In this document: one piece after another, positions 1-64,000 of the stretch | Position numbering within the stretch: the stretch's first letter is position 1 | Layout: the number at the start of each line of letters is the position of its first letter | From: Valencia hispanica | Taxonomy: Eukaryota; Chordata; Actinopteri; Cyprinodontiformes; Valenciidae | Length of the DNA: 64,000 bases | Assembly: GCA_963556495.2 (NCBI GenBank) | Contig: OY747713.1 | Coordinates: 2,725,821-2,789,820, forward strand | Direction of reading: 5' to 3' | Translations under genes and position numbers: made by a program | Notes under the pieces: model-generated | Databases searched by the model: none | Seen by the model: the letters and a program-made list of their open reading frames with translations, nothing else | What the model was told of the DNA's origin: nothing

Positions 1-1229
1 TAGATTCCAGATTGGACATGATTGACAGGAGGTTGCATCATCTCTGAACCAGGATGCTAACAGCTCAGTGACAAATAAGTTTCTCTCTTTTCTGATGGAC
101 TATTTTCTATTTTTGCAAGGTTTAACCAGGGGGGACGGACATGCAACGTCAATCCTGTTACCACTTTTTAACATAGAAACCTAAACAATTTTTGTTTTCT
201 CAAAATATGATCAATATCTACAAGTAATTACCTTTCAAAGAGCATAGCTTGCACTTTAGCTAACATTTATTTCAGCTAGCCACAGGCAAATTAGCTTAAA
301 ATGGTCAACCCTGTTATTGTCAACCCTGTTACCTTTCCACAGTAACAGGATTTGTCACGTGAGTAACAGGGATGACACAAAATACTGTTTACCCTTGTTG
401 TGTTATCTTTAAAGGTTAGCCTTTGCCTATCTGAAACCAGCTGGGCCCAGCAATTCTAGGCTGGCTAAGTTATCTTGAGCTTTTAAATTTATGTTAAGAT
501 AAGGGAAAGGGTAACTTTCTCAATGACAATGATGAAAAATATAGACCTCTTAGAAATATGTGCTTCACTAAGACAATAATGCCAATCAAATACAAAATAA
601 CCTTATCAGCTACTACTTACTGACTTGGAAGATAAAACTTCATAAAGTGTAGTGTAGACAAAGATGTGCAGCGTAGGCAGAAGAATGTGTCTCCTGTTAC
701 TATTGTCACCCCTGTTACCATAATGTTAACCCTGTTGTTATCATTAATTTGATTTTTAAAAAATATGACAATTCAAATGGACTTTAAAGTCTTACCATTG
801 CAATTTAAACTACAATATATTTTTGACTGGGCCATTTTTCCAACATTTCTCTTCTAGAAAATATCTTATGTATGTTTAAACATGTGATCACCATGCAAAA
901 TAAGGGTGCATTTGATATTCTGCATGACAAATATCTAATTGGAGAAAAAATCCACAATTAAAAATAATCTAAATGGAAACAGAGACTAAATAACTGCTAA
1001 TATGTGTACCATATATTGCATATTTATAATTAGAAATATTGTATTTTGTTAAGATTATGTCAGTAACAGGATTCACATGATTATGTAAAACAGTGATAAA
1101 ATATGAAATAACAGCCTGAGATGGCACGATATAATTTCCCGTCATTTTAAACATTCTTTGATTCCTGGCTACTTAAAAAATAAAAATTAGATATAGTTTC
1201 AATTTTAAATTTTCAAAATTGAAAAGGCA
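1..1229. other. Unassigned flank rich in CCTGTTAC motifs
   Basis: I see no gene here. The AT-rich stretch contains the octamer CCTGTTAC or its complement many times, in both orientations (near 154, 326, 341, 361, 690, 708 and 1061), often as AACCCTGTTAC. Short reading frames lack family resemblance. This density suggests the inside of a degenerate mobile element, but no terminal repeats were found. Confidence 0.3.
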
Positions 1230-1560
1230 CCGACCCAGCAACACTTTGAACAACAAGGTGATTCAAGGTGTTTTACATGATTAAGGGGTAAAACAAAAAT
1301 AGCAGTAAAACACAGACAAAGCATATAAAAAGTAAAAACAGCAATAAAGCATAAAACACACAAAACATGATACATCAAAGCATTAATCAAAGCAGCTCTA
1401 AACAGAAACGTTTTTAGTTGTGATTTAAAAGATCTCAGTGTTTCAGCAGCTTTGCAGTTTTCTGGAAGTTTGTTCCAGGTTAGAGGAGCCTAGAAACTGG
1501 CTTCTAGACGTGGTGAAGACAACCTGCTGAAGTTAAAACTCAGAACCAGGAATCACACAG
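1230..1560 (-). repeat. LINE 3'-end fragment (L2-like), minus
   Basis: Read on the minus strand, the segment resembles the C-terminal coding and 3' tail of teleost L2-type LINEs: a frame with LNHVKHLESPCC, preceded by text typical of these tails (a Lys/Leu-rich block and 'agaaactgg...ttccaggttagagg'). It is heavily truncated and not functional. The exact family is uncertain. Confidence 0.35.
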
Positions 1561-2338
1561 AGTCACCTAATCTGGTGATAACGGGTTTGGGAAAACACGG
1601 TGTTATAATTTCAGGTGCAACATTTAGGAAGTACTGCTAGAATCTGACATCAACAACATGAACACATAGATCCATCCCACCTTGTATCAATGGTTCAGGT
1701 CGGTGGTGGTGCTATCATGGTGTGGGAGTTAGTTTATTTGGCACTCTTTGAGTCTGAGCCTTATTTAAACCTCCCAGCCTTCCTGACTCTGAGTCTTGCT
1801 GTAGACCATCTTCTGATGGATCTTTATGTCACTAAACTCAGATGATCTCAGCCGGTTCCTTAAACATCACAATGAGCTTCCTGGACTCTAAACGCTCTAA
1901 ACCCGAACAGCACAATGAGCTCAAAAGTTTTAGAATCATAGTATTCCAAAGTAGCAAACAAGTCAACCCAGCGTAAAATGTATAACCAGATTCAACTTTT
2001 ACTGTAGTTATTTCTTTATTCGAATAAATATGTCCAACTCCTAAACTCTGAAATCTTCAAATCTAAGAGTGAAGAGACGTGATAACATCATGACGTCATG
2101 AACGCCATGAACGTGACTGCAGCTACGTACAGAAATGTCTTTAAGATGGCGGAGGTCTGACATGAGCTGAAGTTAAATAAAGTTATGCACTCTAAAATCC
2201 TGTTTGAATGAAGTTAATTAAAAATAAACTTTTAATTGCAATTCTACCTCAATGTTTGTTTGTTTTTTTTGTTTTTTTGAATGACCCTGACTAAGAGGGT
2301 TTGACTGAGTTTAGTGTTCAATAGGGCGATTTAGATTT
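1561..2338. other. Intergenic, nothing recognised
   Basis: There is no open reading frame of note, no tRNA-like fold and no terminal repeats. A T-rich run lies near 2260-2278. Confidence 0.4.
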
Positions 2339-2520
2339 AATGGCGTGAGCGTGGCTCAGGTGGTAGGAGTTTGTCCTGGAACTGCTGGGTTGCCGGTTTG
2401 AACCCTGCTCTGTCCGCCTCGGTCCTTGAGCAAGACACTTCACCTGGTTTGCCTGCTGCTGGTGGTCGGAGCGCCCCGGTAACATCTGTGTACAGCAGCA
2501 AATGGTAATTTAACATTTAA
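2339..2520 (+). mobile_element. tRNA-derived SINE
   Basis: The left part has a pol III box A-like stretch (tggctcaggtggtagg, near 2352) and, about 35 bp on, a box B-like stretch (ggtttgaaccc, near 2395). It is followed by the 'ccttgagcaagacacttcacc' type core common in fish SINEs. The body is about 180 bp and has no tRNA anticodon stem, so this is a retroposon rather than a tRNA gene. Confidence 0.6.
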
Positions 2521-3077
2521 CATAAATTATAATATTTTGGTTAGTTAAGTAAAAGTTCAAATAAATCAAAATATGCTGATTTAGTGCAATAAAACGGCAT
2601 GTTATAAGTTGGAGGTAGTTAAATGCTTTCATTTATTAAATTCACATTTTTTTAAGTTAAAATGAATTTATATTTTATAAGTTAAGACTTATTAGATAAT
2701 CAGTTTCCTCATAAATATGTTAATTTTGCAGTGGTGGGGTCCTGGCAGAGCGACAGGACACATCCTGAACAGGCACCTCAGAGGGCAACACAAACAACCA
2801 GGCTGGGGCGCCGGTGTAGGTACTGTCACTGCACGATCTGTTCAGGAAGCACGATCCGTACCATCAGCCCATCTGCGCATGTGCGCAAGGAACTACTTCC
2901 GGGGGGGTTTAATTCTCAAGATGCTGCAAGATGGATGGATTTGCGCTCTTTAAATTAAACATTGACTTCAACTGTGACTTTTGTCATATAGAACCAGAAA
3001 CTATCATTCATCTGTTTTACCGCTGCACATATAGCAAAAACCTCTGGAGTCATTTAGAGCAATTATTTATAGGAAAG

Positions 3078-3122
3078 CCGGTCATGTGATCGGTCTCCAG
3101 GAGAGGCCGATCACATGACCGG
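3078..3122. repeat. Hairpin-forming palindrome
   Basis: The sequence ccggtcatgtgatcgg is followed after about 13 bp by ccgatcacatgaccgg, making a near-perfect 45-bp inverted repeat centred near 3100. It lies inside the LINE scrap, directly before the 66-bp tandem repeat. Confidence 0.7.
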
Positions 3123-3125
3123 TTT

Positions 3126-3298
3126 AAGATTACGAACGCAGCACATAAATTTATCAGCAAGTAAATGTATCAGATAAATAAGAAAGCTGTTAAGATTACA
3201 AATACAGCAAGTAAATTTATCTGTAATTAAATATATAAGATAAAGAAGAAAGCTGTTATGATTACGAATGCAGCATGTAAATATATCAGATCAGACAA
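3126..3298. repeat. Minisatellite, 66-bp period, about 2.6 copies
   Basis: Units starting at 3126, 3192 and 3258 each open with a(a/t)gattac(g/a)aa and end with agaaagctgtt. The copies differ by scattered substitutions. No coding content. Confidence 0.7.
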
Positions 3299-3547
3299 CT
3301 AGTGTTTCCCCGTGATTTTTTTCAGTTTTTTTTCCAGTTATGTTGTTAATCCTTTTTGTATAATGGTTCAGCAAGATTGCCTATCTATTTCTATTCATTT
3401 GTAAAGTGTAAATGGCCTTGATCTGTAAATTAACAAATAAAAAAATTAAAAAAACAAGAGAAATCTACCCGGAAGTAGTTCCTTGCGCACATGCGCAGAT
3501 GGGCTGATGGTACGGATCGTGCTTCCTGAACAGATCGTGCAGTGACA

Positions 3548-4143
3548 GGTACCAGATCTGCTCGGGTAGCCAGATCTGCTCGGGGGCCTGCGCCTAATTA
3601 TGACGTCGTATTACATGATTGGCTGAACGCTAACATTACACTACATGATTGGCTGAACATTAGCATGTTGAGGCACTGTGCATTTTTTAAAAAGAACTTT
3701 ATTGAACATTAGCAAGTATACAACACACGAACAAACAGCAAGGGGTGTTATATAAATACTGTACATGCAAAAATGTATGTAAATGACTTGTTTTGAGAGC
3801 CTTTTTCTTGATAGTCTGATATTGATTTTATGTAGGCTTATAGTTAAACATTTGTCATTTTTTGGGGTTTCAAAAAAAAAAAAAAAAAAGATCGTAATGG
3901 AAAATCTGTCAAAATATGGTTAATAACAACCAGCTAAACTCTTTCCAAAGCCCATAATGGAAGAGCAGTACCAGTAAAGATGATCCCCACAGGAGCTGTT
4001 ATTAACATTTATGTCTCTTTTACATTTCACTATATAGTGCTTGGCAGGGTTAAAAATGGGGCGCAATGTAGTTTGTCAGAGTGGCGTTGCCGTAATGTGA
4101 CGTTATCGGCAAGCGCAGGAACCCCGAGCAGATCTGGTACCTA
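3548..4143. mobile_element. Short TIR element (MITE-like)
   Basis: The left end has ggtaccagatctgctcgg and the right end (about 4123-4142) has its complement ccgagcagatctggtacc. The left terminus carries a second tandem copy of cagatctgctcggg. The interior is non-coding and AT-rich, with a 17-A run near 3873. The size of about 600 bp and absence of a transposase suggest a non-autonomous DNA element. The superfamily is not assignable. Confidence 0.5.
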
Positions 4144-4144
4144 C

Positions 4145-4900
4145 ACCGTAAAGGGGGGTAAACGATGACGATTCTCGGGGCCCATGACTGAAAGGGGGGT
4201 CCAGAGAAGCCCCCAATAAAATTGTGTTGAAAATAAAATATTTGATAGTAAAAATTATTAATTTTAAATTATTCTTTCTGCTGTTTCCTGGTGTTTAAAA
4301 ATGTATTTGTTTAGGAAACACAAACGTCCGTGGGCCCCTCTCCCCCTCTTGATTATCATGAAATGGTTCAGTCCGCCCAAATTGTATCCAGGCAACACAA
4401 ACCGCTTCACTTCAGTGTTGCCAACTTAGCGACTTTGTCGCTATTTCTAACGACTTTTTTTTCCTAAAAAGCGCCTAGCGACAAATCTAGCGACATTTCT
4501 GACCACCCTTAGCTACTTTCTGTGAAACTTGATATTTCCTGCATTTTAGAGACCCAGCTTGCTCCTTCCCGACGCTCAGAAAGGGAATGATCTGCGCATG
4601 TGTACGCTGCATGATCAGAGTACGTCCACTGACCAATCATAAACCTTTATTCGGTTTATTTCACCCACTTACAAACGAAGTTGTTTTGCAGTTAATGTTA
4701 ATTCAAAAGTAAAAAAATAAACCTGCATGTATATAAAACCGACCTTTCAACGGGAATTAAGGCAGAAGCTCGTCTATTACGCTGCATCACACACCTGTGG
4801 TGCATTCAAGGAACGTTCGAAATGTACGGTGAGTTCAAAAACGTAGGACATTGGCCTTGCCTCTATCAAAATGATGTCTCGATCGTTCTGCAATGCACTT
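4145..4900. repeat. 756-bp direct repeat, left copy, flanking LINE
   Basis: This block (starting accgtaaagg, ending gcaatgcactt) is repeated with only scattered mismatches at 10252-11007. The left copy abuts the LINE 5' end and the right copy abuts its poly-A, the arrangement of a target-site duplication but far longer than usual. The block includes several copies of the pentamer agcga/gcgac near 4430-4495. Confidence 0.85.
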
Positions 4901-5063
4901 AACACTCGGAGGCTTTCCAAGATGGCGCCCAGAACAGACGTCTTTTAGGAGCTCCGTCCAACCAACCGACCAATATCAGATTTGGGAGAGTTATTTAGAA
5001 TACAACGCATATCTACAACATTTTGGATTAAAGAAAAAACGACAGAGGACTTCATAGATAACA

Positions 5064-5973
5064 ATGAAAAGTACGGAAAGAAGAAAATTGGACTCTAGTA
5101 AGCCACCCTCAGCTGGCTCGACTAGCAAACCTGCGAACTCTGCACGTGCTCAGTCAACTGGCTCAACGGCAAAAACCATCAATATGCACGATTACATTGC
5201 CCCAGATTTTACTGAGAACATGGAAGCAGAGTTCTGTCCGCTACCCGTGACGCCCTCTAAACCACCAGCAGAGAAGCAAAGGAAGCTACAAGACACCGAA
5301 ACTAGCATCCTCTCTGAGTTAGCATCGCTCACCTCCCTCATAAACACCAGATCGGATGCCTTGGAAGAAATGGTCAGTAAAAACTCTGTTGTTATCTCCG
5401 AGGCTAAAGAAGCGATCAAAGATAACTCAAAACAAATCGAGGGTGTAAAAGACTCGTTAGAGTTCATCTTTGCGGATCTAAAGGATTTGAAAAACAAAGT
5501 CGAATGCTGTCAAAAGCTAGTATACGGCTGTCAGAAAATAAGTGAATTGCATGAGAACCGCATCACCCAGCTTGAGAGTTACTCACGCCGGTGGAACTTG
5601 CGCCTTTTTGGACTGGAGGAGAAGGAAGGCCATCAGCATCTGCCAGGCTGTGCTACCAGAGGCGAGGGGTGAGCTACCAGGAGCGATCGACGCGGTGCAC
5701 CGCTTTGGGACGAAGAAAGACGGCGATGCACGTCCTAGAGGGATTATCATTCGCTTCGCCCTCCGGTTTTACCGGGATGGTATTTGGCGCTCTGCCAAGC
5801 GCTCCTCATTCCTGCAGGAAAGAAAACTAAAGTTTGTAGAAGACCTATCTGCCGAAGATCGAGAGAAAAGACGGAAATTATGGCCTGCAGTAGAGAAGGC
5901 AAGAAAAGAAAACAAGAGAGCATATTTTGTAGGCGGTCGGACCTTTGTGAACGGAACTGAAATCCTCCCTTAG
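5064..5973 (+). pseudogene. LINE ORF1 (L1 ORF1p-like), one frameshift
   Basis: The first frame (5064-5672) encodes a Ser/Lys-rich N-terminus, then a heptad-rich coiled coil (roughly residues 85-185, e.g. SILSELASLTSLINTRSDAL) and the start of an RRM-like domain (ESYSRRWNLRLFGLEE). Near 5630-5665 the frame shifts; the remainder continues in another frame to 5973 (GAIDAVHRFG ... RGIIIRFALR ... FVNGTEILP). This order is that of L1 ORF1 proteins, which form trimers and chaperone the LINE RNA. The start at 5064 follows an A-rich leader and is the first ATG of the long frame. Confidence 0.8.
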
Positions 5974-6317
5974 TAAAAAAGGATCAATCCAACTCGCTGG
6001 TAAAACACTGTGACTTGTTTTTATGTTTAGTTATGTTTCTGATGCATCTTTTACCAGTGATTACTATAAGTTATTCTGGTTTTACTCTCAGGTTAGAAAT
6101 AAATGGATAAGTATGAAAAATTCATGCCTTTACTGTTTCATAGTTCAAAAACTTAGCCATTTATGCTTAAGTTTCTCCCCAAACTGTTCAGAATGTTTTT
6201 GGGTTGGCTGGTTAGCAGAATTTACTTGTTTGTTAGTCCCAGAAGACCAGCTTTTTCAAAAAGTTATATTTGGTTCTAACTCTTGTCTTTCATCCCCTTT
6301 TTTCTTTTTTCTCTTTT

Positions 6318-9300
6318 ATGTCCTTATCCATTATTTCCTTAAATGTGAGAGGCATTAGAAATCATTTAAAGCGAAAAGCGATTTTTCTGTACTGTAAGCA
6401 ACTGAACACAGACTTTTGTTTTCTCCAGGAGTCTCACTCAACTTCAACAGATCTAAATTTCTGGCGAACACAGTGGGGGTCTGACATTTGGTTGTCACAT
6501 GGAACAGAGCACTCTGCTGGAGTATCTGTCTTTAAAAACCGCTTCAATGGACATGTCTTAACTTCTGAAACAGACGATGAAGGTCACTACATTATACTAG
6601 TAATAGAGTCTCTAAATAAAAAGATAATTATAGAAAATGTTTATGGTTACAACAATCAGTCAGAAAACTCTTTTTTTTATACATAAATTAGAAGGCCGCT
6701 TACTTTATTTTTTAACTAAATATCCAAAAAGTAACATTGTTATAGGAGGGGATTTCAATACTGTTCTAAATAACTTAATAGATAGATGGCCACCTAAAAA
6801 TAAAAATCTTCAGAATGATTACTTAGTTTATTTTATTGACAGATATAATTTAATAGATATTTGGAGAAAAACGCATACATTTCAAAGAGAGTATACATGG
6901 GCAAACAAATCGTTAACAAGTCGTTCAAGAATTGATTATTGGCTCATTTCTGAAGACTTCAGTACGGCATCTTCAAATATTCTACCTTCTCCTTTAACTG
7001 ATCATAAAACTGTATTTATTTCTATCCCCTTAACATCAACCTTGAATTTTCCTAAGCCATCATACTGGAAACTTAATAGTAGTGTTCTTAAACATGAAGA
7101 AACTTGTTCGAAAGTGGAGCGTCTCATTGAGGAATTTTGGAATAAAGCTTTGAAGGAAAGCTCTTTTTGCCTTAATTGGGAACTATTAAAATATGAAGTA
7201 TCCAAATTGTTTAGAAAATTTAGTAGTGACATGGCAAAGAATAGGAAAAAGGAAGAAAATAAAGTAGTGGAAAAAATTATTCTTTTATCTTCTAAACCTT
7301 CTACTTCCCTAACCATCAATGAGGAAATAGTACTTGAAGAAATGCAATCTAAGCTTGATGAGATGTATAAAAGGAGAGCAGAGGGAGCTTACGTCCGTTC
7401 GCGTAAGCAATGGCTAGAAGACGGAGAGCAAAATTCTGCCTATTTTTTCAGATTAGAAAAAGAAAATTCAAAAAGTAACTCTATCAGACAGCTAAAAATA
7501 AATGGATTGGTAGTAGAAAACCCAAAGGAAATATCAAATTTTTGCTCTAAATTTTACAGTAATCTCTATTCATCTAGCTTCTGCAGGGAAACAACCAACC
7601 AATTTTTCAATTCGCTTCCCAGTGACAAGGAGCTGACTGAAAGTGATGCTACCTTCTGTGATAGACCAATAGACCTAAGTGAAGTAAGAAAGGCCATAAG
7701 CCAGCTAAAATTGAACAAATCAAATGGACTTACATCTGAGTTTTATCTAAAATTTACTGCAAATTTAACTCCCTTTTTACTGGCTGTTTATACAGAAAGT
7801 ATACAAAAAACTATTCTCCCCCCTACCCTACGTCAAGCCGTTATTACTCTGGTCCCTAAACCGCATAAAGATCCTCTTCTGTTAGATAACTGGCGACCAA
7901 TATCCCTGCTAAATAATGATTACAAGATTTTCGCAACAGTGTTGGCTAACAGGATAAAAACAGTGATAAACTCGCTTATTGACGAATGCCAATCTGGTTT
8001 TATGAAAAATCGTCACATCTCAAACAATCTTAGACTAATTATGGATATACTAGATTACTCTGAACTTATAGAGGACAATAGCTTTATTCTGTTTTTGGAC
8101 TTTCATAAGGCATTTGACACCATCGAGCATGATTTTATATTTACAACGCTTAAAAAATTTGGCTTTGGTCATTTTTTCTATAATTGTGTGCATACTTTGT
8201 ACGCAGGTGGAAATAGTTCAATTAAACTCTCAACAGGCACCTCCCCCAGGTTTAATCTCCAACGAGGAGTTCGGCAGGGTTGCCCACTTTCTGTATATCT
8301 GTTTTTATTGGCAGCTGAGTTTCTAAATATTCAAATCAAGAACAGCACTATACAAGGAATCTCCATTGCAGATAGGATTATTACCATTAGTCAGTTAGCT
8401 GATGATACAGCTCTGTTTTTAAGGAATGTAACCCAGATCTCCCCTGCAATTAATATTATTAAAACTTTTTCCAAAGCTTCAGGTCTTTTTCTTAACTTAA
8501 ATAAATGCGAGCTGATGTCAATCAAAGAAAGCCCCTATTCTTCAATCTGTGGCATCCCTGTTAAAGACTCAGTAAGATACTTAGGTATTACCATATCTAA
8601 AAACAGTAAGAATAGAAGCATTGATAACTTTACACCTATTATAGAAAAGTCAAAAAAAATCTTCAATAGATGGTTACAAAGAGACCTTTCTCTGAGAGGT
8701 CGAGTACTGCTCACCAAAGCAGAAGGTTTATCTAGATTAATTTATGCTTCCCAGTCCTTGTATGTAGACAAATCCATAAGTAAATCTGTAGATCGAATGT
8801 TATTTGATTTCATGTGGAAGAACAAAACACACTATTTACGGAAATCTGTTGTTTTAAATGAAATTAGAGCAGGTGGCTTAGGCTTTATAGACTTTGATTC
8901 GCTAAATTATACATTTAAAATGAAGTGGCTTAGAGCCTACCTTAAAAACCCAAATTCTATTTGGAATTTTATTTCAAACTATGTTTTTTCACATGTTGGT
9001 GGCCTACAATTTATCCTCCTATGTAACTACAAAATCTCAAAAATACCAATCAAGCTCTCTAACTTCCACCAACAAGTATTATTAGCATGGTCTTTGATGT
9101 ATAAGCACAACTTCTCTCCACATAGACACTATATTTGGAACAACTGTAATATTTTGTATAAAAACAAATCATTATTTTTCCGTAACTGGGTTGATAAAGG
9201 CATTCTGAACGTCTCCCAATTGCTTAATAATAAAGGCTGTTTATATACATATCCAGAATTTCTTAAACAGTACAACATTTCTGTTTCTTTAAAAGAATAC

Positions 9301-10049
9301 AGCACAGTTTTCCATGCAATTCCAACAGGTATACTGATGTTGTTTAAAGGAGTTGACTCTTCTCTTTTTAGATCTGAAGACATCATAGACCCAAAGCAAA
9401 CCTTCATTGGACAAATTTGTTTCACCACAAAGGAACAATTGTTTAATTCTAAAATTCGTTCTGTTCTACAACAAGCTCTGGTTTCAACCCCTTCCTGTGT
9501 TAGCTACTGGAATGCCTTCTGGCAAGATCTTAATTGGACAAAAATATGGTCTGGAGGAGAAGGAAATTCTTTATCACCAATAAATCTAAGGAAGTTTCCT
9601 TTAAGATTATACACAGATTTTATCCTGCTAAAGTCTGTATTCAAAAAAGATTTAATTTTGACATCGATGTTTTGTGCTCTTTCTGCAATATTTCCCCAGA
9701 GACCACTGTCCATCTTTTTTGGGATTGTTTGTTTACAAAAGACTTTCGGAAAGACATTACTGCTTTGATCTCACTGGCTATTAAGCCAGATTTTTTGTTA
9801 TATTTAAAAAATGTCATTTTTGGGATCACTGAATACAAGCCAAAAGACTCTTCCAGTTTTTATATTATTAATTTAATTCTGTTCCTGTCCAAGTACCATA
9901 TTCACAAATGTAAAGTTATTCGTAAGAAACCACAGTACAATCTTTTTATAGTGGATTTGAAGTCATATATGAACACAGTTTCCTCTTCCAATAACAAAAA
10001 AGCTGTAAAAACAAAATGTACTTTTGATCATTTTCAACTCTTCGCTTAA
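6318..10049 (+). pseudogene. LINE ORF2: endonuclease-reverse transcriptase, two frameshifts
   Basis: The likely start is the Met at 6318 (MSLSIISLNVRG). The endonuclease has the expected Asn (SLNVRG), Glu (LQESHS), GGDFN and SPLTDHK residues. A frameshift lies in the T8 run near 6670, after which one frame stays open from 6637 to 9768. The reverse transcriptase motifs are WRPISLLNNDYKI, the Asp motif FLDFHKAFD, the RQGCPLS motif and the catalytic LADDTALF. A second shift near 9550 restores the C-terminus with CSFC ... HLFWDC, ending at 10049. It would nick target DNA and copy the LINE RNA, but this copy cannot make a full protein. Confidence 0.9.
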
Positions 10050-10220
10050 TTTATAAATCTAAACTCGACTCTCTTCCCCTTTTCTTTCCCCTTTTTATTT
10101 TTTATTATTTTTTTTATTTTTTTTTATTTTATTTATATGTTCATAAACCTTCACTTCTGTAACTACACTCAGTGATGTAAAACTGCTCCTTGTTTTCTGT
10201 AAATAAGTATTTCAATAAAG

Positions 10221-10251
<31 letters not shown>

Positions 10252-10252
<1 letters not shown>

Positions 10253-11007
10253 CCGTAAAGGGGGGTAAACGATGACGATTCTCGGGGCCCATGACTGAAA
10301 GGGGGGTCCAGAGAAGCCCCCAATAAAATTGTGTTGAAAATAAAATATTTGATAGTAAAAATTATTAATTTTAAATTATTCTTTCTGCTGTTTCCTGGTG
10401 TTTAATAATGTATTTGTTTAGGAAACACAAACGTCCGTGGGCCCCTCTCCCCCTCTTGATTATCATGAAATGGTTCAGTCCGCCCAAATTGTATCCAGGC
10501 AACACAAACCGCTTCACTTCAGTGTTGCCAACTTAGCGACTTTGTCGCTATTTCTAACGACTTTTTTTTCCTAAAAAGCGCCTAGCGACAAATCTAGCGA
10601 CATTTCTGACCACCCTTAGCTACTTTCTGTGAAACTTGATAATTCCTGCATTTTAGAGACCCAGCTTGCTCCTTCCCGACGCTCAGAAAGGGAATGATCT
10701 GCGCATGTGTACGCTGCATGATCAGAGTACGTCCACTGACCAATCATAAACCTTTATTCGGTTTATTTCACCCACTCACAAACGAAGTTGTTTTGCAGTT
10801 AATGTTTATTCAAAAGTAAAAAAATAAACCTGCATGTATATAAAACCGACCTTTCAACGGGAATTAAGGCAGAAGCTCGTCTATTACGCTGCATCACACA
10901 CCTGTGGTGCATTCAAGGAACGTTCGAAATGTACGGTGAGTTCAAAAACGTAGGACATTGGCCTTGCCTCTATCAAAATGATGTCTCGATCGTTCTGCAA
11001 TGCACTT
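10252..11007. repeat. 756-bp direct repeat, right copy, flanking LINE
   Basis: Partner of 4145-4900, of the same length and beginning immediately after the LINE poly-A. After 11007 the two flanks differ (left continues into the LINE 5' leader, right into ordinary flanking DNA). Confidence 0.85.
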
Positions 11008-12404
11008 TATACTCAAATGTCCACAGGCGGTCATTTCGAACGGTTTGAAATGTGCATATTCAACAACTTTGTCAAATTAAGTCATGAAGCCTTGCTGGTC
11101 CCTGACTTTTCTTAGAACTAGTGAATTTTCATTAAAACTAGTTTGAATATTTATTGTGTGAAAAAAAAAACTGAATTATGATCATTTCTATCACGTCCAC
11201 AGGCGCTCATTCTGACCGCACAGGATTTTGCGCTGTTTAAATGTAGTTTGCCGACGTTCTGGATCAGATCATGTGAAAGTAAATACAATTTTGGAAACGG
11301 TCAAAATGATTTCTTCGTTCGTTCGTGTTTAAGATAATTACCATAAGTTTAAATGTTGCGGTTAAAATGACTGCTGGTGCCCGTTCTAGTGTTAAAAGTG
11401 CACGATGAGAGAACTCAATTTTCTCCCCATGTTAGGCCAAGAAAACGCTGGAAAATATATAATAATACGCAGTTTTAGTTAAATGTTCAATGCAGTCAAA
11501 CGCACTTTGTCAAAATCGTGCCTCGATCCGGACAGAGTCAAGCGAACCAGCAGCAGCAACTGGTCCGGCTGTCTCCCAACCCCTGACTCCAGCATCCCCT
11601 GAATCCGCCCCTGCGCTCCCACATGAAGAAGAAGGTGATTATTGTATTAGTATTGGTTTAATGGCAACACATTCATGTCTGAAAGTGATACAAAATAGAA
11701 GAGGCATCTGTAGAGTGGAAAAGATTGGCTATAGGAAATGCTGTGCAAGTTCTGCATTAAATTATTAGAAATTTTATACGGCCATTTTGTTTTATGGTGG
11801 TGTTTTCTTGCTGAGTTTTTTTTTTCACCACAGATTGTAATTCCTGTTTTTTAAATTGAAGAGTTTTATTTTGAAATTTCAGTATCAGTGTTAAAGCAAA
11901 TAAATATAAATACATTTCATTGTTTTAAGAGTGTTCAGTGTTTCAGTTACATTTCAACTGTCATGTTAAAAATATTAGGTTAGATTAGATTAACTTTATC
12001 ATCAATGCACAGTACAAATATGTACAGTACATACAAATATAAATATCAGTGAATATACTATATGACACATGTACAGCTATGCCCAGTATATACATTATAC
12101 AGTAGGTACTGAAGTAGTGCAGTATTACAGACGACAAATTACAGGTGTGGACATGGGATGGAGTTCAATTGTCTGACTTAAATATATGAGAATGATAGTC
12201 AAAATACCATAAAAGTGCATGATTTTGTGTAAATTAATATTTAAAAAATTCTCAGTTGTGTTGGGGGCCCTGCCAAGGTTCTGGTGGAGACCAGGCCCTG
12301 ATGGTTCAGGTTTGGGCTGCAAAATCAGGAATAACACACTATTAGCTAGATGGTCATAATGATATGCCTGAGTGATGTAAACCATCAGAATTATTTAAGG
12401 TGTT
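11008..12404. other. Intergenic, no supported gene
   Basis: An open frame at 11490-11768 has a Pro/Ala/Ser-rich start but no family signature and I do not call it. Near 11975-12010 there is a (ATTAG)n-type LINE tail fragment ('gattagattaactttatc'). Confidence 0.4.
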
Positions 12405-13205
12405 GTAAAGTTACACAGTCAAAAATTAACAGCAATAATTTGGGTTATTTAGCCTGTCAAAAGAATTAAAAATGAAGGCCCATTTATCAAAGTCATATTT
12501 TTGTCCATGTTATTTTTATTTATTTATAAATGTCACAGTTTCAAACTAAATGTTTAGCTTAAAAATAAATATTCAGCCAGGACGCTAAACCGGACAGCTA
12601 AATGTATAGCTCTTAATTAAATAACATGCTATTTCACTTGCCGAGAAGCGGAAGCAGACTATCAAAATAAAAGCTGGCTAGCGGCTGTAAATCCATCGGT
12701 TAACGTCTGCATTGCCGTTAAAACGGTCCATTCTAAGTTTTAAGCTGAAATGTTGGACATGTTAGGAGGAAAATAAACAATGATAAAGAGGAGACTTTCA
12801 GTCTCGCCAACAGTTTATTTAGAGGTTCGCATGACCCAACTATTATTTTGGTGGTCCACTTCCGCTTATTGGCAATTAAATTTGCATATTAGCTGAACAT
12901 TTAGCTAGCCAGTTTAGCTTCAAAGTAAATTTTGAACTTGATAACTAGTCTTTAGTACTAATTCAAATATTTTATCTGTAGATTAAATATTAAGTTTAAT
13001 TTAATTGGTAAACTATAAATATTTAGCTTGTCAACTAAATATTTAGTAAACAAACTAAATATTTAATTTGAAACTGTAACATTTATAAATGATTAAATAA
13101 CATAGATGCAAATATGAATTTGAAAAATGAACCCCCAGTTATTTATCAAATGACAGGCCAAATAACCCAAATTATTGCTGCTAAATTTTGATGGTGTAAC
13201 TTTAC
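12405..13205. mobile_element. Foldback/MITE element with about 150-bp inverted termini
   Basis: The left end gtaaagttacac... is mirrored by the right end ...gtgtaactttac. Inward, blocks such as agcaataatttgggttattt and tttataaatgt(c/t)acagtttcaaa are matched in reverse complement to about 150 bp on each side. The interior is AT-rich with repeated aaatatttag-like blocks and encodes nothing. The total length is about 801 bp. It is a non-autonomous DNA element of unknown superfamily. Confidence 0.75.
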
Positions 13206-16200
13206 AAATGCATAGTTCTGCTCCTGAAACGTCTGTTTTCTGTAGGAGCAAACTTCTGAAAACCAGATCCTCTTCACTCTTCATATTTTCATGCAGATCT
13301 TTAAATCCAGGCCCCACCCGGACCTTAACGGACTTTTAAACCTTTTTGGTGTTAAAAACAACTTCATCCGAAAGGAAAATTATAAAATGTTGCTTTTACA
13401 GTCAAATTCTAACCATGAAAAGTTCTAAAATATTTAATAGGTAAAAATATATATATATTTTTGGAGTGCTGCTTAGGTGAGACCTCAATATAGGTTCCTC
13501 AGTATGGAGGACTACGGGGGTCACTGGAAAAGCAATGCAGCATTTTGATGAGGAGTGCTTAATTGTGAATTAAAAATATAGATTGCTAAATATAATTTCA
13601 AATTCAACAATGAATCCATACTAAAAAAGACAAATTTGAAAAGCATTTTGTAATTACACATTTTAAATTGAAATACTAAAGAGGAATTGTAAATTGTATT
13701 TATTATTTGATTATTAAATACTGTGATTTGAAAACGTTTATCAAATCCTATTTCAAAATGGAGAATTAAATAACACAATTAATAAATGACATTGTAAATA
13801 TCTTTCCTTTTCATACATTTAAAAAAAGTTTTCTCTTTCCGGCTCTCATTTTCAAATCCTTTTTGCCATTGCATTTCCTAAATGGTTTCCCCTCTACTTA
13901 TAGCATTCCAGTGACCCTCCTGGTCCCTGAGCACACTGAAAACCAAGTTCAACCAATCACAGCCGCTCCTCGAACGTAACCAGCTCTCTCATTGGTTGGA
14001 CACGAGCTGTGCAGCTCAGCAAGGTCCACCCAAATATGGCTGTCTAACCATCTGTCTAACATCTGAGTTTTCTTATTGCGTTCCCTCTAAACTTGCTGTT
14101 GAAGTGGCAAAAACGTTTGTATGTAAAAGAAAGAATATCTCAGCACTGCTTAGTTGTAACACATACACCAAAATGTTACAAATACTTTAGTTAAACAGAT
14201 ACATTTTTAACTAAAACAATCTTTTCTGACTGAATATAAACATTTGAAAAATCACAACGTTATATAAACTAGTTTAGTTTCTGAGCTCCTTAACTCCATG
14301 ATTAAGTTTTACTTCATCATTTCCAAGTATTCATTTGGACCATGCTATCGTTATTTTCTCTGTTGTCTGACTCGAAGACAGCAAATGTCTTTTCAATCAG
14401 CTGGATGAATATTTCTTTACTAAAACTTGTCTTTGCTTTAAATAACAAAATCGCAGTGGGAATTTAAAATATGACTATTTGACTACAAACATGGAGTAGA
14501 CATTCCGGAAGTGCATTTCTGCTGATTATTTTACATTTTTTAACAGTTTTATTTTTGTCCTGGAATAATCACTTTATTAGAGGACTTTAATCAGACCCTT
14601 ATGGATGTAAAAATACAGTTTTGTTTGAGATGGATCGGTTTTGTCACATTTAATGGGCTACAAAGGGGTGAGTCACACATTTTATCTCCTTCTGCAGAGG
14701 TGTGTGTGTGAGCAAAAGCACTCCTGCCTACAGTTATGATTGTATCATTGATTGGCATCCATAACTGAAATCCCAAGTCTCTTAGCTTTCTAATGATATA
14801 AAATATGGATAAGTTCATAGAAGTTAGAAGTCAGAATTTCAGTGGATTTCAACCAGCAACAGGGCACTAACGGGTAAGCCATCGATCCATCCATTGTCTA
14901 TGCCGGTCGTGGGGATGACTAAACCAGCACACTCATGTAACTGTGATTAAATGGCTTTTTAACCACTGAGGAAAAGTACTACTGAATGTGAGAGGAGGAT
15001 AAATCACACAACAGGCCACAGAAAAAAAAATTGTCCCCCTCACTGCTGAGATGATGGTTACGCCCTTGCCTGGGATTCATAGTAAACTTGCAGAAAAAAG
15101 GTTTGGACCGAGGCACTCGATGGATGAAAGATAAAAAGCCTTTATTGTTCCATGGCTCCAAGAATAAAAACATGCCTACACGTTTCAGCCGTATATAGGG
15201 CTTTAACAAGACAAGACGCAAGACGTTTCTCAATCTGATCACTGCCTTTTGAAACAGATGGTTTGTAGCAGCTGTTCTAATTAGACGAGGAAGTCACATG
15301 TTCAGCAAAACCAACAGTCAGGCGCTGCCATGTATTTCACAAACAAGAATCAGGCTCAATTCTCAGTAAAAGATAAAACAAAAAACACAAAGACTCCAAA
15401 GATTTACAAGAAAGGACAAAAATCAAGTTTCCCATTTCAACCTGGACGTTATGCGGCTTTCAGTGTGTAAATCCAGTAAGATTCTCTTAACTCCTGTGGG
15501 AGTGGGGGTCTTTAATATGTTCAAAAGTGTATGGCAGCTGCCATGGTTAACATCTTTTGTAATGTGCTGTCATTGGATATAGAGGGCTCCCTGTTCTCAT
15601 TGCATATTTATGCTCTGCTCTGCTAGTCTAACTTTAAGTTTGGGCTTAGCCCTCCCTTTATAGAAACAACCACACAGACTCTACAATCTATAGACAACAA
15701 ATGTGGTGTTGCAGTTGATAAATGAATTAATGTAAAACCTTTTGCTAGAATATATATATCCATAAAAGAGTTAGCATTGACTATATTATCACAACAATTG
15801 CAACTACCACATTTGTGATTTCCTGTTTTTTGTGTGTTTTTTTTACTTTTGAGAGCCATGTTCTTTTTGTTGTATTGGGAGAAGATTACTCTTCACAAGT
15901 TTGTCATTTAGGTTCTTGTTTAAAACTGATTTTTTTTTTTTTTTTATATCCCAAATTTTTCTTAATTTATGTAATTTTATTAGCTTGATTGCAATACTGT
16001 GTGACAACATACAATTTCTAAAATAATAATTTACTTCTTATGTGGTTTTCTGAATGTTTAACTCTTTGGAGTTGCAGATATGATGCACTGTGACCGTTAT
16101 TGACTCTTGTCTCAGGTTTTCTTCGTGTTTCTTCAAGGTCCTTTTGTCGAACGTCAGATGGAAACAAGTTTATCAGCGGTTTTCCTTTCCTCCGAGGGAA

Positions 16201-16744
16201 ACTTATCAGTGTGTTTGGGTTGTGTCACGACACACGGCGTTCTCCTGTAAAGATTATCACAGGGTGAGATGGCAGAAGGAATCAAAGTCCGGCTGACATC
16301 TCAATGACCCACAGATCCTCTGAGGGCAGGAAAGATCCGGCACATCCCGGCTGATTACACAGGATCTGGATCAGAACAAACTAAATGCTTCACATCAGTT
16401 TATCTGCAGAAGGTTTTGGGAATGAAGCAGATAAATCTGTTCCTAAGCCCCTCATGGCTCCATTAAGTCCAAGGATTTATTTATGCAACTATTTTCCTGT
16501 CAGCATAATTCTCTCCTGCGCCCCCTGGTGTTCAGACCATAAAGTTACTAATGTGGAAAAACTTGCAGTAGAACAAAAAACTTCAATATTTTCTGTTCCT
16601 CATCCCAGAAAGTGAAACACATATATTGTATAGATCCATCACACATAGATTAGAATATTTCATGCCTTTATTTCCTGTTATTCTGATGGATCTGATGGAT
16701 CTGGCTCACAGAGAATGAAAAATCAAAATTCAGACTCTTTACAG
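13206..16744. other. Intergenic, repeat fragments only
   Basis: No gene is supported. Two CCAAT boxes in opposite orientation (accaatcacag near 13950, cattggttgg near 13991) lie 40 bp apart, without a following gene. A short RTE-type tail scrap (gatccatccat) is near 14884. The segment 15090-15240 (tttattgttccat ... acgtttcagcc) resembles a common fish interspersed repeat end. Poly-T runs occur near 15931 and 11816. Confidence 0.4.
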
Positions 16745-17520
16745 ACAAATTTCTCTGCTCTCAGTTCTTGGTCTGGGCTCCTTTTGCATGGATTCCTGCG
16801 TCAATGCGGCGTGGGATGGAGGAGACCGGCCTGTGGTTCTGATGAGGTTCTGGAAGCCCAGGTTGCTTAGATAGAACCTACAGCTCATCTCATCTTCCTC
16901 TGGATCTATGGTGGGATCTGTGGGGTTCTGGTAACATCATGGTCATTGGACCAGCTTTCCGGTTCCTTCAGCAGTTTGGGTCGGTACCAAGTCCTGCTGG
17001 GAAAATAAATCAGCATCGTCATAAAGCTTGTCAGCAGAATGAAGCATGAAGAGCTCTAAAATGTCCCGGTAGACGGCTGCATTGAATGTGGACTTCAGAA
17101 GACCCGGTGGACCAGAACCAGCAGATGACATGGTACCCAGGATCATCACTGACTGTGGAAACTTCACTCTGGACCTCCAGCAAAGTGGATTCTGGTCCTC
17201 TCCACTCTTTTGACAGACTCTGTAACCTTAATCTCTAAATAAAATGAAAACTTTACTTTCATCTATAAAGAGGACATTGGATCACTGAGTAACAGGCTGG
17301 TTCTGGTTCTCCTCAGCCCAGGAAGGACGCTTCTAGCTCATGTGAAGGATCCGCCTGAACGTAGTGGATCTAGATGTTCTGACTCCAGCCTCAGTCCAGT
17401 CCTTGTGAAGCTCCCCCAGATTTTTAATTGGCTGCAGTGATCCATGTTGTTGGTGCTCCTGTTCCCGCCCCAATTTTTCCTTCCACTCAACTTTCTATTA
17501 AAATACCTTTGCTTTTTCAC
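16745..17520 (-). pseudogene. Tc1/mariner transposase, decayed
   Basis: The minus strand encodes, in fragments, the catalytic-core text of Tc1-like transposases: MSSAGSGPPGLLKSTFNAAV, then a YRDILELFMLHSADKLYDDA block and QQDLVPTQTAEG, where the family has QQD-AP-HTA. Upstream pieces near 17400-17520 correspond to the N-terminal side (NRKLSGRKNWG). Several stops and frame changes make it non-functional. Terminal repeats were not found. Confidence 0.75.
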
Positions 17521-17699
17521 AATATTTTAATTTTTAAGTGAATTTTGGAGTTTTCATAATCAGCAAGCTTACAAGAAATAAAGGCTTAGAATATTTCACT
17601 ATTATTTAGTAGGGGGAATCCATATTTAGAAAAAACTGTCAGTAAAATCACATGTATTGGCACCCCAAACAATTTGTATCAATACAATGCAATTGTTGC

Positions 17700-17850
17700 T
17701 GTGATGTAATGTGTTGCCCTGTGATGGACTGGCGACCTGTCCAGGGTGTACCCCGCCCCTCGCTCCATGACAGCCGGAGATAGGCACCAGTCCCCCCCAC
17801 AACCCTGCAAAGGATGGACGGGTACAGAAAATGGATGGATGGATGGATGT
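17700..17850 (+). mobile_element. RTE-type LINE 3' end
   Basis: The segment (ccctgtgatggactggcgac, ctgtccagggtgtaccccgc) is the widely dispersed 3' terminus of fish RTE-type LINEs and ends in a (ATGG)n simple-sequence tail at 17830-17848. It is only the last 150 bp, a strongly 5'-truncated copy. Confidence 0.7.
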
Positions 17851-18177
17851 TGCTGTAATGTTGATTAATTTAGTCAAATTACTTTCTGTTTCCCTGGGGA
17901 ATAATTATGATTTGACACACAGGTCCCCTTTTATAATCTGGTATTCAAACAGCAAAAAAGAGAGATTTGGGAAGATGATAATCTTTTCTAGAAGGCCACC
18001 AGAAAGCCTGGAGACCCTTTTAAAAGATTATAGGATTACAGTCTGGTTGCTTGGAGTGGAAATATAAAGAAATAAGGACTGGATTATGAATTTAATATGG
18101 AACCGTTCTCTAAATTATTTCACATTTCATCACATTTCAAACAGAACCAGCTATGGATTCTCCTGGGATATACATAT
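17851..18177. pseudogene. Possible transposase N-terminal scrap
   Basis: A plus-strand piece (17970-18110) reads like a decayed Tc1-type protein start (KERFGKMIIFSRRP), but identity is weak. Nothing else was recognised. Confidence 0.25.
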
Positions 18178-18226
18178 AAATATACACTACACTTTTAAAA
18201 TCATTTTAAAAGTGTAGTGTATATTT
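18178..18226. repeat. Perfect 49-bp palindrome
   Basis: Two 24-nt arms meet around a single C at 18202: aaatatacactacactttta(aaat) and its exact complement. Such a near loop-free inverted repeat can extrude a cruciform. It sits at the border of the Tc1-like segment that follows and may be a fused pair of element ends. Confidence 0.9.
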
Positions 18227-18319
18227 GCATCCAAGCACCTTCAGAAATCCCCTCATCATACCCATAGTCCAGCTCTGAGTAATTTAATCTAGTCTATCTG
18301 CAGCTGTTCTGTTTCTGGC

Positions 18320-18765
18320 CTCAAATGTTCCTTAGAGAACATCCAGCCTCACGAAGACCAAGGAACCCAGCAGAGAGGTCAGGGAGAACATAGAGGAGAA
18401 GTTTATTAGTCATCCTCAGCTTCACAAATATGAACTATATGGAAAGGAAGTGGGACTAGAAGCAGTTTGCTTGCAGCGTGCAGGAGACGCTGGAAGAAAG
18501 GGATCTGATCAGAGGAGACCACAACTAAACCTTTAAAGCTACATGCAAAACCCTGTGGAGGAACTTCAACACTGTACATCAGCCTGCACACACGATCCCT
18601 GTGGTGAAACATGGTGGCGGCAGCATCAGCCTATGGGGAGGCATATCTTTAACAGGACAGGAAAGCAGGCCAGCAAACCTTTCAGTGTGTAGATGTTCAA
18701 AGCTGGCAGAGATAAAAACCCCAGCAGCCAGAAGAGGTTCTATCTGACCCAGGGGGGTCAGTTTG
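18320..18765 (+). pseudogene. Second Tc1-like transposase relic
   Basis: The text gatcagaggagaccacaact ... ctacatgcaaaaccctgtgg ... gtgaaacatggtggcggcag ... catcagcctatggggaggca corresponds to the Tc1 core order SDET-K ... LHAK ... [11 protein letters not shown]. Frames are broken repeatedly. It lies next to, and opposite in orientation to, the other Tc1 relic. Confidence 0.65.
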
Positions 18766-19516
18766 TATGTTTGTCACACTTAAATGTTTCAGATCGTCAA
18801 AGAAATGTAAAAATTAGTCAAAGACAACACAAGTAAACACAATATATAGTTTTTATTATTAAGAGAGAGAAAAAGAAAACCAAACCTCCATGGCCCTGTG
18901 TGACAAAGCGATTGCCCCCATAAACCTAAGAACTGCTTCAATCAATCAATCAATGCTTTTATTTGTCCCCCAGTGGGGCAATTAGTTTCACAGCAGTAGG
19001 GGCACACAAACTTACGAAAAATATGTAAATACACAATTACACATAATATAATAAATAACATAATGCACATTCTGATCAAATCAATAATGTGTAAGCTACC
19101 TTTTCCTCCTGGCATTTAAAAGGGAGACAGCAGAAGGAACAAAGGACTGTTTGAATCTGCTTGGGTTTGACGATGAGTCTTTTCCAGCTGTGGAGGAATT
19201 TTTTTCCCACTCATCTTTGCAGAGTTGTTGTAGTTCAGCCATATTGGACGGTTTTCCAGCATGAATTTCTTTGAATCTCAGCACGATGTCTAGCTTTTGA
19301 GGATCTTATGGAAGGGATTTCTTGATTGAGAACTACTATAATGTAGGTCTGGAGTTTTTTCTCCCTTAAAAAACATTTTAAAACTGCATTTTGTCTTTAC
19401 TTGTGTTGTCTTTGACTAATATTTAAATTTCTTTGATGATCTGAAAATTGTGTGACAAACATGCCAAAAAAAATAAGAAATCAGGAAGGAGGCAACTGAT
19501 TTTTCACACCGCTGTG
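18766..19516 (-). mobile_element. Tc1/mariner-like element with about 70-bp TIRs
   Basis: The left terminus (atgtttgtcacacttaaatg ... tttcagatcgtcaaagaaat) is matched in reverse complement at the right (ttgatgatctgaaaattgtg, tgacaaac). The minus strand near 19170-19280 encodes the transposase C-terminal text KPSNMAELQQLCKDEWEK. The outer left tip is missing. A LINE tail has inserted in it. Confidence 0.65.
18943..19166 (-). mobile_element. LINE 3' tail (L2-like) inserted in the Tc1-like element
   Basis: The minus strand reads RFKQSFVPSAVSLLNARRKR, a typical fish LINE C-terminus, then a 3' tail ending in (AATC)n at 18940-18955. A short duplication, ctgctt, flanks the piece on both sides and fits a target-site duplication. 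Confidence 0.6.
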
Positions 19517-20107
19517 TATTATTTATTATTTAATTTTCCTTCCAGTCTGTGTTGATCTGTCACAAAATCCCAGTAAATAACCTGGATGTTTGTGGTTATT
19601 ATGGGATATAATGTGCAGTTTAATAATTATACATTTTATTTAATAGCGCCTTTCAGGACACCCAAGGTTGCTTCACAAGAGAAAAACACAATCCAGTAGA
19701 ATAAATAAGATATAAGCTGTGTCAACTTCTAATAGAAGGGCATTATCGTCTCCTTTAGCAGAAACGATCCGTAGTTTATTATTTATAATATGTATGAAGA
19801 GAAATTTACTGAGTCACATGTTTATAATTAATATGTGAGAGAAACAAATGAGGAAACTGACAGATTGACTCACACGTTAAACATGACAAACCCAGTTTAG
19901 GGACCTCAAGGTTCTGAGCCAAATAAAATAACTGGGATGAATCACAAGAAACATTCTGCAAATCAAACATTAAACAAAATAATAATAATGTTGACACTTA
20001 TGTGTCTCTGCTGATAATTAATCAGCGTCACACAGATAGAAACACAAATCATTACTGTAAACTATTAAATAGTATCAGAGTTTAGCTTCTATTATCAGCT
20101 CTGTAAA
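19517..20107. other. Upstream flank of gene A
   Basis: This is AT-rich non-coding DNA not shared with the upstream regions of the other five genes; similarity to them begins at about 20108. Confidence 0.5.
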
Positions 20108-20259
20108 CATGATGTTCATGGAGATGTAATCCTGATGTCCTGTCATCACTTTAGGCTGTGACAGCACTGAGCTCAGCATCTCCTCCATTCAACTCTGCTG
20201 CCTATAAATACTGATGAGGACACCTTCAACATTCATCAGCTGGCTGACTGACTGAACAG
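20108..20259 (+). promoter_or_regulatory. Gene A core promoter and non-coding exon 1
   Basis: The TATA box tataaata is at 20203-20210 and predicts a start near 20233. Exon 1 then ends at 20259 before gtagga. The 100 bp upstream (tgatgttcatggagatg, ttaggctgtgacagcactga, gctcagcatc) are almost identical before all six genes, so the promoter was copied with each unit. Confidence 0.8.
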
Positions 20260-20342
20260 GTAGGACTCCAGCTCCTCAGCATCACTTCTCTGGAACAAAC
20301 CTGATCTGAAAGAGTTAACTCTGGGTTTCTTTCAGTGCAGCC

Positions 20343-22316
20343 ATGAAGGTCCTCGGCGTCCTCGTCCTCCTCTTCCTCCTCTTCCTCACAGGTCAGAAAA
20401 TCTTGGTGCTTTGGGGAAAATCTCAGTAGAAGAAAAAGGCTTTAAACTGTGTTGTCTCTGCAGGTTGTAATGGAGGACACAAAGAACATCCAACCCAAAC
20501 CCAGATACAAATGGTGCAGGATGCTTACTGGGACTATGTCCAGAAGTCAACAATGACCCCTAAAGACTATGTGTTGGACATCAGACATTCCTCTCCAGGA
20601 CAGTATCTGTGGTAAGTGGAAACCTCAAAGCTTTTCCACTCAACATAAAAGCTGGATGAATATTTATAGAGAACATAATTTGTGTTGAATATGGCCCCTT
20701 CTGAAACTATAAAGACCTAAACCTTTGAAGACAAGAACATATTTCAGAAACTGCAGTGTCATTATTTATTAAACAGCAGGTAGAACGAGAAAAGCTAAGT
20801 GTAAAGAATCAGATCCACTCTGTGACCCAACAGCTTTCAGAACCATGTTTGATAGCATCAACACTGTCACATCGATGGTAAAGTCAATCGGTGTTTGTTT
20901 TGCATCCCTCAGCTCCCACTGTCTCTCTGAAATACTTTGTAAGAAGATGGGTGTACTTAGTTTTTTATTTAATTGAATGAGAGGTGTATTTCTTGCAATA
21001 ATTATGTTATAACTACCCTTAAAATGTTTGAAGATTTATTGTAGTTTTCAACTGAGAAAAACTTTAAGCCATCGAATGAAACTTGTAAAGAATAATTTTT
21101 AGAATTTTAAGAATAGAATAACTATTGAATGTCTGAAGTACGGAGGTTTTGATCAGAGTTCTGTTTGTGGTTCTGCAGCTCCCTCATCTCACAGAGCGTC
21201 GACATCATCTACACATTCTTCCGACTTGTGTATGCCCATATAGTTATATGGACCACCAACTTCTACCACAAGATCTGCCATGAGGTAGATCACCTGCACC
21301 ACCATCTGGACCATTTCCTGTACCACTTGGAAGCTGACATACATTACCACGCCAAGGAGCTGGCAGCTAAAATCCGTTGGAAGTTGGAGGATATCAAGCA
21401 GTGTGCAGCTCACTACGTTGAAACACTGGATCCCAAAGGCCTGAAGATAGCCTTGCTGGAGAAGACCAAGGAGCTCCATGAGCATTTGGATCAATGCTTT
21501 GAACACCTGCATACTCACCATCATCATCATGGTGATGACGATCATCATGATCATCACCATCATCACCATCATCACCATCATCATGGTGACAAACATCCTG
21601 GTCACCATCATCATGGCCATCACCATCATGGTCACCATCATCATGGTGACAAACATCCTGGTCACCATCATCATGGCCATCACCATCATGGTCACCATCA
21701 TCATGGTGACAAACATCCTGGTCATCATCATCATGGTCACCATCATCATGGCTATCACCATCATCCTGGTGACAAACATCCTGGTCATCATCATCATGGT
21801 CACCATCATCATGGTCACCATCATCATGGTCACAAACATCCTGGTCACCATCATCATCATGGTCACAAACATCCTGGTCACCATCATCATCATGGTCACA
21901 AACATCCTGGTCACCATCATCATCATGGTCACAAACATCCTGGTCACCATCATCATCATGGTCACAAACATCCTGGTCACTATCACCATCATCATCATGG
22001 TCACAAACATCCTGGTCACCATCACCATCATCATCATGGTCACAAACTTCCTTGCCACCAACATCATAAGCATGAACATGGACCTGACCTGAAGAAGAAA
22101 GTGGATGAAAGAATGGAAACCTTTAAGACCACCTTGCTCTCCCTGGCCCATAACTTTGATATTGAAATTGCCCGCACCACCGAGGAGCTTAATAAGAATA
22201 TTGTTTCACATAGGAGATACCATGACAAGCTGATTAAAAACTCAGAGCACCCAAAGGATGACCTGGAGACTATTTGGCACGACTGGATGTCCTCACTTAA
22301 GAAAAAGACCCACTGA
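20343..22316 (+). CDS. Gene A: histidine-rich apolipoprotein-like secreted protein (type A)
   Basis: Coding exons are 20343-20391, 20464-20611 and 21179-22316 (GT-AG; intron phases 1 and 2), giving 444 residues. Exon 2 encodes a Leu-rich signal peptide (MKVLGVLVLLFLLFLTG). Exon 3 encodes CNGGHKEHP and the apolipoprotein-like AYWDYV. Exon 4 opens with a split Cys codon (residue 66), then two or three amphipathic helices up to LDPKGLKIALLEKTKELHEH. A polyhistidine tract spans residues about 177-366, made of 20-residue GDKHPG(H4)G(H4)G(H4) and 11-residue GHKHPG(H5) units. The C-terminal helical tail (367-444) begins LKKKVDERMETFKTTLLSLA. The exon plan is that of apoA-I/A-IV/E genes, whose products bind lipid. 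The His tract replaces their 22-mer repeats and would be expected to bind Zn, Cu or Ni; this is inference. Confidence 0.88.
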
Positions 22317-22760
22317 ATGGATTCGACAACTGCTCCAACTGAGTTTCATTATGAAATTAAACACATTTTTAAACATATTTTTCCAAGATTTGCTGATGTT
22401 TCTTTAAAGTGTTTGCAGTATTTGTTTATAAAAATAGAAACATGAAATACAGAAACTGTTTGGTCTTTAATTGAAATACTGTGTTTCTTTTAAACTTATT
22501 TAAGGAACTCGAAAACTGCTCGAACTGAGTTTCATTATGAAATTAAACACAGCGTCTTAATTTTAGTTTTAATACTAGAACATGTTGATGGAGATATATT
22601 TGTCCAAGATTTGCAGAAGTTTCTTTAAAATGTCTGTGTACTTCAGGTTTCTATATTGATTAACAAATACTGCAAACTGTCCTGTCTTTAATAGAAATAC
22701 TATATTTCTTTGAAACTTATTTAGCGAGCCATAACCAATTCAATTATGCTCCTTCCTTTT
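22317..22760 (+). repeat. Gene A 3' UTR with an internal tandem duplication
   Basis: An ATTAAA poly-A signal variant lies at 22356-22361. The block containing actgctc(c/g)aactgagttt and ccaagatttgc(t/a)gatg-like text occurs twice, about 185 bp apart, giving two possible cleavage regions. The second copy has ATTAAA near 22543. Confidence 0.6.
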
Positions 22761-24849
22761 GTTCTGGAAGATCTATGTGTTTGGAAATAGCTGTGTTCTC
22801 TCAAACATATTCACAATAGATCATCTTGTAATCAGCCTGACAAGCAAGACCAACAAAATACAAAGTTTAGGGGGAAAACCCCCCCACTGTTGCTCAAATG
22901 CTTAAAATAAACTCTGGGTAATGAAGATGATCTTTCTTTGATCTGCTCAGGCTATTAAAGTGTTAATCATGTTGTTAAAAACACAAACATTGAGTGCAGT
23001 GAATAAAATATTAGGGCTGATATTAACCAAGAACTTTTAAGTTAAGTAAACAATAATTTTTCTTCTAATTTAAACCATTTAGCATTAACATAATGGCTAA
23101 TTTTAAACACTCTTTATAAAGCTAATATACAACACTGCCTCCTGAGTACAGTTTAACAGCTAAACTTTTTATAGTTACCCTCAAACAGGTGTATAAACCA
23201 AGTTCTTCAAGCTAAATGAACCAATTATATGTTTTAATAGCAAATCTTGCTGCCCTTTAATAGCTTATTTTAGATATCATTCCTAACTTTGAAAACTTTT
23301 TAAGAACAAACCTCAAACAACTAAATATCCCACCATGAACAAGTAAAAAAATCTAAACCGTCTTTCTATGGCTAAGCTTTTCATCGGCTAACATTAACTG
23401 AGTTCTTCTAGCCTTAGCAAACCCACTTTAGTGGCTAACACAACCAAAATTTTTTTATTGATAACCTTAACCGGGTCTTCTTTGTTATATGTAACCATGA
23501 ACAAATAAAATCTATTTTCATAATTAATCTTCCGTTTGTTTCAGTGGCCAACGTGAACGCAGTTGTTTTCAGGTTATCAACAACATCTCGGTTAGCTAGG
23601 TGGCTGATCTAGCCAAAAACATTTCATAGCCAATATTATGTACAATTTATTGGCTAATTTGAACCAAATGGTTGAAAACCTTAAGTATGTTTTAATGCCG
23701 GAGCTTAAACAGCTACCTTTTTTCATCTTTACCATTCATGGAGCATATTTTAAAGTTAAATATTTGGCAAACCCTTTTTCCTGGCTATCCATGTTCCTTT
23801 AATTGCTAAGGTATCCAAATTTAGACTAGGCTTGAAAAATATAGTTAATTTGAAAGAAAAACTAGGTTTTATTATTAAATAACACAATTCAAACCCCTAA
23901 TTTAATGGCTAACCATGTTTTTCTAAACCTATTTCAAGTACATTTTACTTGTTAGCAAACTGTAAGAAAGCAAAATTTTGTCTGGGATCAGCAGCTACCA
24001 GAATGAACAAATTTTGTGTTAAAACTCTGGTAGAAAGAACAATAGGAAGGTAAATCAAATCAACTGGACCAAGATAGTAAGATTGTGAAAAAGGATTTCA
24101 TTAATTCGGCTTTGCTATTAAATTATATATTACCAAATATTTTTTAATAACTGTTTAAAATGTTTGGTTTAAGATTTTCTATCTGGTTACGTTAACAAGT
24201 AAAGGAATGGTGAAGTCAAGCACTGAAAACTGGTTTAAATTAATGACCAGTCAAGGTAATGTATTTAAAACAACTTTGATAAGCCATTAAAATTGGCTAG
24301 TATGAACTATCTGTTAGCCGTAAAACTATTTGATTAGAATGGGTTATTTAAAAAAAGGCTTGTTTAGGATTCAACACGAAGAACAATTTGGTTTTGTTAG
24401 CCCATAAGAGAGCAGAGCTAAGGTTAGCCATTAATGGGTATCTAAAGTGAGCCAGAAGACAATGTTAGATCAGGATTAACTATTAAAATAGTCATCAAAA
24501 CCATTTAGGTGAAAATGTAGTTTGGGATTGATGGAGAAGATGTGTGGTGATGGAAACACGGTAAGATATTAACCAGCTAACTAACTAACCTGGTTACCGT
24601 GTGTATTTCTGCAGAGTTTTGATGACCTGACCAGATGAACCAATAAAATATTAATAGTTTCCAACTATCAATGAATTAGAAGCAGGGGAAATGTAGGCTT
24701 TTGTGAATAAAAATATACGTTTGGGAGAGTTGATGACATGTTGTTGGGAACTGTAAAGCTAAATACTGAAGACATTCTTTAAATGCAATTTGTGTGAATT
24801 TAACAAATGGACGTTTCCTTAAAACAAAGGAAACATTGAAGCAGAGTGT
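22761..24849. other. Spacer between genes A and B
   Basis: This is non-coding DNA with many ggctaac/gttagcc words. Parts (e.g. 24400-24650, agccagaagacaatgttaga; also cagctaactaactaacctgg) recur in the spacers downstream of C, E and D, showing that spacer and gene were amplified together. Confidence 0.6.
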
Positions 24850-25098
24850 TTTATTAAACTGTAATAAGTTTGCATCAAAAGAAACAGACTAAAGCCCAGG
24901 CACTGAAAGTATTTGCATTGAAATCATGTATTTTATTGAAAGAATATCATAGACATCTTAATTATTCTCCAGGAAATCATCAGCCTGAGAAAAAAGGGAC
25001 TCAAGATGTCTCCTTTAACATTTTTTGTATTTAAATCAAAAGCAGATGTTCCCTCTATATCTCATGTGTAAAGCCGAACTCTTTAGCGATGACTCCTT

Positions 25099-26751
25099 TC
25101 AGTCGGCCTTTTTCTGACTCTGTGCCCACTCCTCCCACAGATGCCCCAGGTCTTTCTCCAGGTGGTCTGAACCTTTATTCAGCTTCCCCCAACGTCTTCT
25201 TCTATGTGGAACAATTTTCTTATTCAGGTCATAGGTAGTGTCGGTAAGTTTGACATCAAAGCTGTAGACCAGGGCAAACAAGGTGACCTTAAAGTCCTCC
25301 AGACTTTCATACACTTTCTTCTTCAGGTCATGGTGGTCTTTGTGGTCATGGTGATGGTCATGGTGATGGTCATGGTGATGGTCATGGTGGTCTTTGTGGT
25401 CATGGTGATGGTCATGGTGGTCTTTGTGGTCATGGTGGTCTTTGTGGTCATGGTGATGGTCATGGTGATGGTCATGGTGGTCTTTGTGGTCATGGTGATG
25501 GTCATGGTGGTCTTTGTGGTCATGGTGGTCTTTGTGGTCATGGTGATGGTCATGGTGGTCTTTGTGGTCATGGTGGTCTTTGTGGTCATGGTGATGATGA
25601 AGACGGTGACCAAAAAGTTTGTACCAAAGATGTCGATGACAATGATGATGATGGCCATGATGGTGATGGTGGCCATCATGGTGACCATCATGGTCACCAT
25701 GATGATGATGGTGAGTATGATGGGGACCATGATGGTGATGGTGAGTATGCAGATGTTCAAAGCCCTTGTCCAAATGCTCATGCAGCTCCTGGGTCTTCTC
25801 CAGCAAGGCAATCTTCAGGCCTTTGGGGTCCAGGGCTTCAATGTATTTGGCGGCGCACTCCTTCAGCTCCTCTAGCTTGGAACGAGTTTGAGCTGCCAGC
25901 TCCTTGGCATGGTAATGTTCGTCATCTTCCAGGTAGATCAGAAAATGGTCCAGATGGTGGTGAAGCTGATCTACCTCGTGGGAGATCTTGCTGTAGAAGT
26001 CCTTGATCCACCAAACAATATGAGTGTACACGTTATGGAAGAAGCTGTAGATGATGTCGATGCTCTCTGCGATGAGGGAGCTGCAGGGACACAGACAGAA
26101 ACCTGATCAACACCTTGTTTTTAGAGTTAAATGAAACATTGATTGAGTTAACTTTATCACATATCTTGGTTTATGTTATTTCATCCTTCTTTTGAAACTG
26201 AGCCTAAATATAAAAATGTATTCCTTGTTGTATTTAGGCACCTAAAAGGGAGAAATCTGCTTTACAGGATAAACTGTGTCTGTCCAGAGAGAAGGAGAAC
26301 TTGTAGCTTTTAGGAATCACAACATCCATCCTGCAGGCATGTTGAGGTTAGTTAGAACTATACATGTGCCTCAGACCTGGAAGTTAAAGAGAAGCTTCCA
26401 TGGTTTAATAAGAGACAATCTCTGTGTGAATCTCAGTCAATATTCATCCAGCTTTTATGTTGAGTGGAAAAGCTTTGAGGTTTCCACTTACCACAGATAC
26501 TGTCCTGGAGAGGAATGTCTGATGTCCAACACATAGTCTTTAGGGGTCATTGTTGACTTATGGACATAGTCCCAGTAAGCATCTTGTGCTATTTTGATCT
26601 GGATTTGTGATGGATGTTCTTTGTGTCCTCCATTACAACCTGCAGAGACAACACAGTTTAAAGCATTTTTCTTCTACTGAGATTTTCCCCAAAGCATCAA
26701 GATTTTCTGACCTGTGAGGAAGACGAGGACGAGGACGCCGAGGACCTTCAT
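25099..26751 (-). CDS. Gene B: histidine-rich apolipoprotein-like protein (type B)
   Basis: Coding exons on the minus strand are 26751-26712, 26639-26492 and 26080-25099, giving 389 residues. The signal peptide MKVLGVLVLVFLTG is followed by CNGGHKEHP and the AYWDYV helix. Exon 4 starts with a split Cys codon (63) and SLIAESIDIIYSFF. The helical part ends near residue 173. The His tract (about 174-314) starts with H5-GPHHTH5, includes the non-His island CHRHLWYKLFGH, then repeats DHKDHHDHHH and DHKDHH. The tail is LKKKVYESLEDFKVTLFALV, then VPHRRRR and a C-terminal amphipathic helix ending KKAD. It is divergent from gene C, with start sites 2.7 kb apart. The poly-A signal is at 24937-24932 (minus). 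A lipid-associated metal-binding role is inferred. Confidence 0.88.
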
Positions 26752-26834
26752 GGCTGCACTGAAAGAAACCCAGAGTTAACTCTTTCGGATCAGGTTTGTT
26801 CCAGAGAAGTGATGCTGAGGAGCTGGAGTCCTAC

Positions 26835-26980
26835 CTGTTCAGTCAGTCAGCCAGCTGATGAATGTTGAAGGTGTCCTCATCAGTATTTATAGGCAGCAGA
26901 GTTGAATGGAAGAGATGCTGAGCTCAGTGCTGTCACAGCCTAAAGTAATGACAGGACATCAGGATTACATCTCCATGAAC
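26835..26980 (-). promoter_or_regulatory. Gene B core promoter and exon 1
   Basis: The TATA box (tataaata on minus) is at 26891-26884. Exon 1 is about 26861-26835, followed by gtagga. The upstream block matches that of gene A up to about 26985. Confidence 0.8.
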
Positions 26981-26985
26981 ATCAT

Positions 26986-27468
26986 GTTCAGCTTTCAGGT
27001 GATATGAACTTGCTGATGGAACCTGTTGAAGACATTTGTCTCATTCTCCTTGGAAGCCACAGTGTCAGGTTTTTATTTCTCTCATCAAGTCTGTGAAGCA
27101 TTCACACTTTCACTGTATGGTTTTCTGTTGTTTTCTGTTCTAAACTGCTTTCAATTGAATTGGACTGTGACAATAAAAATAAAAAAATTGTCAAAGCACC
27201 GTTTGTAAAAACAAACCTTCCAACTGAATGATGAAAACAATAAGTTCAGATCATGTATCGAGCAATATCCAAGCAGAGACTTGGTGCATCATTTTTAAAA
27301 GGTCTCATTGAAACGTCTGCAACATGATTTACAATTAGCCTGATTTTCTTCTAGTCATGAAAGAGTGTTTGTGTAAAGCTTTTGTTATACGGACCGTAAA
27401 TAACCAGTGTTCAAACTTAACAAAAGTACATTTATCTGATTTGACTTTTATTGGGTTTTTTGGCTTAG
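26986..27468. other. Spacer between divergent genes B and C, left part
   Basis: Non-coding; mirrored at about 57436-57830. It contains caataaaaataaaaaaat near 27170. No gene. Confidence 0.5.
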
Positions 27469-28622
27469 CAGGGTCCTGGAGGGTGCGTGGGAGTTCGCCC
27501 AACCGGTCTACATGTGTTTTGTGGACTTGGAGAAGGCGTTCGACCGTGTCCCTCTGGGAGCCATATGGGGGGTACTCTGGGAGTATGGGGTACCGGGCCC
27601 CTTGATACGGGCTGTTAGGTCCCTGTACAACCGGTGCCGGAGTTTGGCTCGCATTGCCGGCAGTAAGTCAGGCTTGTTTCCGGTGAGAGTTGGACTCCGC
27701 CAAGGTTGCCCTTTGTCACCGATCCTGTTCATAACTTTTATGGACAGGATTTCTAGGCGCAGCCAAGGCGTTGAGGGGATCCGTTTTGGTGGCCTCAGGA
27801 TCGGCTCTCTGCTTTTTGCAGATGATGTTGTCCTGTTGGCTTCATCGGAACGTGATCTACAGCTTTCGCTGGAGCGGTTCGCAGCAGAGTGTGAAGCGGC
27901 TTGGATGAGAATCAGCACCTCCAAATCCGAGGCCATGGTCTGGGTGGGGTGCCTTCTCTGGGTCGGGGATGGGGTCCTTCCCCAAGTGGAGGAGTTTAAG
28001 TATCTGGGGGTCTTGTTCACGAATGAGGAAAAAAATGGAGAGGGAGATCAATAAGCAGATTGGTAGGGCGTCTGCAGTTATGCGGGCGCTTTACCGGTCT
28101 GTCGTGGTGAAGAGAGAGCTGAGCCGGAAGGCGAGGCTTTCGATTTACCGGTCGATCTACGTTCCTACCCTCATCTATGGTCACGAACTCTGGGTGGTGA
28201 CCGAAAGAACGAGATCACGGATACAAGCGGCTGAAATGAGTTTCCTCCGCAGAGTATCTGGGCTCTCCCTTAGAGATGGGGTGAGAAGCTCAGTCATCCG
28301 GAGGGGGCTCAGAGTAGAGCCGCTGCTACTCCACATCGAGAGGAGTCAGTTGAGGTGGCTCGGGCATCTGGTCAGGATGCCTCCTGGACGCCTCCCTGGT
28401 GAGGTGTTTCAGGCACGTCTCACCAGGAGGAGGCCCAAGGGAAGACCCAGGACACGCTGGAGGGACTATGTTTCTCGGCTGGCCTGGGAACGTCTTGGGA
28501 TTCCTCCCGAGGAGCTGGAAAAAGTGGCTGGGGAGAGGGAAGTCTGGGTCTCTTTGCTTTTAAGCTGCTGCCCCCGCGACCCGACCCCCGATAAGCGGAA
28601 GAAAATGAATGAATGAATGAAT
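27469..28622 (+). pseudogene. RTE/Rex3-like LINE, 5'-truncated, frameshifted
   Basis: The first frame (27512-28054) has the reverse transcriptase text FVDLEKAFDRVP, LRQGCPLSPILF and the catalytic FADDVVLLA. After a frame change near 28030, the second frame (to 28616) gives the C-terminal domain (LIYGHELWVV, RWLGHLVRMP, GRPRTRWRDYV). The tail is (GAAT)n at 28607-28622. This tail type and protein text suit the Rex3/RTE group. The 5' half is missing. Confidence 0.75.
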
Positions 28623-28660
28623 GGCTTTTTATCTGCTTCGGGTGTCCTGAGTTGCTTTTT

Positions 28661-28718
28661 AGAGAAATTTAGGAAAAACAAACAGTACTGTGACTTTTTG
28701 TTTTTCCTAAATTTCTCT
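28661..28718. repeat. 22-bp-stem hairpin after the RTE tail
   Basis: agagaaatttaggaaaaaca(aa) at 28661-28682 is the exact complement of 28697-28718, with a 14-nt loop (cagtactgtgactt). The same hairpin is in the right arm near 56437-56496. Confidence 0.85.
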
Positions 28719-28892
28719 AGAAACAACTAATCTTGACTTAATTTTACATCATCTGGACATGTAAAATACATAATGCTCTTCACCAAACCATATTTGGTGG
28801 GGAACATTTCGTAAAAATTGTTCAAGCGTGTATACATGTACGCAATTGTTTTAATCAACAGTTATGAACAATCATATTTTAATAGATAATCT

Positions 28893-29029
28893 ATATATTA
28901 TATTATACTATATTATATTATACTATATTATATTATATTATATTATATTATATTATATTATATTATATTATATTATATTATATTATATTATATTATATTA
29001 TATTATATTATATTATATTATATTATATT
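28893..29029. repeat. (TATTA)n satellite
   Basis: About 27 near-perfect pentamers. The mirrored copy at 56048-56262 is longer, so the tract has changed length since the arms separated. Confidence 0.95.
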
Positions 29030-29440
29030 TATGGATGGTTTATAATTAAAAGACAATGACTGATTTATTGTTAGTGATTAAATGTATTTGGTTAAGCTAG
29101 TCATTAAAAAAAGCTTGATTAAAGTTAGCTCTCAACAAATTCATATGGTTAGCTTTAAGTAATGTTTTGTAAAGCTTAGCTATTAAAATATTGTTCTTCC
29201 AGATAATATTATGAAAACTATTTGATATTATTTAAATATTGTAAGCTGTGAAAAACTTGTTTCAGGTTAGACATTAACGTTTGTGGTTAGAAAGTGTTTG
29301 TCAGGAATAAAACTTAAATAAGCTGCACCTGAAAACTAGAACAATGACTCTTCACTGTCTTTTTTACTGATGATCCACAAAGTCTTGCATGGATTTGCTC
29401 AACAGGTTCAATCAGCAAGTTCATATCACCTGAAAGCTGA
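29030..29440. other. Upstream spacer of gene C
   Basis: Non-coding, shared with the upstream regions of D (38080-38520) and E (55650-56045). No gene is seen. Confidence 0.5.
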
Positions 29441-29443
29441 ACA

Positions 29444-29593
29444 TGATGTTCATGGAGATGTAATCCTGATGTCCTGTCATCACTTTAGGCTGTGACAGCA
29501 CTGAGCTCAGCATCTCCTCCATTCAACTCTGCTACCTATAAATACTGATGAGGACACCTTCAACATTCATCAGCTGGCTGACTGACTGAACAG
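29444..29593 (+). promoter_or_regulatory. Gene C core promoter and exon 1
   Basis: The TATA box tataaata is at 29537-29544. Exon 1 is about 29567-29593. The upstream 95 bp match the other copies. Confidence 0.8.
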
Positions 29594-29676
29594 GTAGGAC
29601 TCCAGCTCCTCAGCATCACATCTCTGGAACAAACCTGATCTGAAAGAGTTAACTCTGGGTTTCTTTCAGTGCAGCC

Positions 29677-32024
29677 ATGAAGGTCCTCGGCGTCCTCGTC
29701 CTCATCTTCCTCACAGGTCAGAAAATCTTGGTGCTTTGGGGAAAATCTCAGTAGAAGAAAAATGCTTTAAACTGTGTTGTCTCTGCAGGTTGTAATGGAG
29801 GACACAAAGAACATCCATCACAAACCCAGATCAAAATAGCACAAGATGCTTACTGGGACTATGTCCAGAAGTCAACAATGACCCCAAAAGACTATGTGTT
29901 GGACATCAGACATTCCTCTCCAGGACAGTATCTGTGGTAAGTGGAAACCTCAAAGCTTTTCCACTCAACATAAAAGCTGGATGAAGCACGGTGGCGCAGC
30001 TGGTAGAGCAGCTCACCTCACAGCTAGAAGGTCCTGGGTTCAATTACCGCCAGGGACGCTGTGGGTGCTGAGGGTGTGTTTGTTACCCCGCATCATCGGG
30101 ACCCACACCCTGGGTGGGGTTGGTGAAAGGGCCTTTCTGTGTGGAGTTTGCATGTTCTCCCCATGTTCCCTTGAGCAGCTAATGTGAGCTACTCCCACAA
30201 AAACATGCACTAGTCCTGGGGCTGTATACTGCCTCCTCCTGGCCGGCTGGGGCGCCTGAAGGGTTGGGGAGGATCTGGCTGGAATAACGTGATCCTTCCA
30301 CGCACTACGTCCAGGCAGGGAAACCCCGCCCCATCATGTAAAACGAAGGCCCTGCTCACTGCCCAAGCATGAAGGAGGCTTGGGTTTCAGTGCGGGGCCC
30401 TCCCGGGACTGGCAGAGGGAGAGTGGAACCCCAGGACTGGAACTAGGTAGGAGCACTGGGTGATTAATAATGGGAGAAAACCGTGGGATAAAAAAATCTC
30501 AAAAAAAAAAAAGCTGGATGATGGTACGCTACGGATGTTGTGGTTTCTATAAGCTACAAGTTCTCCTTCTCTCTGGACAGACAGTTTATGTTGAATAAAG
30601 CAGATTTCTCCCTTTTAGGTGCCTAAATACAAGGAATAAATTTTTATATTTAGGCTCAGTTTCAAAAGAAGGATGAAATAACATAAACCAAGATATTTCA
30701 TTGAACTCTAAAAACAAGGTGTTGATCAGGTTTCTGTCTGTGTCCCTGCAGCTCCCTCATTGCAGAAAGCATCGACATCATCTACAGCTTCTTCCATAAC
30801 GTGTACACTCATATTGTTTGGTGGATCAAGGACTTCTACAGCAAGATCTCCCACGAGGTAGATCAGCTTCACCACCATCTGCACCATTTTCTGATCTACC
30901 TGGAAGATGACGAACATTACTATGCCAAGGAGCTGGCAGCTCAAACTCGTTCCAAGCTAGAGGAGCTGAAGGAGTGCGCCGCCAAATACATTGAAGCCCT
31001 GGACCCCAAAGGCCTGAAGATTGCCTTGCTGGAGAAGACCCAGGAGCTGCATGAGCATTTGGACAAGGGCTTTGAACATCTGCATACTCACCATCACCAT
31101 CATGGTCCCCATCATACTCACCATCATCATCATGGTGACCATGATGGTCACCATGATGGCCACCATCACCATCATCATTGTCATCGACATCTTTGGTACA
31201 AACTTTTTGGTCACCAACATCATCATCACAAAGACCACCATGACCATCACCATGATCACAAAGGCCACCATGACCACAAAGACCACCATGACCACCACCA
31301 TGACCTCAAAGACCACCATGACCACCATCACGACCACAAAGACCACCATGACCACCATCACTATGATCACAAAGACCACCATGACCACCATCACTATGAT
31401 CACAAAGACCACCATGACCATCACCATGACCACAAAGACCACCATGACCACCATCACGACCACAAAGACCACCATGACCACAAAGACCACCATGACCACC
31501 ACCATGACCTCAAAGACCACCATGACCACCATCACGACCACAAAGACCACCATGACCACCATCACTATGATCACAAAGACCACCATGACCACCATCACTA
31601 TGATCACAAAGACCACCATGACCATCACCATGACCACAAAGACCACCATGACCACCATCACGACCACAAAGACCACCATGACCACCATCACTATGATCAC
31701 AAAGACAACCATGACCATCACCATGACCACAAAGACGACCATCATCATCATCATCACCACCATGACCACAAAGACCACCATGACCTGAAGAAGAAGGTGT
31801 ATAAAAGTCTGGAGGACTTTAAGGTCACCTTGTTCTCCCTGGTCTACAGCTTTGATGTCAAACTTACCCACACTACCTATGACCTGAATAAGAAAATTGT
31901 TCCACATAGAAGAAGACGTCGGGGGAAGCTGAATAAAGGTTCAGACCACCTGGAGAAAGACCTGGGGCATCTGTGGGAGGAGTGGGCACAGAGTCAGAAA
32001 AAGACTGAATGGAGTCATCGATGA
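29677..32024 (+). CDS. Gene C: histidine-rich apolipoprotein-like protein (type B, longest)
   Basis: Coding exons 29677-29716, 29789-29936 and 30752-32024 give 486 residues. The signal peptide is MKVLGVLVLIFLTG, the N-terminus CNGGHKEHPSQTQIKIAQDA. Helical residues run to about 173. The His tract (about 174-407) is the longest of the six and includes the HLWYKLFGH island and units DHKDHHDHHH, some with Tyr (HHHYDHKDHH) or Leu (DLKDHH). The tail LKKKVYKSLEDFKVTLFSLV carries RRRRR. A 4-nt deletion removes the usual KKAD-stop and extends the end to KKTEWSHR, as in gene E. Intron 3 holds a SINE. AATAAA is at 32169-32174. It forms a divergent pair with gene B. Function is inferred as for gene B. 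Confidence 0.88.
29985..30508 (+). mobile_element. SINE in intron 3 of gene C
   Basis: A tRNA-like head (ggtggcgcagctggtagagc as box A region, gggttcaattacc as box B) is followed by a 400-bp body and an A-rich end. The 13-bp direct repeat aaaagctggatga lies on both sides (29972-29984 and 30509-30521). The same insertion is in gene E, so it predates the arm duplication. Confidence 0.8.
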
Positions 32025-32199
32025 TGAGTTCAGTTTTACACCTGAGATATAGAGGCAACATCTGCTTTTGATTTAAATACAAAAAATGTTAAAGGAGACA
32101 TCTTGAGTCCCTTTTTTCTCAGGCTGATGATTTCCTGGGGAATAATTAAGATGTCTATGATATTTATCAATAAAATACATGATTTCAGTGCAAATACTT

Positions 32200-33786
32200 T
32201 CAGTGCCTGGCATTTAATCTGTTTCTTTTGCTGCAGACTTTTACAGTTTAATAAAACGCTCGGCTTCAATCATTGCTCTTTCTTAGGGAAACATGCATTT
32301 CTTAAATTCACACAAATTGCATATAAAGAATATCTTCAGTATTTAGCTTTCCAGTTCCAAATAGTGAAACATGTCGTCAAACCTCCCAAACAGATAATTT
32401 TGTTAACAAAAGCCTACATTTCCCCTGCGTCTAATTCATTGATATTTGGAAACTATTAATACTTTATGGTTCATCTGGTCAGGTCATCAAAACTCTCTGC
32501 AGAAACACACACGGTAACCAGGTTAGTTAGTTAGCTGGTTAACATCTTACCGTGTTTCCATCGCCACACATCTTCTCCATCAATCCCAAACTACATTTTC
32601 ACCTAAATGGTTTTGATGACTGTTTTAATAGTTAATGCTGATCTAACATTGTCTTCTGGCTCACTTTAGATACCCATTAATGGCTAACCTTAGCTCTGCT
32701 CTTTTTTAGGCTAAGGAAACCAAAATCTTCCACAAAGAAGCTTTTTCTTAATAGCCAATCCATATCTAGTAGTTTTATGGCTAACAGATAATTAAAAAAA
32801 TTTTTAATTAATACATTATCATGAGTGGTTATTAATTTACCCAGTTTTCAATGTTTAACTTTACCAACTTTCCTTTACTGGTTGAATAAATCAGAAAAAT
32901 CTTAAACCAAACATTTGTTAACAGTTACTCAGTTCCTGAGTGTTAACCTTTGCAGTAACTCTGAGCCCTCTGAGTTCCTTGAGTTTTAATGTTAACTTGC
33001 TGCTTGCCTTGAGATTAATATTTTCCTGTGACACTGTTCCAAGGTTTTCCTCAGTGCAACTTCCTGGACCTGTTCCGTCATGTTCAGTGTTGATCTCCTC
33101 GTGTCTACTAACCTTTGTGAGATAACTCCTGTATCATAATCTTCATACTAGCATCCTTCGAGCATCACTTACCTTTCTCCACCTCCTAGACCAACCTGTC
33201 CGCCCTCCAACGTTCCAACGTCTACTCCCACTTCGCGTCCCCATACCACCAATCTGTTGTCGCTTCCTGGATCACCAAACAGAGCAACAGCCTCCAATTC
33301 ACTCCCCCTTCCTGATGGAAAACCTCGACATCTACAGTAAGACATTCTCACAATATCTAATCATTCTCATTTCTCATATATCCTCTGCTTCCCTTCAGTC
33401 TTCCTGATTCCCTCGAGCCGTTGGATTTCCCCTGGACCAGAACCTGCACAATATTCATCGTTGTTTAAATAAACCTTTTAATTATTCATTGTTCTTCTGA
33501 GTGGTTTTCTGCATGTAAGTCTGATCGTTTTAAAAAAACATGACAGAATTACCTTAAATCATGTGTAAAATTAAAATTAAATCAATTTTCTGTGAATACA
33601 ATTTTGTGTCATGTTATGCATGTATTAGGACCCTACAAGACAAATCTGTAATTTATGTTATACTGGGTAAACACTTAATAAATAGCTCCTAAACACAAAA
33701 GTCCCAGCCAAAGTTTGGTTTCTTACATTTTAATAACAAGTCTAATGTACTTCAAATAGGGTTAGATGAAAAACATACAAGGCTAG
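32200..33786. other. Downstream spacer of gene C with possible LTR remnant
   Basis: Non-coding; mirrored at 51305-52895. The part at about 32940-33548 is C/T-rich, has aataaacctttt near 33470 and ends catgaca, like the 3' end of an LTR, but no matching start was found. The ggctaac-type spacer text near 32500-32780 is shared with other units. Confidence 0.4.
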
Positions 33787-34243
33787 TGTGGTGGGAAATT
33801 GTTATGTAATTAGGAATTAAGTGTATATTCTCTGTTTAGTGAATGCATCTAAGGCAGAGGACAAGGTTAGGGGCAAGCTTTTTGTTTCAGCTTAATGTTA
33901 TGATAAAGATATATGTGTCAGGTCACCAGAGAGACAGACGCCGGGGCAGTAAGATAACAGTCTGGCCTTCGGATGAGCTGCTTTATGCGTTGATATGAGA
34001 CTCGCATGGAGCAGCTGTCCAGAGGCGGGGCGTGAAGGTTGGAGAAGACGTCTACAGAGACAAACAGTGATTGCTGAATACTATTTAAGCGGTTAGTTAG
34101 AAAGGTTGGTTAGGGTGATGCACGAGTAACTCTGTCCCCTCCATGTTCTGACCAGACATGTTTGAATAAAATACTTAAACGCCTTCTGGGACTCAAGTCT
34201 TGTTTATTATGGAAACCCTGAGATACTTTAATTTTCCATTACA
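33787..34243 (+). mobile_element. Solo LTR, 457 bp, left arm
   Basis: It begins TGTGGTGGG and ends CATTACA. The 4-bp target duplication CTAG flanks it (33783-33786, 34244-34247). Inside are a TATA-like ctatttaagc near 34081 and AATAAA near 34166, in plus orientation. No internal retroelement genes remain, so it is the product of LTR-LTR recombination. Confidence 0.85.
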
Positions 34244-34247
34244 CTAG

Positions 34248-34726
34248 CCATTGAAAATACAATTTTAAAATGGGTTGCTTAATAATACAGCCTATTGTTT
34301 AATTTAAAATAACTTTAGTGAAACCTAAATGGCTATGTTAGCAATTCAAAGAACCAAGGATAGCCAGGATACAGTGTTTACCCAAAAAAGGACTTTAAAA
34401 TATTCTTCATAAATGGTAAGGATGAAAAATTAGTAACAGTCTAAGCTTTGCCATTAAACAATTTGGTTCAAATTCATCGATAAAATGTAGTTAATGTTGG
34501 GCATAAAACGGTTTTGGCTAAATTAGCCTTCTAGCTAACCTAGCTGTGTCTGCTAACCTGAAAACAAAGTGTTTATGTTTCCCACTGAAATTTATGGAAG
34601 GTTAACTATCAATAAAAGTTTTATTCAGTTACGGTTAGACTCTGGGATACATTAGAAAGAGCTTACAGGGGCAGTCGCCCAGCGCCCTGATTTTTTGGGG
34701 GGATTTGTTTTTGCGATGGACTGGCA
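34248..34726. other. Spacer with ggctaa/gttagc words
   Basis: Non-coding; mirrored at 50370-50843. No gene. Confidence 0.45.
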
Positions 34727-35475
<749 letters not shown>

Positions 35476-36098
35476 GCAAGTGGAGGAGTTTAAGTATCTG
35501 GGGGTCTTGTTCACGAATGAGGGAAAAATGGAACGGTAGATCGATAGACAGATTGGTGCCACGTCTGCAGTGATGCGGGCGCTGTACCGGTCTGTCGTGG
35601 TGAAGAAGGAGCTGAGCCGAAAGACGAGGCTTTCGATTTAACGGTCGATCTACGTTCCCTCATCTATGGTCATGAACTCTGGGTGGTGGCCAAAAGAACG
35701 AGATCACGGATACAACCGGCTGAAATGAGTTTCCTCCGCAGAGTGTCTGGGCTCTCCCTTAGAGATAGGGTGAGAAGCTCGGTCATCCGGAGGGGGCTCA
35801 GAGTAGAGCCGCTGCTTCTCCACATCAAGAGGAGTCAGTTGAGGTGGCTCGGGCATCTGGTCAGGATGCCTCCTGGACGCCTCCCTGGTGAGGTGTTTCA
35901 GGCACGTCTCACCGGGAGGAGGCCCAGGGGAAGACCCAGGACACGCTGGAGGGACTATGTTTCTCGGCTGGCCTGGGAGCGCCTTGGGGTTCCTCCCGAG
36001 GAGCTGGAACAAGTGGCTGGGGAGAGGGAAGTCTGGGTATCTCTGCTTAGGCTGCTGCCCCCGCGACCCGACCCCGGATAAGCGGAAGAAAATGGATG
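35476..36098 (+). pseudogene. RTE/Rex3-like LINE 3' fragment
   Basis: The frame 35683-36081 gives the C-terminal domain (AEMSFLRRVSGLSLRDRVRS, RWLGHLVRMP, RTRWRDYV) and the tail (ATGG)n at 36090-36105. The upstream part is damaged by small indels. It marks the inner end of the left inverted-repeat arm. Confidence 0.75.
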
Positions 36099-36105
36099 GA
36101 TGGAC

Positions 36106-37950
36106 CTTTTCTGTTCATTTGGGCCAGTTTTCCTCTTCCAAGGTTCCCTTAAAATGTGGAGCTCCCCAAAGATCCATTTTGAGTCCGATACTCTTTTCAT
36201 TGTGAAAACACAGTTTTAGTCCGTGAGGCAGACACTCTGTTTACTTTTAAGGCCAGGCTTAAAACTTTCATTGTTGATAAAGCTTATAGTTAGAGTGGCT
36301 AAGGTCATCCTGAGCTATCTCTTTAGTTATGCTGCTATAGGCTTAGACTGCTGGAGGACAGACTGACCAAATTTCTTCACTCTGTTACTTCCTTTTCTCC
36401 TACTACTCTCCAGTTGTATTACAGTACATCCTGCTTGGCTGCAATGCCCTGTTGGACGGGGGGCATCGACTGGGATGATCCTCCCAGTAACTGAACATCC
36501 ACTGTGTCCTGTTATCAACTTTTTACTTTCTGTAACATAGAAAGTTCTCTTATATCAGATCTTCTGTTCCTTCTGTGTTTCTGCTCTGTCTTCTCAAACC
36601 CCCAGACGGTCGTGGCAGATGGCCGCTCCTACTGAGCCTGATTCTGTTGGAGGTTTCTTCCTGTTAAAGGGGAGTTTTTCCTCTCCACCGTCGCTACATG
36701 CTTGCTCAGCATGAGGGATTGCTGATGGATTGCTGTGGTTGGAAAGTCTGCATCAACGGGGCCCAACCTCACGCCAATGACTGACGCAATCTGCTAGGAT
36801 TCCTTAAATAGGAAACTTTTTAACTGACTGGAATGTTATAAATGTATCGAAATTACTTCTTGTTAAGTGCATTGAGATGACATCTGTTGTGAATCGGTGC
36901 TATATAAATAAAATTAATTGAATTGTATTTGTTGCCCCTAGGATCCATTTTTAGAAAATTTGGGCTATCCTTTCATTGCTTTGCAGATGATCTGCAAATT
37001 TATCTCCCGTTGAAAGGTAGAGCAACTCAGTCTGTGCAAAACCTGATCGACTGTTTAAGTGAAGCTAAATCCTGGATGGCAGCGAACTTCTTGCACCTAA
37101 ATCAGGACAAGACTGAGGTTTTATTATTTGGAAAGATTGAACTGTTGCTGGAAGGTACCTGTCCCGTTGGCCCTTTGAATTCTTCTAAACGTACGGTTGC
37201 TTGAAACCTTGGAGAACAAATTGATTATAGTTTAGGTTTTACCAGTTAAGGCTTCTTAGTAAGATTAAATCATATCTACCTTATTCTGGTTTTGAAAAGG
37301 TGATTCATGCCCTTATTACCTCTAGACTGGATTACTGTAACTCTCTTTCTTCTGGGCCAGATAACTCTCTTTTGTGTCGTTTGCAGCTCGTTCAGAATGC
37401 TGCTGCTCCTCTCTTAACGGGCTGCAAACGACATGACCATGTTACTCCAATTCTTTCTTCCCTGCACTGGTTGCTGGTTCGTTTTAGAATTGATTGTAAA
37501 ATTTTTAATCTTGTTTAAACGGTCTAACGCCCCCCTATCTGTCTGAGATTTTACACTCCTATGCCCCTAGGAGAACAATGAGATCGGACACTCAGTTGCT
37601 TCTAGTTGTTCCGAGATCCCGACTGGTAACTCGTGGTGACAGGGCCTTTTCTGTTGCTGCTCCTCGGCTATGGAATGGTCTTTCACTCAGTCTAAGGAAG
37701 GCAAGCTCTCTAGAGACTTTTAAACCACTTTTAAAAAGACATCTTTTTAAATTGGCTTTCCACCCCAGCTGATCAGAACCTGCCAGAAGAGCTGAGTTTA
37801 TTGTTAGTTGTTTATCTGTTGAATTTATTTATTGTTATTTGTTGTTGTTTAGCTGGGAACTTATTGAGTGCTCCATTTTATTATCTGTACAGCACTTTGG
37901 TCTCCCTGGATGTGTAAAGTGCTATATAAATAAAGGTCATTATAATTATT
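36106..37950 (+). pseudogene. L2-type LINE, interrupted
   Basis: The reverse transcriptase frame reads FSVHLGQFSSSKVPLKCGAP and SILSPILFSL to 36202, then resumes at 36926 with YLLPLGSIFRKFGLSFHC and the catalytic FADDLQIYLPL. Downstream frames give SRLDYCNSL, QLVQNAAA, PILSSLHWL and GDRAFSVAAPRLWNGL. The 3' tail (gtgctatataaataaaggtc) ends in ATT repeats near 37950. Stops and frame changes make it dead. Confidence 0.8.
36203..36925 (+). mobile_element. Insert or 3'-end of a second L2-type LINE within the L2 copy
   Basis: This 723-bp block interrupts the reverse transcriptase frame exactly after FSL. It carries text of a LINE C-terminus (ttttaaggccaggcttaaaa) and ends in a LINE-type tail (gctatataaataaaattaat, then tgaattg). 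The same block in reverse orientation, with the same left junction, is at 43071-43849. Confidence 0.65.
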
Positions 37951-37960
37951 ATTTTAGATG

Positions 37961-38065
37961 GATGTTCATAGTGGCCACCATTACAATCTGCAGAGACAAC
38001 ACGGTTTCAAAGTTTATTTTCTTCTTCTGAGATTTTCACCAAACCATAAAGATATTCAGATATTT
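37961..38065 (-). pseudogene. Antisense exon 3/intron 2 relic of the His-rich gene family
   Basis: The plus-strand text gatgttcatagtggccacca-ttacaatctgcagagacaac matches, in reverse, the start of exon 3 (GCNGGHKEHPS region) and intron 2 of gene B, continuing through cttctgagattttcaccaaa. Exons 1, 2 and 4 are missing. It lies between the L2 tail and the plus-strand promoter region of gene D, so an extra minus-strand copy once stood here. Confidence 0.75.
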
Positions 38066-38520
38066 AAAATTAATTAAAGAAGGAACCATTGAACTGCTGG
38101 TTTCTTGTTAGAGATTAAATGTATTTGGTTAAGCTAGTCATTAAAATAGCTTGAATAAAGTTAGCTCTCAACAAATTCATAGGGTTAGCTTTAAGTAATG
38201 TTTTGTGAAGCTTGTTAAAATATTATTTTTCCAGGTAATATTATGAAAAACTATTTGATATTATTTGAACATTGCAAGCTGTGAAAAAAAGTCCTTGTAA
38301 ACTGGTAAAATTAGCAACCTGATCATGGTCATATATGAAAATGAACTTGAATCAGGTTAGATATTAACGTTTGTGGTTAGAAAGTGTTTGTCAGGAATAA
38401 AACTTAAATAAGCTGCACCTGAATACAAAACAAGAACGATGACTCTTCACTGTCTTTCTACTGATACGCCACAAAGTGTTGCATGGATTTGCTCAACAGG
38501 TTCCATCAGCAAGTTCATAT
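38066..38520. other. Upstream spacer of gene D
   Basis: Non-coding, homologous to the spacer upstream of gene C (ttaaatgtatttggttaagc, agtcattaaaa). No gene. Confidence 0.5.
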
Positions 38521-38529
38521 CACCTGAAA

Positions 38530-38687
38530 GCTGAACAAGATGTTCATGGAGATCTAATCCTGATGTCCTGTCATTACTTTAGGCTGTGACAGCACTGAGC
38601 TCAGCATCTCCTCCATTCAACTCTGCTGCCTATAAATACTGATGAGGACACCTTCAACATTCATCAGCTGGCTGACTGACTGAACAG
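38530..38687 (+). promoter_or_regulatory. Gene D core promoter and exon 1
   Basis: The TATA box tataaata is at 38631-38638. Exon 1 is about 38661-38687. The upstream block is shared with the other genes, with small changes (gagatctaat instead of gagatgtaat). Confidence 0.8.
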
Positions 38688-38770
38688 GTAGGACTCCAGC
38701 TCCTCAGCATCACATCTCTGGAACAAACCTGATCTGAAAGAGTTAACTCTGGGTTTCTTTCAGTGCAGCC

Positions 38771-40908
38771 ATGAAGGTCCTCGTCGTCCTCGTCCTCCTC
38801 TTCCTCACAGGTCAGAAAATCTTGATGCTTTGGGGAAAATCTCAGTAGAAGGAAAATGCTATAAACTGTGTTGTCTCTGCAGGTTGTAATGGAGGACACA
38901 AAGAACATCCATCACAAATCCAGATACAAATGGTGCAGGATGCTTACTGGGACTATGTCCAGAAGTCAACAATGACCCCTAAAGACTATGTGTTGGACAT
39001 CAGACATTCCTCTCCAGGACAGTATCTGTGGTAAGTGGAAACCTCAAAGCTTTTCCACTCAACATAAAAGCTGGATGAATATTTATAGAGAACATAATTT
39101 GTGTTGAATATGGCCCCTTCTAAACTATAAAGACCTAAACCTTTGAAGACAAGAACATATTTCAGAAACTGCAGTGTCATTATTTATTAAACAACAGGTT
39201 GAAAGGGAAATGCTAAGTGAAGAATCTGGTCCACTCTATGACCCAACAGCTTTCAGAACCATGTTTAATAGCAACAATTTCAGTACTCCTTATTGCAGGT
39301 CCCTGATCCTTTACAGTCATTCTGTTCTAGATCTGCTGCTGTGTTTGGGATCATGGTTCTGTTGATGATCCAGTTTAGACCAGACTATCTCACATTCGAC
39401 TCTGGAATACCTTGGATTACAGAGATCATGGTCCACTCAGTCACTGTGCAGAACAAGACCAAACATCCCTCTTCACACCAGGTGGTTGTAGTGATCTGCT
39501 ATTTTCAGGTTTCTCCAAATATGGTTTTAATCCATTAGGAGGACATTGCCCCAGAAGTCTTGTCCTTCGTTCAGATGCAGCTATGCTAACCTCGGTCCTG
39601 CTGCCATCTTGTTTCTAGAGAGAAGAGGCTTTCTCCTTCAACCCTTCCATACTGTTTCACTGTTCTTTTAGAATTGAAAGAAAAAATGTATTTTAACCAT
39701 CCTTGGCATATTTGAAGGATTACTGAAGTTTTCTACTGAGAAAAACTTAAAGTCATTGAAAAACTTTTTTCACCATGACTTTCAAGGACACTGTTTGTTT
39801 AATCAAAACATAGAGCAATAAATACAGGGATAAAAATTACATGAGTAAAAAAACTACTATGAGTCAAATGCCAATTTAAAGAAATGGGTCTTAAGACAAG
39901 TATTGATCAGAGTTCTGTTTGTGGTTCTGCAGCTCCCTCATCTCACAGAGCGTCGACATCATCTACACATTCTTCCGACTTGTGTATGCCCATATAGTTA
40001 TATGGACCAACAACTTCTACCACAAGATCTGCCATGAGGTAGATCACCTGCACCACCATCTGGACCATTTCCTGTACCACTTGGAAGCTGACATACATTA
40101 CCACGCCAAAGAGCTGGCAGATAAAATCAGTTGGAAGTTGGAGGATATCAAGCAGTGTGCAGCTCACTACGTTGAAACACTGGATCCCAAAGGCCTGAAG
40201 ATAGCCTTGCTGGAGAAGACCAAGGAGCTCCATGAGCATTTGGATCAATGCTTTGAACACCTGCATACTCACCATCATCATCATGGTGATCACCATCATC
40301 ATGGTGGTGATGACAATCATCATGGTCATCCCCATCATCATCACCATCATAATCATCATCATGGTCATCCCCATCACGACCACAAAGATCACCATCACGA
40401 CCACAAAGATCACCATGACCATCATCATGACCACAAAGACCACCATGACCATCATCATGACCACAAATGCCACCATGACCATCACCATGACCGTCACCAT
40501 GACCACAAAGATCACCATGACCATCATCACGACCACAAAGATCACCATCACGACCACAAAGATCACCATGACCATCATTATGACCACAAAGGCCACCATG
40601 ACCATCACCATGACCACAAAGATCACCATGACCATCATCATGACCACAAAGATCACTATGACCACAAAGACCACCATGAGCTGAAGAAGAAGGTGTATGA
40701 AAGTCTGGAGGACTTTAAAGTCACCTTGTTCGCCCTGGTCTACAGGTTTGATGTCAAACTTACCCACACTACCTATGACATGAATAAGAAAATTGTTCCA
40801 CGTAGAAGAAGACGTCGGGGGAAGCTGAATAAAGGTTCAGACCACCTGGAGAAAGACCTGGGGCATCTGTGGGAGGAGTGGGCACAGAGTCAGAAAAAGG
40901 CCGACTGA
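38771..40908 (+). CDS. Gene D: mosaic histidine-rich apolipoprotein-like protein (A-type front, B-type back)
   Basis: Coding exons 38771-38810, 38883-39030 and 39933-40908 give 387 residues. The signal peptide is MKVLVVLVLLFLTG. Intron 3 and the first half of exon 4 follow gene A (SLISQSVDIIYTFFRLVYAH, QCAAHYVETLDPKGL, DQCFEHLHTH). From about 40340-40385 the repeats change from Gly/Pro-containing His units to DHKDHHDHHH, and the tail is B-type (LKKKVYESLEDFKVTLFALV, RRRRRR, KKAD). The His tract covers about residues 174-312. The HLWYKLFGH island of type B is absent. The 3' UTR is interrupted by a 545-bp MITE, so the AATAAA lies at 41615-41620. The reading frame is intact; whether it is expressed is unknown. 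Confidence 0.87.
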
Positions 40909-41045
40909 ATGGAGTCATCGATGATGAGTTCAGTTTTACACCTGAGATATAGAGGCAACATCTGCTTTTGATTTAAATACAAAAAATGTTAAGACATCTT
41001 GAGTCCCTTTTTTCACAGGCTGATGATTTCCTGGAGAACAGTTAA

Positions 41046-41590
41046 AGCTCCATTGTGTATTTTTCTGAGTTAATTCTTAGCAAAAACCCCTTTGTTCTTT
41101 TAAAAATATGTGCTCATAGATGTTTAATTACTTCCACCTACTGATGAAAGTATTCTTGTAAGTGTAGAATCTCCTATTCAGAATACATACGACTGAGTCA
41201 CTCGAATGGCTGAATCCATGTTGAGCCTCCATCTTTGAAATACATTTGCCAACGAGGGACATTCTAGCTCCGCCTTTCACACTTTGGCTAAACTCAGTTG
41301 CACCGTGACGAACGCCAGAGGGAGATTGTCTACTCGCGACGCGGCAGACGTCTGACTATATAACTAAATGCAATGTAGTTTTCGAAAGTAACCTCATCAT
41401 TGGAAGGAACACTGGACGAAGTCGTAGTACTGGAAGCCATGTTAACCTTGGCATGAAATGGCCCCCGTAGGAGTAAAAACGCGCTTGGAATGGGGGGGGG
41501 GGGGGGGGGGTGTTGTGAGGCGGGGCTAGAACGTAATATTGAGTTTGTTGTTTCACCGCTGGATGGGGGAAGTTCTTACACAATGTAGCT
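41046..41590. mobile_element. piggyBac-like MITE in the 3' UTR of gene D
   Basis: TTAA flanks both ends (41042-41045, 41591-41594). The termini agctccattgtgta and tacacaatgtagct are inverted repeats with one mismatch. Genes C and F have a single TTAA at the equivalent place (aattaagatgtct), the expected empty site. The interior has a 19-G run (41492-41510) and no open frame. TTAA targeting is characteristic of the piggyBac superfamily. Confidence 0.85.
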
Positions 41591-41640
41591 TTAAGATGTC
41601 TGTGATATTCTTTCAATAAAATACATGCATTTAGTCTGTT

Positions 41641-43011
41641 TCTTTTGCTGCAAACTTATTACAGTTTAATATTCAATCTTCACTTTGTTTTGAGAAAATA
41701 TCTGCTGAGTTTACACAAACTGCATTCAAAGAATGTCATCAGTTTTAACCTTTACAGTTCTCAACAAGGAAACGTCAGTCCAAGAATATATATTTTTATT
41801 TACAAATGCCTACATTTCCCCGGCCTCTGACTTATTAAAATGTGGGAAATATTAGTCGTTTATGGTTAATCTGGTCACGTTAACCAAGCTCCACTCAGCA
41901 GAAACACAGTAACTCTTACTGTGTTTGTCACATATCTTCTCCATGAATCCCAAACAGTTTTCATGGCTATTTCAATGATTCATCCTGTTCTTCCAACCAA
42001 CTTTAGATACCTTTCACTGGCTAATCTTAGTTATGCTCTCTTATAGGCTAAAGAAGCCAAATTTTTCTTAATCTTTTTAAACAAACCTTTTTTCCATAGC
42101 CAATCCAAATCTAGCTAGATCTTGACTGGTCATTAATTTGAACCATTTACCAACATTCCTTTACTGGTTGATGAAACCTGATAGAAAATCTTAAACATTT
42201 GTTCATTAAAAATTTTTTTAATATTTCAGTTAATATAATCATTTCATAGTAAGGCCAAAGAAATCAAATAGCTTTGTACAATCTCACTCACTACATTATA
42301 GCTGATATTTGCTAAACAAAATTTGTGGTTTGCTTTATGCATTTTTCAAACGATAAATTTTCTTGGCTTATCTTATAAACTGATTTTCTAGCACACCTAA
42401 AAATTGGTCTTTAAAGGCTGACCCGTAAAAGATGCAATACATAACTAGAACAATGTACTGTTCTCTGTATAATATGTAATTTTACACACAAGCAGGCATA
42501 CGTAAATATAATTTTAAATACATAATTGCTAACACAGTTGTGCATTAATGCATGAAATCACTAAAAGACAAATCTCTAACTTATGTTGGAAACACACTTG
42601 GTAAATAAATATGCTTGAGTAGCGAGTTAACACAATCTCAAATCATGTTTATAGGTAACATACTTCTATATTACCGTTTGTGATGTTCATTAGGGATGTA
42701 AATCCCCAGCAACATTTCATGTGCGATTATTACTGCTCTACTGGTTTATGCTGGACGTTCTATATTTCTCTTCCCGTCATAATTTAGCGGCTTAGCTAAC
42801 CTAGTTGTGGAGGTTAACCTGAAAACAACTGTGTTTAAGTTGGCCACTGAAATATACAGACGGGGTATCAAATTAAATTTTATTCAGTCACGGTTGCAAA
42901 ACAAAAGCAACCAGTTTAAGGTTATCATTGAAAATGATTTGGTGGTTTTAGCCACTACAGTGGCTTTGCTAAGTCTAGAGGAACTCAGTTAATTTTGGCC
43001 GTTGTAAACGA
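41641..43011. other. Downstream spacer of gene D
   Basis: Non-coding. It is duplicated nearly base for base at 61680-62915 and in part at 60040-60785. It contains no gene and leads directly into the His-repeat relic at 43012. Confidence 0.6.
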
Positions 43012-43070
43012 CCATCAGCATGACCACAAAGACCACCACAAAGACCACCACGACCACAAAGACCATCATT

Positions 43071-44353
43071 CAATTCAATTTATTTATATAGCGCCAATTC
43101 ACAACAGATGTCATCTCAAGGCACTTAACAAGAAGTCATTTCAATACATTTATACAAACATTCCAATCAGTTAAAAAGTTTCCTATTTAAGGAATCCCAG
43201 CAGATTGCATCAGTCATTGGCGTGAGGTTCAGCAGACTTTACAACCACAGCAATCCTTCATACTGAGCAAGCATGTAGCGACGGTGGAGAGGAAAAACTC
43301 CCCTTTAACAGGAAGAAACCTCCAACAGAACCAGAACCAGGCTCAGTAGGAGCAGACATCTGCCAGGACCGTCTGGGGGTTTGAGAAGACAGAGCAGAAA
43401 CACAGAAAGAACAGAAGATCTGATATAAGAGAACTTTCTATGTTACAGAAAGTAAAATGTTGATAACAGGACACAGTGGAAGTTCAGTTTCTGGGAGGAT
43501 CATCCCAGTCGATGCCCCCCGTCCAACAGGGCATTGCAGCCAAACAGGATACCAGACCAGGTATATCTTCTATGGAGAGAAAAACACTGAGAGAAAACAA
43601 AGTTAACAGTCAAAATAACAGAATGTACTGTAATACAACTGGAGAGTAGTAGGAGAAAAGGAAGTAGCAGAGGTAAGAAAATTGGTCAGTCTGTCCTCCA
43701 GCAGTCTAAGCCTATAGCAGCATAACTAAAGAGATAGCTCAGGATGACCTTAGCCAATCTAACTATAAGCTTTTATCAACAATGAAAGTTTTAAGCCTGG
43801 CCTTAAAAGTAAACAGAGTGTCTGCCTCACGGACTAAAACTGTTTTCACAATGAAAAGAGTATCGGATCCAAAATGGATCCTTGGGGAACTCCACATTTT
43901 AAGGGAACCTTGGAAGAGGAAAACTGGCCCAAATGAACAGAAAAGGTCCTATCAGACAAATAGGAGCGAAACCATTCAAGATCTGTGCCTTTAAAGCAGA
44001 CAGTTTGGTCCAAACGAGATAAAAGAATCTCTTGGTCCACTGTATCAAATGCAGCCACCAAATCTAACAGTTTTAAAATAGCAGAACCTCCTGCATCAGA
44101 AATTCAAAGCAAATCATTACAAACTCTAAGGATTGCTGTTTCTGTACTGTGGCCCTTTTAAAACCAGACTGAATTTTTTTGTGATTCCATATAACTGCAA
44201 ATGCTCAAGAAGTTGAAGATGAACAATCTTAGGATCTAAATTCTTCTTTTTCTGCAGCGGTTGGACCACAGCATGTTTGAAGGGAGCTGGGACACAACCT
44301 AAAGTCTGTGAGCCATTCAGCAATTTAAGAACATGAGGAAGACATCTAAAAGT
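43071..44353 (-). mobile_element. L2-type LINE inserted in the His-rich pseudogene
   Basis: On minus it reads an RT part (GSQTLGCVPAPFKHAVVQPL, then VAAFDTVDQEILLSRLDQTV and KCGVPQGSILDPILFSL), then jumps to the LINE 3' tail ending aattgaatt at 43071. CATCATT on both sides (43064-43070, 44354-44360) is the likely target duplication. The jump after FSL is the same as in the copy at 36.2 kb. Confidence 0.7.
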
Positions 44354-45726
44354 CATCATTATCACCATCTTAGTCTCCATCATCATGGAGAAATAAATCC
44401 TAGTCACCATCACCATGGGTATGAACACGTCCCTGACAGGAAGAAGAAAGTGTCCATAACCTTGATGATGAACTTGCCCACAAATCCGATGAAATCAATA
44501 AGATTAAAATCTTAGAGCATATCCCTCATTAATGTTGATCTTAAAATAATCTGCAACGCCCACGCAAAAAGGATAGAGAAAGTAACCCCTCTTATAATAC
44601 ATCCTGATCAAACTGGTTTTATGAAAGTGAGACATTCATCCACAAATTCACGTAGATTAATAGATTTTTCTTACTGTAAAAACATTAAAACTAATATATT
44701 ATCTTTAGATGCAGAAAAAGCATTTGATAGAGCTAACTGGAAATTCTTATTTGTAACCTTACATAAATTTGGCTTTGGAAATTCTTTTATAAACTGGTTG
44801 AAAATATTATACAGTTCATCAACAGCATGTATCAGGACTAATAACCAAACATCATCTAGGTTTTATCTTCAGAGAGGTACCATGCAGGGATGTCCTCTCT
44901 CCCTCCCTGTTCGCTATTTTTATTGAACCACTAGCTGCAGCAATCAGGCAAACTCACAATATTAAGGCATAAAATGCAATAACATAGAACATAAAATCAG
45001 TCTTTATGCAGATGATGTATCACTTTTTCTCCAGCATTCACAAACCTCTTTCTCTCAGGTAATCGGGTTGATAAACTCTTACTCAAACGTTTCAGATTAT
45101 TCTATAAATTGGTTAAAATCTACAGTTCTTCCAATCAATTGTTCTGTCCAGAATCCAACTAATACACAACTGTAGTCAGGGAATATTATCTATTTAGGTA
45201 TCAATGTCTCACCAAGACTGGCAGATTTAATAACGCTAAACTACATCCCACTTTTAAAAAAAGTGGAAGATGATCTTCCTAGATGGAAATCCCTACCCAT
45301 ATCACTTATGGGAAGGGTTGCTTCAATAAAAATGATGGTTTTGCCCAGAATCAACTACTTATTCTCAATGATCCCAAGTAAACCATCACTAGACTGGTTT
45401 AGATCTCTGGACTCTATCTCTAAATTTCTTTGGAAAGATAAACCCCCACGTATCATCTTAAAAACACTGCAGAAGACCAAAGAACAGGGAGGTCTAGATC
45501 TACCAAACTTCCATCGTTAGCCAACAGGCTCCAATACATCTCAAGATGGTTAAAACATAGCTACCTAGACGAGTGCTGGATAGACGTAGAACAGACACTA
45601 TGTAATAAGATAAAACTTTCAGACCTACCATTTATTAGCTCAAATATAAAACAATATGAATGCTTTAAAAGCATAAATATCAGCTCCTCTCTGACAGCAT
45701 GGTGGGAGTTTCTATAAATGACAGAG

Positions 45727-46321
45727 TGTCATGATGCGAGGTAGGGAGGACCCAAATTCAGCAGAGTAACGTCAAAAACATAATTTAATGAAAAAAACAC
45801 AAGAAAGGGGAACTTACAACACTCAGGAGGATACAGGCAGCAAACAGGGAAAACAGGATGGGCAACAACGAGGGCAGGAACCGGCAAGGGAAGAATGACA
45901 ACGGACCAGCAAGTTGTGACTGAGAGAGGACCGAATTTATACTGAGGAGGAAATGAGGAAGTGACTGAGAAGACCAATGATCAATTAGTGGGAGCAGATG
46001 CAGGTGGGAGGGAGAGAGCAGGTGGAAATAATCAACTGGGATAGGAGGTAAAAAGGCTGGGAGACAGAAGACTCCTAAGAAACTAAAGATAATAAGTCTG
46101 GAAGCGAATCTAATGAAACACTGGAAAACAGAAGGAGGAATTAAATATAACAACTGGGACTAATGAAGGATAAGTATTAATAGGAACTTGGGGAAAATAG
46201 AGATTAACACAAACAAGGGCAACCAAACACAAGACCACCAGAGGGAGACAAAGAATAACTAAAACATAATAGAACTAAATAAGGAAAACTAACAAAACAC
46301 AAACACCCAGGAACCATGACA
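45727..46321 (-). mobile_element. Solo-LTR-like insertion in the L1
   Basis: The 595-bp block is bounded by TGTCATGATG and CATGACA with a 5-bp duplication CAGAG (45722-45726, 46322-46326). On minus it carries a T-rich 5' half and a tail (tttcattaaattatgtttt, then ctctgctgaatttgggtcc), as in common fish LTR ends. It has no genes and interrupts ORF2 of the L1. Confidence 0.7.
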
Positions 46322-47238
46322 CAGAGTCCACAATAATCCCATACAGACGTACACCCATCTGGAATAACCCCGACATCGTGCAAAAAAAATGTATGATAAG
46401 TTTCCCAGTCTGGAGGTGCAATGGAATTGAATACCTGGAACATATATTTGAAGGAACAGACTTTATCCCATTTAATACATTAATTACACAATATGGAATT
46501 GATAAAAACAAATTCTTAGAATATCAACAAATTAAATCTATTATTAAAGGTAAATTTAGGCTCAATACAGCTGAATTAGAAATTCCAGCAAGAGTTTTAG
46601 ATTTTCTTAATCTCAACCCCCCCAAATTGCTGTCTAAAATATTCAAAACTTTATCTACATTAGATGAATCAATGGCCATCCCTATTTCCAAATGGGAGGT
46701 GGATTTATCAGCCAGCTTTGACCAAAACGTCTGGTCTCAGATATGTTTAAGAACCTTTAAAATAACAAAAAATCCTCATTTGCAATTAATACAATACAAA
46801 ATCCTTCATAGAGTACACTATACAGGTCAACGAATGTTTAGGATGGGTTTTACATGGTCTAATACCTGCTTACAATGCACAAGCAATATACCAGATACTT
46901 ATGTTCATGCGCTTTGGTTCTGTCCACCTGTTAAGAAATTTTGGTGCCAGATATGTGAGGACTTATCAAAGTGTCTGAAATGTAACATCCCACCATCTCC
47001 CTCAATTTGCCTGTTAGGAAATTTAAATGATGTCACCATGGACACAAAGTCAGTTCTAATGGTTCACATTGCCTTATGCATCGCTAAGAAAACTATCCTC
47101 CTGAACTGGAAAAATAAAAAAGCTCTTAATATTAATCAGTATAGAAATCTCTTGTTGGACCATATTGGTCTTGAGACGGCCTCTGGCTCCATATCTGATC
47201 AATCTCTCTGGGCTCCTTTGATCGGCTCCATCACCTAG

Positions 47239-48780
47239 TGGGGGTGGGGGGCACTTGGTTTTGTCGTTTGGGACACTGTTGCTGATGTGGGGGTTTTGGG
47301 GTTGGAGGCGTCTGGGGGGGACCCCAGGGGGTGGGATCACTGGGCAGATGGGTGGTAACTCCTGATGGCTGCATATGGTGCCTTGGGGGCGTTGCACTGG
47401 CGGACATGGGTTACTGGCCTGGTGGCCGTGGTGCGCCTGGGTAGGGTCTGGGGTGGGCCTGGGGATTCGGGGCTCGGGGGCGCCGCACCCCTTAGCTGTG
47501 TTCCTGGCTGGGGGTCGGCGGGCGTGGCGTCTCTGTTGGCTGTGGGGGTCGGGGCCGGCCGGCGGCCGGCATGTGAAGCCGCCTCTCTCTTTTTCTCTGG
47601 GCCGATTGTCATCGCCGGTCCCTGTATGGCGTCTCACCTTGTTTGCTGGTTGGGGTGCCTGGCTGCTGGTCGCGGCGGCTGGGTGGCGTTTCTAGGCTGG
47701 ATCAGTCCTTTTTTGCGCTGGACTCGGCTCCTGGGTCTTGGTCTTTGTGCGGGGCGCTGGGGTTGGGCATTTGGGCGGGTTCGGTCGGACTTGCGGGTGG
47801 ACTGGCCGGGTGGTGGGCGTGCAGGTGGGTGGGGCGCTGGGTTTGGTCTCCTGCCGGGCCGTCGAGAAACAGTGGTCGCTCAACAAGGAGTGAGGTTGGT
47901 GGATGTCGGCCTGGTGGGTCGGCCGCCCGGCTCATCGGTTTGCTCCTGGTCTGGGCAGGTACGTCGCCGTGGTTCGGGCTACGGGGGCTTCCGGTGTGCG
48001 GGTGGCGCTGGGGGCCTCTTTTGCTGGCGAGGGCACTTGGACGGGGGGGAGGGGTGTGCGGAAGGGGGGGGTGAACTCAACCTGGGTGTCTAGTGTATTT
48101 TGTGTTTTGAGAGTAGAGCGAATGTCAGGGTGGGTTTAGTTCCATGGGGCTGGGGGGACTGCCTTGGGGTCCGTGGGGCTTTGTGGTGCTGTGGCCGTGG
48201 GCCCCGGGTCGAACGTGCCTTGGCCTACCTCCCCTGGTGGATCCCGGTGAACAGCGGTGCCTTTTGGGGTCAGTGGGGGAGCTGGCTCCCTGGGAAGACA
48301 TTTTGTCTCCCAGTCCTTCCCTCCCCATCCCTGGACACCTCTGTCCACCCGCTCCATCACTTTACCACTCATATAGGGTCTTGGGGCATGGGCACATCAC
48401 CGGGGTGCAAGGAGGGGCTTACCTCGCTTTTCTGTGACATTGTTGTTGTATTTTTCTATCTATTTTTGTGTGATGTGGTTGTGTAATTCTTAGTTCACAA
48501 TGTTTGTTTTGTGTTGTCGATGTTCCTTTTTCGTGCTTTGTTTTGTTTTCCCCCCTCTCTCTGCCGTCCTGTGGGTATGGAGGCAGACTTCAATGTCTTC
48601 CTGTGTTTTCTTTGTTCCCCTTCCTCTCTTGTATTTTCAACTCACCCTCTCTCTTGACTTTTTGTTTCCTACCTCTCTTCTTCACCTTCCTTCTTTCTTC
48701 TCCTTAATTTTCCGTCTCCGTGTCCATAACATCAGGAAATAAAACCCCCAGCAATTCATAATAAAGATTTTTCACACATA
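47239..48780 (+). other. G-rich 3' UTR of the L1
   Basis: After the ORF2 stop at 47236-47238 the plus strand is extremely G-rich, with many GGGG runs, up to about 48250, followed by a C/T-rich stretch and aataaa near 48735 and 48762. Overlapping open frames here arise from GC content and show no family features. Confidence 0.7.
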
Positions 48781-49107
48781 TATAAAGTGGAGGACTATAG
48801 CAAAAGCTGTACTGCTCCGCTTGTGAAAGTAAATCTGTTGGGCTTCTACTTGGTACTCAGACACCAATTCTGAGCTCCACACTGTCCAACAGGACACGAG
48901 GAAAAGAAAGGAGAAAAAAAAGAAAAGAAAAGAAAAAAAACTTAGAGCACCTGGAGGATGACCTGGAGAGTATTTGGCACGATTGGATTTTCTTAAGTAA
49001 GAATGGATTTGACAACTGATCCCACTGAGTGTGAATAAAAAAACAACGTCGTATTTTTTGTTTTAACACACATGTTGATGAAGACATATTTAAGTCGATA
49101 TGACTTG

Positions 49108-49654
49108 CTGACGTTTCCCTCTCCCCAGCCACTTGGGCCAGCTCCTCGGGAGGAATCCCAAGGCGTCCGCAGGCCAGCCAAGAAACATAGTCCCCCAAGC
49201 GTGGGTCTTTGGGCCTCCTCCAGGTGGGAAATGCCTGGAACACCTCACCAGAGAGGAGTCCATCCTGACCAGATGCCCGAGCCACCTCAACTGACTCCTC
49301 TCGATGTGGAGGAGCAGCGGCTCTACTCTGAGCCCCCTCCGGATGACTGAGCTTCTAACCCCATCTCTAAGGGAGAGCCCAGACACTCTGTGGAGGAAAC
49401 TCATTTCAGCCAGTTGTATCCGTGATCTCGTTCTTTTGGCCACCACCCAGAGTTCATGACCATAGATGAGGGAACGTAGATCGACCGTTAAATCGAAAGC
49501 CTCGTCTTTCGGCTCAGCTCCTTCTTCACCACGACAGACCGATACAGCGCCCGCATCACTGCAGACGTGGCCCCAATCTGTCTATCGATCTCCCGTTCCA
49601 TTTTTCCCTCATTCGTGAACAAGACCCCCAGATACTTAAACTCCTCCACTTGCA
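49108..49654 (-). pseudogene. RTE/Rex3-like LINE fragment, inner end of right arm
   Basis: The minus frame 49446-49090 reads MSFLHRVSGLSLRDGVRSSV and RWLGHLVRM; it lacks the last part and tail. It mirrors 35476-36098. Confidence 0.75.
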
Positions 49655-50168
49655 TTTGACTCTTTTGAATTGCTAGCCACCCAGATAAATGAGCCTAACA
49701 AAGCTTTATTTCTAAGTTTATATAAACCCCCAAACCTTAACTCTAAATTCTTTAACTATTTCAATGACCTTCTTTCTGTAATATGTAGTGATTATGACCA
49801 ATTAATCATTGTGGGGGATTTTAACATCCATACCGACAAACCCCTGGATAGACAAGCAAAACATTAAGTGACACTCTTCACAACTTCGGCCTGACCCAGC
49901 ATGTCAAACAACCAACACACAATAAAGGACACACTCTGGACTTAATTATCTGCAAAGGTTTAACTATATCTGACATCTCGGTAATTGATATTGCATTATC
50001 TGACCATTTCTGAAAGCCTCAGATCAGCTGAAACACTCAGTTTATTTAAACCCAGGTCAAAGACCCACCTGTTCACAGCTGCCTTTGATTAGGTTTTTAT
50101 TCTAAGTTTTAAATCTGCACTGCTTCCTTTAAGATATGTTTTTATTTATTTATATATGTGTGTGTGTT

Positions 50169-50221
<53 letters not shown>

Positions 50222-50370
50222 TCTTTTGGTTCATTTTAAATCATGGTTTTTATTCCTGCACTTTTGCTTTTTCTGCACCCTGCTGTAATGCTTTTGATGT
50301 TTTATGTAAAGCACTTTTTAATTGTCTTGTAACATGAATTGTGCTATACAAATAAACTTGCCAGTCCATC
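49655..50370 (+). pseudogene. L2-type LINE endonuclease-plus-tail fragment, right arm
   Basis: The frame 49670-49867 reads LFLSLYKPPNLNSKFFNYFN and IVGDFNIHTDKPLD. The text then continues LTQHVKQPTHNKGHTLDLII to DHF near 50010 and jumps to a 3' tail with (AT)n at 50170-50217. Mirror of 34727-35475. Confidence 0.65.
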
Positions 50371-50847
50371 GTAAAAACAAATCCCCCCAAAAAATCAGGG
50401 CGCTGGGCGACTGCCCCTGTAAGCTCTTTCTAATGTATCCCAGAGTCTAACCGTAACTGAATAAAACTTTTATTGATAGTTAACCTTCCATAAATTTCAG
50501 TGGGAAACATAAACACTTTGTTTTCAGGTTAGCAGACACAGCTAGGTTAGCTAGAAGGCTAATTTAGCCAAAACCGTTTTATGCCCAACATTAACTACAT
50601 TTTATCGATGAATTTGAACCAAATTGTTTAATGGCAAAGCTTAGACTGTTACTAATTTTTCATCCTTACCATTTATGAAGAATATTTTAACGTCCTTTTT
50701 TGGGTAAACACTGTATCCTGGCTATCCTTGGTTCTTTGACTTGCTAACATAGCAATTTAGGTTTCACTTGAAAAATAGTTATTTTAAATTAAACAATAGG
50801 CTGTATTATTAAGCAACCCATTTTAAAATTGTATTTTCAATGGCTAG
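50371..50847. other. Spacer, right arm
   Basis: Mirror of 34248-34726. Non-coding, nothing else seen. Confidence 0.45.
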
Positions 50848-51304
50848 TGTAATGGAAAATTAAAGTATCTCAGGGTTTCCATAATAAAGAAGACTTGAGT
50901 CCCAGAAGGCGTTTAAGTATTTTATTCAAACATGTCTGGCCAGACCATGGAGGGGACAGAGTTACTCGTGCATCACCCTGACCAACCTTTCTAACTAACC
51001 GCTTAAATAGTATTCAGCAATCATTGTTTGTCTCTGTAGACGTCTTCTCCAACCTTCACGCCCCGCCTCTGGACAGCTGCTCCATGCGAGTCTCATATCA
51101 ACGCATAAAGCAGCTCATCCGAAGGCCAGACTGTTATCTTACTGCCCCGGCGTCTGTCTCTCTGGTGACCTGACACATATATCTTTATCATAACATTAAG
51201 CTGAAACAAAAAGCTTGCCCCTAACCTTGTCCTCTGCCTTAGATGCATTCACTAAACAGAGAATATACACTTAATTCCTAATTACATAACAATTTTCCAC
51301 CACA
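50848..51304 (-). mobile_element. Solo LTR, 457 bp, right arm
   Basis: Reverse-complement partner of 33787-34243, same length and same CTAG duplication (50844-50847, 51305-51308). It was present before the arms were duplicated. Confidence 0.85.
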
Positions 51305-51308
51305 CTAG

Positions 51309-52890
51309 CCTTGTATGTTTTTCATCTAACCCTATTTGAAGTACATTAGACTTGTTATTAAAATGTAAGAAACCAAACTTTGGCTGGGACTTTTGTGTTT
51401 AGGAGCTATTTATTAAGTGTTTACCCAGTATATCATAAATTACAGATTTGTCTTGTAGGGTTTTAATACATGCATAACATGACACAAAATTGTATTCACA
51501 GAAAATGTATTTAATTTTAATTTTGCACATGATTTAAGGTAATTCTGTCATGTTTTTTTTAAACGATCAGACTTACATGCAGAAAACCACTCAGAAGAAC
51601 AATGAATAATTAAAAGGTTTATTTAAACAACGATGAATATTGTGCAGGTTCTGGTCCAGGGGAAATCCAACGGCTCGAGGGAATCAGAAAGACTGAAGGG
51701 AAGCAGAGGATATATGAGAAATGAGAATGATTAGATATTGTGAGAATGTCTTACTGTAGATGTCGAGGTTTTCCATCAGGAAGGGGGAGTGAATTGGAGG
51801 CTGTTGCTCTGTTTGGTGATCCAGGAAGCGACGACAGATTGGTGGTATGGGGACGCGAAGTGGGAGTAGACGTTGGAACGTTGGAGGGCGGACAGGTTGG
51901 TCTAGGAGGTGGAGAAAGGTAAGTGAAGCTCGAAGGATGCTAGTATGAAGATTATGATACAGGAGTTATCTCACAAAGGTTAGTAGACACGAGGAGATCA
52001 ACACTGAACATGACGGAACAGGTCTAGGAAGTTGCACTGAGGAAAACCTTGGAACAGTGTCACAGGAAAATATTAATCTCAAGGCAAGCAGCAAGTTAAC
52101 ATTAAAACTCAAGGAACTCAGAGGGCTCAGAGTTACTGCAAAGGTTAACACTCAGGAACTGAGTAACTGTTAACAAATGTTTGGTTTAAGATTTTTCTGA
52201 TTTATTCAACCAGTAAAGGAAAGTTGGTAAAGTTAAACATTGAAAACTGGGTAAATTAATAACCACTCATGATAATGTATTAATTAAACATTTTTTTAAT
52301 TATCTGTTAGCCATAAAACTACTAGATACGGATTGGCTATTAAGAAAAAGCTTCTTTGTGGAAGATTTTGGTTTCCTTAGCCTAGAAAAGAGCAGAGCTA
52401 AGGTTAGCCATTAATGGGTATCTAAAGTGAGCCAGAAGACAATGTTAGATCAGCATTAACTATTAAAACAGTCATCAAAACCATTTAGGTGAAAATGTAG
52501 TTTGGGATTGATGGAGAAGATGTGTGGCGATGGAAACACGGTAAGATGTTAACCAGCTAACTAACTAACCTGGTTACCGTGTGTGTTTCTGCAGAGAGTT
52601 TTGATGACCTGACCAGATGAACCATAAAGTATTAATAGTTTCCAAATTTCATTGAATTAGACGCAGGGGAAATGTAGGCTTTTGTTAACAAAATTATCTG
52701 TTTGGGAGGTTTGACGACATGTTTCACCATTTGGAACTGGAAAGCTAAATACTGAAGATATTCTTTATATGCAATTTGTGTGAATTTAACAAATGCATGT
52801 TTCCCTAAGAAAGAGCAATGATTGAAGCCGAGCGTTTTATTAAACTGTAAAAGTCTGCAGCAAAAGAAACAGATTAAATGCCAGGCACTG
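51309..52890. other. Downstream spacer of gene E
   Basis: Mirror of 32200-33786. The possible LTR remnant corresponds to about 51545-52155. No gene. Confidence 0.45.
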
Positions 52891-53067
52891 AAAGTATTTG
52901 CACTGAAATCATGTATTTTATTCAAAGAATATCATAGACATCTTAATTTTTCTCCAGGAGATCATCAGCCTGAGAAAAAAGGGACTCAAGATGTCTCCTT
53001 TAACATTTTTAGCATTTAAATCAAAAGCAGATGTTGCCTCTATATCTCAGGTGTAAAACTGAACTCA

Positions 53068-55399
53068 TCATCGATGACTCCATTCAGTCTTTTTCTGACT
53101 CTGTGCCCACTCCTCCCACAGATGCCCCAGGTCTTTCTCCAGGTGGTCTGAACCTTTATTTAGCTTCCCCCGACGTCTTCTTCTATGTGGAACAATTTTC
53201 TTATTCAGGTCATAGGTAGTGTGGGTAAGTTTGACATCAAAGCTGTAGACCAGGGCGAACAAGGTGACCTTAAAGTCCTCCAGACTTTTATACACCTTCT
53301 TCTTCAGGTCATGGTGGTCTTTGTGGTCATGGTGATGGTCATGGTGGTCTTTGTGGTCATGATGATGGTCATGGTGGTCTTTGTGGTCATGATGATGGTC
53401 ATGGTGGTCTTTGTGGTCATGGTGATGGTCTTTGTGGTCATGGTGGTCTTTGTGGTCATGGTAATGGTCATGGTGGTCTTTGTGGTCATGATGGTGGTCA
53501 TGGTGGTCTTTGTGGTCATGGTGATGGTCATGGTGGTCTTTGTGATCATAGTGATGGTGGTCATGTTGGTCTTTGTGGTCGTGATGGTGGTCATGGTGGT
53601 CTTTGAGGTCATGGTGGTAGTCATGGTGGTCTTTGTGGTCATGGTGATGGTCATGGTGGTCTTTGTGATCATAGTGATGGTGGTCATGGTGGTCTTTGTG
53701 GTCGTGATGGTGGTCATGGTGGTCTTTGAGGTCATGGTGGTGGTCATGGTGGTCTTTGTGGTCATGGTGGTCTTTGTGATCATGGTGATGGTCATGGTGA
53801 TGGTCATGGTGGTCTTTGTGGTGATGATGTTGGTGACCAAAAAGTTTGTACCAAAGATGTCGATGACAATGATGATGATGATGGTGGCCATCATGGTGAC
53901 CATCATGGTCACCATGATGATGATGGTGAGTATGATGGGGACCATGATGGTGATGGTGAGTATGCAGATGTTCAAAGCCCTTGTCCAAATGCTCATGCAG
54001 CTCCTGGGTCTTCTCCAGCAAGGCAATCTTCAGGCCTTTGGGGTCCAGGGCTTCAATGTATTTGGCGGCGCACTCCTTCAGCTCCTCTAGCTTGGAACGA
54101 GTTTGAGCTGCCAGCTCCTTGGCATGGTAATGTTCGTCATCTTCCAGGTAGATCAGAAAATGGTCCAGATGGTGGTGAAGCTGATCTACCTCGTGGGAGA
54201 TCTTGCTGTAGAAGTCCTTGATCCACCAAACAATATGAGTGTACACGTTATGGAAGAAGCTGTAGATGATGTCGATGCTCTCTGCGATGAGGGAGCTGCA
54301 GGGACACAGACAGAAACCTGATCAACACCTTGTTTTTAGAGTTCAATGAAACATTGATTGAGTTAACTTTATCACATATCTTGGTTGATGTTATTTCATC
54401 CTTCTTTTGAAACTGAGCCTAAATATAGAAATTAATTCCTTGTTGTATTTAGGCACCTAAAAGGGAGAAATCTGCTTTACAGGATAAACTGTGTCTGTCC
54501 AGAGAGAAGGAGAACTTGTAGCTTATAGAAACCACAACATCCGTAGCGTACCATCATCCAGCTTTTTTTTTTTTTGAGATTTTTTTATCCCACGGTTATC
54601 TCCCATTATTAATCACCCAGTGCTCCTACCTAGTTCCAGTCCTGGGGTTCCACTCTCCCTCTGCCAGTCCCGGGAGAGCCCCGCACTGAAACCCAAGCCT
54701 CCTTCATGCTTGGGCAGTGAGCAGGGCCTTCGTTTTACATGATGGGGCGGGATTTCCCTGGCTGGACGTAGCGCGTGGAAGGATCATGTTATTCCAGCCA
54801 GATCCTCCCCAACCCTTCAGGCGCCCCGGCCGGCCAAGAGGAGGCAGTATACAGCCCCAGGACTAGTGCATGTTTTTGTGGGAGTAGCTCACTTTAGCTG
54901 CTCAAGGGAACACGGGGAGAAAATGCAAACTCCACACAGAAAGGCCCTTTCGCCAACCCCACCCAGGGTGTGGGTCCCGATGATGCGGGGTAACAAACAC
55001 ACCCTCAGCACCCACAGCGTCCCCCGCGGTAATTGAACCCAGGACCTTCTAGCTGTGAGGTGAGCCGCTCTACCAGCTGCGCCACCGTGCTTCATCCAGC
55101 TTTTATGTTGAGTGGAAAAGCTTTGAGGTTTCCACTTACCACAGATACTGTCCTGGAGAGGAATGTCTGATGTCCAACACATAGTCTTTAGGGGTCATTG
55201 TTGACTTATGGACATAGTCCCAGTAAGCATCTTGTGCTATTTTGATCTGGGTTTGTGATGGATGTTCTTTGTGTCCTCCATTACAACCTGCAGAGACAAC
55301 ACAGTTTAAAGCCTTTTTCTTCTACTGAGATTTTCCCCGAAGCATCAAGATTTTCTGACCTGTGAGGAAGATGAGGACGAGGACGCCGAGGACCTTCAT
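53068..55399 (-). CDS. Gene E: histidine-rich apolipoprotein-like protein (type B)
   Basis: Coding exons on minus are 55399-55360, 55287-55140 and 54295-53068, giving 471 residues. The signal peptide is MKVLGVLVLIFLTG, the N-terminus CNGGHKEHPSQTQIKIAQDA. The helical part ends near residue 173; the His tract covers about 174-392 with the HLWYKLFGH island, DHKDHHDHHH units and Tyr- or Leu-containing variants. The tail matches gene C including RRRRR and the frameshifted end KKTEWSHR. Intron 3 contains the same SINE as gene C. The poly-A signal is at 52922-52917. E is the arm partner of C but differs in the number and order of His units. It is divergent from F. Confidence 0.88.
54567..55091 (-). 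mobile_element. SINE in intron 3 of gene E
   Basis: Reverse-complement counterpart of the gene C SINE, with the 13-bp direct repeats at 54554-54566 and 55092-55104. Confidence 0.8.
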
Positions 55400-55482
55400 G
55401 GCTGCACTGAAAGAAACCCAGAGTTAACTCTTTCAGATCAGGTTTGTTCCAGAGAAGTGATGCTGAGGAGCTGGAGTCCTAC

Positions 55483-55630
55483 CTGTTCAGTCAGTCAGCC
55501 AGCTGATGAATGTTGAAGGTGTCCTCATCAGTATTTATAGGCAGCAGAGTTGAATGGAGGAGATGCTGAGCTCAGTGCTGTCACAGCCTAAAGTGATGAC
55601 AGGACATCAGGATTACATCTCCATGAACAT
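55483..55630 (-). promoter_or_regulatory. Gene E core promoter and exon 1
   Basis: The TATA box (minus tataaata) is at 55539-55532. Exon 1 is about 55509-55483. The conserved upstream block continues to about 55635. Confidence 0.8.
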
Positions 55631-55639
55631 CATGTTCAG

Positions 55640-56045
55640 CTTTCAGGTGATATGAACTTGCTGATTGAACCTGTTGAGCAAATCCATGCAAGACTTTGTG
55701 GATCATCAGTAAAAAAGACAGTGAAGAGTCATTGTTCTAGTTTTCAGGTGCAGCTTATTTAAGTTTTATTCCTGACAAACACTTTCTAACCACAAACGTT
55801 AATATCTAACCTGAAACAAGTTTTTCACAGCTTACAATATTTAAATAATATCAAATAGTTTTCATAATATTATCTGGAAGAACAATATTTTAATAGCTAA
55901 GCTTTACAAAACATTACTTAAAGCTAACCATATGAATTTGTTGAGAGCTAACTTTAATCAAGCTTTTTTTAATGACTAGCTTAACCAAATACAGTTAATC
56001 ACTAACAATAAATCAGTCATTGTCTTTTAATTATAAACCATCCAT
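55640..56045. other. Upstream spacer of gene E
   Basis: Mirror of 29030-29440. Non-coding. Confidence 0.5.
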
Positions 56046-56047
56046 AA

Positions 56048-56262
56048 ATATAATATAATATAATATAATATAATATAATATAATATAATATAATATAATA
56101 TAATATAATATAATATAATATAATATAATATAATATAATATAATATAATATAATATAATATAATATAATATAATATAATATAATATAATATAATATAATA
56201 TAGTATAATATAGTATAATATAATATAATATAGTATAATATAATATAGTATAATATAATATA
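56048..56262. repeat. (TAATA)n satellite, right arm
   Basis: About 43 pentamers with a few tagta variants toward the right end. Longer than the left-arm tract. Confidence 0.95.
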
Positions 56263-56542
56263 TAGATTATCTATTAAAATATGATTGTTCATAACTGTTG
56301 ATTAAAACAATTGCGTACATGTATACACGCTTGAACAATTTTTAAGAAATGTTCCCCACCAAATATGGTTTGGTGAAGAGCATTATGTATTTTTCATGTC
56401 CAGATGATGTCAAATTAAGTCAAGATTAGTTGTTTCTAGAGAAATTTAGGAAAACAAAAAGTCACAGTACTGTTTGTTTTTCCTAAATTTCTCTAAAAAG
56501 CAACTCAGGACACCCGAAGCAGATAAAAAGCCATTCATTCAT

Positions 56543-57435
56543 TTATTCATTTTCTTCCGCTTATCGGGGGTCGGGTTGCGGGGGCAGCAGCTTAAAAGCA
56601 AAGAGACCCAGACTTCCCTCTCCCCAGCCACTTGTTCCAGCTCCTCGGGAGGAACCCCAAGGCGTTCCCAGGCCAGCCGAGAAACATAGTCCCTCCAGCG
56701 TGTCCTGGGTCTTCCTCTGGGCCTCCTCCCGGTGAGACGTGCCCGAAACACCTCACCAGGGAGGCGTCCAGGAGGCATCCTGACCAGATGCCCGAGCCAC
56801 CTCAACTGACTCCTCTCGATGTGGAGGAGCAGCGGCTCTACTCTGAGCCCCCTCCGGATGACTGAGCTTCTAACCCTATCTCTAAGGGAGAGCCCAGACA
56901 CTCTGCGGAGGAAACTCATTTCAGCCGCTTGTATCCGTGATCTCGTTCTTTCGGTCACCACCCAGAGTTCGTGACCATAGATGAGGGTAGGAACGTAGAT
57001 CGACCGGTAAATCGAGAGCTTCGCCTTCCGGCTCAGCTCTCTCTTCACCATGACAGACCGGTTCAGCGCCAGCATAACTGCAGATGCCCCACCAATCCGT
57101 CTATCGATCTCCCGCTCCATTTTTTCCCTCATTCGTGAACAAGACCCCCAGATACTTAAACTCCTCCACTTGGGGAAGGACCCCGACCCAGAGAAGCCAC
57201 CCCACCCAGACCATGGCCTCGGATTTGGAGGTGCTGATTCTCATCCCAGCCGCTTCACACTCGGCTGCGAACCGCTCCAGCGAAAGCTGTAGATGACGCT
57301 CCGATGAAGCCAACAGGACCACATCATCTGCAAAAAGCAGAGACCCGATCCTGAGGCCACCAAAACGGATCCCCTCAACACCTTGGCTGCGCCTAGAAAC
57401 CCGTCCATAAAAGTTATGAACAGGATCGGTGCTTT
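56543..57435 (-). pseudogene. RTE/Rex3-like LINE, right arm
   Basis: The minus frame 57132-56539 gives the C-terminal domain (ALNRSVMVKRELSRKAKLSI, LIYGHELWVV, RWLGHLVRMP). The RT part is reduced to a scrap (FITFMDG, VLLASSERHLQLSLERF). Relative to the left copy about 315 bp, equivalent to 27401-27718, are missing, including the AFDRVP and RQGCPLS motifs. Confidence 0.75.
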
Positions 57436-57835
57436 TACGGTCCGCATAACAAAAGCTTTACACAAACACTCTTTCATGACTAGAAGAAAATCAGGCTAAT
57501 TGTAAATCATGTTGCAGACGTTCCAATAAGACCTTTTAAAAATGATGCACCAAGTCTCTGCTTGGATATTGCTGGATACATGATCTGAACTTATTGTTTT
57601 CATCATTCAGTTGGAAGGTTTGTTTTTACAAACGGTGCTTTGACAATTTTTTTTATTTTATTGTCACAGTCCAATTCAATTGAAAGCAGTTTAGAACAGA
57701 AAACAACAGAAAACCATACAGTGAAAGTGTGAATGCTTCACAGACTTGATGAGAGAAATAAAAACCTGACACTGTGGCTTCCAAGGAGAATGAGACAAAT
57801 GTCTTCAACGGGTTCCATCAGCAAGTTCATATCAC
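57436..57835. other. Spacer between divergent genes E and F, right part
   Basis: Mirror of 26990-27440. Non-coding. Confidence 0.5.
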
Positions 57836-57844
57836 CTGAAAGCT

Positions 57845-57999
57845 GAACATGATGTTCATGGAGATGTAATCCTGATGTCCTGTCATCACTTTAGGCTGTG
57901 ACAGCACTGAGCTCAGCATCTCCTCCATTCAACTCTGCTACCTATAAATACTGATGAGGACACCTTCAACATTCATCAGCTGGCTGACTGACTGAACAG
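57845..57999 (+). promoter_or_regulatory. Gene F core promoter and exon 1
   Basis: The TATA box tataaata is at 57943-57950. Exon 1 is about 57973-57999, followed by gtagga. Confidence 0.8.
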
Positions 58000-58082
58000 G
58001 TAGGACTCCACCTCCTCAGCATCACTTCTCTGGAACAAACCTGATCTGAAAGAGTTAATTCTGGGTTTCTTTCAGTGCAGCC

Positions 58083-59825
58083 ATGAAGGTCCTCGGCGTC
58101 CTCGTCCTCATCTTCCTCACAGGTCAGAAAATCTTGATGCTTTGGGGAAAATCTCAGTAGAAGAAAAAGGCTTTAAACTGTGTTGTCTCTGCAGGTTGTA
58201 ATGGAGGACACAAAGAACATCCATCACAAATCCAGATCAAAATAGCACAAGATGCTTACTGGGACTATGTCCATAAGTCAACAATGACCCCTAAAGACTA
58301 TGTGTTGGACATCAGACATTCCTCTCCAGGACAGTATCTGTGGTAAGTGGAAACCTCAAAGCTTTTCCACTCAACATAAAAGCTGGATGAATATTGACTG
58401 AGATTCACACAGAGATTGTCTCTTATTAAACCATGGAAGCTTCTCTTTAACTTCCAGGTCTGAGGCACATGTATAGTTCTAACTAACCTCAACATGCCTG
58501 CAGGATGGATGTTGTGATTCCTAGAAGCTACAAGTTCTCCTTCTCTCTGGACAGACACAGTTTATCCTGTAAAGCAGATTTCTCTCTTTTAGGTGCCTAA
58601 ATACAACAAGGAATTAATTTCTATATTTAGGCTCAGTTTCAAAAGAAGGATGAAATAACATAAACCAAGATATGTGATAAAGTTAACTCAATCAATGTTT
58701 CATTGAACTCTAAAAACAAGGTGTTGATCAGGTTTCTGTCTGTGTCCCTGCAGCTCCCTCATCGCAGAGAGCATCGACATCATCTACAGCTTCTTCCATA
58801 GCGTGTACACTCATATTGTTTGGTGGATCAAGGACTTCTACAGCAAGATCTCCCACGAGGTAGATCAGCTTCACCACCATCTGGACCATTTTCTGATCTA
58901 CCTGGAAGATGACGTACATTACTATGCCAAGGAGCTGGCAGCTCAAACTCGTTCCAAGCTAGAGGAGCTGAAGGAGTGCGCCGCCAAATACATTGAAGCC
59001 CTGGACCCCAAAGGCCTGAAGATTGCCTTGCTGGAGAAGACCCAGGAGCTGCATGAGCATTTGGACAAGGGCTTTGAACATCTGCATACTCACCATCACC
59101 ATCATGGTCCCCATCATACTCACCATCATCATCATGGTGACCATGATGGTCACCATGATGGCCACCATCACCATCATGGCCATCATCATCATTGTCATCG
59201 ACATCTTTGGTACAAACTTTTTGGTCACCGTCATCATCATCACCATGACCACAAAGACCACCATGACCATCACCATGACCACAAAGACCACCATGACCAT
59301 CACCATGACCATCACCATGACCACAAAGACCACCATGACCATCACCATGACCACAAAGACCACCATGACCATCACCATGACCACAAAGACCACCATGACC
59401 ATCACCATGACCACAAAGACCACCATGACCATCACCATGACCATCACCATGACCCCAAAGACCACCATGACCATCACCATGACCATCACCATGACCACAA
59501 AGACCACCGTGACCATCACCATGATCATCACCATGACCACAAAGACCGCCATCACCATCACCATGACCATCACCATGACCACAAAGACCACCATGACCTG
59601 AAGAAGAAGGTGTATGAAAGTCTGGAGGACTTTAAAGTCACCTTGTTCGCCCTGGTCTACAGCTTTGATGTCAAACTTACCCACACTATCTATGACCTGA
59701 ATAAGAAAATTGTTCCACATAGAAGAAGACGTCGGGGGAAGCTGAATAAAGGTTCAGACCACCTGGAGAAAGACCTGGGGCATCTGTGGGAGGAGTGGGC
59801 ACAGAGTCAGAAAAAGGCAGACTGA
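58083..59825 (+). CDS. Gene F: histidine-rich apolipoprotein-like protein (type B)
   Basis: Coding exons 58083-58122, 58195-58342 and 58754-59825 give 419 residues. The signal peptide is MKVLGVLVLIFLTG; exon 3 has WDYVHKS, where genes A to D have WDYVQKS (gene E also has His). The helical part ends near 173; the His tract (about 174-344) has the HLWYKLFGH island and very regular DHKDHHDHHH units with occasional extra DHHH. The tail LKKKVYESLEDFKVTLFALV, RRRRR, KKAD is intact. AATAAA is at 59986-59991. F is the mirror partner of gene B, lacking the C/E C-terminal deletion and the intron SINE. Confidence 0.88.
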
Positions 59826-60065
59826 ATGGAGTCATCGATGATGAGTTCAGTTTTACACCTGAGATATAGAGGCAACATCTGCTTTTGATTTAAATACAAA
59901 AAATGTTAAAGGAGACATCTTGAGTCCCTTTTTTCTCAGGCTGATGATTTCCTGGAGAATAATTAAGATGTCTATGATATTTATCAATAAAATACATGAT
60001 TTCAGTGCAAATACTTTCAGTGCCTGGCATTTAATCTGTTTCTTTTGATGCAAACTTTTACAGTT

Positions 60066-60785
60066 TCATAATATTTATTCTTCACTTTGTTTTGAGAAAA
60101 TATATGCTGAGTTTACACAAACTGCATTCAAAGAATGTCATCAGTATTAAGCTTTACAGTTCTCAACAAGGAAACGTATTAAGTCTTCTAAGAATTTATA
60201 TTTTTATTTACAAATGCCTACATTTCCCCTGCATCTAACTTATTAAAATGTGGGAAATATTAGTCGTTTATTATTTTATTTTATGTTAATCTGGTCACGT
60301 TAACCAAGCTCCTCTCAGCAGAAACACAGTAACTCTTACTGTGTTTGTCACGTATCTTCTCCATGAATCCCAAACGGTTTTCATGGCTAATTCAATGGTT
60401 AATCCTGTTTCCAACCAATTTTAGATACCTTTCACTGGCTAATCTTAGTTATGCTCTTTTATAGGCTAAAGAAGCCAAATTGTTCTTAATGTTCCTAAAC
60501 AAGCCTTTTTTCATAGCCGATCCAAATCTAGTAGTTATGGCTCACAGACATTTTTCATGGCAAACTTTAATGGCTTGATGAAGTTTTTTTTAAATTCATT
60601 ATCTTGACTGGTCATTAATTTAAACCATTTACCAACATTCTTTTACTGGTTGATGAAACCTGATAGAAAATCTTATACCAAATATTTGTTAATTATTTTT
60701 TTTAAATATATTTTAGATAATATAATAATTCAACAGTAAGGCCAAAGAAATGAAATAGCTTTGTACAATCTCACTCACTACATTA
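60066..60785. other. Downstream spacer of gene F
   Basis: Non-coding, homologous to the spacer after gene D (41640-42296), interrupted at 60786 by an LTR. Confidence 0.55.
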
Positions 60786-61499
60786 TGTTGAGAAGGTTTT
60801 AATTACATGCATAAGGTGGTTTCTTCTGTCATCACAAGAATCTTAAGGTACATGCAATCCAAAACGAGATGTGTCCAAAGAAAACAGCACAGGTTGGTGT
60901 AGTATCAAATATTGTGAATCCCCCAATCAACTTAAGTTTAAAGGCACCAAGTATTTAGAATATCTCACACATACAATGTGTGAGAATTAACCCAATATGT
61001 GTAGTCCTTGATCACACTTAGGACATGCGTAATTTGACACAACTGTTTTTGCAGTGTAAGTTTAATACTTTATTGAGAAATTAGGATTTGTTGCTTAAAG
61101 TGGCTCCATGGGTGTGGAGACATTTTACCTATGGGGAGATTCTTCTAGTAAGCTGATAATAACTTTTAGGAGCATAGCATTATCACAAGAGGGAACCTAT
61201 CACGAATGGTGTATTAGAATGTGTTTGTTTCTGACTGGTTGATGTGAGCAGGGGAGGAACTGCCCCTCGTCTGCAGGGTGTAACTTTGCTGAATATTTCT
61301 AACAAAGGCTGAAGTAAATAAAAGATCTTTGAATAGAGTGAACGCTCTATTCCCGACATACGTATATAGATATATCATACTGAAACTATTGCGTCCTGTG
61401 TGATTTGTTCTGTTGTTTCCAGGTTGTCAGAGAAGAAAAGAGGCGGGGAGAATATGGGGACTTCAGTGTCTAGTATGGGAATTAGACTGAAGTACAACA
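60786..61499 (+). mobile_element. Solo LTR, 714 bp
   Basis: It begins TGTTGAGAAGG and ends GTACAACA, with the 4-bp duplication ATTA (60782-60785, 61500-61503). The undisturbed site is seen at 62177-62190 (gcattattatagct). AATAAA near 61317 is followed by a hairpin-like agagtgaacgctct. It has no internal genes. Confidence 0.8.
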
Positions 61500-61610
61500 A
61501 TTATTATAGCTAATATGTGCTAAAGCGGGAGGCGGGGCTAGAACGTAATATTGAGTTTGTTGTTTCACCGCAAGATGGGAGAAGTTCTTACACAATGTAG
61601 CTTTAAGATG
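61500..61610. repeat. Junction of two spacer copies inside a MITE end
   Basis: Spacer text (tatagctaatatgtgctaaa) stops near 61523 and joins the right 70 bp of the piggyBac-like MITE (ggcggggctagaacgtaata ... cacaatgtagct), then TTAA at 61591-61594 and the start of another downstream spacer. The left part of the MITE and whatever gene preceded it are gone. Confidence 0.7.
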
Positions 61611-62841
61611 TCTATGATATTCTTTCAATAAAATACATGATTTCAGTGCAAAGACTTTCAGTGCCTGGCATTTAGTCTGTTTCTTTTGATGCAAACTGAT
61701 TACAGTTTAATAATATTTAAAATGTGAGAAATATTAGTCGTTTATGGTTAATCTGGTCACGTCAACCAAGCTCCTCTCAGCAGAAACACAGTAACTCTTA
61801 CTGTGTTTGTCACATATCTTCTCCATGAATCCCAAACAGTTTTCATGGCTAATTCAATGGTTAATCCTGTTTCCAACCAATTTTAGATACCTTTCACTGG
61901 CTAATCTTAGTTATGCTCTCTTATAGGCTAAAGAAGCCAAATTGTTCTTAATCTTTTTAAACAAACCTTTTTTCCATAGCCAATCCAAATCTAGCTAGAT
62001 CTTGACTGGTCATTAATTTAAACCATTTACCAACATTCCTTTACTGGTTGATGAAACCTGATAGAAAATCTTAAACATTTGTTCATTTAAAAAATTCTTA
62101 ATATTTCAGTTAATATAATAATTTCATAGTAAGGCCAAAGAAATCAAATAGCTTTGTACAATCTCACTCACTGCATTATTATAGCTGATATTTGCTAAAC
62201 AAAATTTGTGGTTTGCTTTATGCATTTTTCAAAAGATAAATTCTCTTGGCTAACAGCTTTTAGCTGTTTTTATAGATAAGCTGTGATTTTCTAGCACACC
62301 TAAAATTTGTTCTTTAAAGGCTGACCCTTAAAAGATGCAATACATAACTAGAACAATGTACTGTTCTCTGTATAATATGTAATTTTACACACAAGCAGGC
62401 ATACGTAAATATAATTTTAAATACTTAATTGCTAACACAGTTGTGCATTAATGCATGAAATCACTAAAAGACTAATCTCTAACTTATATGTTGGAAACAC
62501 ACTTGGTAAATAAATATGCTTGAGTAGCGAGTTAACACAATCTCAAATCATGTTTATAGGTAACATACTTCTATATTACTGTTTGTGATGTTCATTAGGG
62601 ATGTAAATCCCCAGCAACATTTCATGTGCGATTATTACTGCTCTACTGGTTTATGCTGGACGTTCTATATTTCTCTTCCCGTCATAATTTAGCGACTTAG
62701 CTAACCTAGTTGTGGAGGTTAACCTGAAAACAACTGTGTTTAAGTTGGCCACTGAAATATACAGAAAGGTATCAAATTACATTTTATTCAGTCACGGTTG
62801 CAAAACAAAAACAACCAGTTTAAGGTTATCAATGAAAATGA
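61611..62841. other. Second copy of the downstream spacer
   Basis: Nearly identical to 41600-42940. It carries an AATAAA at 61625-61630 that belonged to a lost gene. Non-coding. Confidence 0.6.
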
Positions 62842-64000
62842 TTTGGTTGTTTTAGCCACTACAGTGGCCTTGCTAAGGCTAGAGGAACTCAGTTAATTTT
62901 GGCCGTTGTAAACGACCATCAGCATCCCCACAAAGACCACCATGACCATCATCATGACCACAAAGACCACCATGACGATCATCATGACCACAAAGACCAT
63001 TATGACCATTACCATTACCATCACCACAAAGACTACCATCACCACAAAGACCACCATGACCATCATCATGACCACAAAGACCATTATGACCATCATCATG
63101 ACCACAAAGACCACCATGACCATCATCATGACCACAAAGACCACCATTACCATCATCATGACCACAAAGACCACCATGACCATCATCATGACCACAAAGA
63201 CCATTATGACCATTACCATGACCATCACCACAAAGACCACCATGACCATCATCATGACCACAAAGACCATTATGACCATTATCATCACCACAAAGACCAC
63301 CATGACCATCATCATCACCACAAAGACCACCATGACCATTATCATCACCACAACGACTACCATCACCACAAAGACCACCATGACCATCATCATCACCACA
63401 AAGACCACCATGACCATCATCATGACCACAAAGACCATTATGACCATTACCATCACCACAAAGACCACCCTCACCACAAAGACCACCATGACCATCATCA
63501 TGACCACAAAGACCATTATGACCATCATCATGACCACAAAGACCATTATGACCATTATCGTCACCACAAAGACCACCCTCACCACAAAGACCACCATGAC
63601 CATCATCATGACCACAAAGACCACCATGACCATCATCCTCACCACAAAGACCACCATGACCATCATCATGACCACAAAGACCATTATGACCATTATCATC
63701 ACCACAAAGACCATTATGACCATTATCATCACCACAAAGACCATTATGACCATTATCATCACCACAAAGACCATTATGACCATTATCATCACCACAAAGA
63801 CCATTATGACCATCATCATGACCACAAAGACCATTATGACCATTATCATCACCACAAAGACCACCATGACCATCATCATGACCACAAAGACCATTATGAC
63901 CATTATTTTCACCACAAAGACCACCATGACCATTATCATCACCACAAAGACCACCATCACCATCATCATGACCACAAAGACCATTATGACCATTATCATC
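62842..64000 (+). pseudogene. His-repeat reading frame without 5' exons, running off the window
   Basis: The plus frame is open from 62842 to the end; from 62917 it encodes 361 codons of HQHPHKDHHDHHHDHKDHHD-type sequence with the unit DHHHDHKDHY, richer in Tyr than genes B-F. There is no in-frame ATG, no SLI...DIIY helix and no signal exon upstream; the preceding text is the same spacer found before the split pseudogene at 43012. Probably an expanded exon-4 remnant. A tail might lie beyond the window. Confidence 0.65.

Follow-up and report, generated by a model that had tools for sequence, protein, structure and literature searches.

Few plasma proteins have been studied as thoroughly as the exchangeable apolipoproteins, and we know of none whose tail responds to metal or acid. 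Among proteins of secreted type, histidine-rich glycoprotein (HRG) and the kininogens, in their His-rich region, are familiar examples of long tandem His repeats. In the account of HRG given in PMC5372734 the His repeats sense Zn and pH, and the human protein carries 11 GHHPH-like motifs. With respect to gene structure, PMC6854765 gives four exons for most apolipoprotein members and three for ApoA-IV in its overview of the family.

Within the window, by which we mean the whole 64,000-nt stretch of DNA analyzed, six genes run unbroken from ATG to stop through a signal exon 2, a short exon 3 and a long exon 4, and all six possess GT/AG splice sites in the genomic sequence (Table 1). This corroborates the earlier note, which had reported six intact-frame genes with a His tract at this place (6/6), although its description of a cluster of six holds for the window only, as a seventh open gene (g7) lies just outside. 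As for the proposed shared promoter, each of the six genes has a TATA box (CCTATAAATA), and all of them carry an identical 53-base block at the presumed non-coding exon 1. The suggested exon layout also agrees with our gene models, with exon 1 and the signal peptides having been called by eye from genomic sequence alone. The cluster is flanked on one side by an ordinary apoA-IV gene less than 3 kb from the window start, and on the other by an apoE-like gene, matches to which begin ~19 kb past the window end. An Rfam scan of the 64,000-nt window returned no match at gathering scores.

Table 1. Genes, promoter blocks, duplication arms and gene remnants of the cluster (window coordinates; tract given as codons/His residues).
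Feature	Position	Strand	Tract	Remarks
g1, A-type	exon 2 20343-20391, exon 3 20464-20611, exon 4 21179-22316	+	193/121	ATG-to-stop 20343-22316, 444 aa
g2, B-type	exon 2 26751-26712, exon 3 26639-26492, exon 4 26080-25099	-	141/83	ATG-to-stop 26751-25099, 389 aa
g3, B-type	exon 2 29677-29716, exon 3 29789-29936, exon 4 30752-32024	+	234/133	ATG-to-stop 29677-32024, 486 aa
g4, chimera	exon 2 38771-38810, exon 3 38883-39030, exon 4 39933-40908	+	139/81	ATG-to-stop 38771-40908, 387 aa; A-type N-terminal helices, B-type C-terminal helix
g5, B-type	exon 2 55399-55360, exon 3 55287-55140, exon 4 54295-53068	-	219/123	ATG-to-stop 55399-53068, 471 aa
g6, B-type	exon 2 58083-58122, exon 3 58195-58342, exon 4 58754-59825	+	171/103	ATG-to-stop 58083-59825, 419 aa
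g7	67021-70720	-	461 codons	outside window; open, 713 aa, of which 309 His
53-base block, g1	20208-20260	+		over presumed non-coding exon 1; TATA box just upstream
53-base block, other five copies	26834-26886 (-), 29542-29594 (+), 38636-38688 (+), 55482-55534 (-), 57948-58000 (+)			identical to g1 copy
Left arm of inverted duplication (g2, g3)	24900-36030			~95% identical to right arm; 24900 is the query start, outer boundary beyond the mapping
Right arm of inverted duplication (g5, g6)	49115-60023
Orphan His array	62842-64071	+		open, without N-terminal exons; window ends at 64000
C-terminal scrap after orphan array	64081-64185			35 residues
Second C-terminal scrap	71624-71852			broken frames

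Several lines of comparison indicate that these genes are of the apoA-I/A-IV/E kind and nearest to teleost apoA-IV, as had been proposed. In hhalign, a family profile of seven sequences matched one of 20 fish apoA-IV proteins with a probability of 99.96 (E 5.7e-39, 254 columns), the gap in the alignment being the His insert, and phmmer paired the N-terminal 176 aa of g1 with human apoA-IV (9hx4, E 4.6e-9; 3s84, E 3.3e-4). The coding introns have phases 1 and 2 in all seven genes, as they do in the apoA-IV neighbour. A signal-type N-terminus, the exon-3 block and the order of the helices throughout are also shared with teleost apoA-IV, as is the location beside apoA-IV and the apoE-like gene. 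With the tract masked, the Pfam Apolipoprotein family (PF01442) was matched by g1 and g6 (E 2.8e-7 and 5.9e-7), but at 30-31 bits, far below its gathering score of 90; three window constructs scored 16.4-30.9 bits and four of the 16 database relatives 23.5-39.8 bits, compared to 138 bits for the apoA-IV neighbour. The proposal in the earlier note thus withstands the refuting condition it had set for a search with the tract masked. The cluster proteins further differ from apoA-IV in their low identity (~30%), the tract in a loop, new cysteines, and N-terminal helices in which 11-15 of 111 residues are His versus 0 of 112 in the neighbour. The hydrophobic moment of the N-terminal part of exon 4 lies 3.2-4.4 sd above shuffled sequences in 7/7 genes (2.9 in the neighbour), while that of the C-terminal part reaches z 3.2 in g1 and 0.6-1.5 in the other six (3.3 in the neighbour).

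Because the proteins minus their tract align with fish apoA-IV over the whole length in the profile comparison, and the intron phases are the same, we reject the idea in the earlier note that a polyhistidine domain replaced the 22-mer repeats. The apoA-IV body is retained in order, if strongly diverged, with the His domain inserted at one loop. A fold comparison of the AlphaFold model was uninformative, with plant inhibitors containing helical bundles outranking apoA-IV. A relation to the apolipoprotein-derived type IV antifreeze proteins was considered and dropped, as no feature spoke for it.

The in-frame tract in exon 4 spans 139-234 codons in the six window genes, and in all seven genes it is 56-63% His although the repeat units differ (e.g. 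the GHHHHGDKHPG kind in g1 and the DHKDHHDHHH kind in g2). It is probably disordered, the ten-residue means of an AlphaFold2 model of g1 exon 4 being 43-52 in the tract versus 80-97 at residues 11-110 and 83-97 at residues 301-340. The main units have lengths divisible by three (15, 30, 33, 48 bases and so on), and we do not take the open frame through the tract as proof of coding: it is weak evidence because alternative frames are open as well, and so is the orphan array. As judged from the sequence, the case for coding rests on the helical segments to either side of the tract, on the splice sites and on the relatives.

We found at least 16 relatives in the databases, which among the matches listed all belong to the Cyprinodontoidei (goodeids, fundulids, poeciliids and pupfish); one of the searches covered the best 120 of 172 matches, and some known relatives fall outside those 120. 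In a midpoint-rooted tree with 36 apoA-IV rows, drawn without an apoA-I/E outgroup, the family forms one separate clade (100/100 support) on a long branch (0.66 + 0.78). The dN/dS of the N-terminal part of exon 4 is 0.30-0.34 in 12/12 A-type/B-type pairs, which are not independent of each other, and the N-terminal helices are under purifying selection. Together the tree, the dN/dS values and the relatives suggest that the Cyprinodontoidei possess an old family under selection, a putative tandem-duplicated branch of the teleost apoA-IV kind so far confined to this group among the matches listed. The claim that such a family was undescribed needs amending, as the databases do contain relatives, under names such as ‘histidine-rich glycoprotein-like’ and ‘histidine-rich protein PFHRP-II-like’, but a search of the open-access literature for the family and these names found no description among the titles and abstracts listed.

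Plasmodium histidine-rich protein II is an Ala/His repeat protein of the malaria parasite that has a high His content in common with the cluster proteins, and its name on a Fundulus relative at NCBI looks like a composition-driven annotation artefact. The likeness to HRG goes further, in that the GHHHHG/KHPG repeat of g1 resembles the GHHPH kind and the tracts fit by composition the Zn-binding, pH-responsive His-rich region of HRG. However, HRG is built on cystatin domains rather than an apolipoprotein body, and its human form has the 11 motifs given in PMC5372734 where the cluster proteins have a tract of 139-461 residues. Pfam matches for three constructs, searched with a maximum E of 10 and filters that remove the majority of those beyond ~0.1, included no cystatin family, and NxS/T sites are absent from 7/7 cluster proteins. 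The resemblance is one of convergence and not of membership.

Simple pKa arithmetic gives the cluster proteins a net charge of -59 to +12 at pH 7.4 and of +52 to +139 at pH 6.0, as opposed to -9 to -11 for the apoA-IV neighbour at pH 7.4, 6.5 and 5.5. The anatomy, homology and linkage of the genes, their presence in several fish families and the purifying selection on the N-terminal helices are established, whereas secretion, lipid association, metal binding, a pH switch and the site of expression are inferred. Each protein retains the body of apoA-IV, with its signal peptide, its exon-3 block and helices on both sides of the tract, and at one loop of it a His/Asp/Lys or His/Gly/Pro tandem repeat has grown to its present length. 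Like apoA-IV, the secreted helical body would sit on the surface of lipoproteins or membranes, and the flexible tail could bind Zn/Cu ions at neutral pH and turn strongly positive once the pH falls below ~6.5, such that metal or acid might control whether it binds anionic partners (glycosaminoglycans, membranes, microbes) in an HRG-like manner. We moderately favor a secreted apolipoprotein scaffold with a predicted Zn/Cu- and pH-responsive tail that has converged on HRG.

A less likely, though credible, reading is that these are functional apoA-IV paralogs whose tract expanded neutrally by slippage, in a loop that tolerates it, and has no metal or pH role. Tract length ranges from none (Cyprinodon) to that of g7, the sequence type varies by gene, and whole-codon units tend to hold the frame unaided; the orphan array is open as well. 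Set against this are the His share held in 7/7 tracts despite their differing units, the His enrichment of the N-terminal helices, and codon usage: His is encoded by CAT (584) as well as CAC (346), and Tyr numbers 18 versus 930 His in the seven tracts compared to 35 versus 212 in the orphan array, a contrast whose Fisher value is no more than indicative given that repeat codons are not independent.

It is also conceivable, if rather improbable, that the proteins lost lipid binding to become acid- or metal-activated antimicrobial or glycosaminoglycan-binding factors with a main role in host defence or clotting control. HRG has such activities according to PMC5372734, and both the large computed positive charge upon acidification and the strong divergence from apoA-IV would fit, but the N-terminal helices remain amphipathic and selectively constrained. 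That the cluster consists mostly of pseudogenes, kept open only through recent duplication and gene conversion, seems very improbable. The inverted duplication is indeed recent, the 5' ends of the genes are homogenised (92-99%), and the orphan array with its adjacent scrap is the presumptive remnant of a further copy, with a broken second scrap nearby; yet 7/7 genes are open, comparison of the two diverged types gives a dN/dS of ~0.3, and four fish families contain relatives.

Returning to the metal- and pH-responsive scaffold, its broadest form can be put forward only tentatively and at somewhat less than even chances: killifish, livebearers and goodeids may possess a second, apolipoprotein-based His-rich glycoprotein system, in which a lipoprotein-borne Zn/Cu and pH sensor, present in at least seven copies with tracts of up to 461 residues, ties metal handling or acid-triggered binding to the transport of lipids. 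The apoA-IV assignment corrects the misleading database names of the relatives. If our reading is true, the family would represent a lineage-specific convergence on HRG that is new for apolipoproteins, and a convergent origin of a His-rich plasma-type protein on a non-cystatin body. As the same scaffold occurs with no, short or giant tracts, it offers natural variants for comparison, and the family is amenable to testing in laboratory fish such as Fundulus heteroclitus, Xiphophorus and the guppy.

The seven histidine genes considered here, six in the window (g1 to g6) and one past its end (g7), are rated as a diverged branch of apoA-IV carrying a giant histidine insert. A family profile of seven sequences, including two window proteins with the tract taken out, matched 20 fish apoA-IV proteins with an hhalign probability of 99.96 (E = 5.7e-39) over 254 columns that begin at the signal peptide and extend to the C-terminus, the histidine insert forming the large gap, and the N-terminal 176 residues of g1 matched human apoA-IV (E = 4.6e-9). 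Coding intron phases 1 and 2 are common to 7/7 histidine genes and the ordinary apoA-IV gene upstream of the window (the neighbour), which has approximately 10 residues at the insertion loop. The kinship to apoA-IV/E-like proteins suggested by the earlier note is borne out on the apoA-IV side. The end-to-end match and common intron phases show the tract to have been inserted into a loop of a retained helical body, and not to be the replacement of 22-mer repeats that had been proposed. A Pfam Apolipoprotein match with the tract masked held by E value (2.8e-7 for g1, 5.9e-7 for g6) but not by score, the 30-31 bits lying below the cut-off of 90; the N-terminal part of g4 alone gave just E = 0.0077.

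The window spans bases 2,725,821-2,789,820 of contig 16 in a 1.29 Gb genome of 29 contigs. All six of its genes are open where the earlier note had placed four-exon genes with intact frames (g1, g3, g4 and g6 on the plus strand, g2 and g5 on the minus), exon 1 being presumed, and the common promoter was confirmed as a TATA box in each gene plus a 53-base block, the same in 6/6, around presumed exon 1. Splice sites are consistent, and a signal-peptide-like exon is followed by short exon 3 (AYWDYV...) and long exon 4, which encodes approximately 110 helical residues (the N-part), the histidine tract and a further 75-79 residues (the C-part). AATAAA or ATTAAA lies at most 500 bases 3' of the stop codon in five genes, with neither found within 500 bases in g4. 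Directly past the window end, six flank loci and tblastn revealed g7, also open, encoding 713 residues with 309 His, its tract comprising 461 codons including 286 His. An orphan histidine array is followed only by a C-terminal scrap, and a second scrap has interrupted frames.

Coordinates of features, in window numbering unless a contig is named
Feature	Coordinates	Strand	Basis
g7 exon 2	70720-70681	-	tblastn, flank loci
g7 exon 3	70608-70461	-	tblastn, flank loci
g7 exon 4	68974-67021	-	tblastn, flank loci
Orphan histidine array	62842-64071		
Second scrap	71624-71852		
ApoE-like gene (loci L012/L013)	83447-86674		profile match
LINE-type-looking endonuclease/reverse transcriptase frame, 1044 codons	6634-9768	+	translations, by eye
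Fragments of second LINE-type-looking frame	44516-47238		by eye
300-base direct repeats, 100% identical	4145-4444; 10252-10551		
Reverse-transcriptase-like fragments	27440-28616; 35548-36081; 49090-49581; 56539-57457		by eye
Other apolipoprotein genes	contig 12, 12236060-12254685; contig 1, 46997143		
Tandem arrays	contig 1, 1525459-1547387; also contigs 12 and 13		six-frame search

The apolipoprotein profile placed the neighbour 2.3-2.9 kb upstream of the window start, and further matches start approximately 19 kb past its end. The neighbour matches human apoA-IV (phmmer E = 1.3e-33) and shares 91% identity with a protein of the goodeid Girardinichthys that is annotated as apolipoprotein A-IV-like; by sequence it is apoA-IV. 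The first 97 exon-4 residues of the downstream gene match apoE structures best (E = 1.4e-17), closely followed by apoA-IV (E = 1.5e-16), and mark it as a putative apoE-like gene, giving the order apoA-IV, seven histidine genes, apoE-like. Its profile match falls in two pieces approximately 2.7 kb apart, so that its last exon holds either an additional intron or inserted sequence. Among other apolipoprotein genes in this genome, one (locus L001) is 89-98% identical to P0111, an apoA-IV relative from Fundulus diaphanus. Tandem arrays matching the profile carry many in-frame stop codons and were rejected as probable repeats. In the window itself, the direct repeats lie either side of the long retroelement frame.

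Protein searches recovered at least 16 proteins related to this branch (P0001-P0014, P0030, P0079) in Goodea, Crenichthys, Girardinichthys and Characodon, which are goodeids of the suborder Cyprinodontoidei, and in Fundulus, Poecilia, Xiphophorus and Cyprinodon, of other families in that suborder. Among 129 proteins compared, His content is 5.7-27.6% in the 16 relatives versus at most 2.9% in the other 113; five relatives hold at least 20 His within some 40-residue stretch, the maximum being 14 in guppy and 7-8 in Cyprinodon proteins. Some bear the database names 'histidine-rich glycoprotein-like' or 'histidine-rich protein PFHRP-II-like'. In a midpoint-rooted tree of 54 rows, built from the seven histidine genes, 11 of the 16 relatives (omitting P0001, P0010, P0011, P0012 and P0030), the neighbour and 35 hand-picked fish apoA-IV proteins, with neither apoA-I nor apoE as outgroup, a branch supported at 100/100 separates the histidine family from all other rows, the Cyprinodon rows having long branches. 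No member outside Cyprinodontoidei appeared among the matches listed in word-based searches, which is not proof, one search giving the best 120 of 172 matches and not including some known relatives. Among the open-access matches listed we found no paper on these genes, and the main text of a survey of apolipoprotein evolution contains the word histidine 0 times (PMC6854765).

The helical N-terminus described earlier is corroborated by a mean hydrophobic moment 3.2-4.4 sd over shuffles in 7/7 N-parts. AlphaFold2, given g1 exon 4 with 26 relatives, predicted long helices on both sides of the tract (mean pLDDT 67.4, pTM 0.52), with ten-residue pLDDT means of 80-97 (residues 11-110), 83-97 (301-340) and 60-74 (last 40), and 43-52 in the tract. 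As to the helical C-terminus, the moment of the C-part is 3.2 sd over shuffles in g1, where a helix is also predicted, and 0.6-1.5 sd in the other six. Fold searches with the model returned nothing informative. NxS/T sites are absent from all seven proteins, whose precursors have 4-6 cysteines versus one, in the signal region, in the neighbour.

N-parts fall into types A (g1, g4, g7) and B (g2, g3, g5, g6), 79-81% identical between types and 98.5-100% within one. Because they join an A-type N-part to a B-like C-part (93-95% to g6), g4 and g7 look like chimeras with the junction inside the repeat, and the 92-99% likeness of the 5' 545 bases over all gene pairs points to gene conversion. An inverted duplication of at least approximately 11 kb, its outer ends unmapped, carries g2/g3 and g5/g6 on arms approximately 95% alike; four reverse-transcriptase-like fragments, which lie within the duplicated blocks or close to their ends, may have aided it.

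The orphan array lends itself to comparison with the coding tracts: Tyr versus His codons number 35 versus 212 (Tyr 14.2% of His+Tyr codons) in the former and 18 versus 930 (1.9%) in the seven tracts, codons that repeat copying makes non-independent in both. That the tract is a neutral repeat in a loop seems to us unlikely. It is very improbable that the genes are decaying duplicates; dN/dS is 0.30-0.34 in 12/12 A/B pairs of N-parts (Nei-Gojobori; pairs not independent). For C-parts it is 0.74 in g1 versus g6, the one pair computed of six with g1, and 0 to 1.07, on few changes, in the 15 pairs without g1. An acid-activated defence protein working without lipid binding has, in our estimate, a small chance of being correct.

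For the diverged apoA-IV branch with its insert, the working principle has precedent, since the His repeats of histidine-rich glycoprotein (HRG) are described as a Zn and pH sensor (PMC5372734), although HRG offers none for the apolipoprotein body. Simple pKa arithmetic, with the His pKa of 6.45 given for HRG (PMC5372734), yields net charges of -59 to +12 at pH 7.4 and +52 to +139 at pH 6.0. In the proposed mechanism the helical body would bind lipid surfaces, and the tract would bind Zn or Cu at neutral pH and gain charge under approximately pH 6.5.
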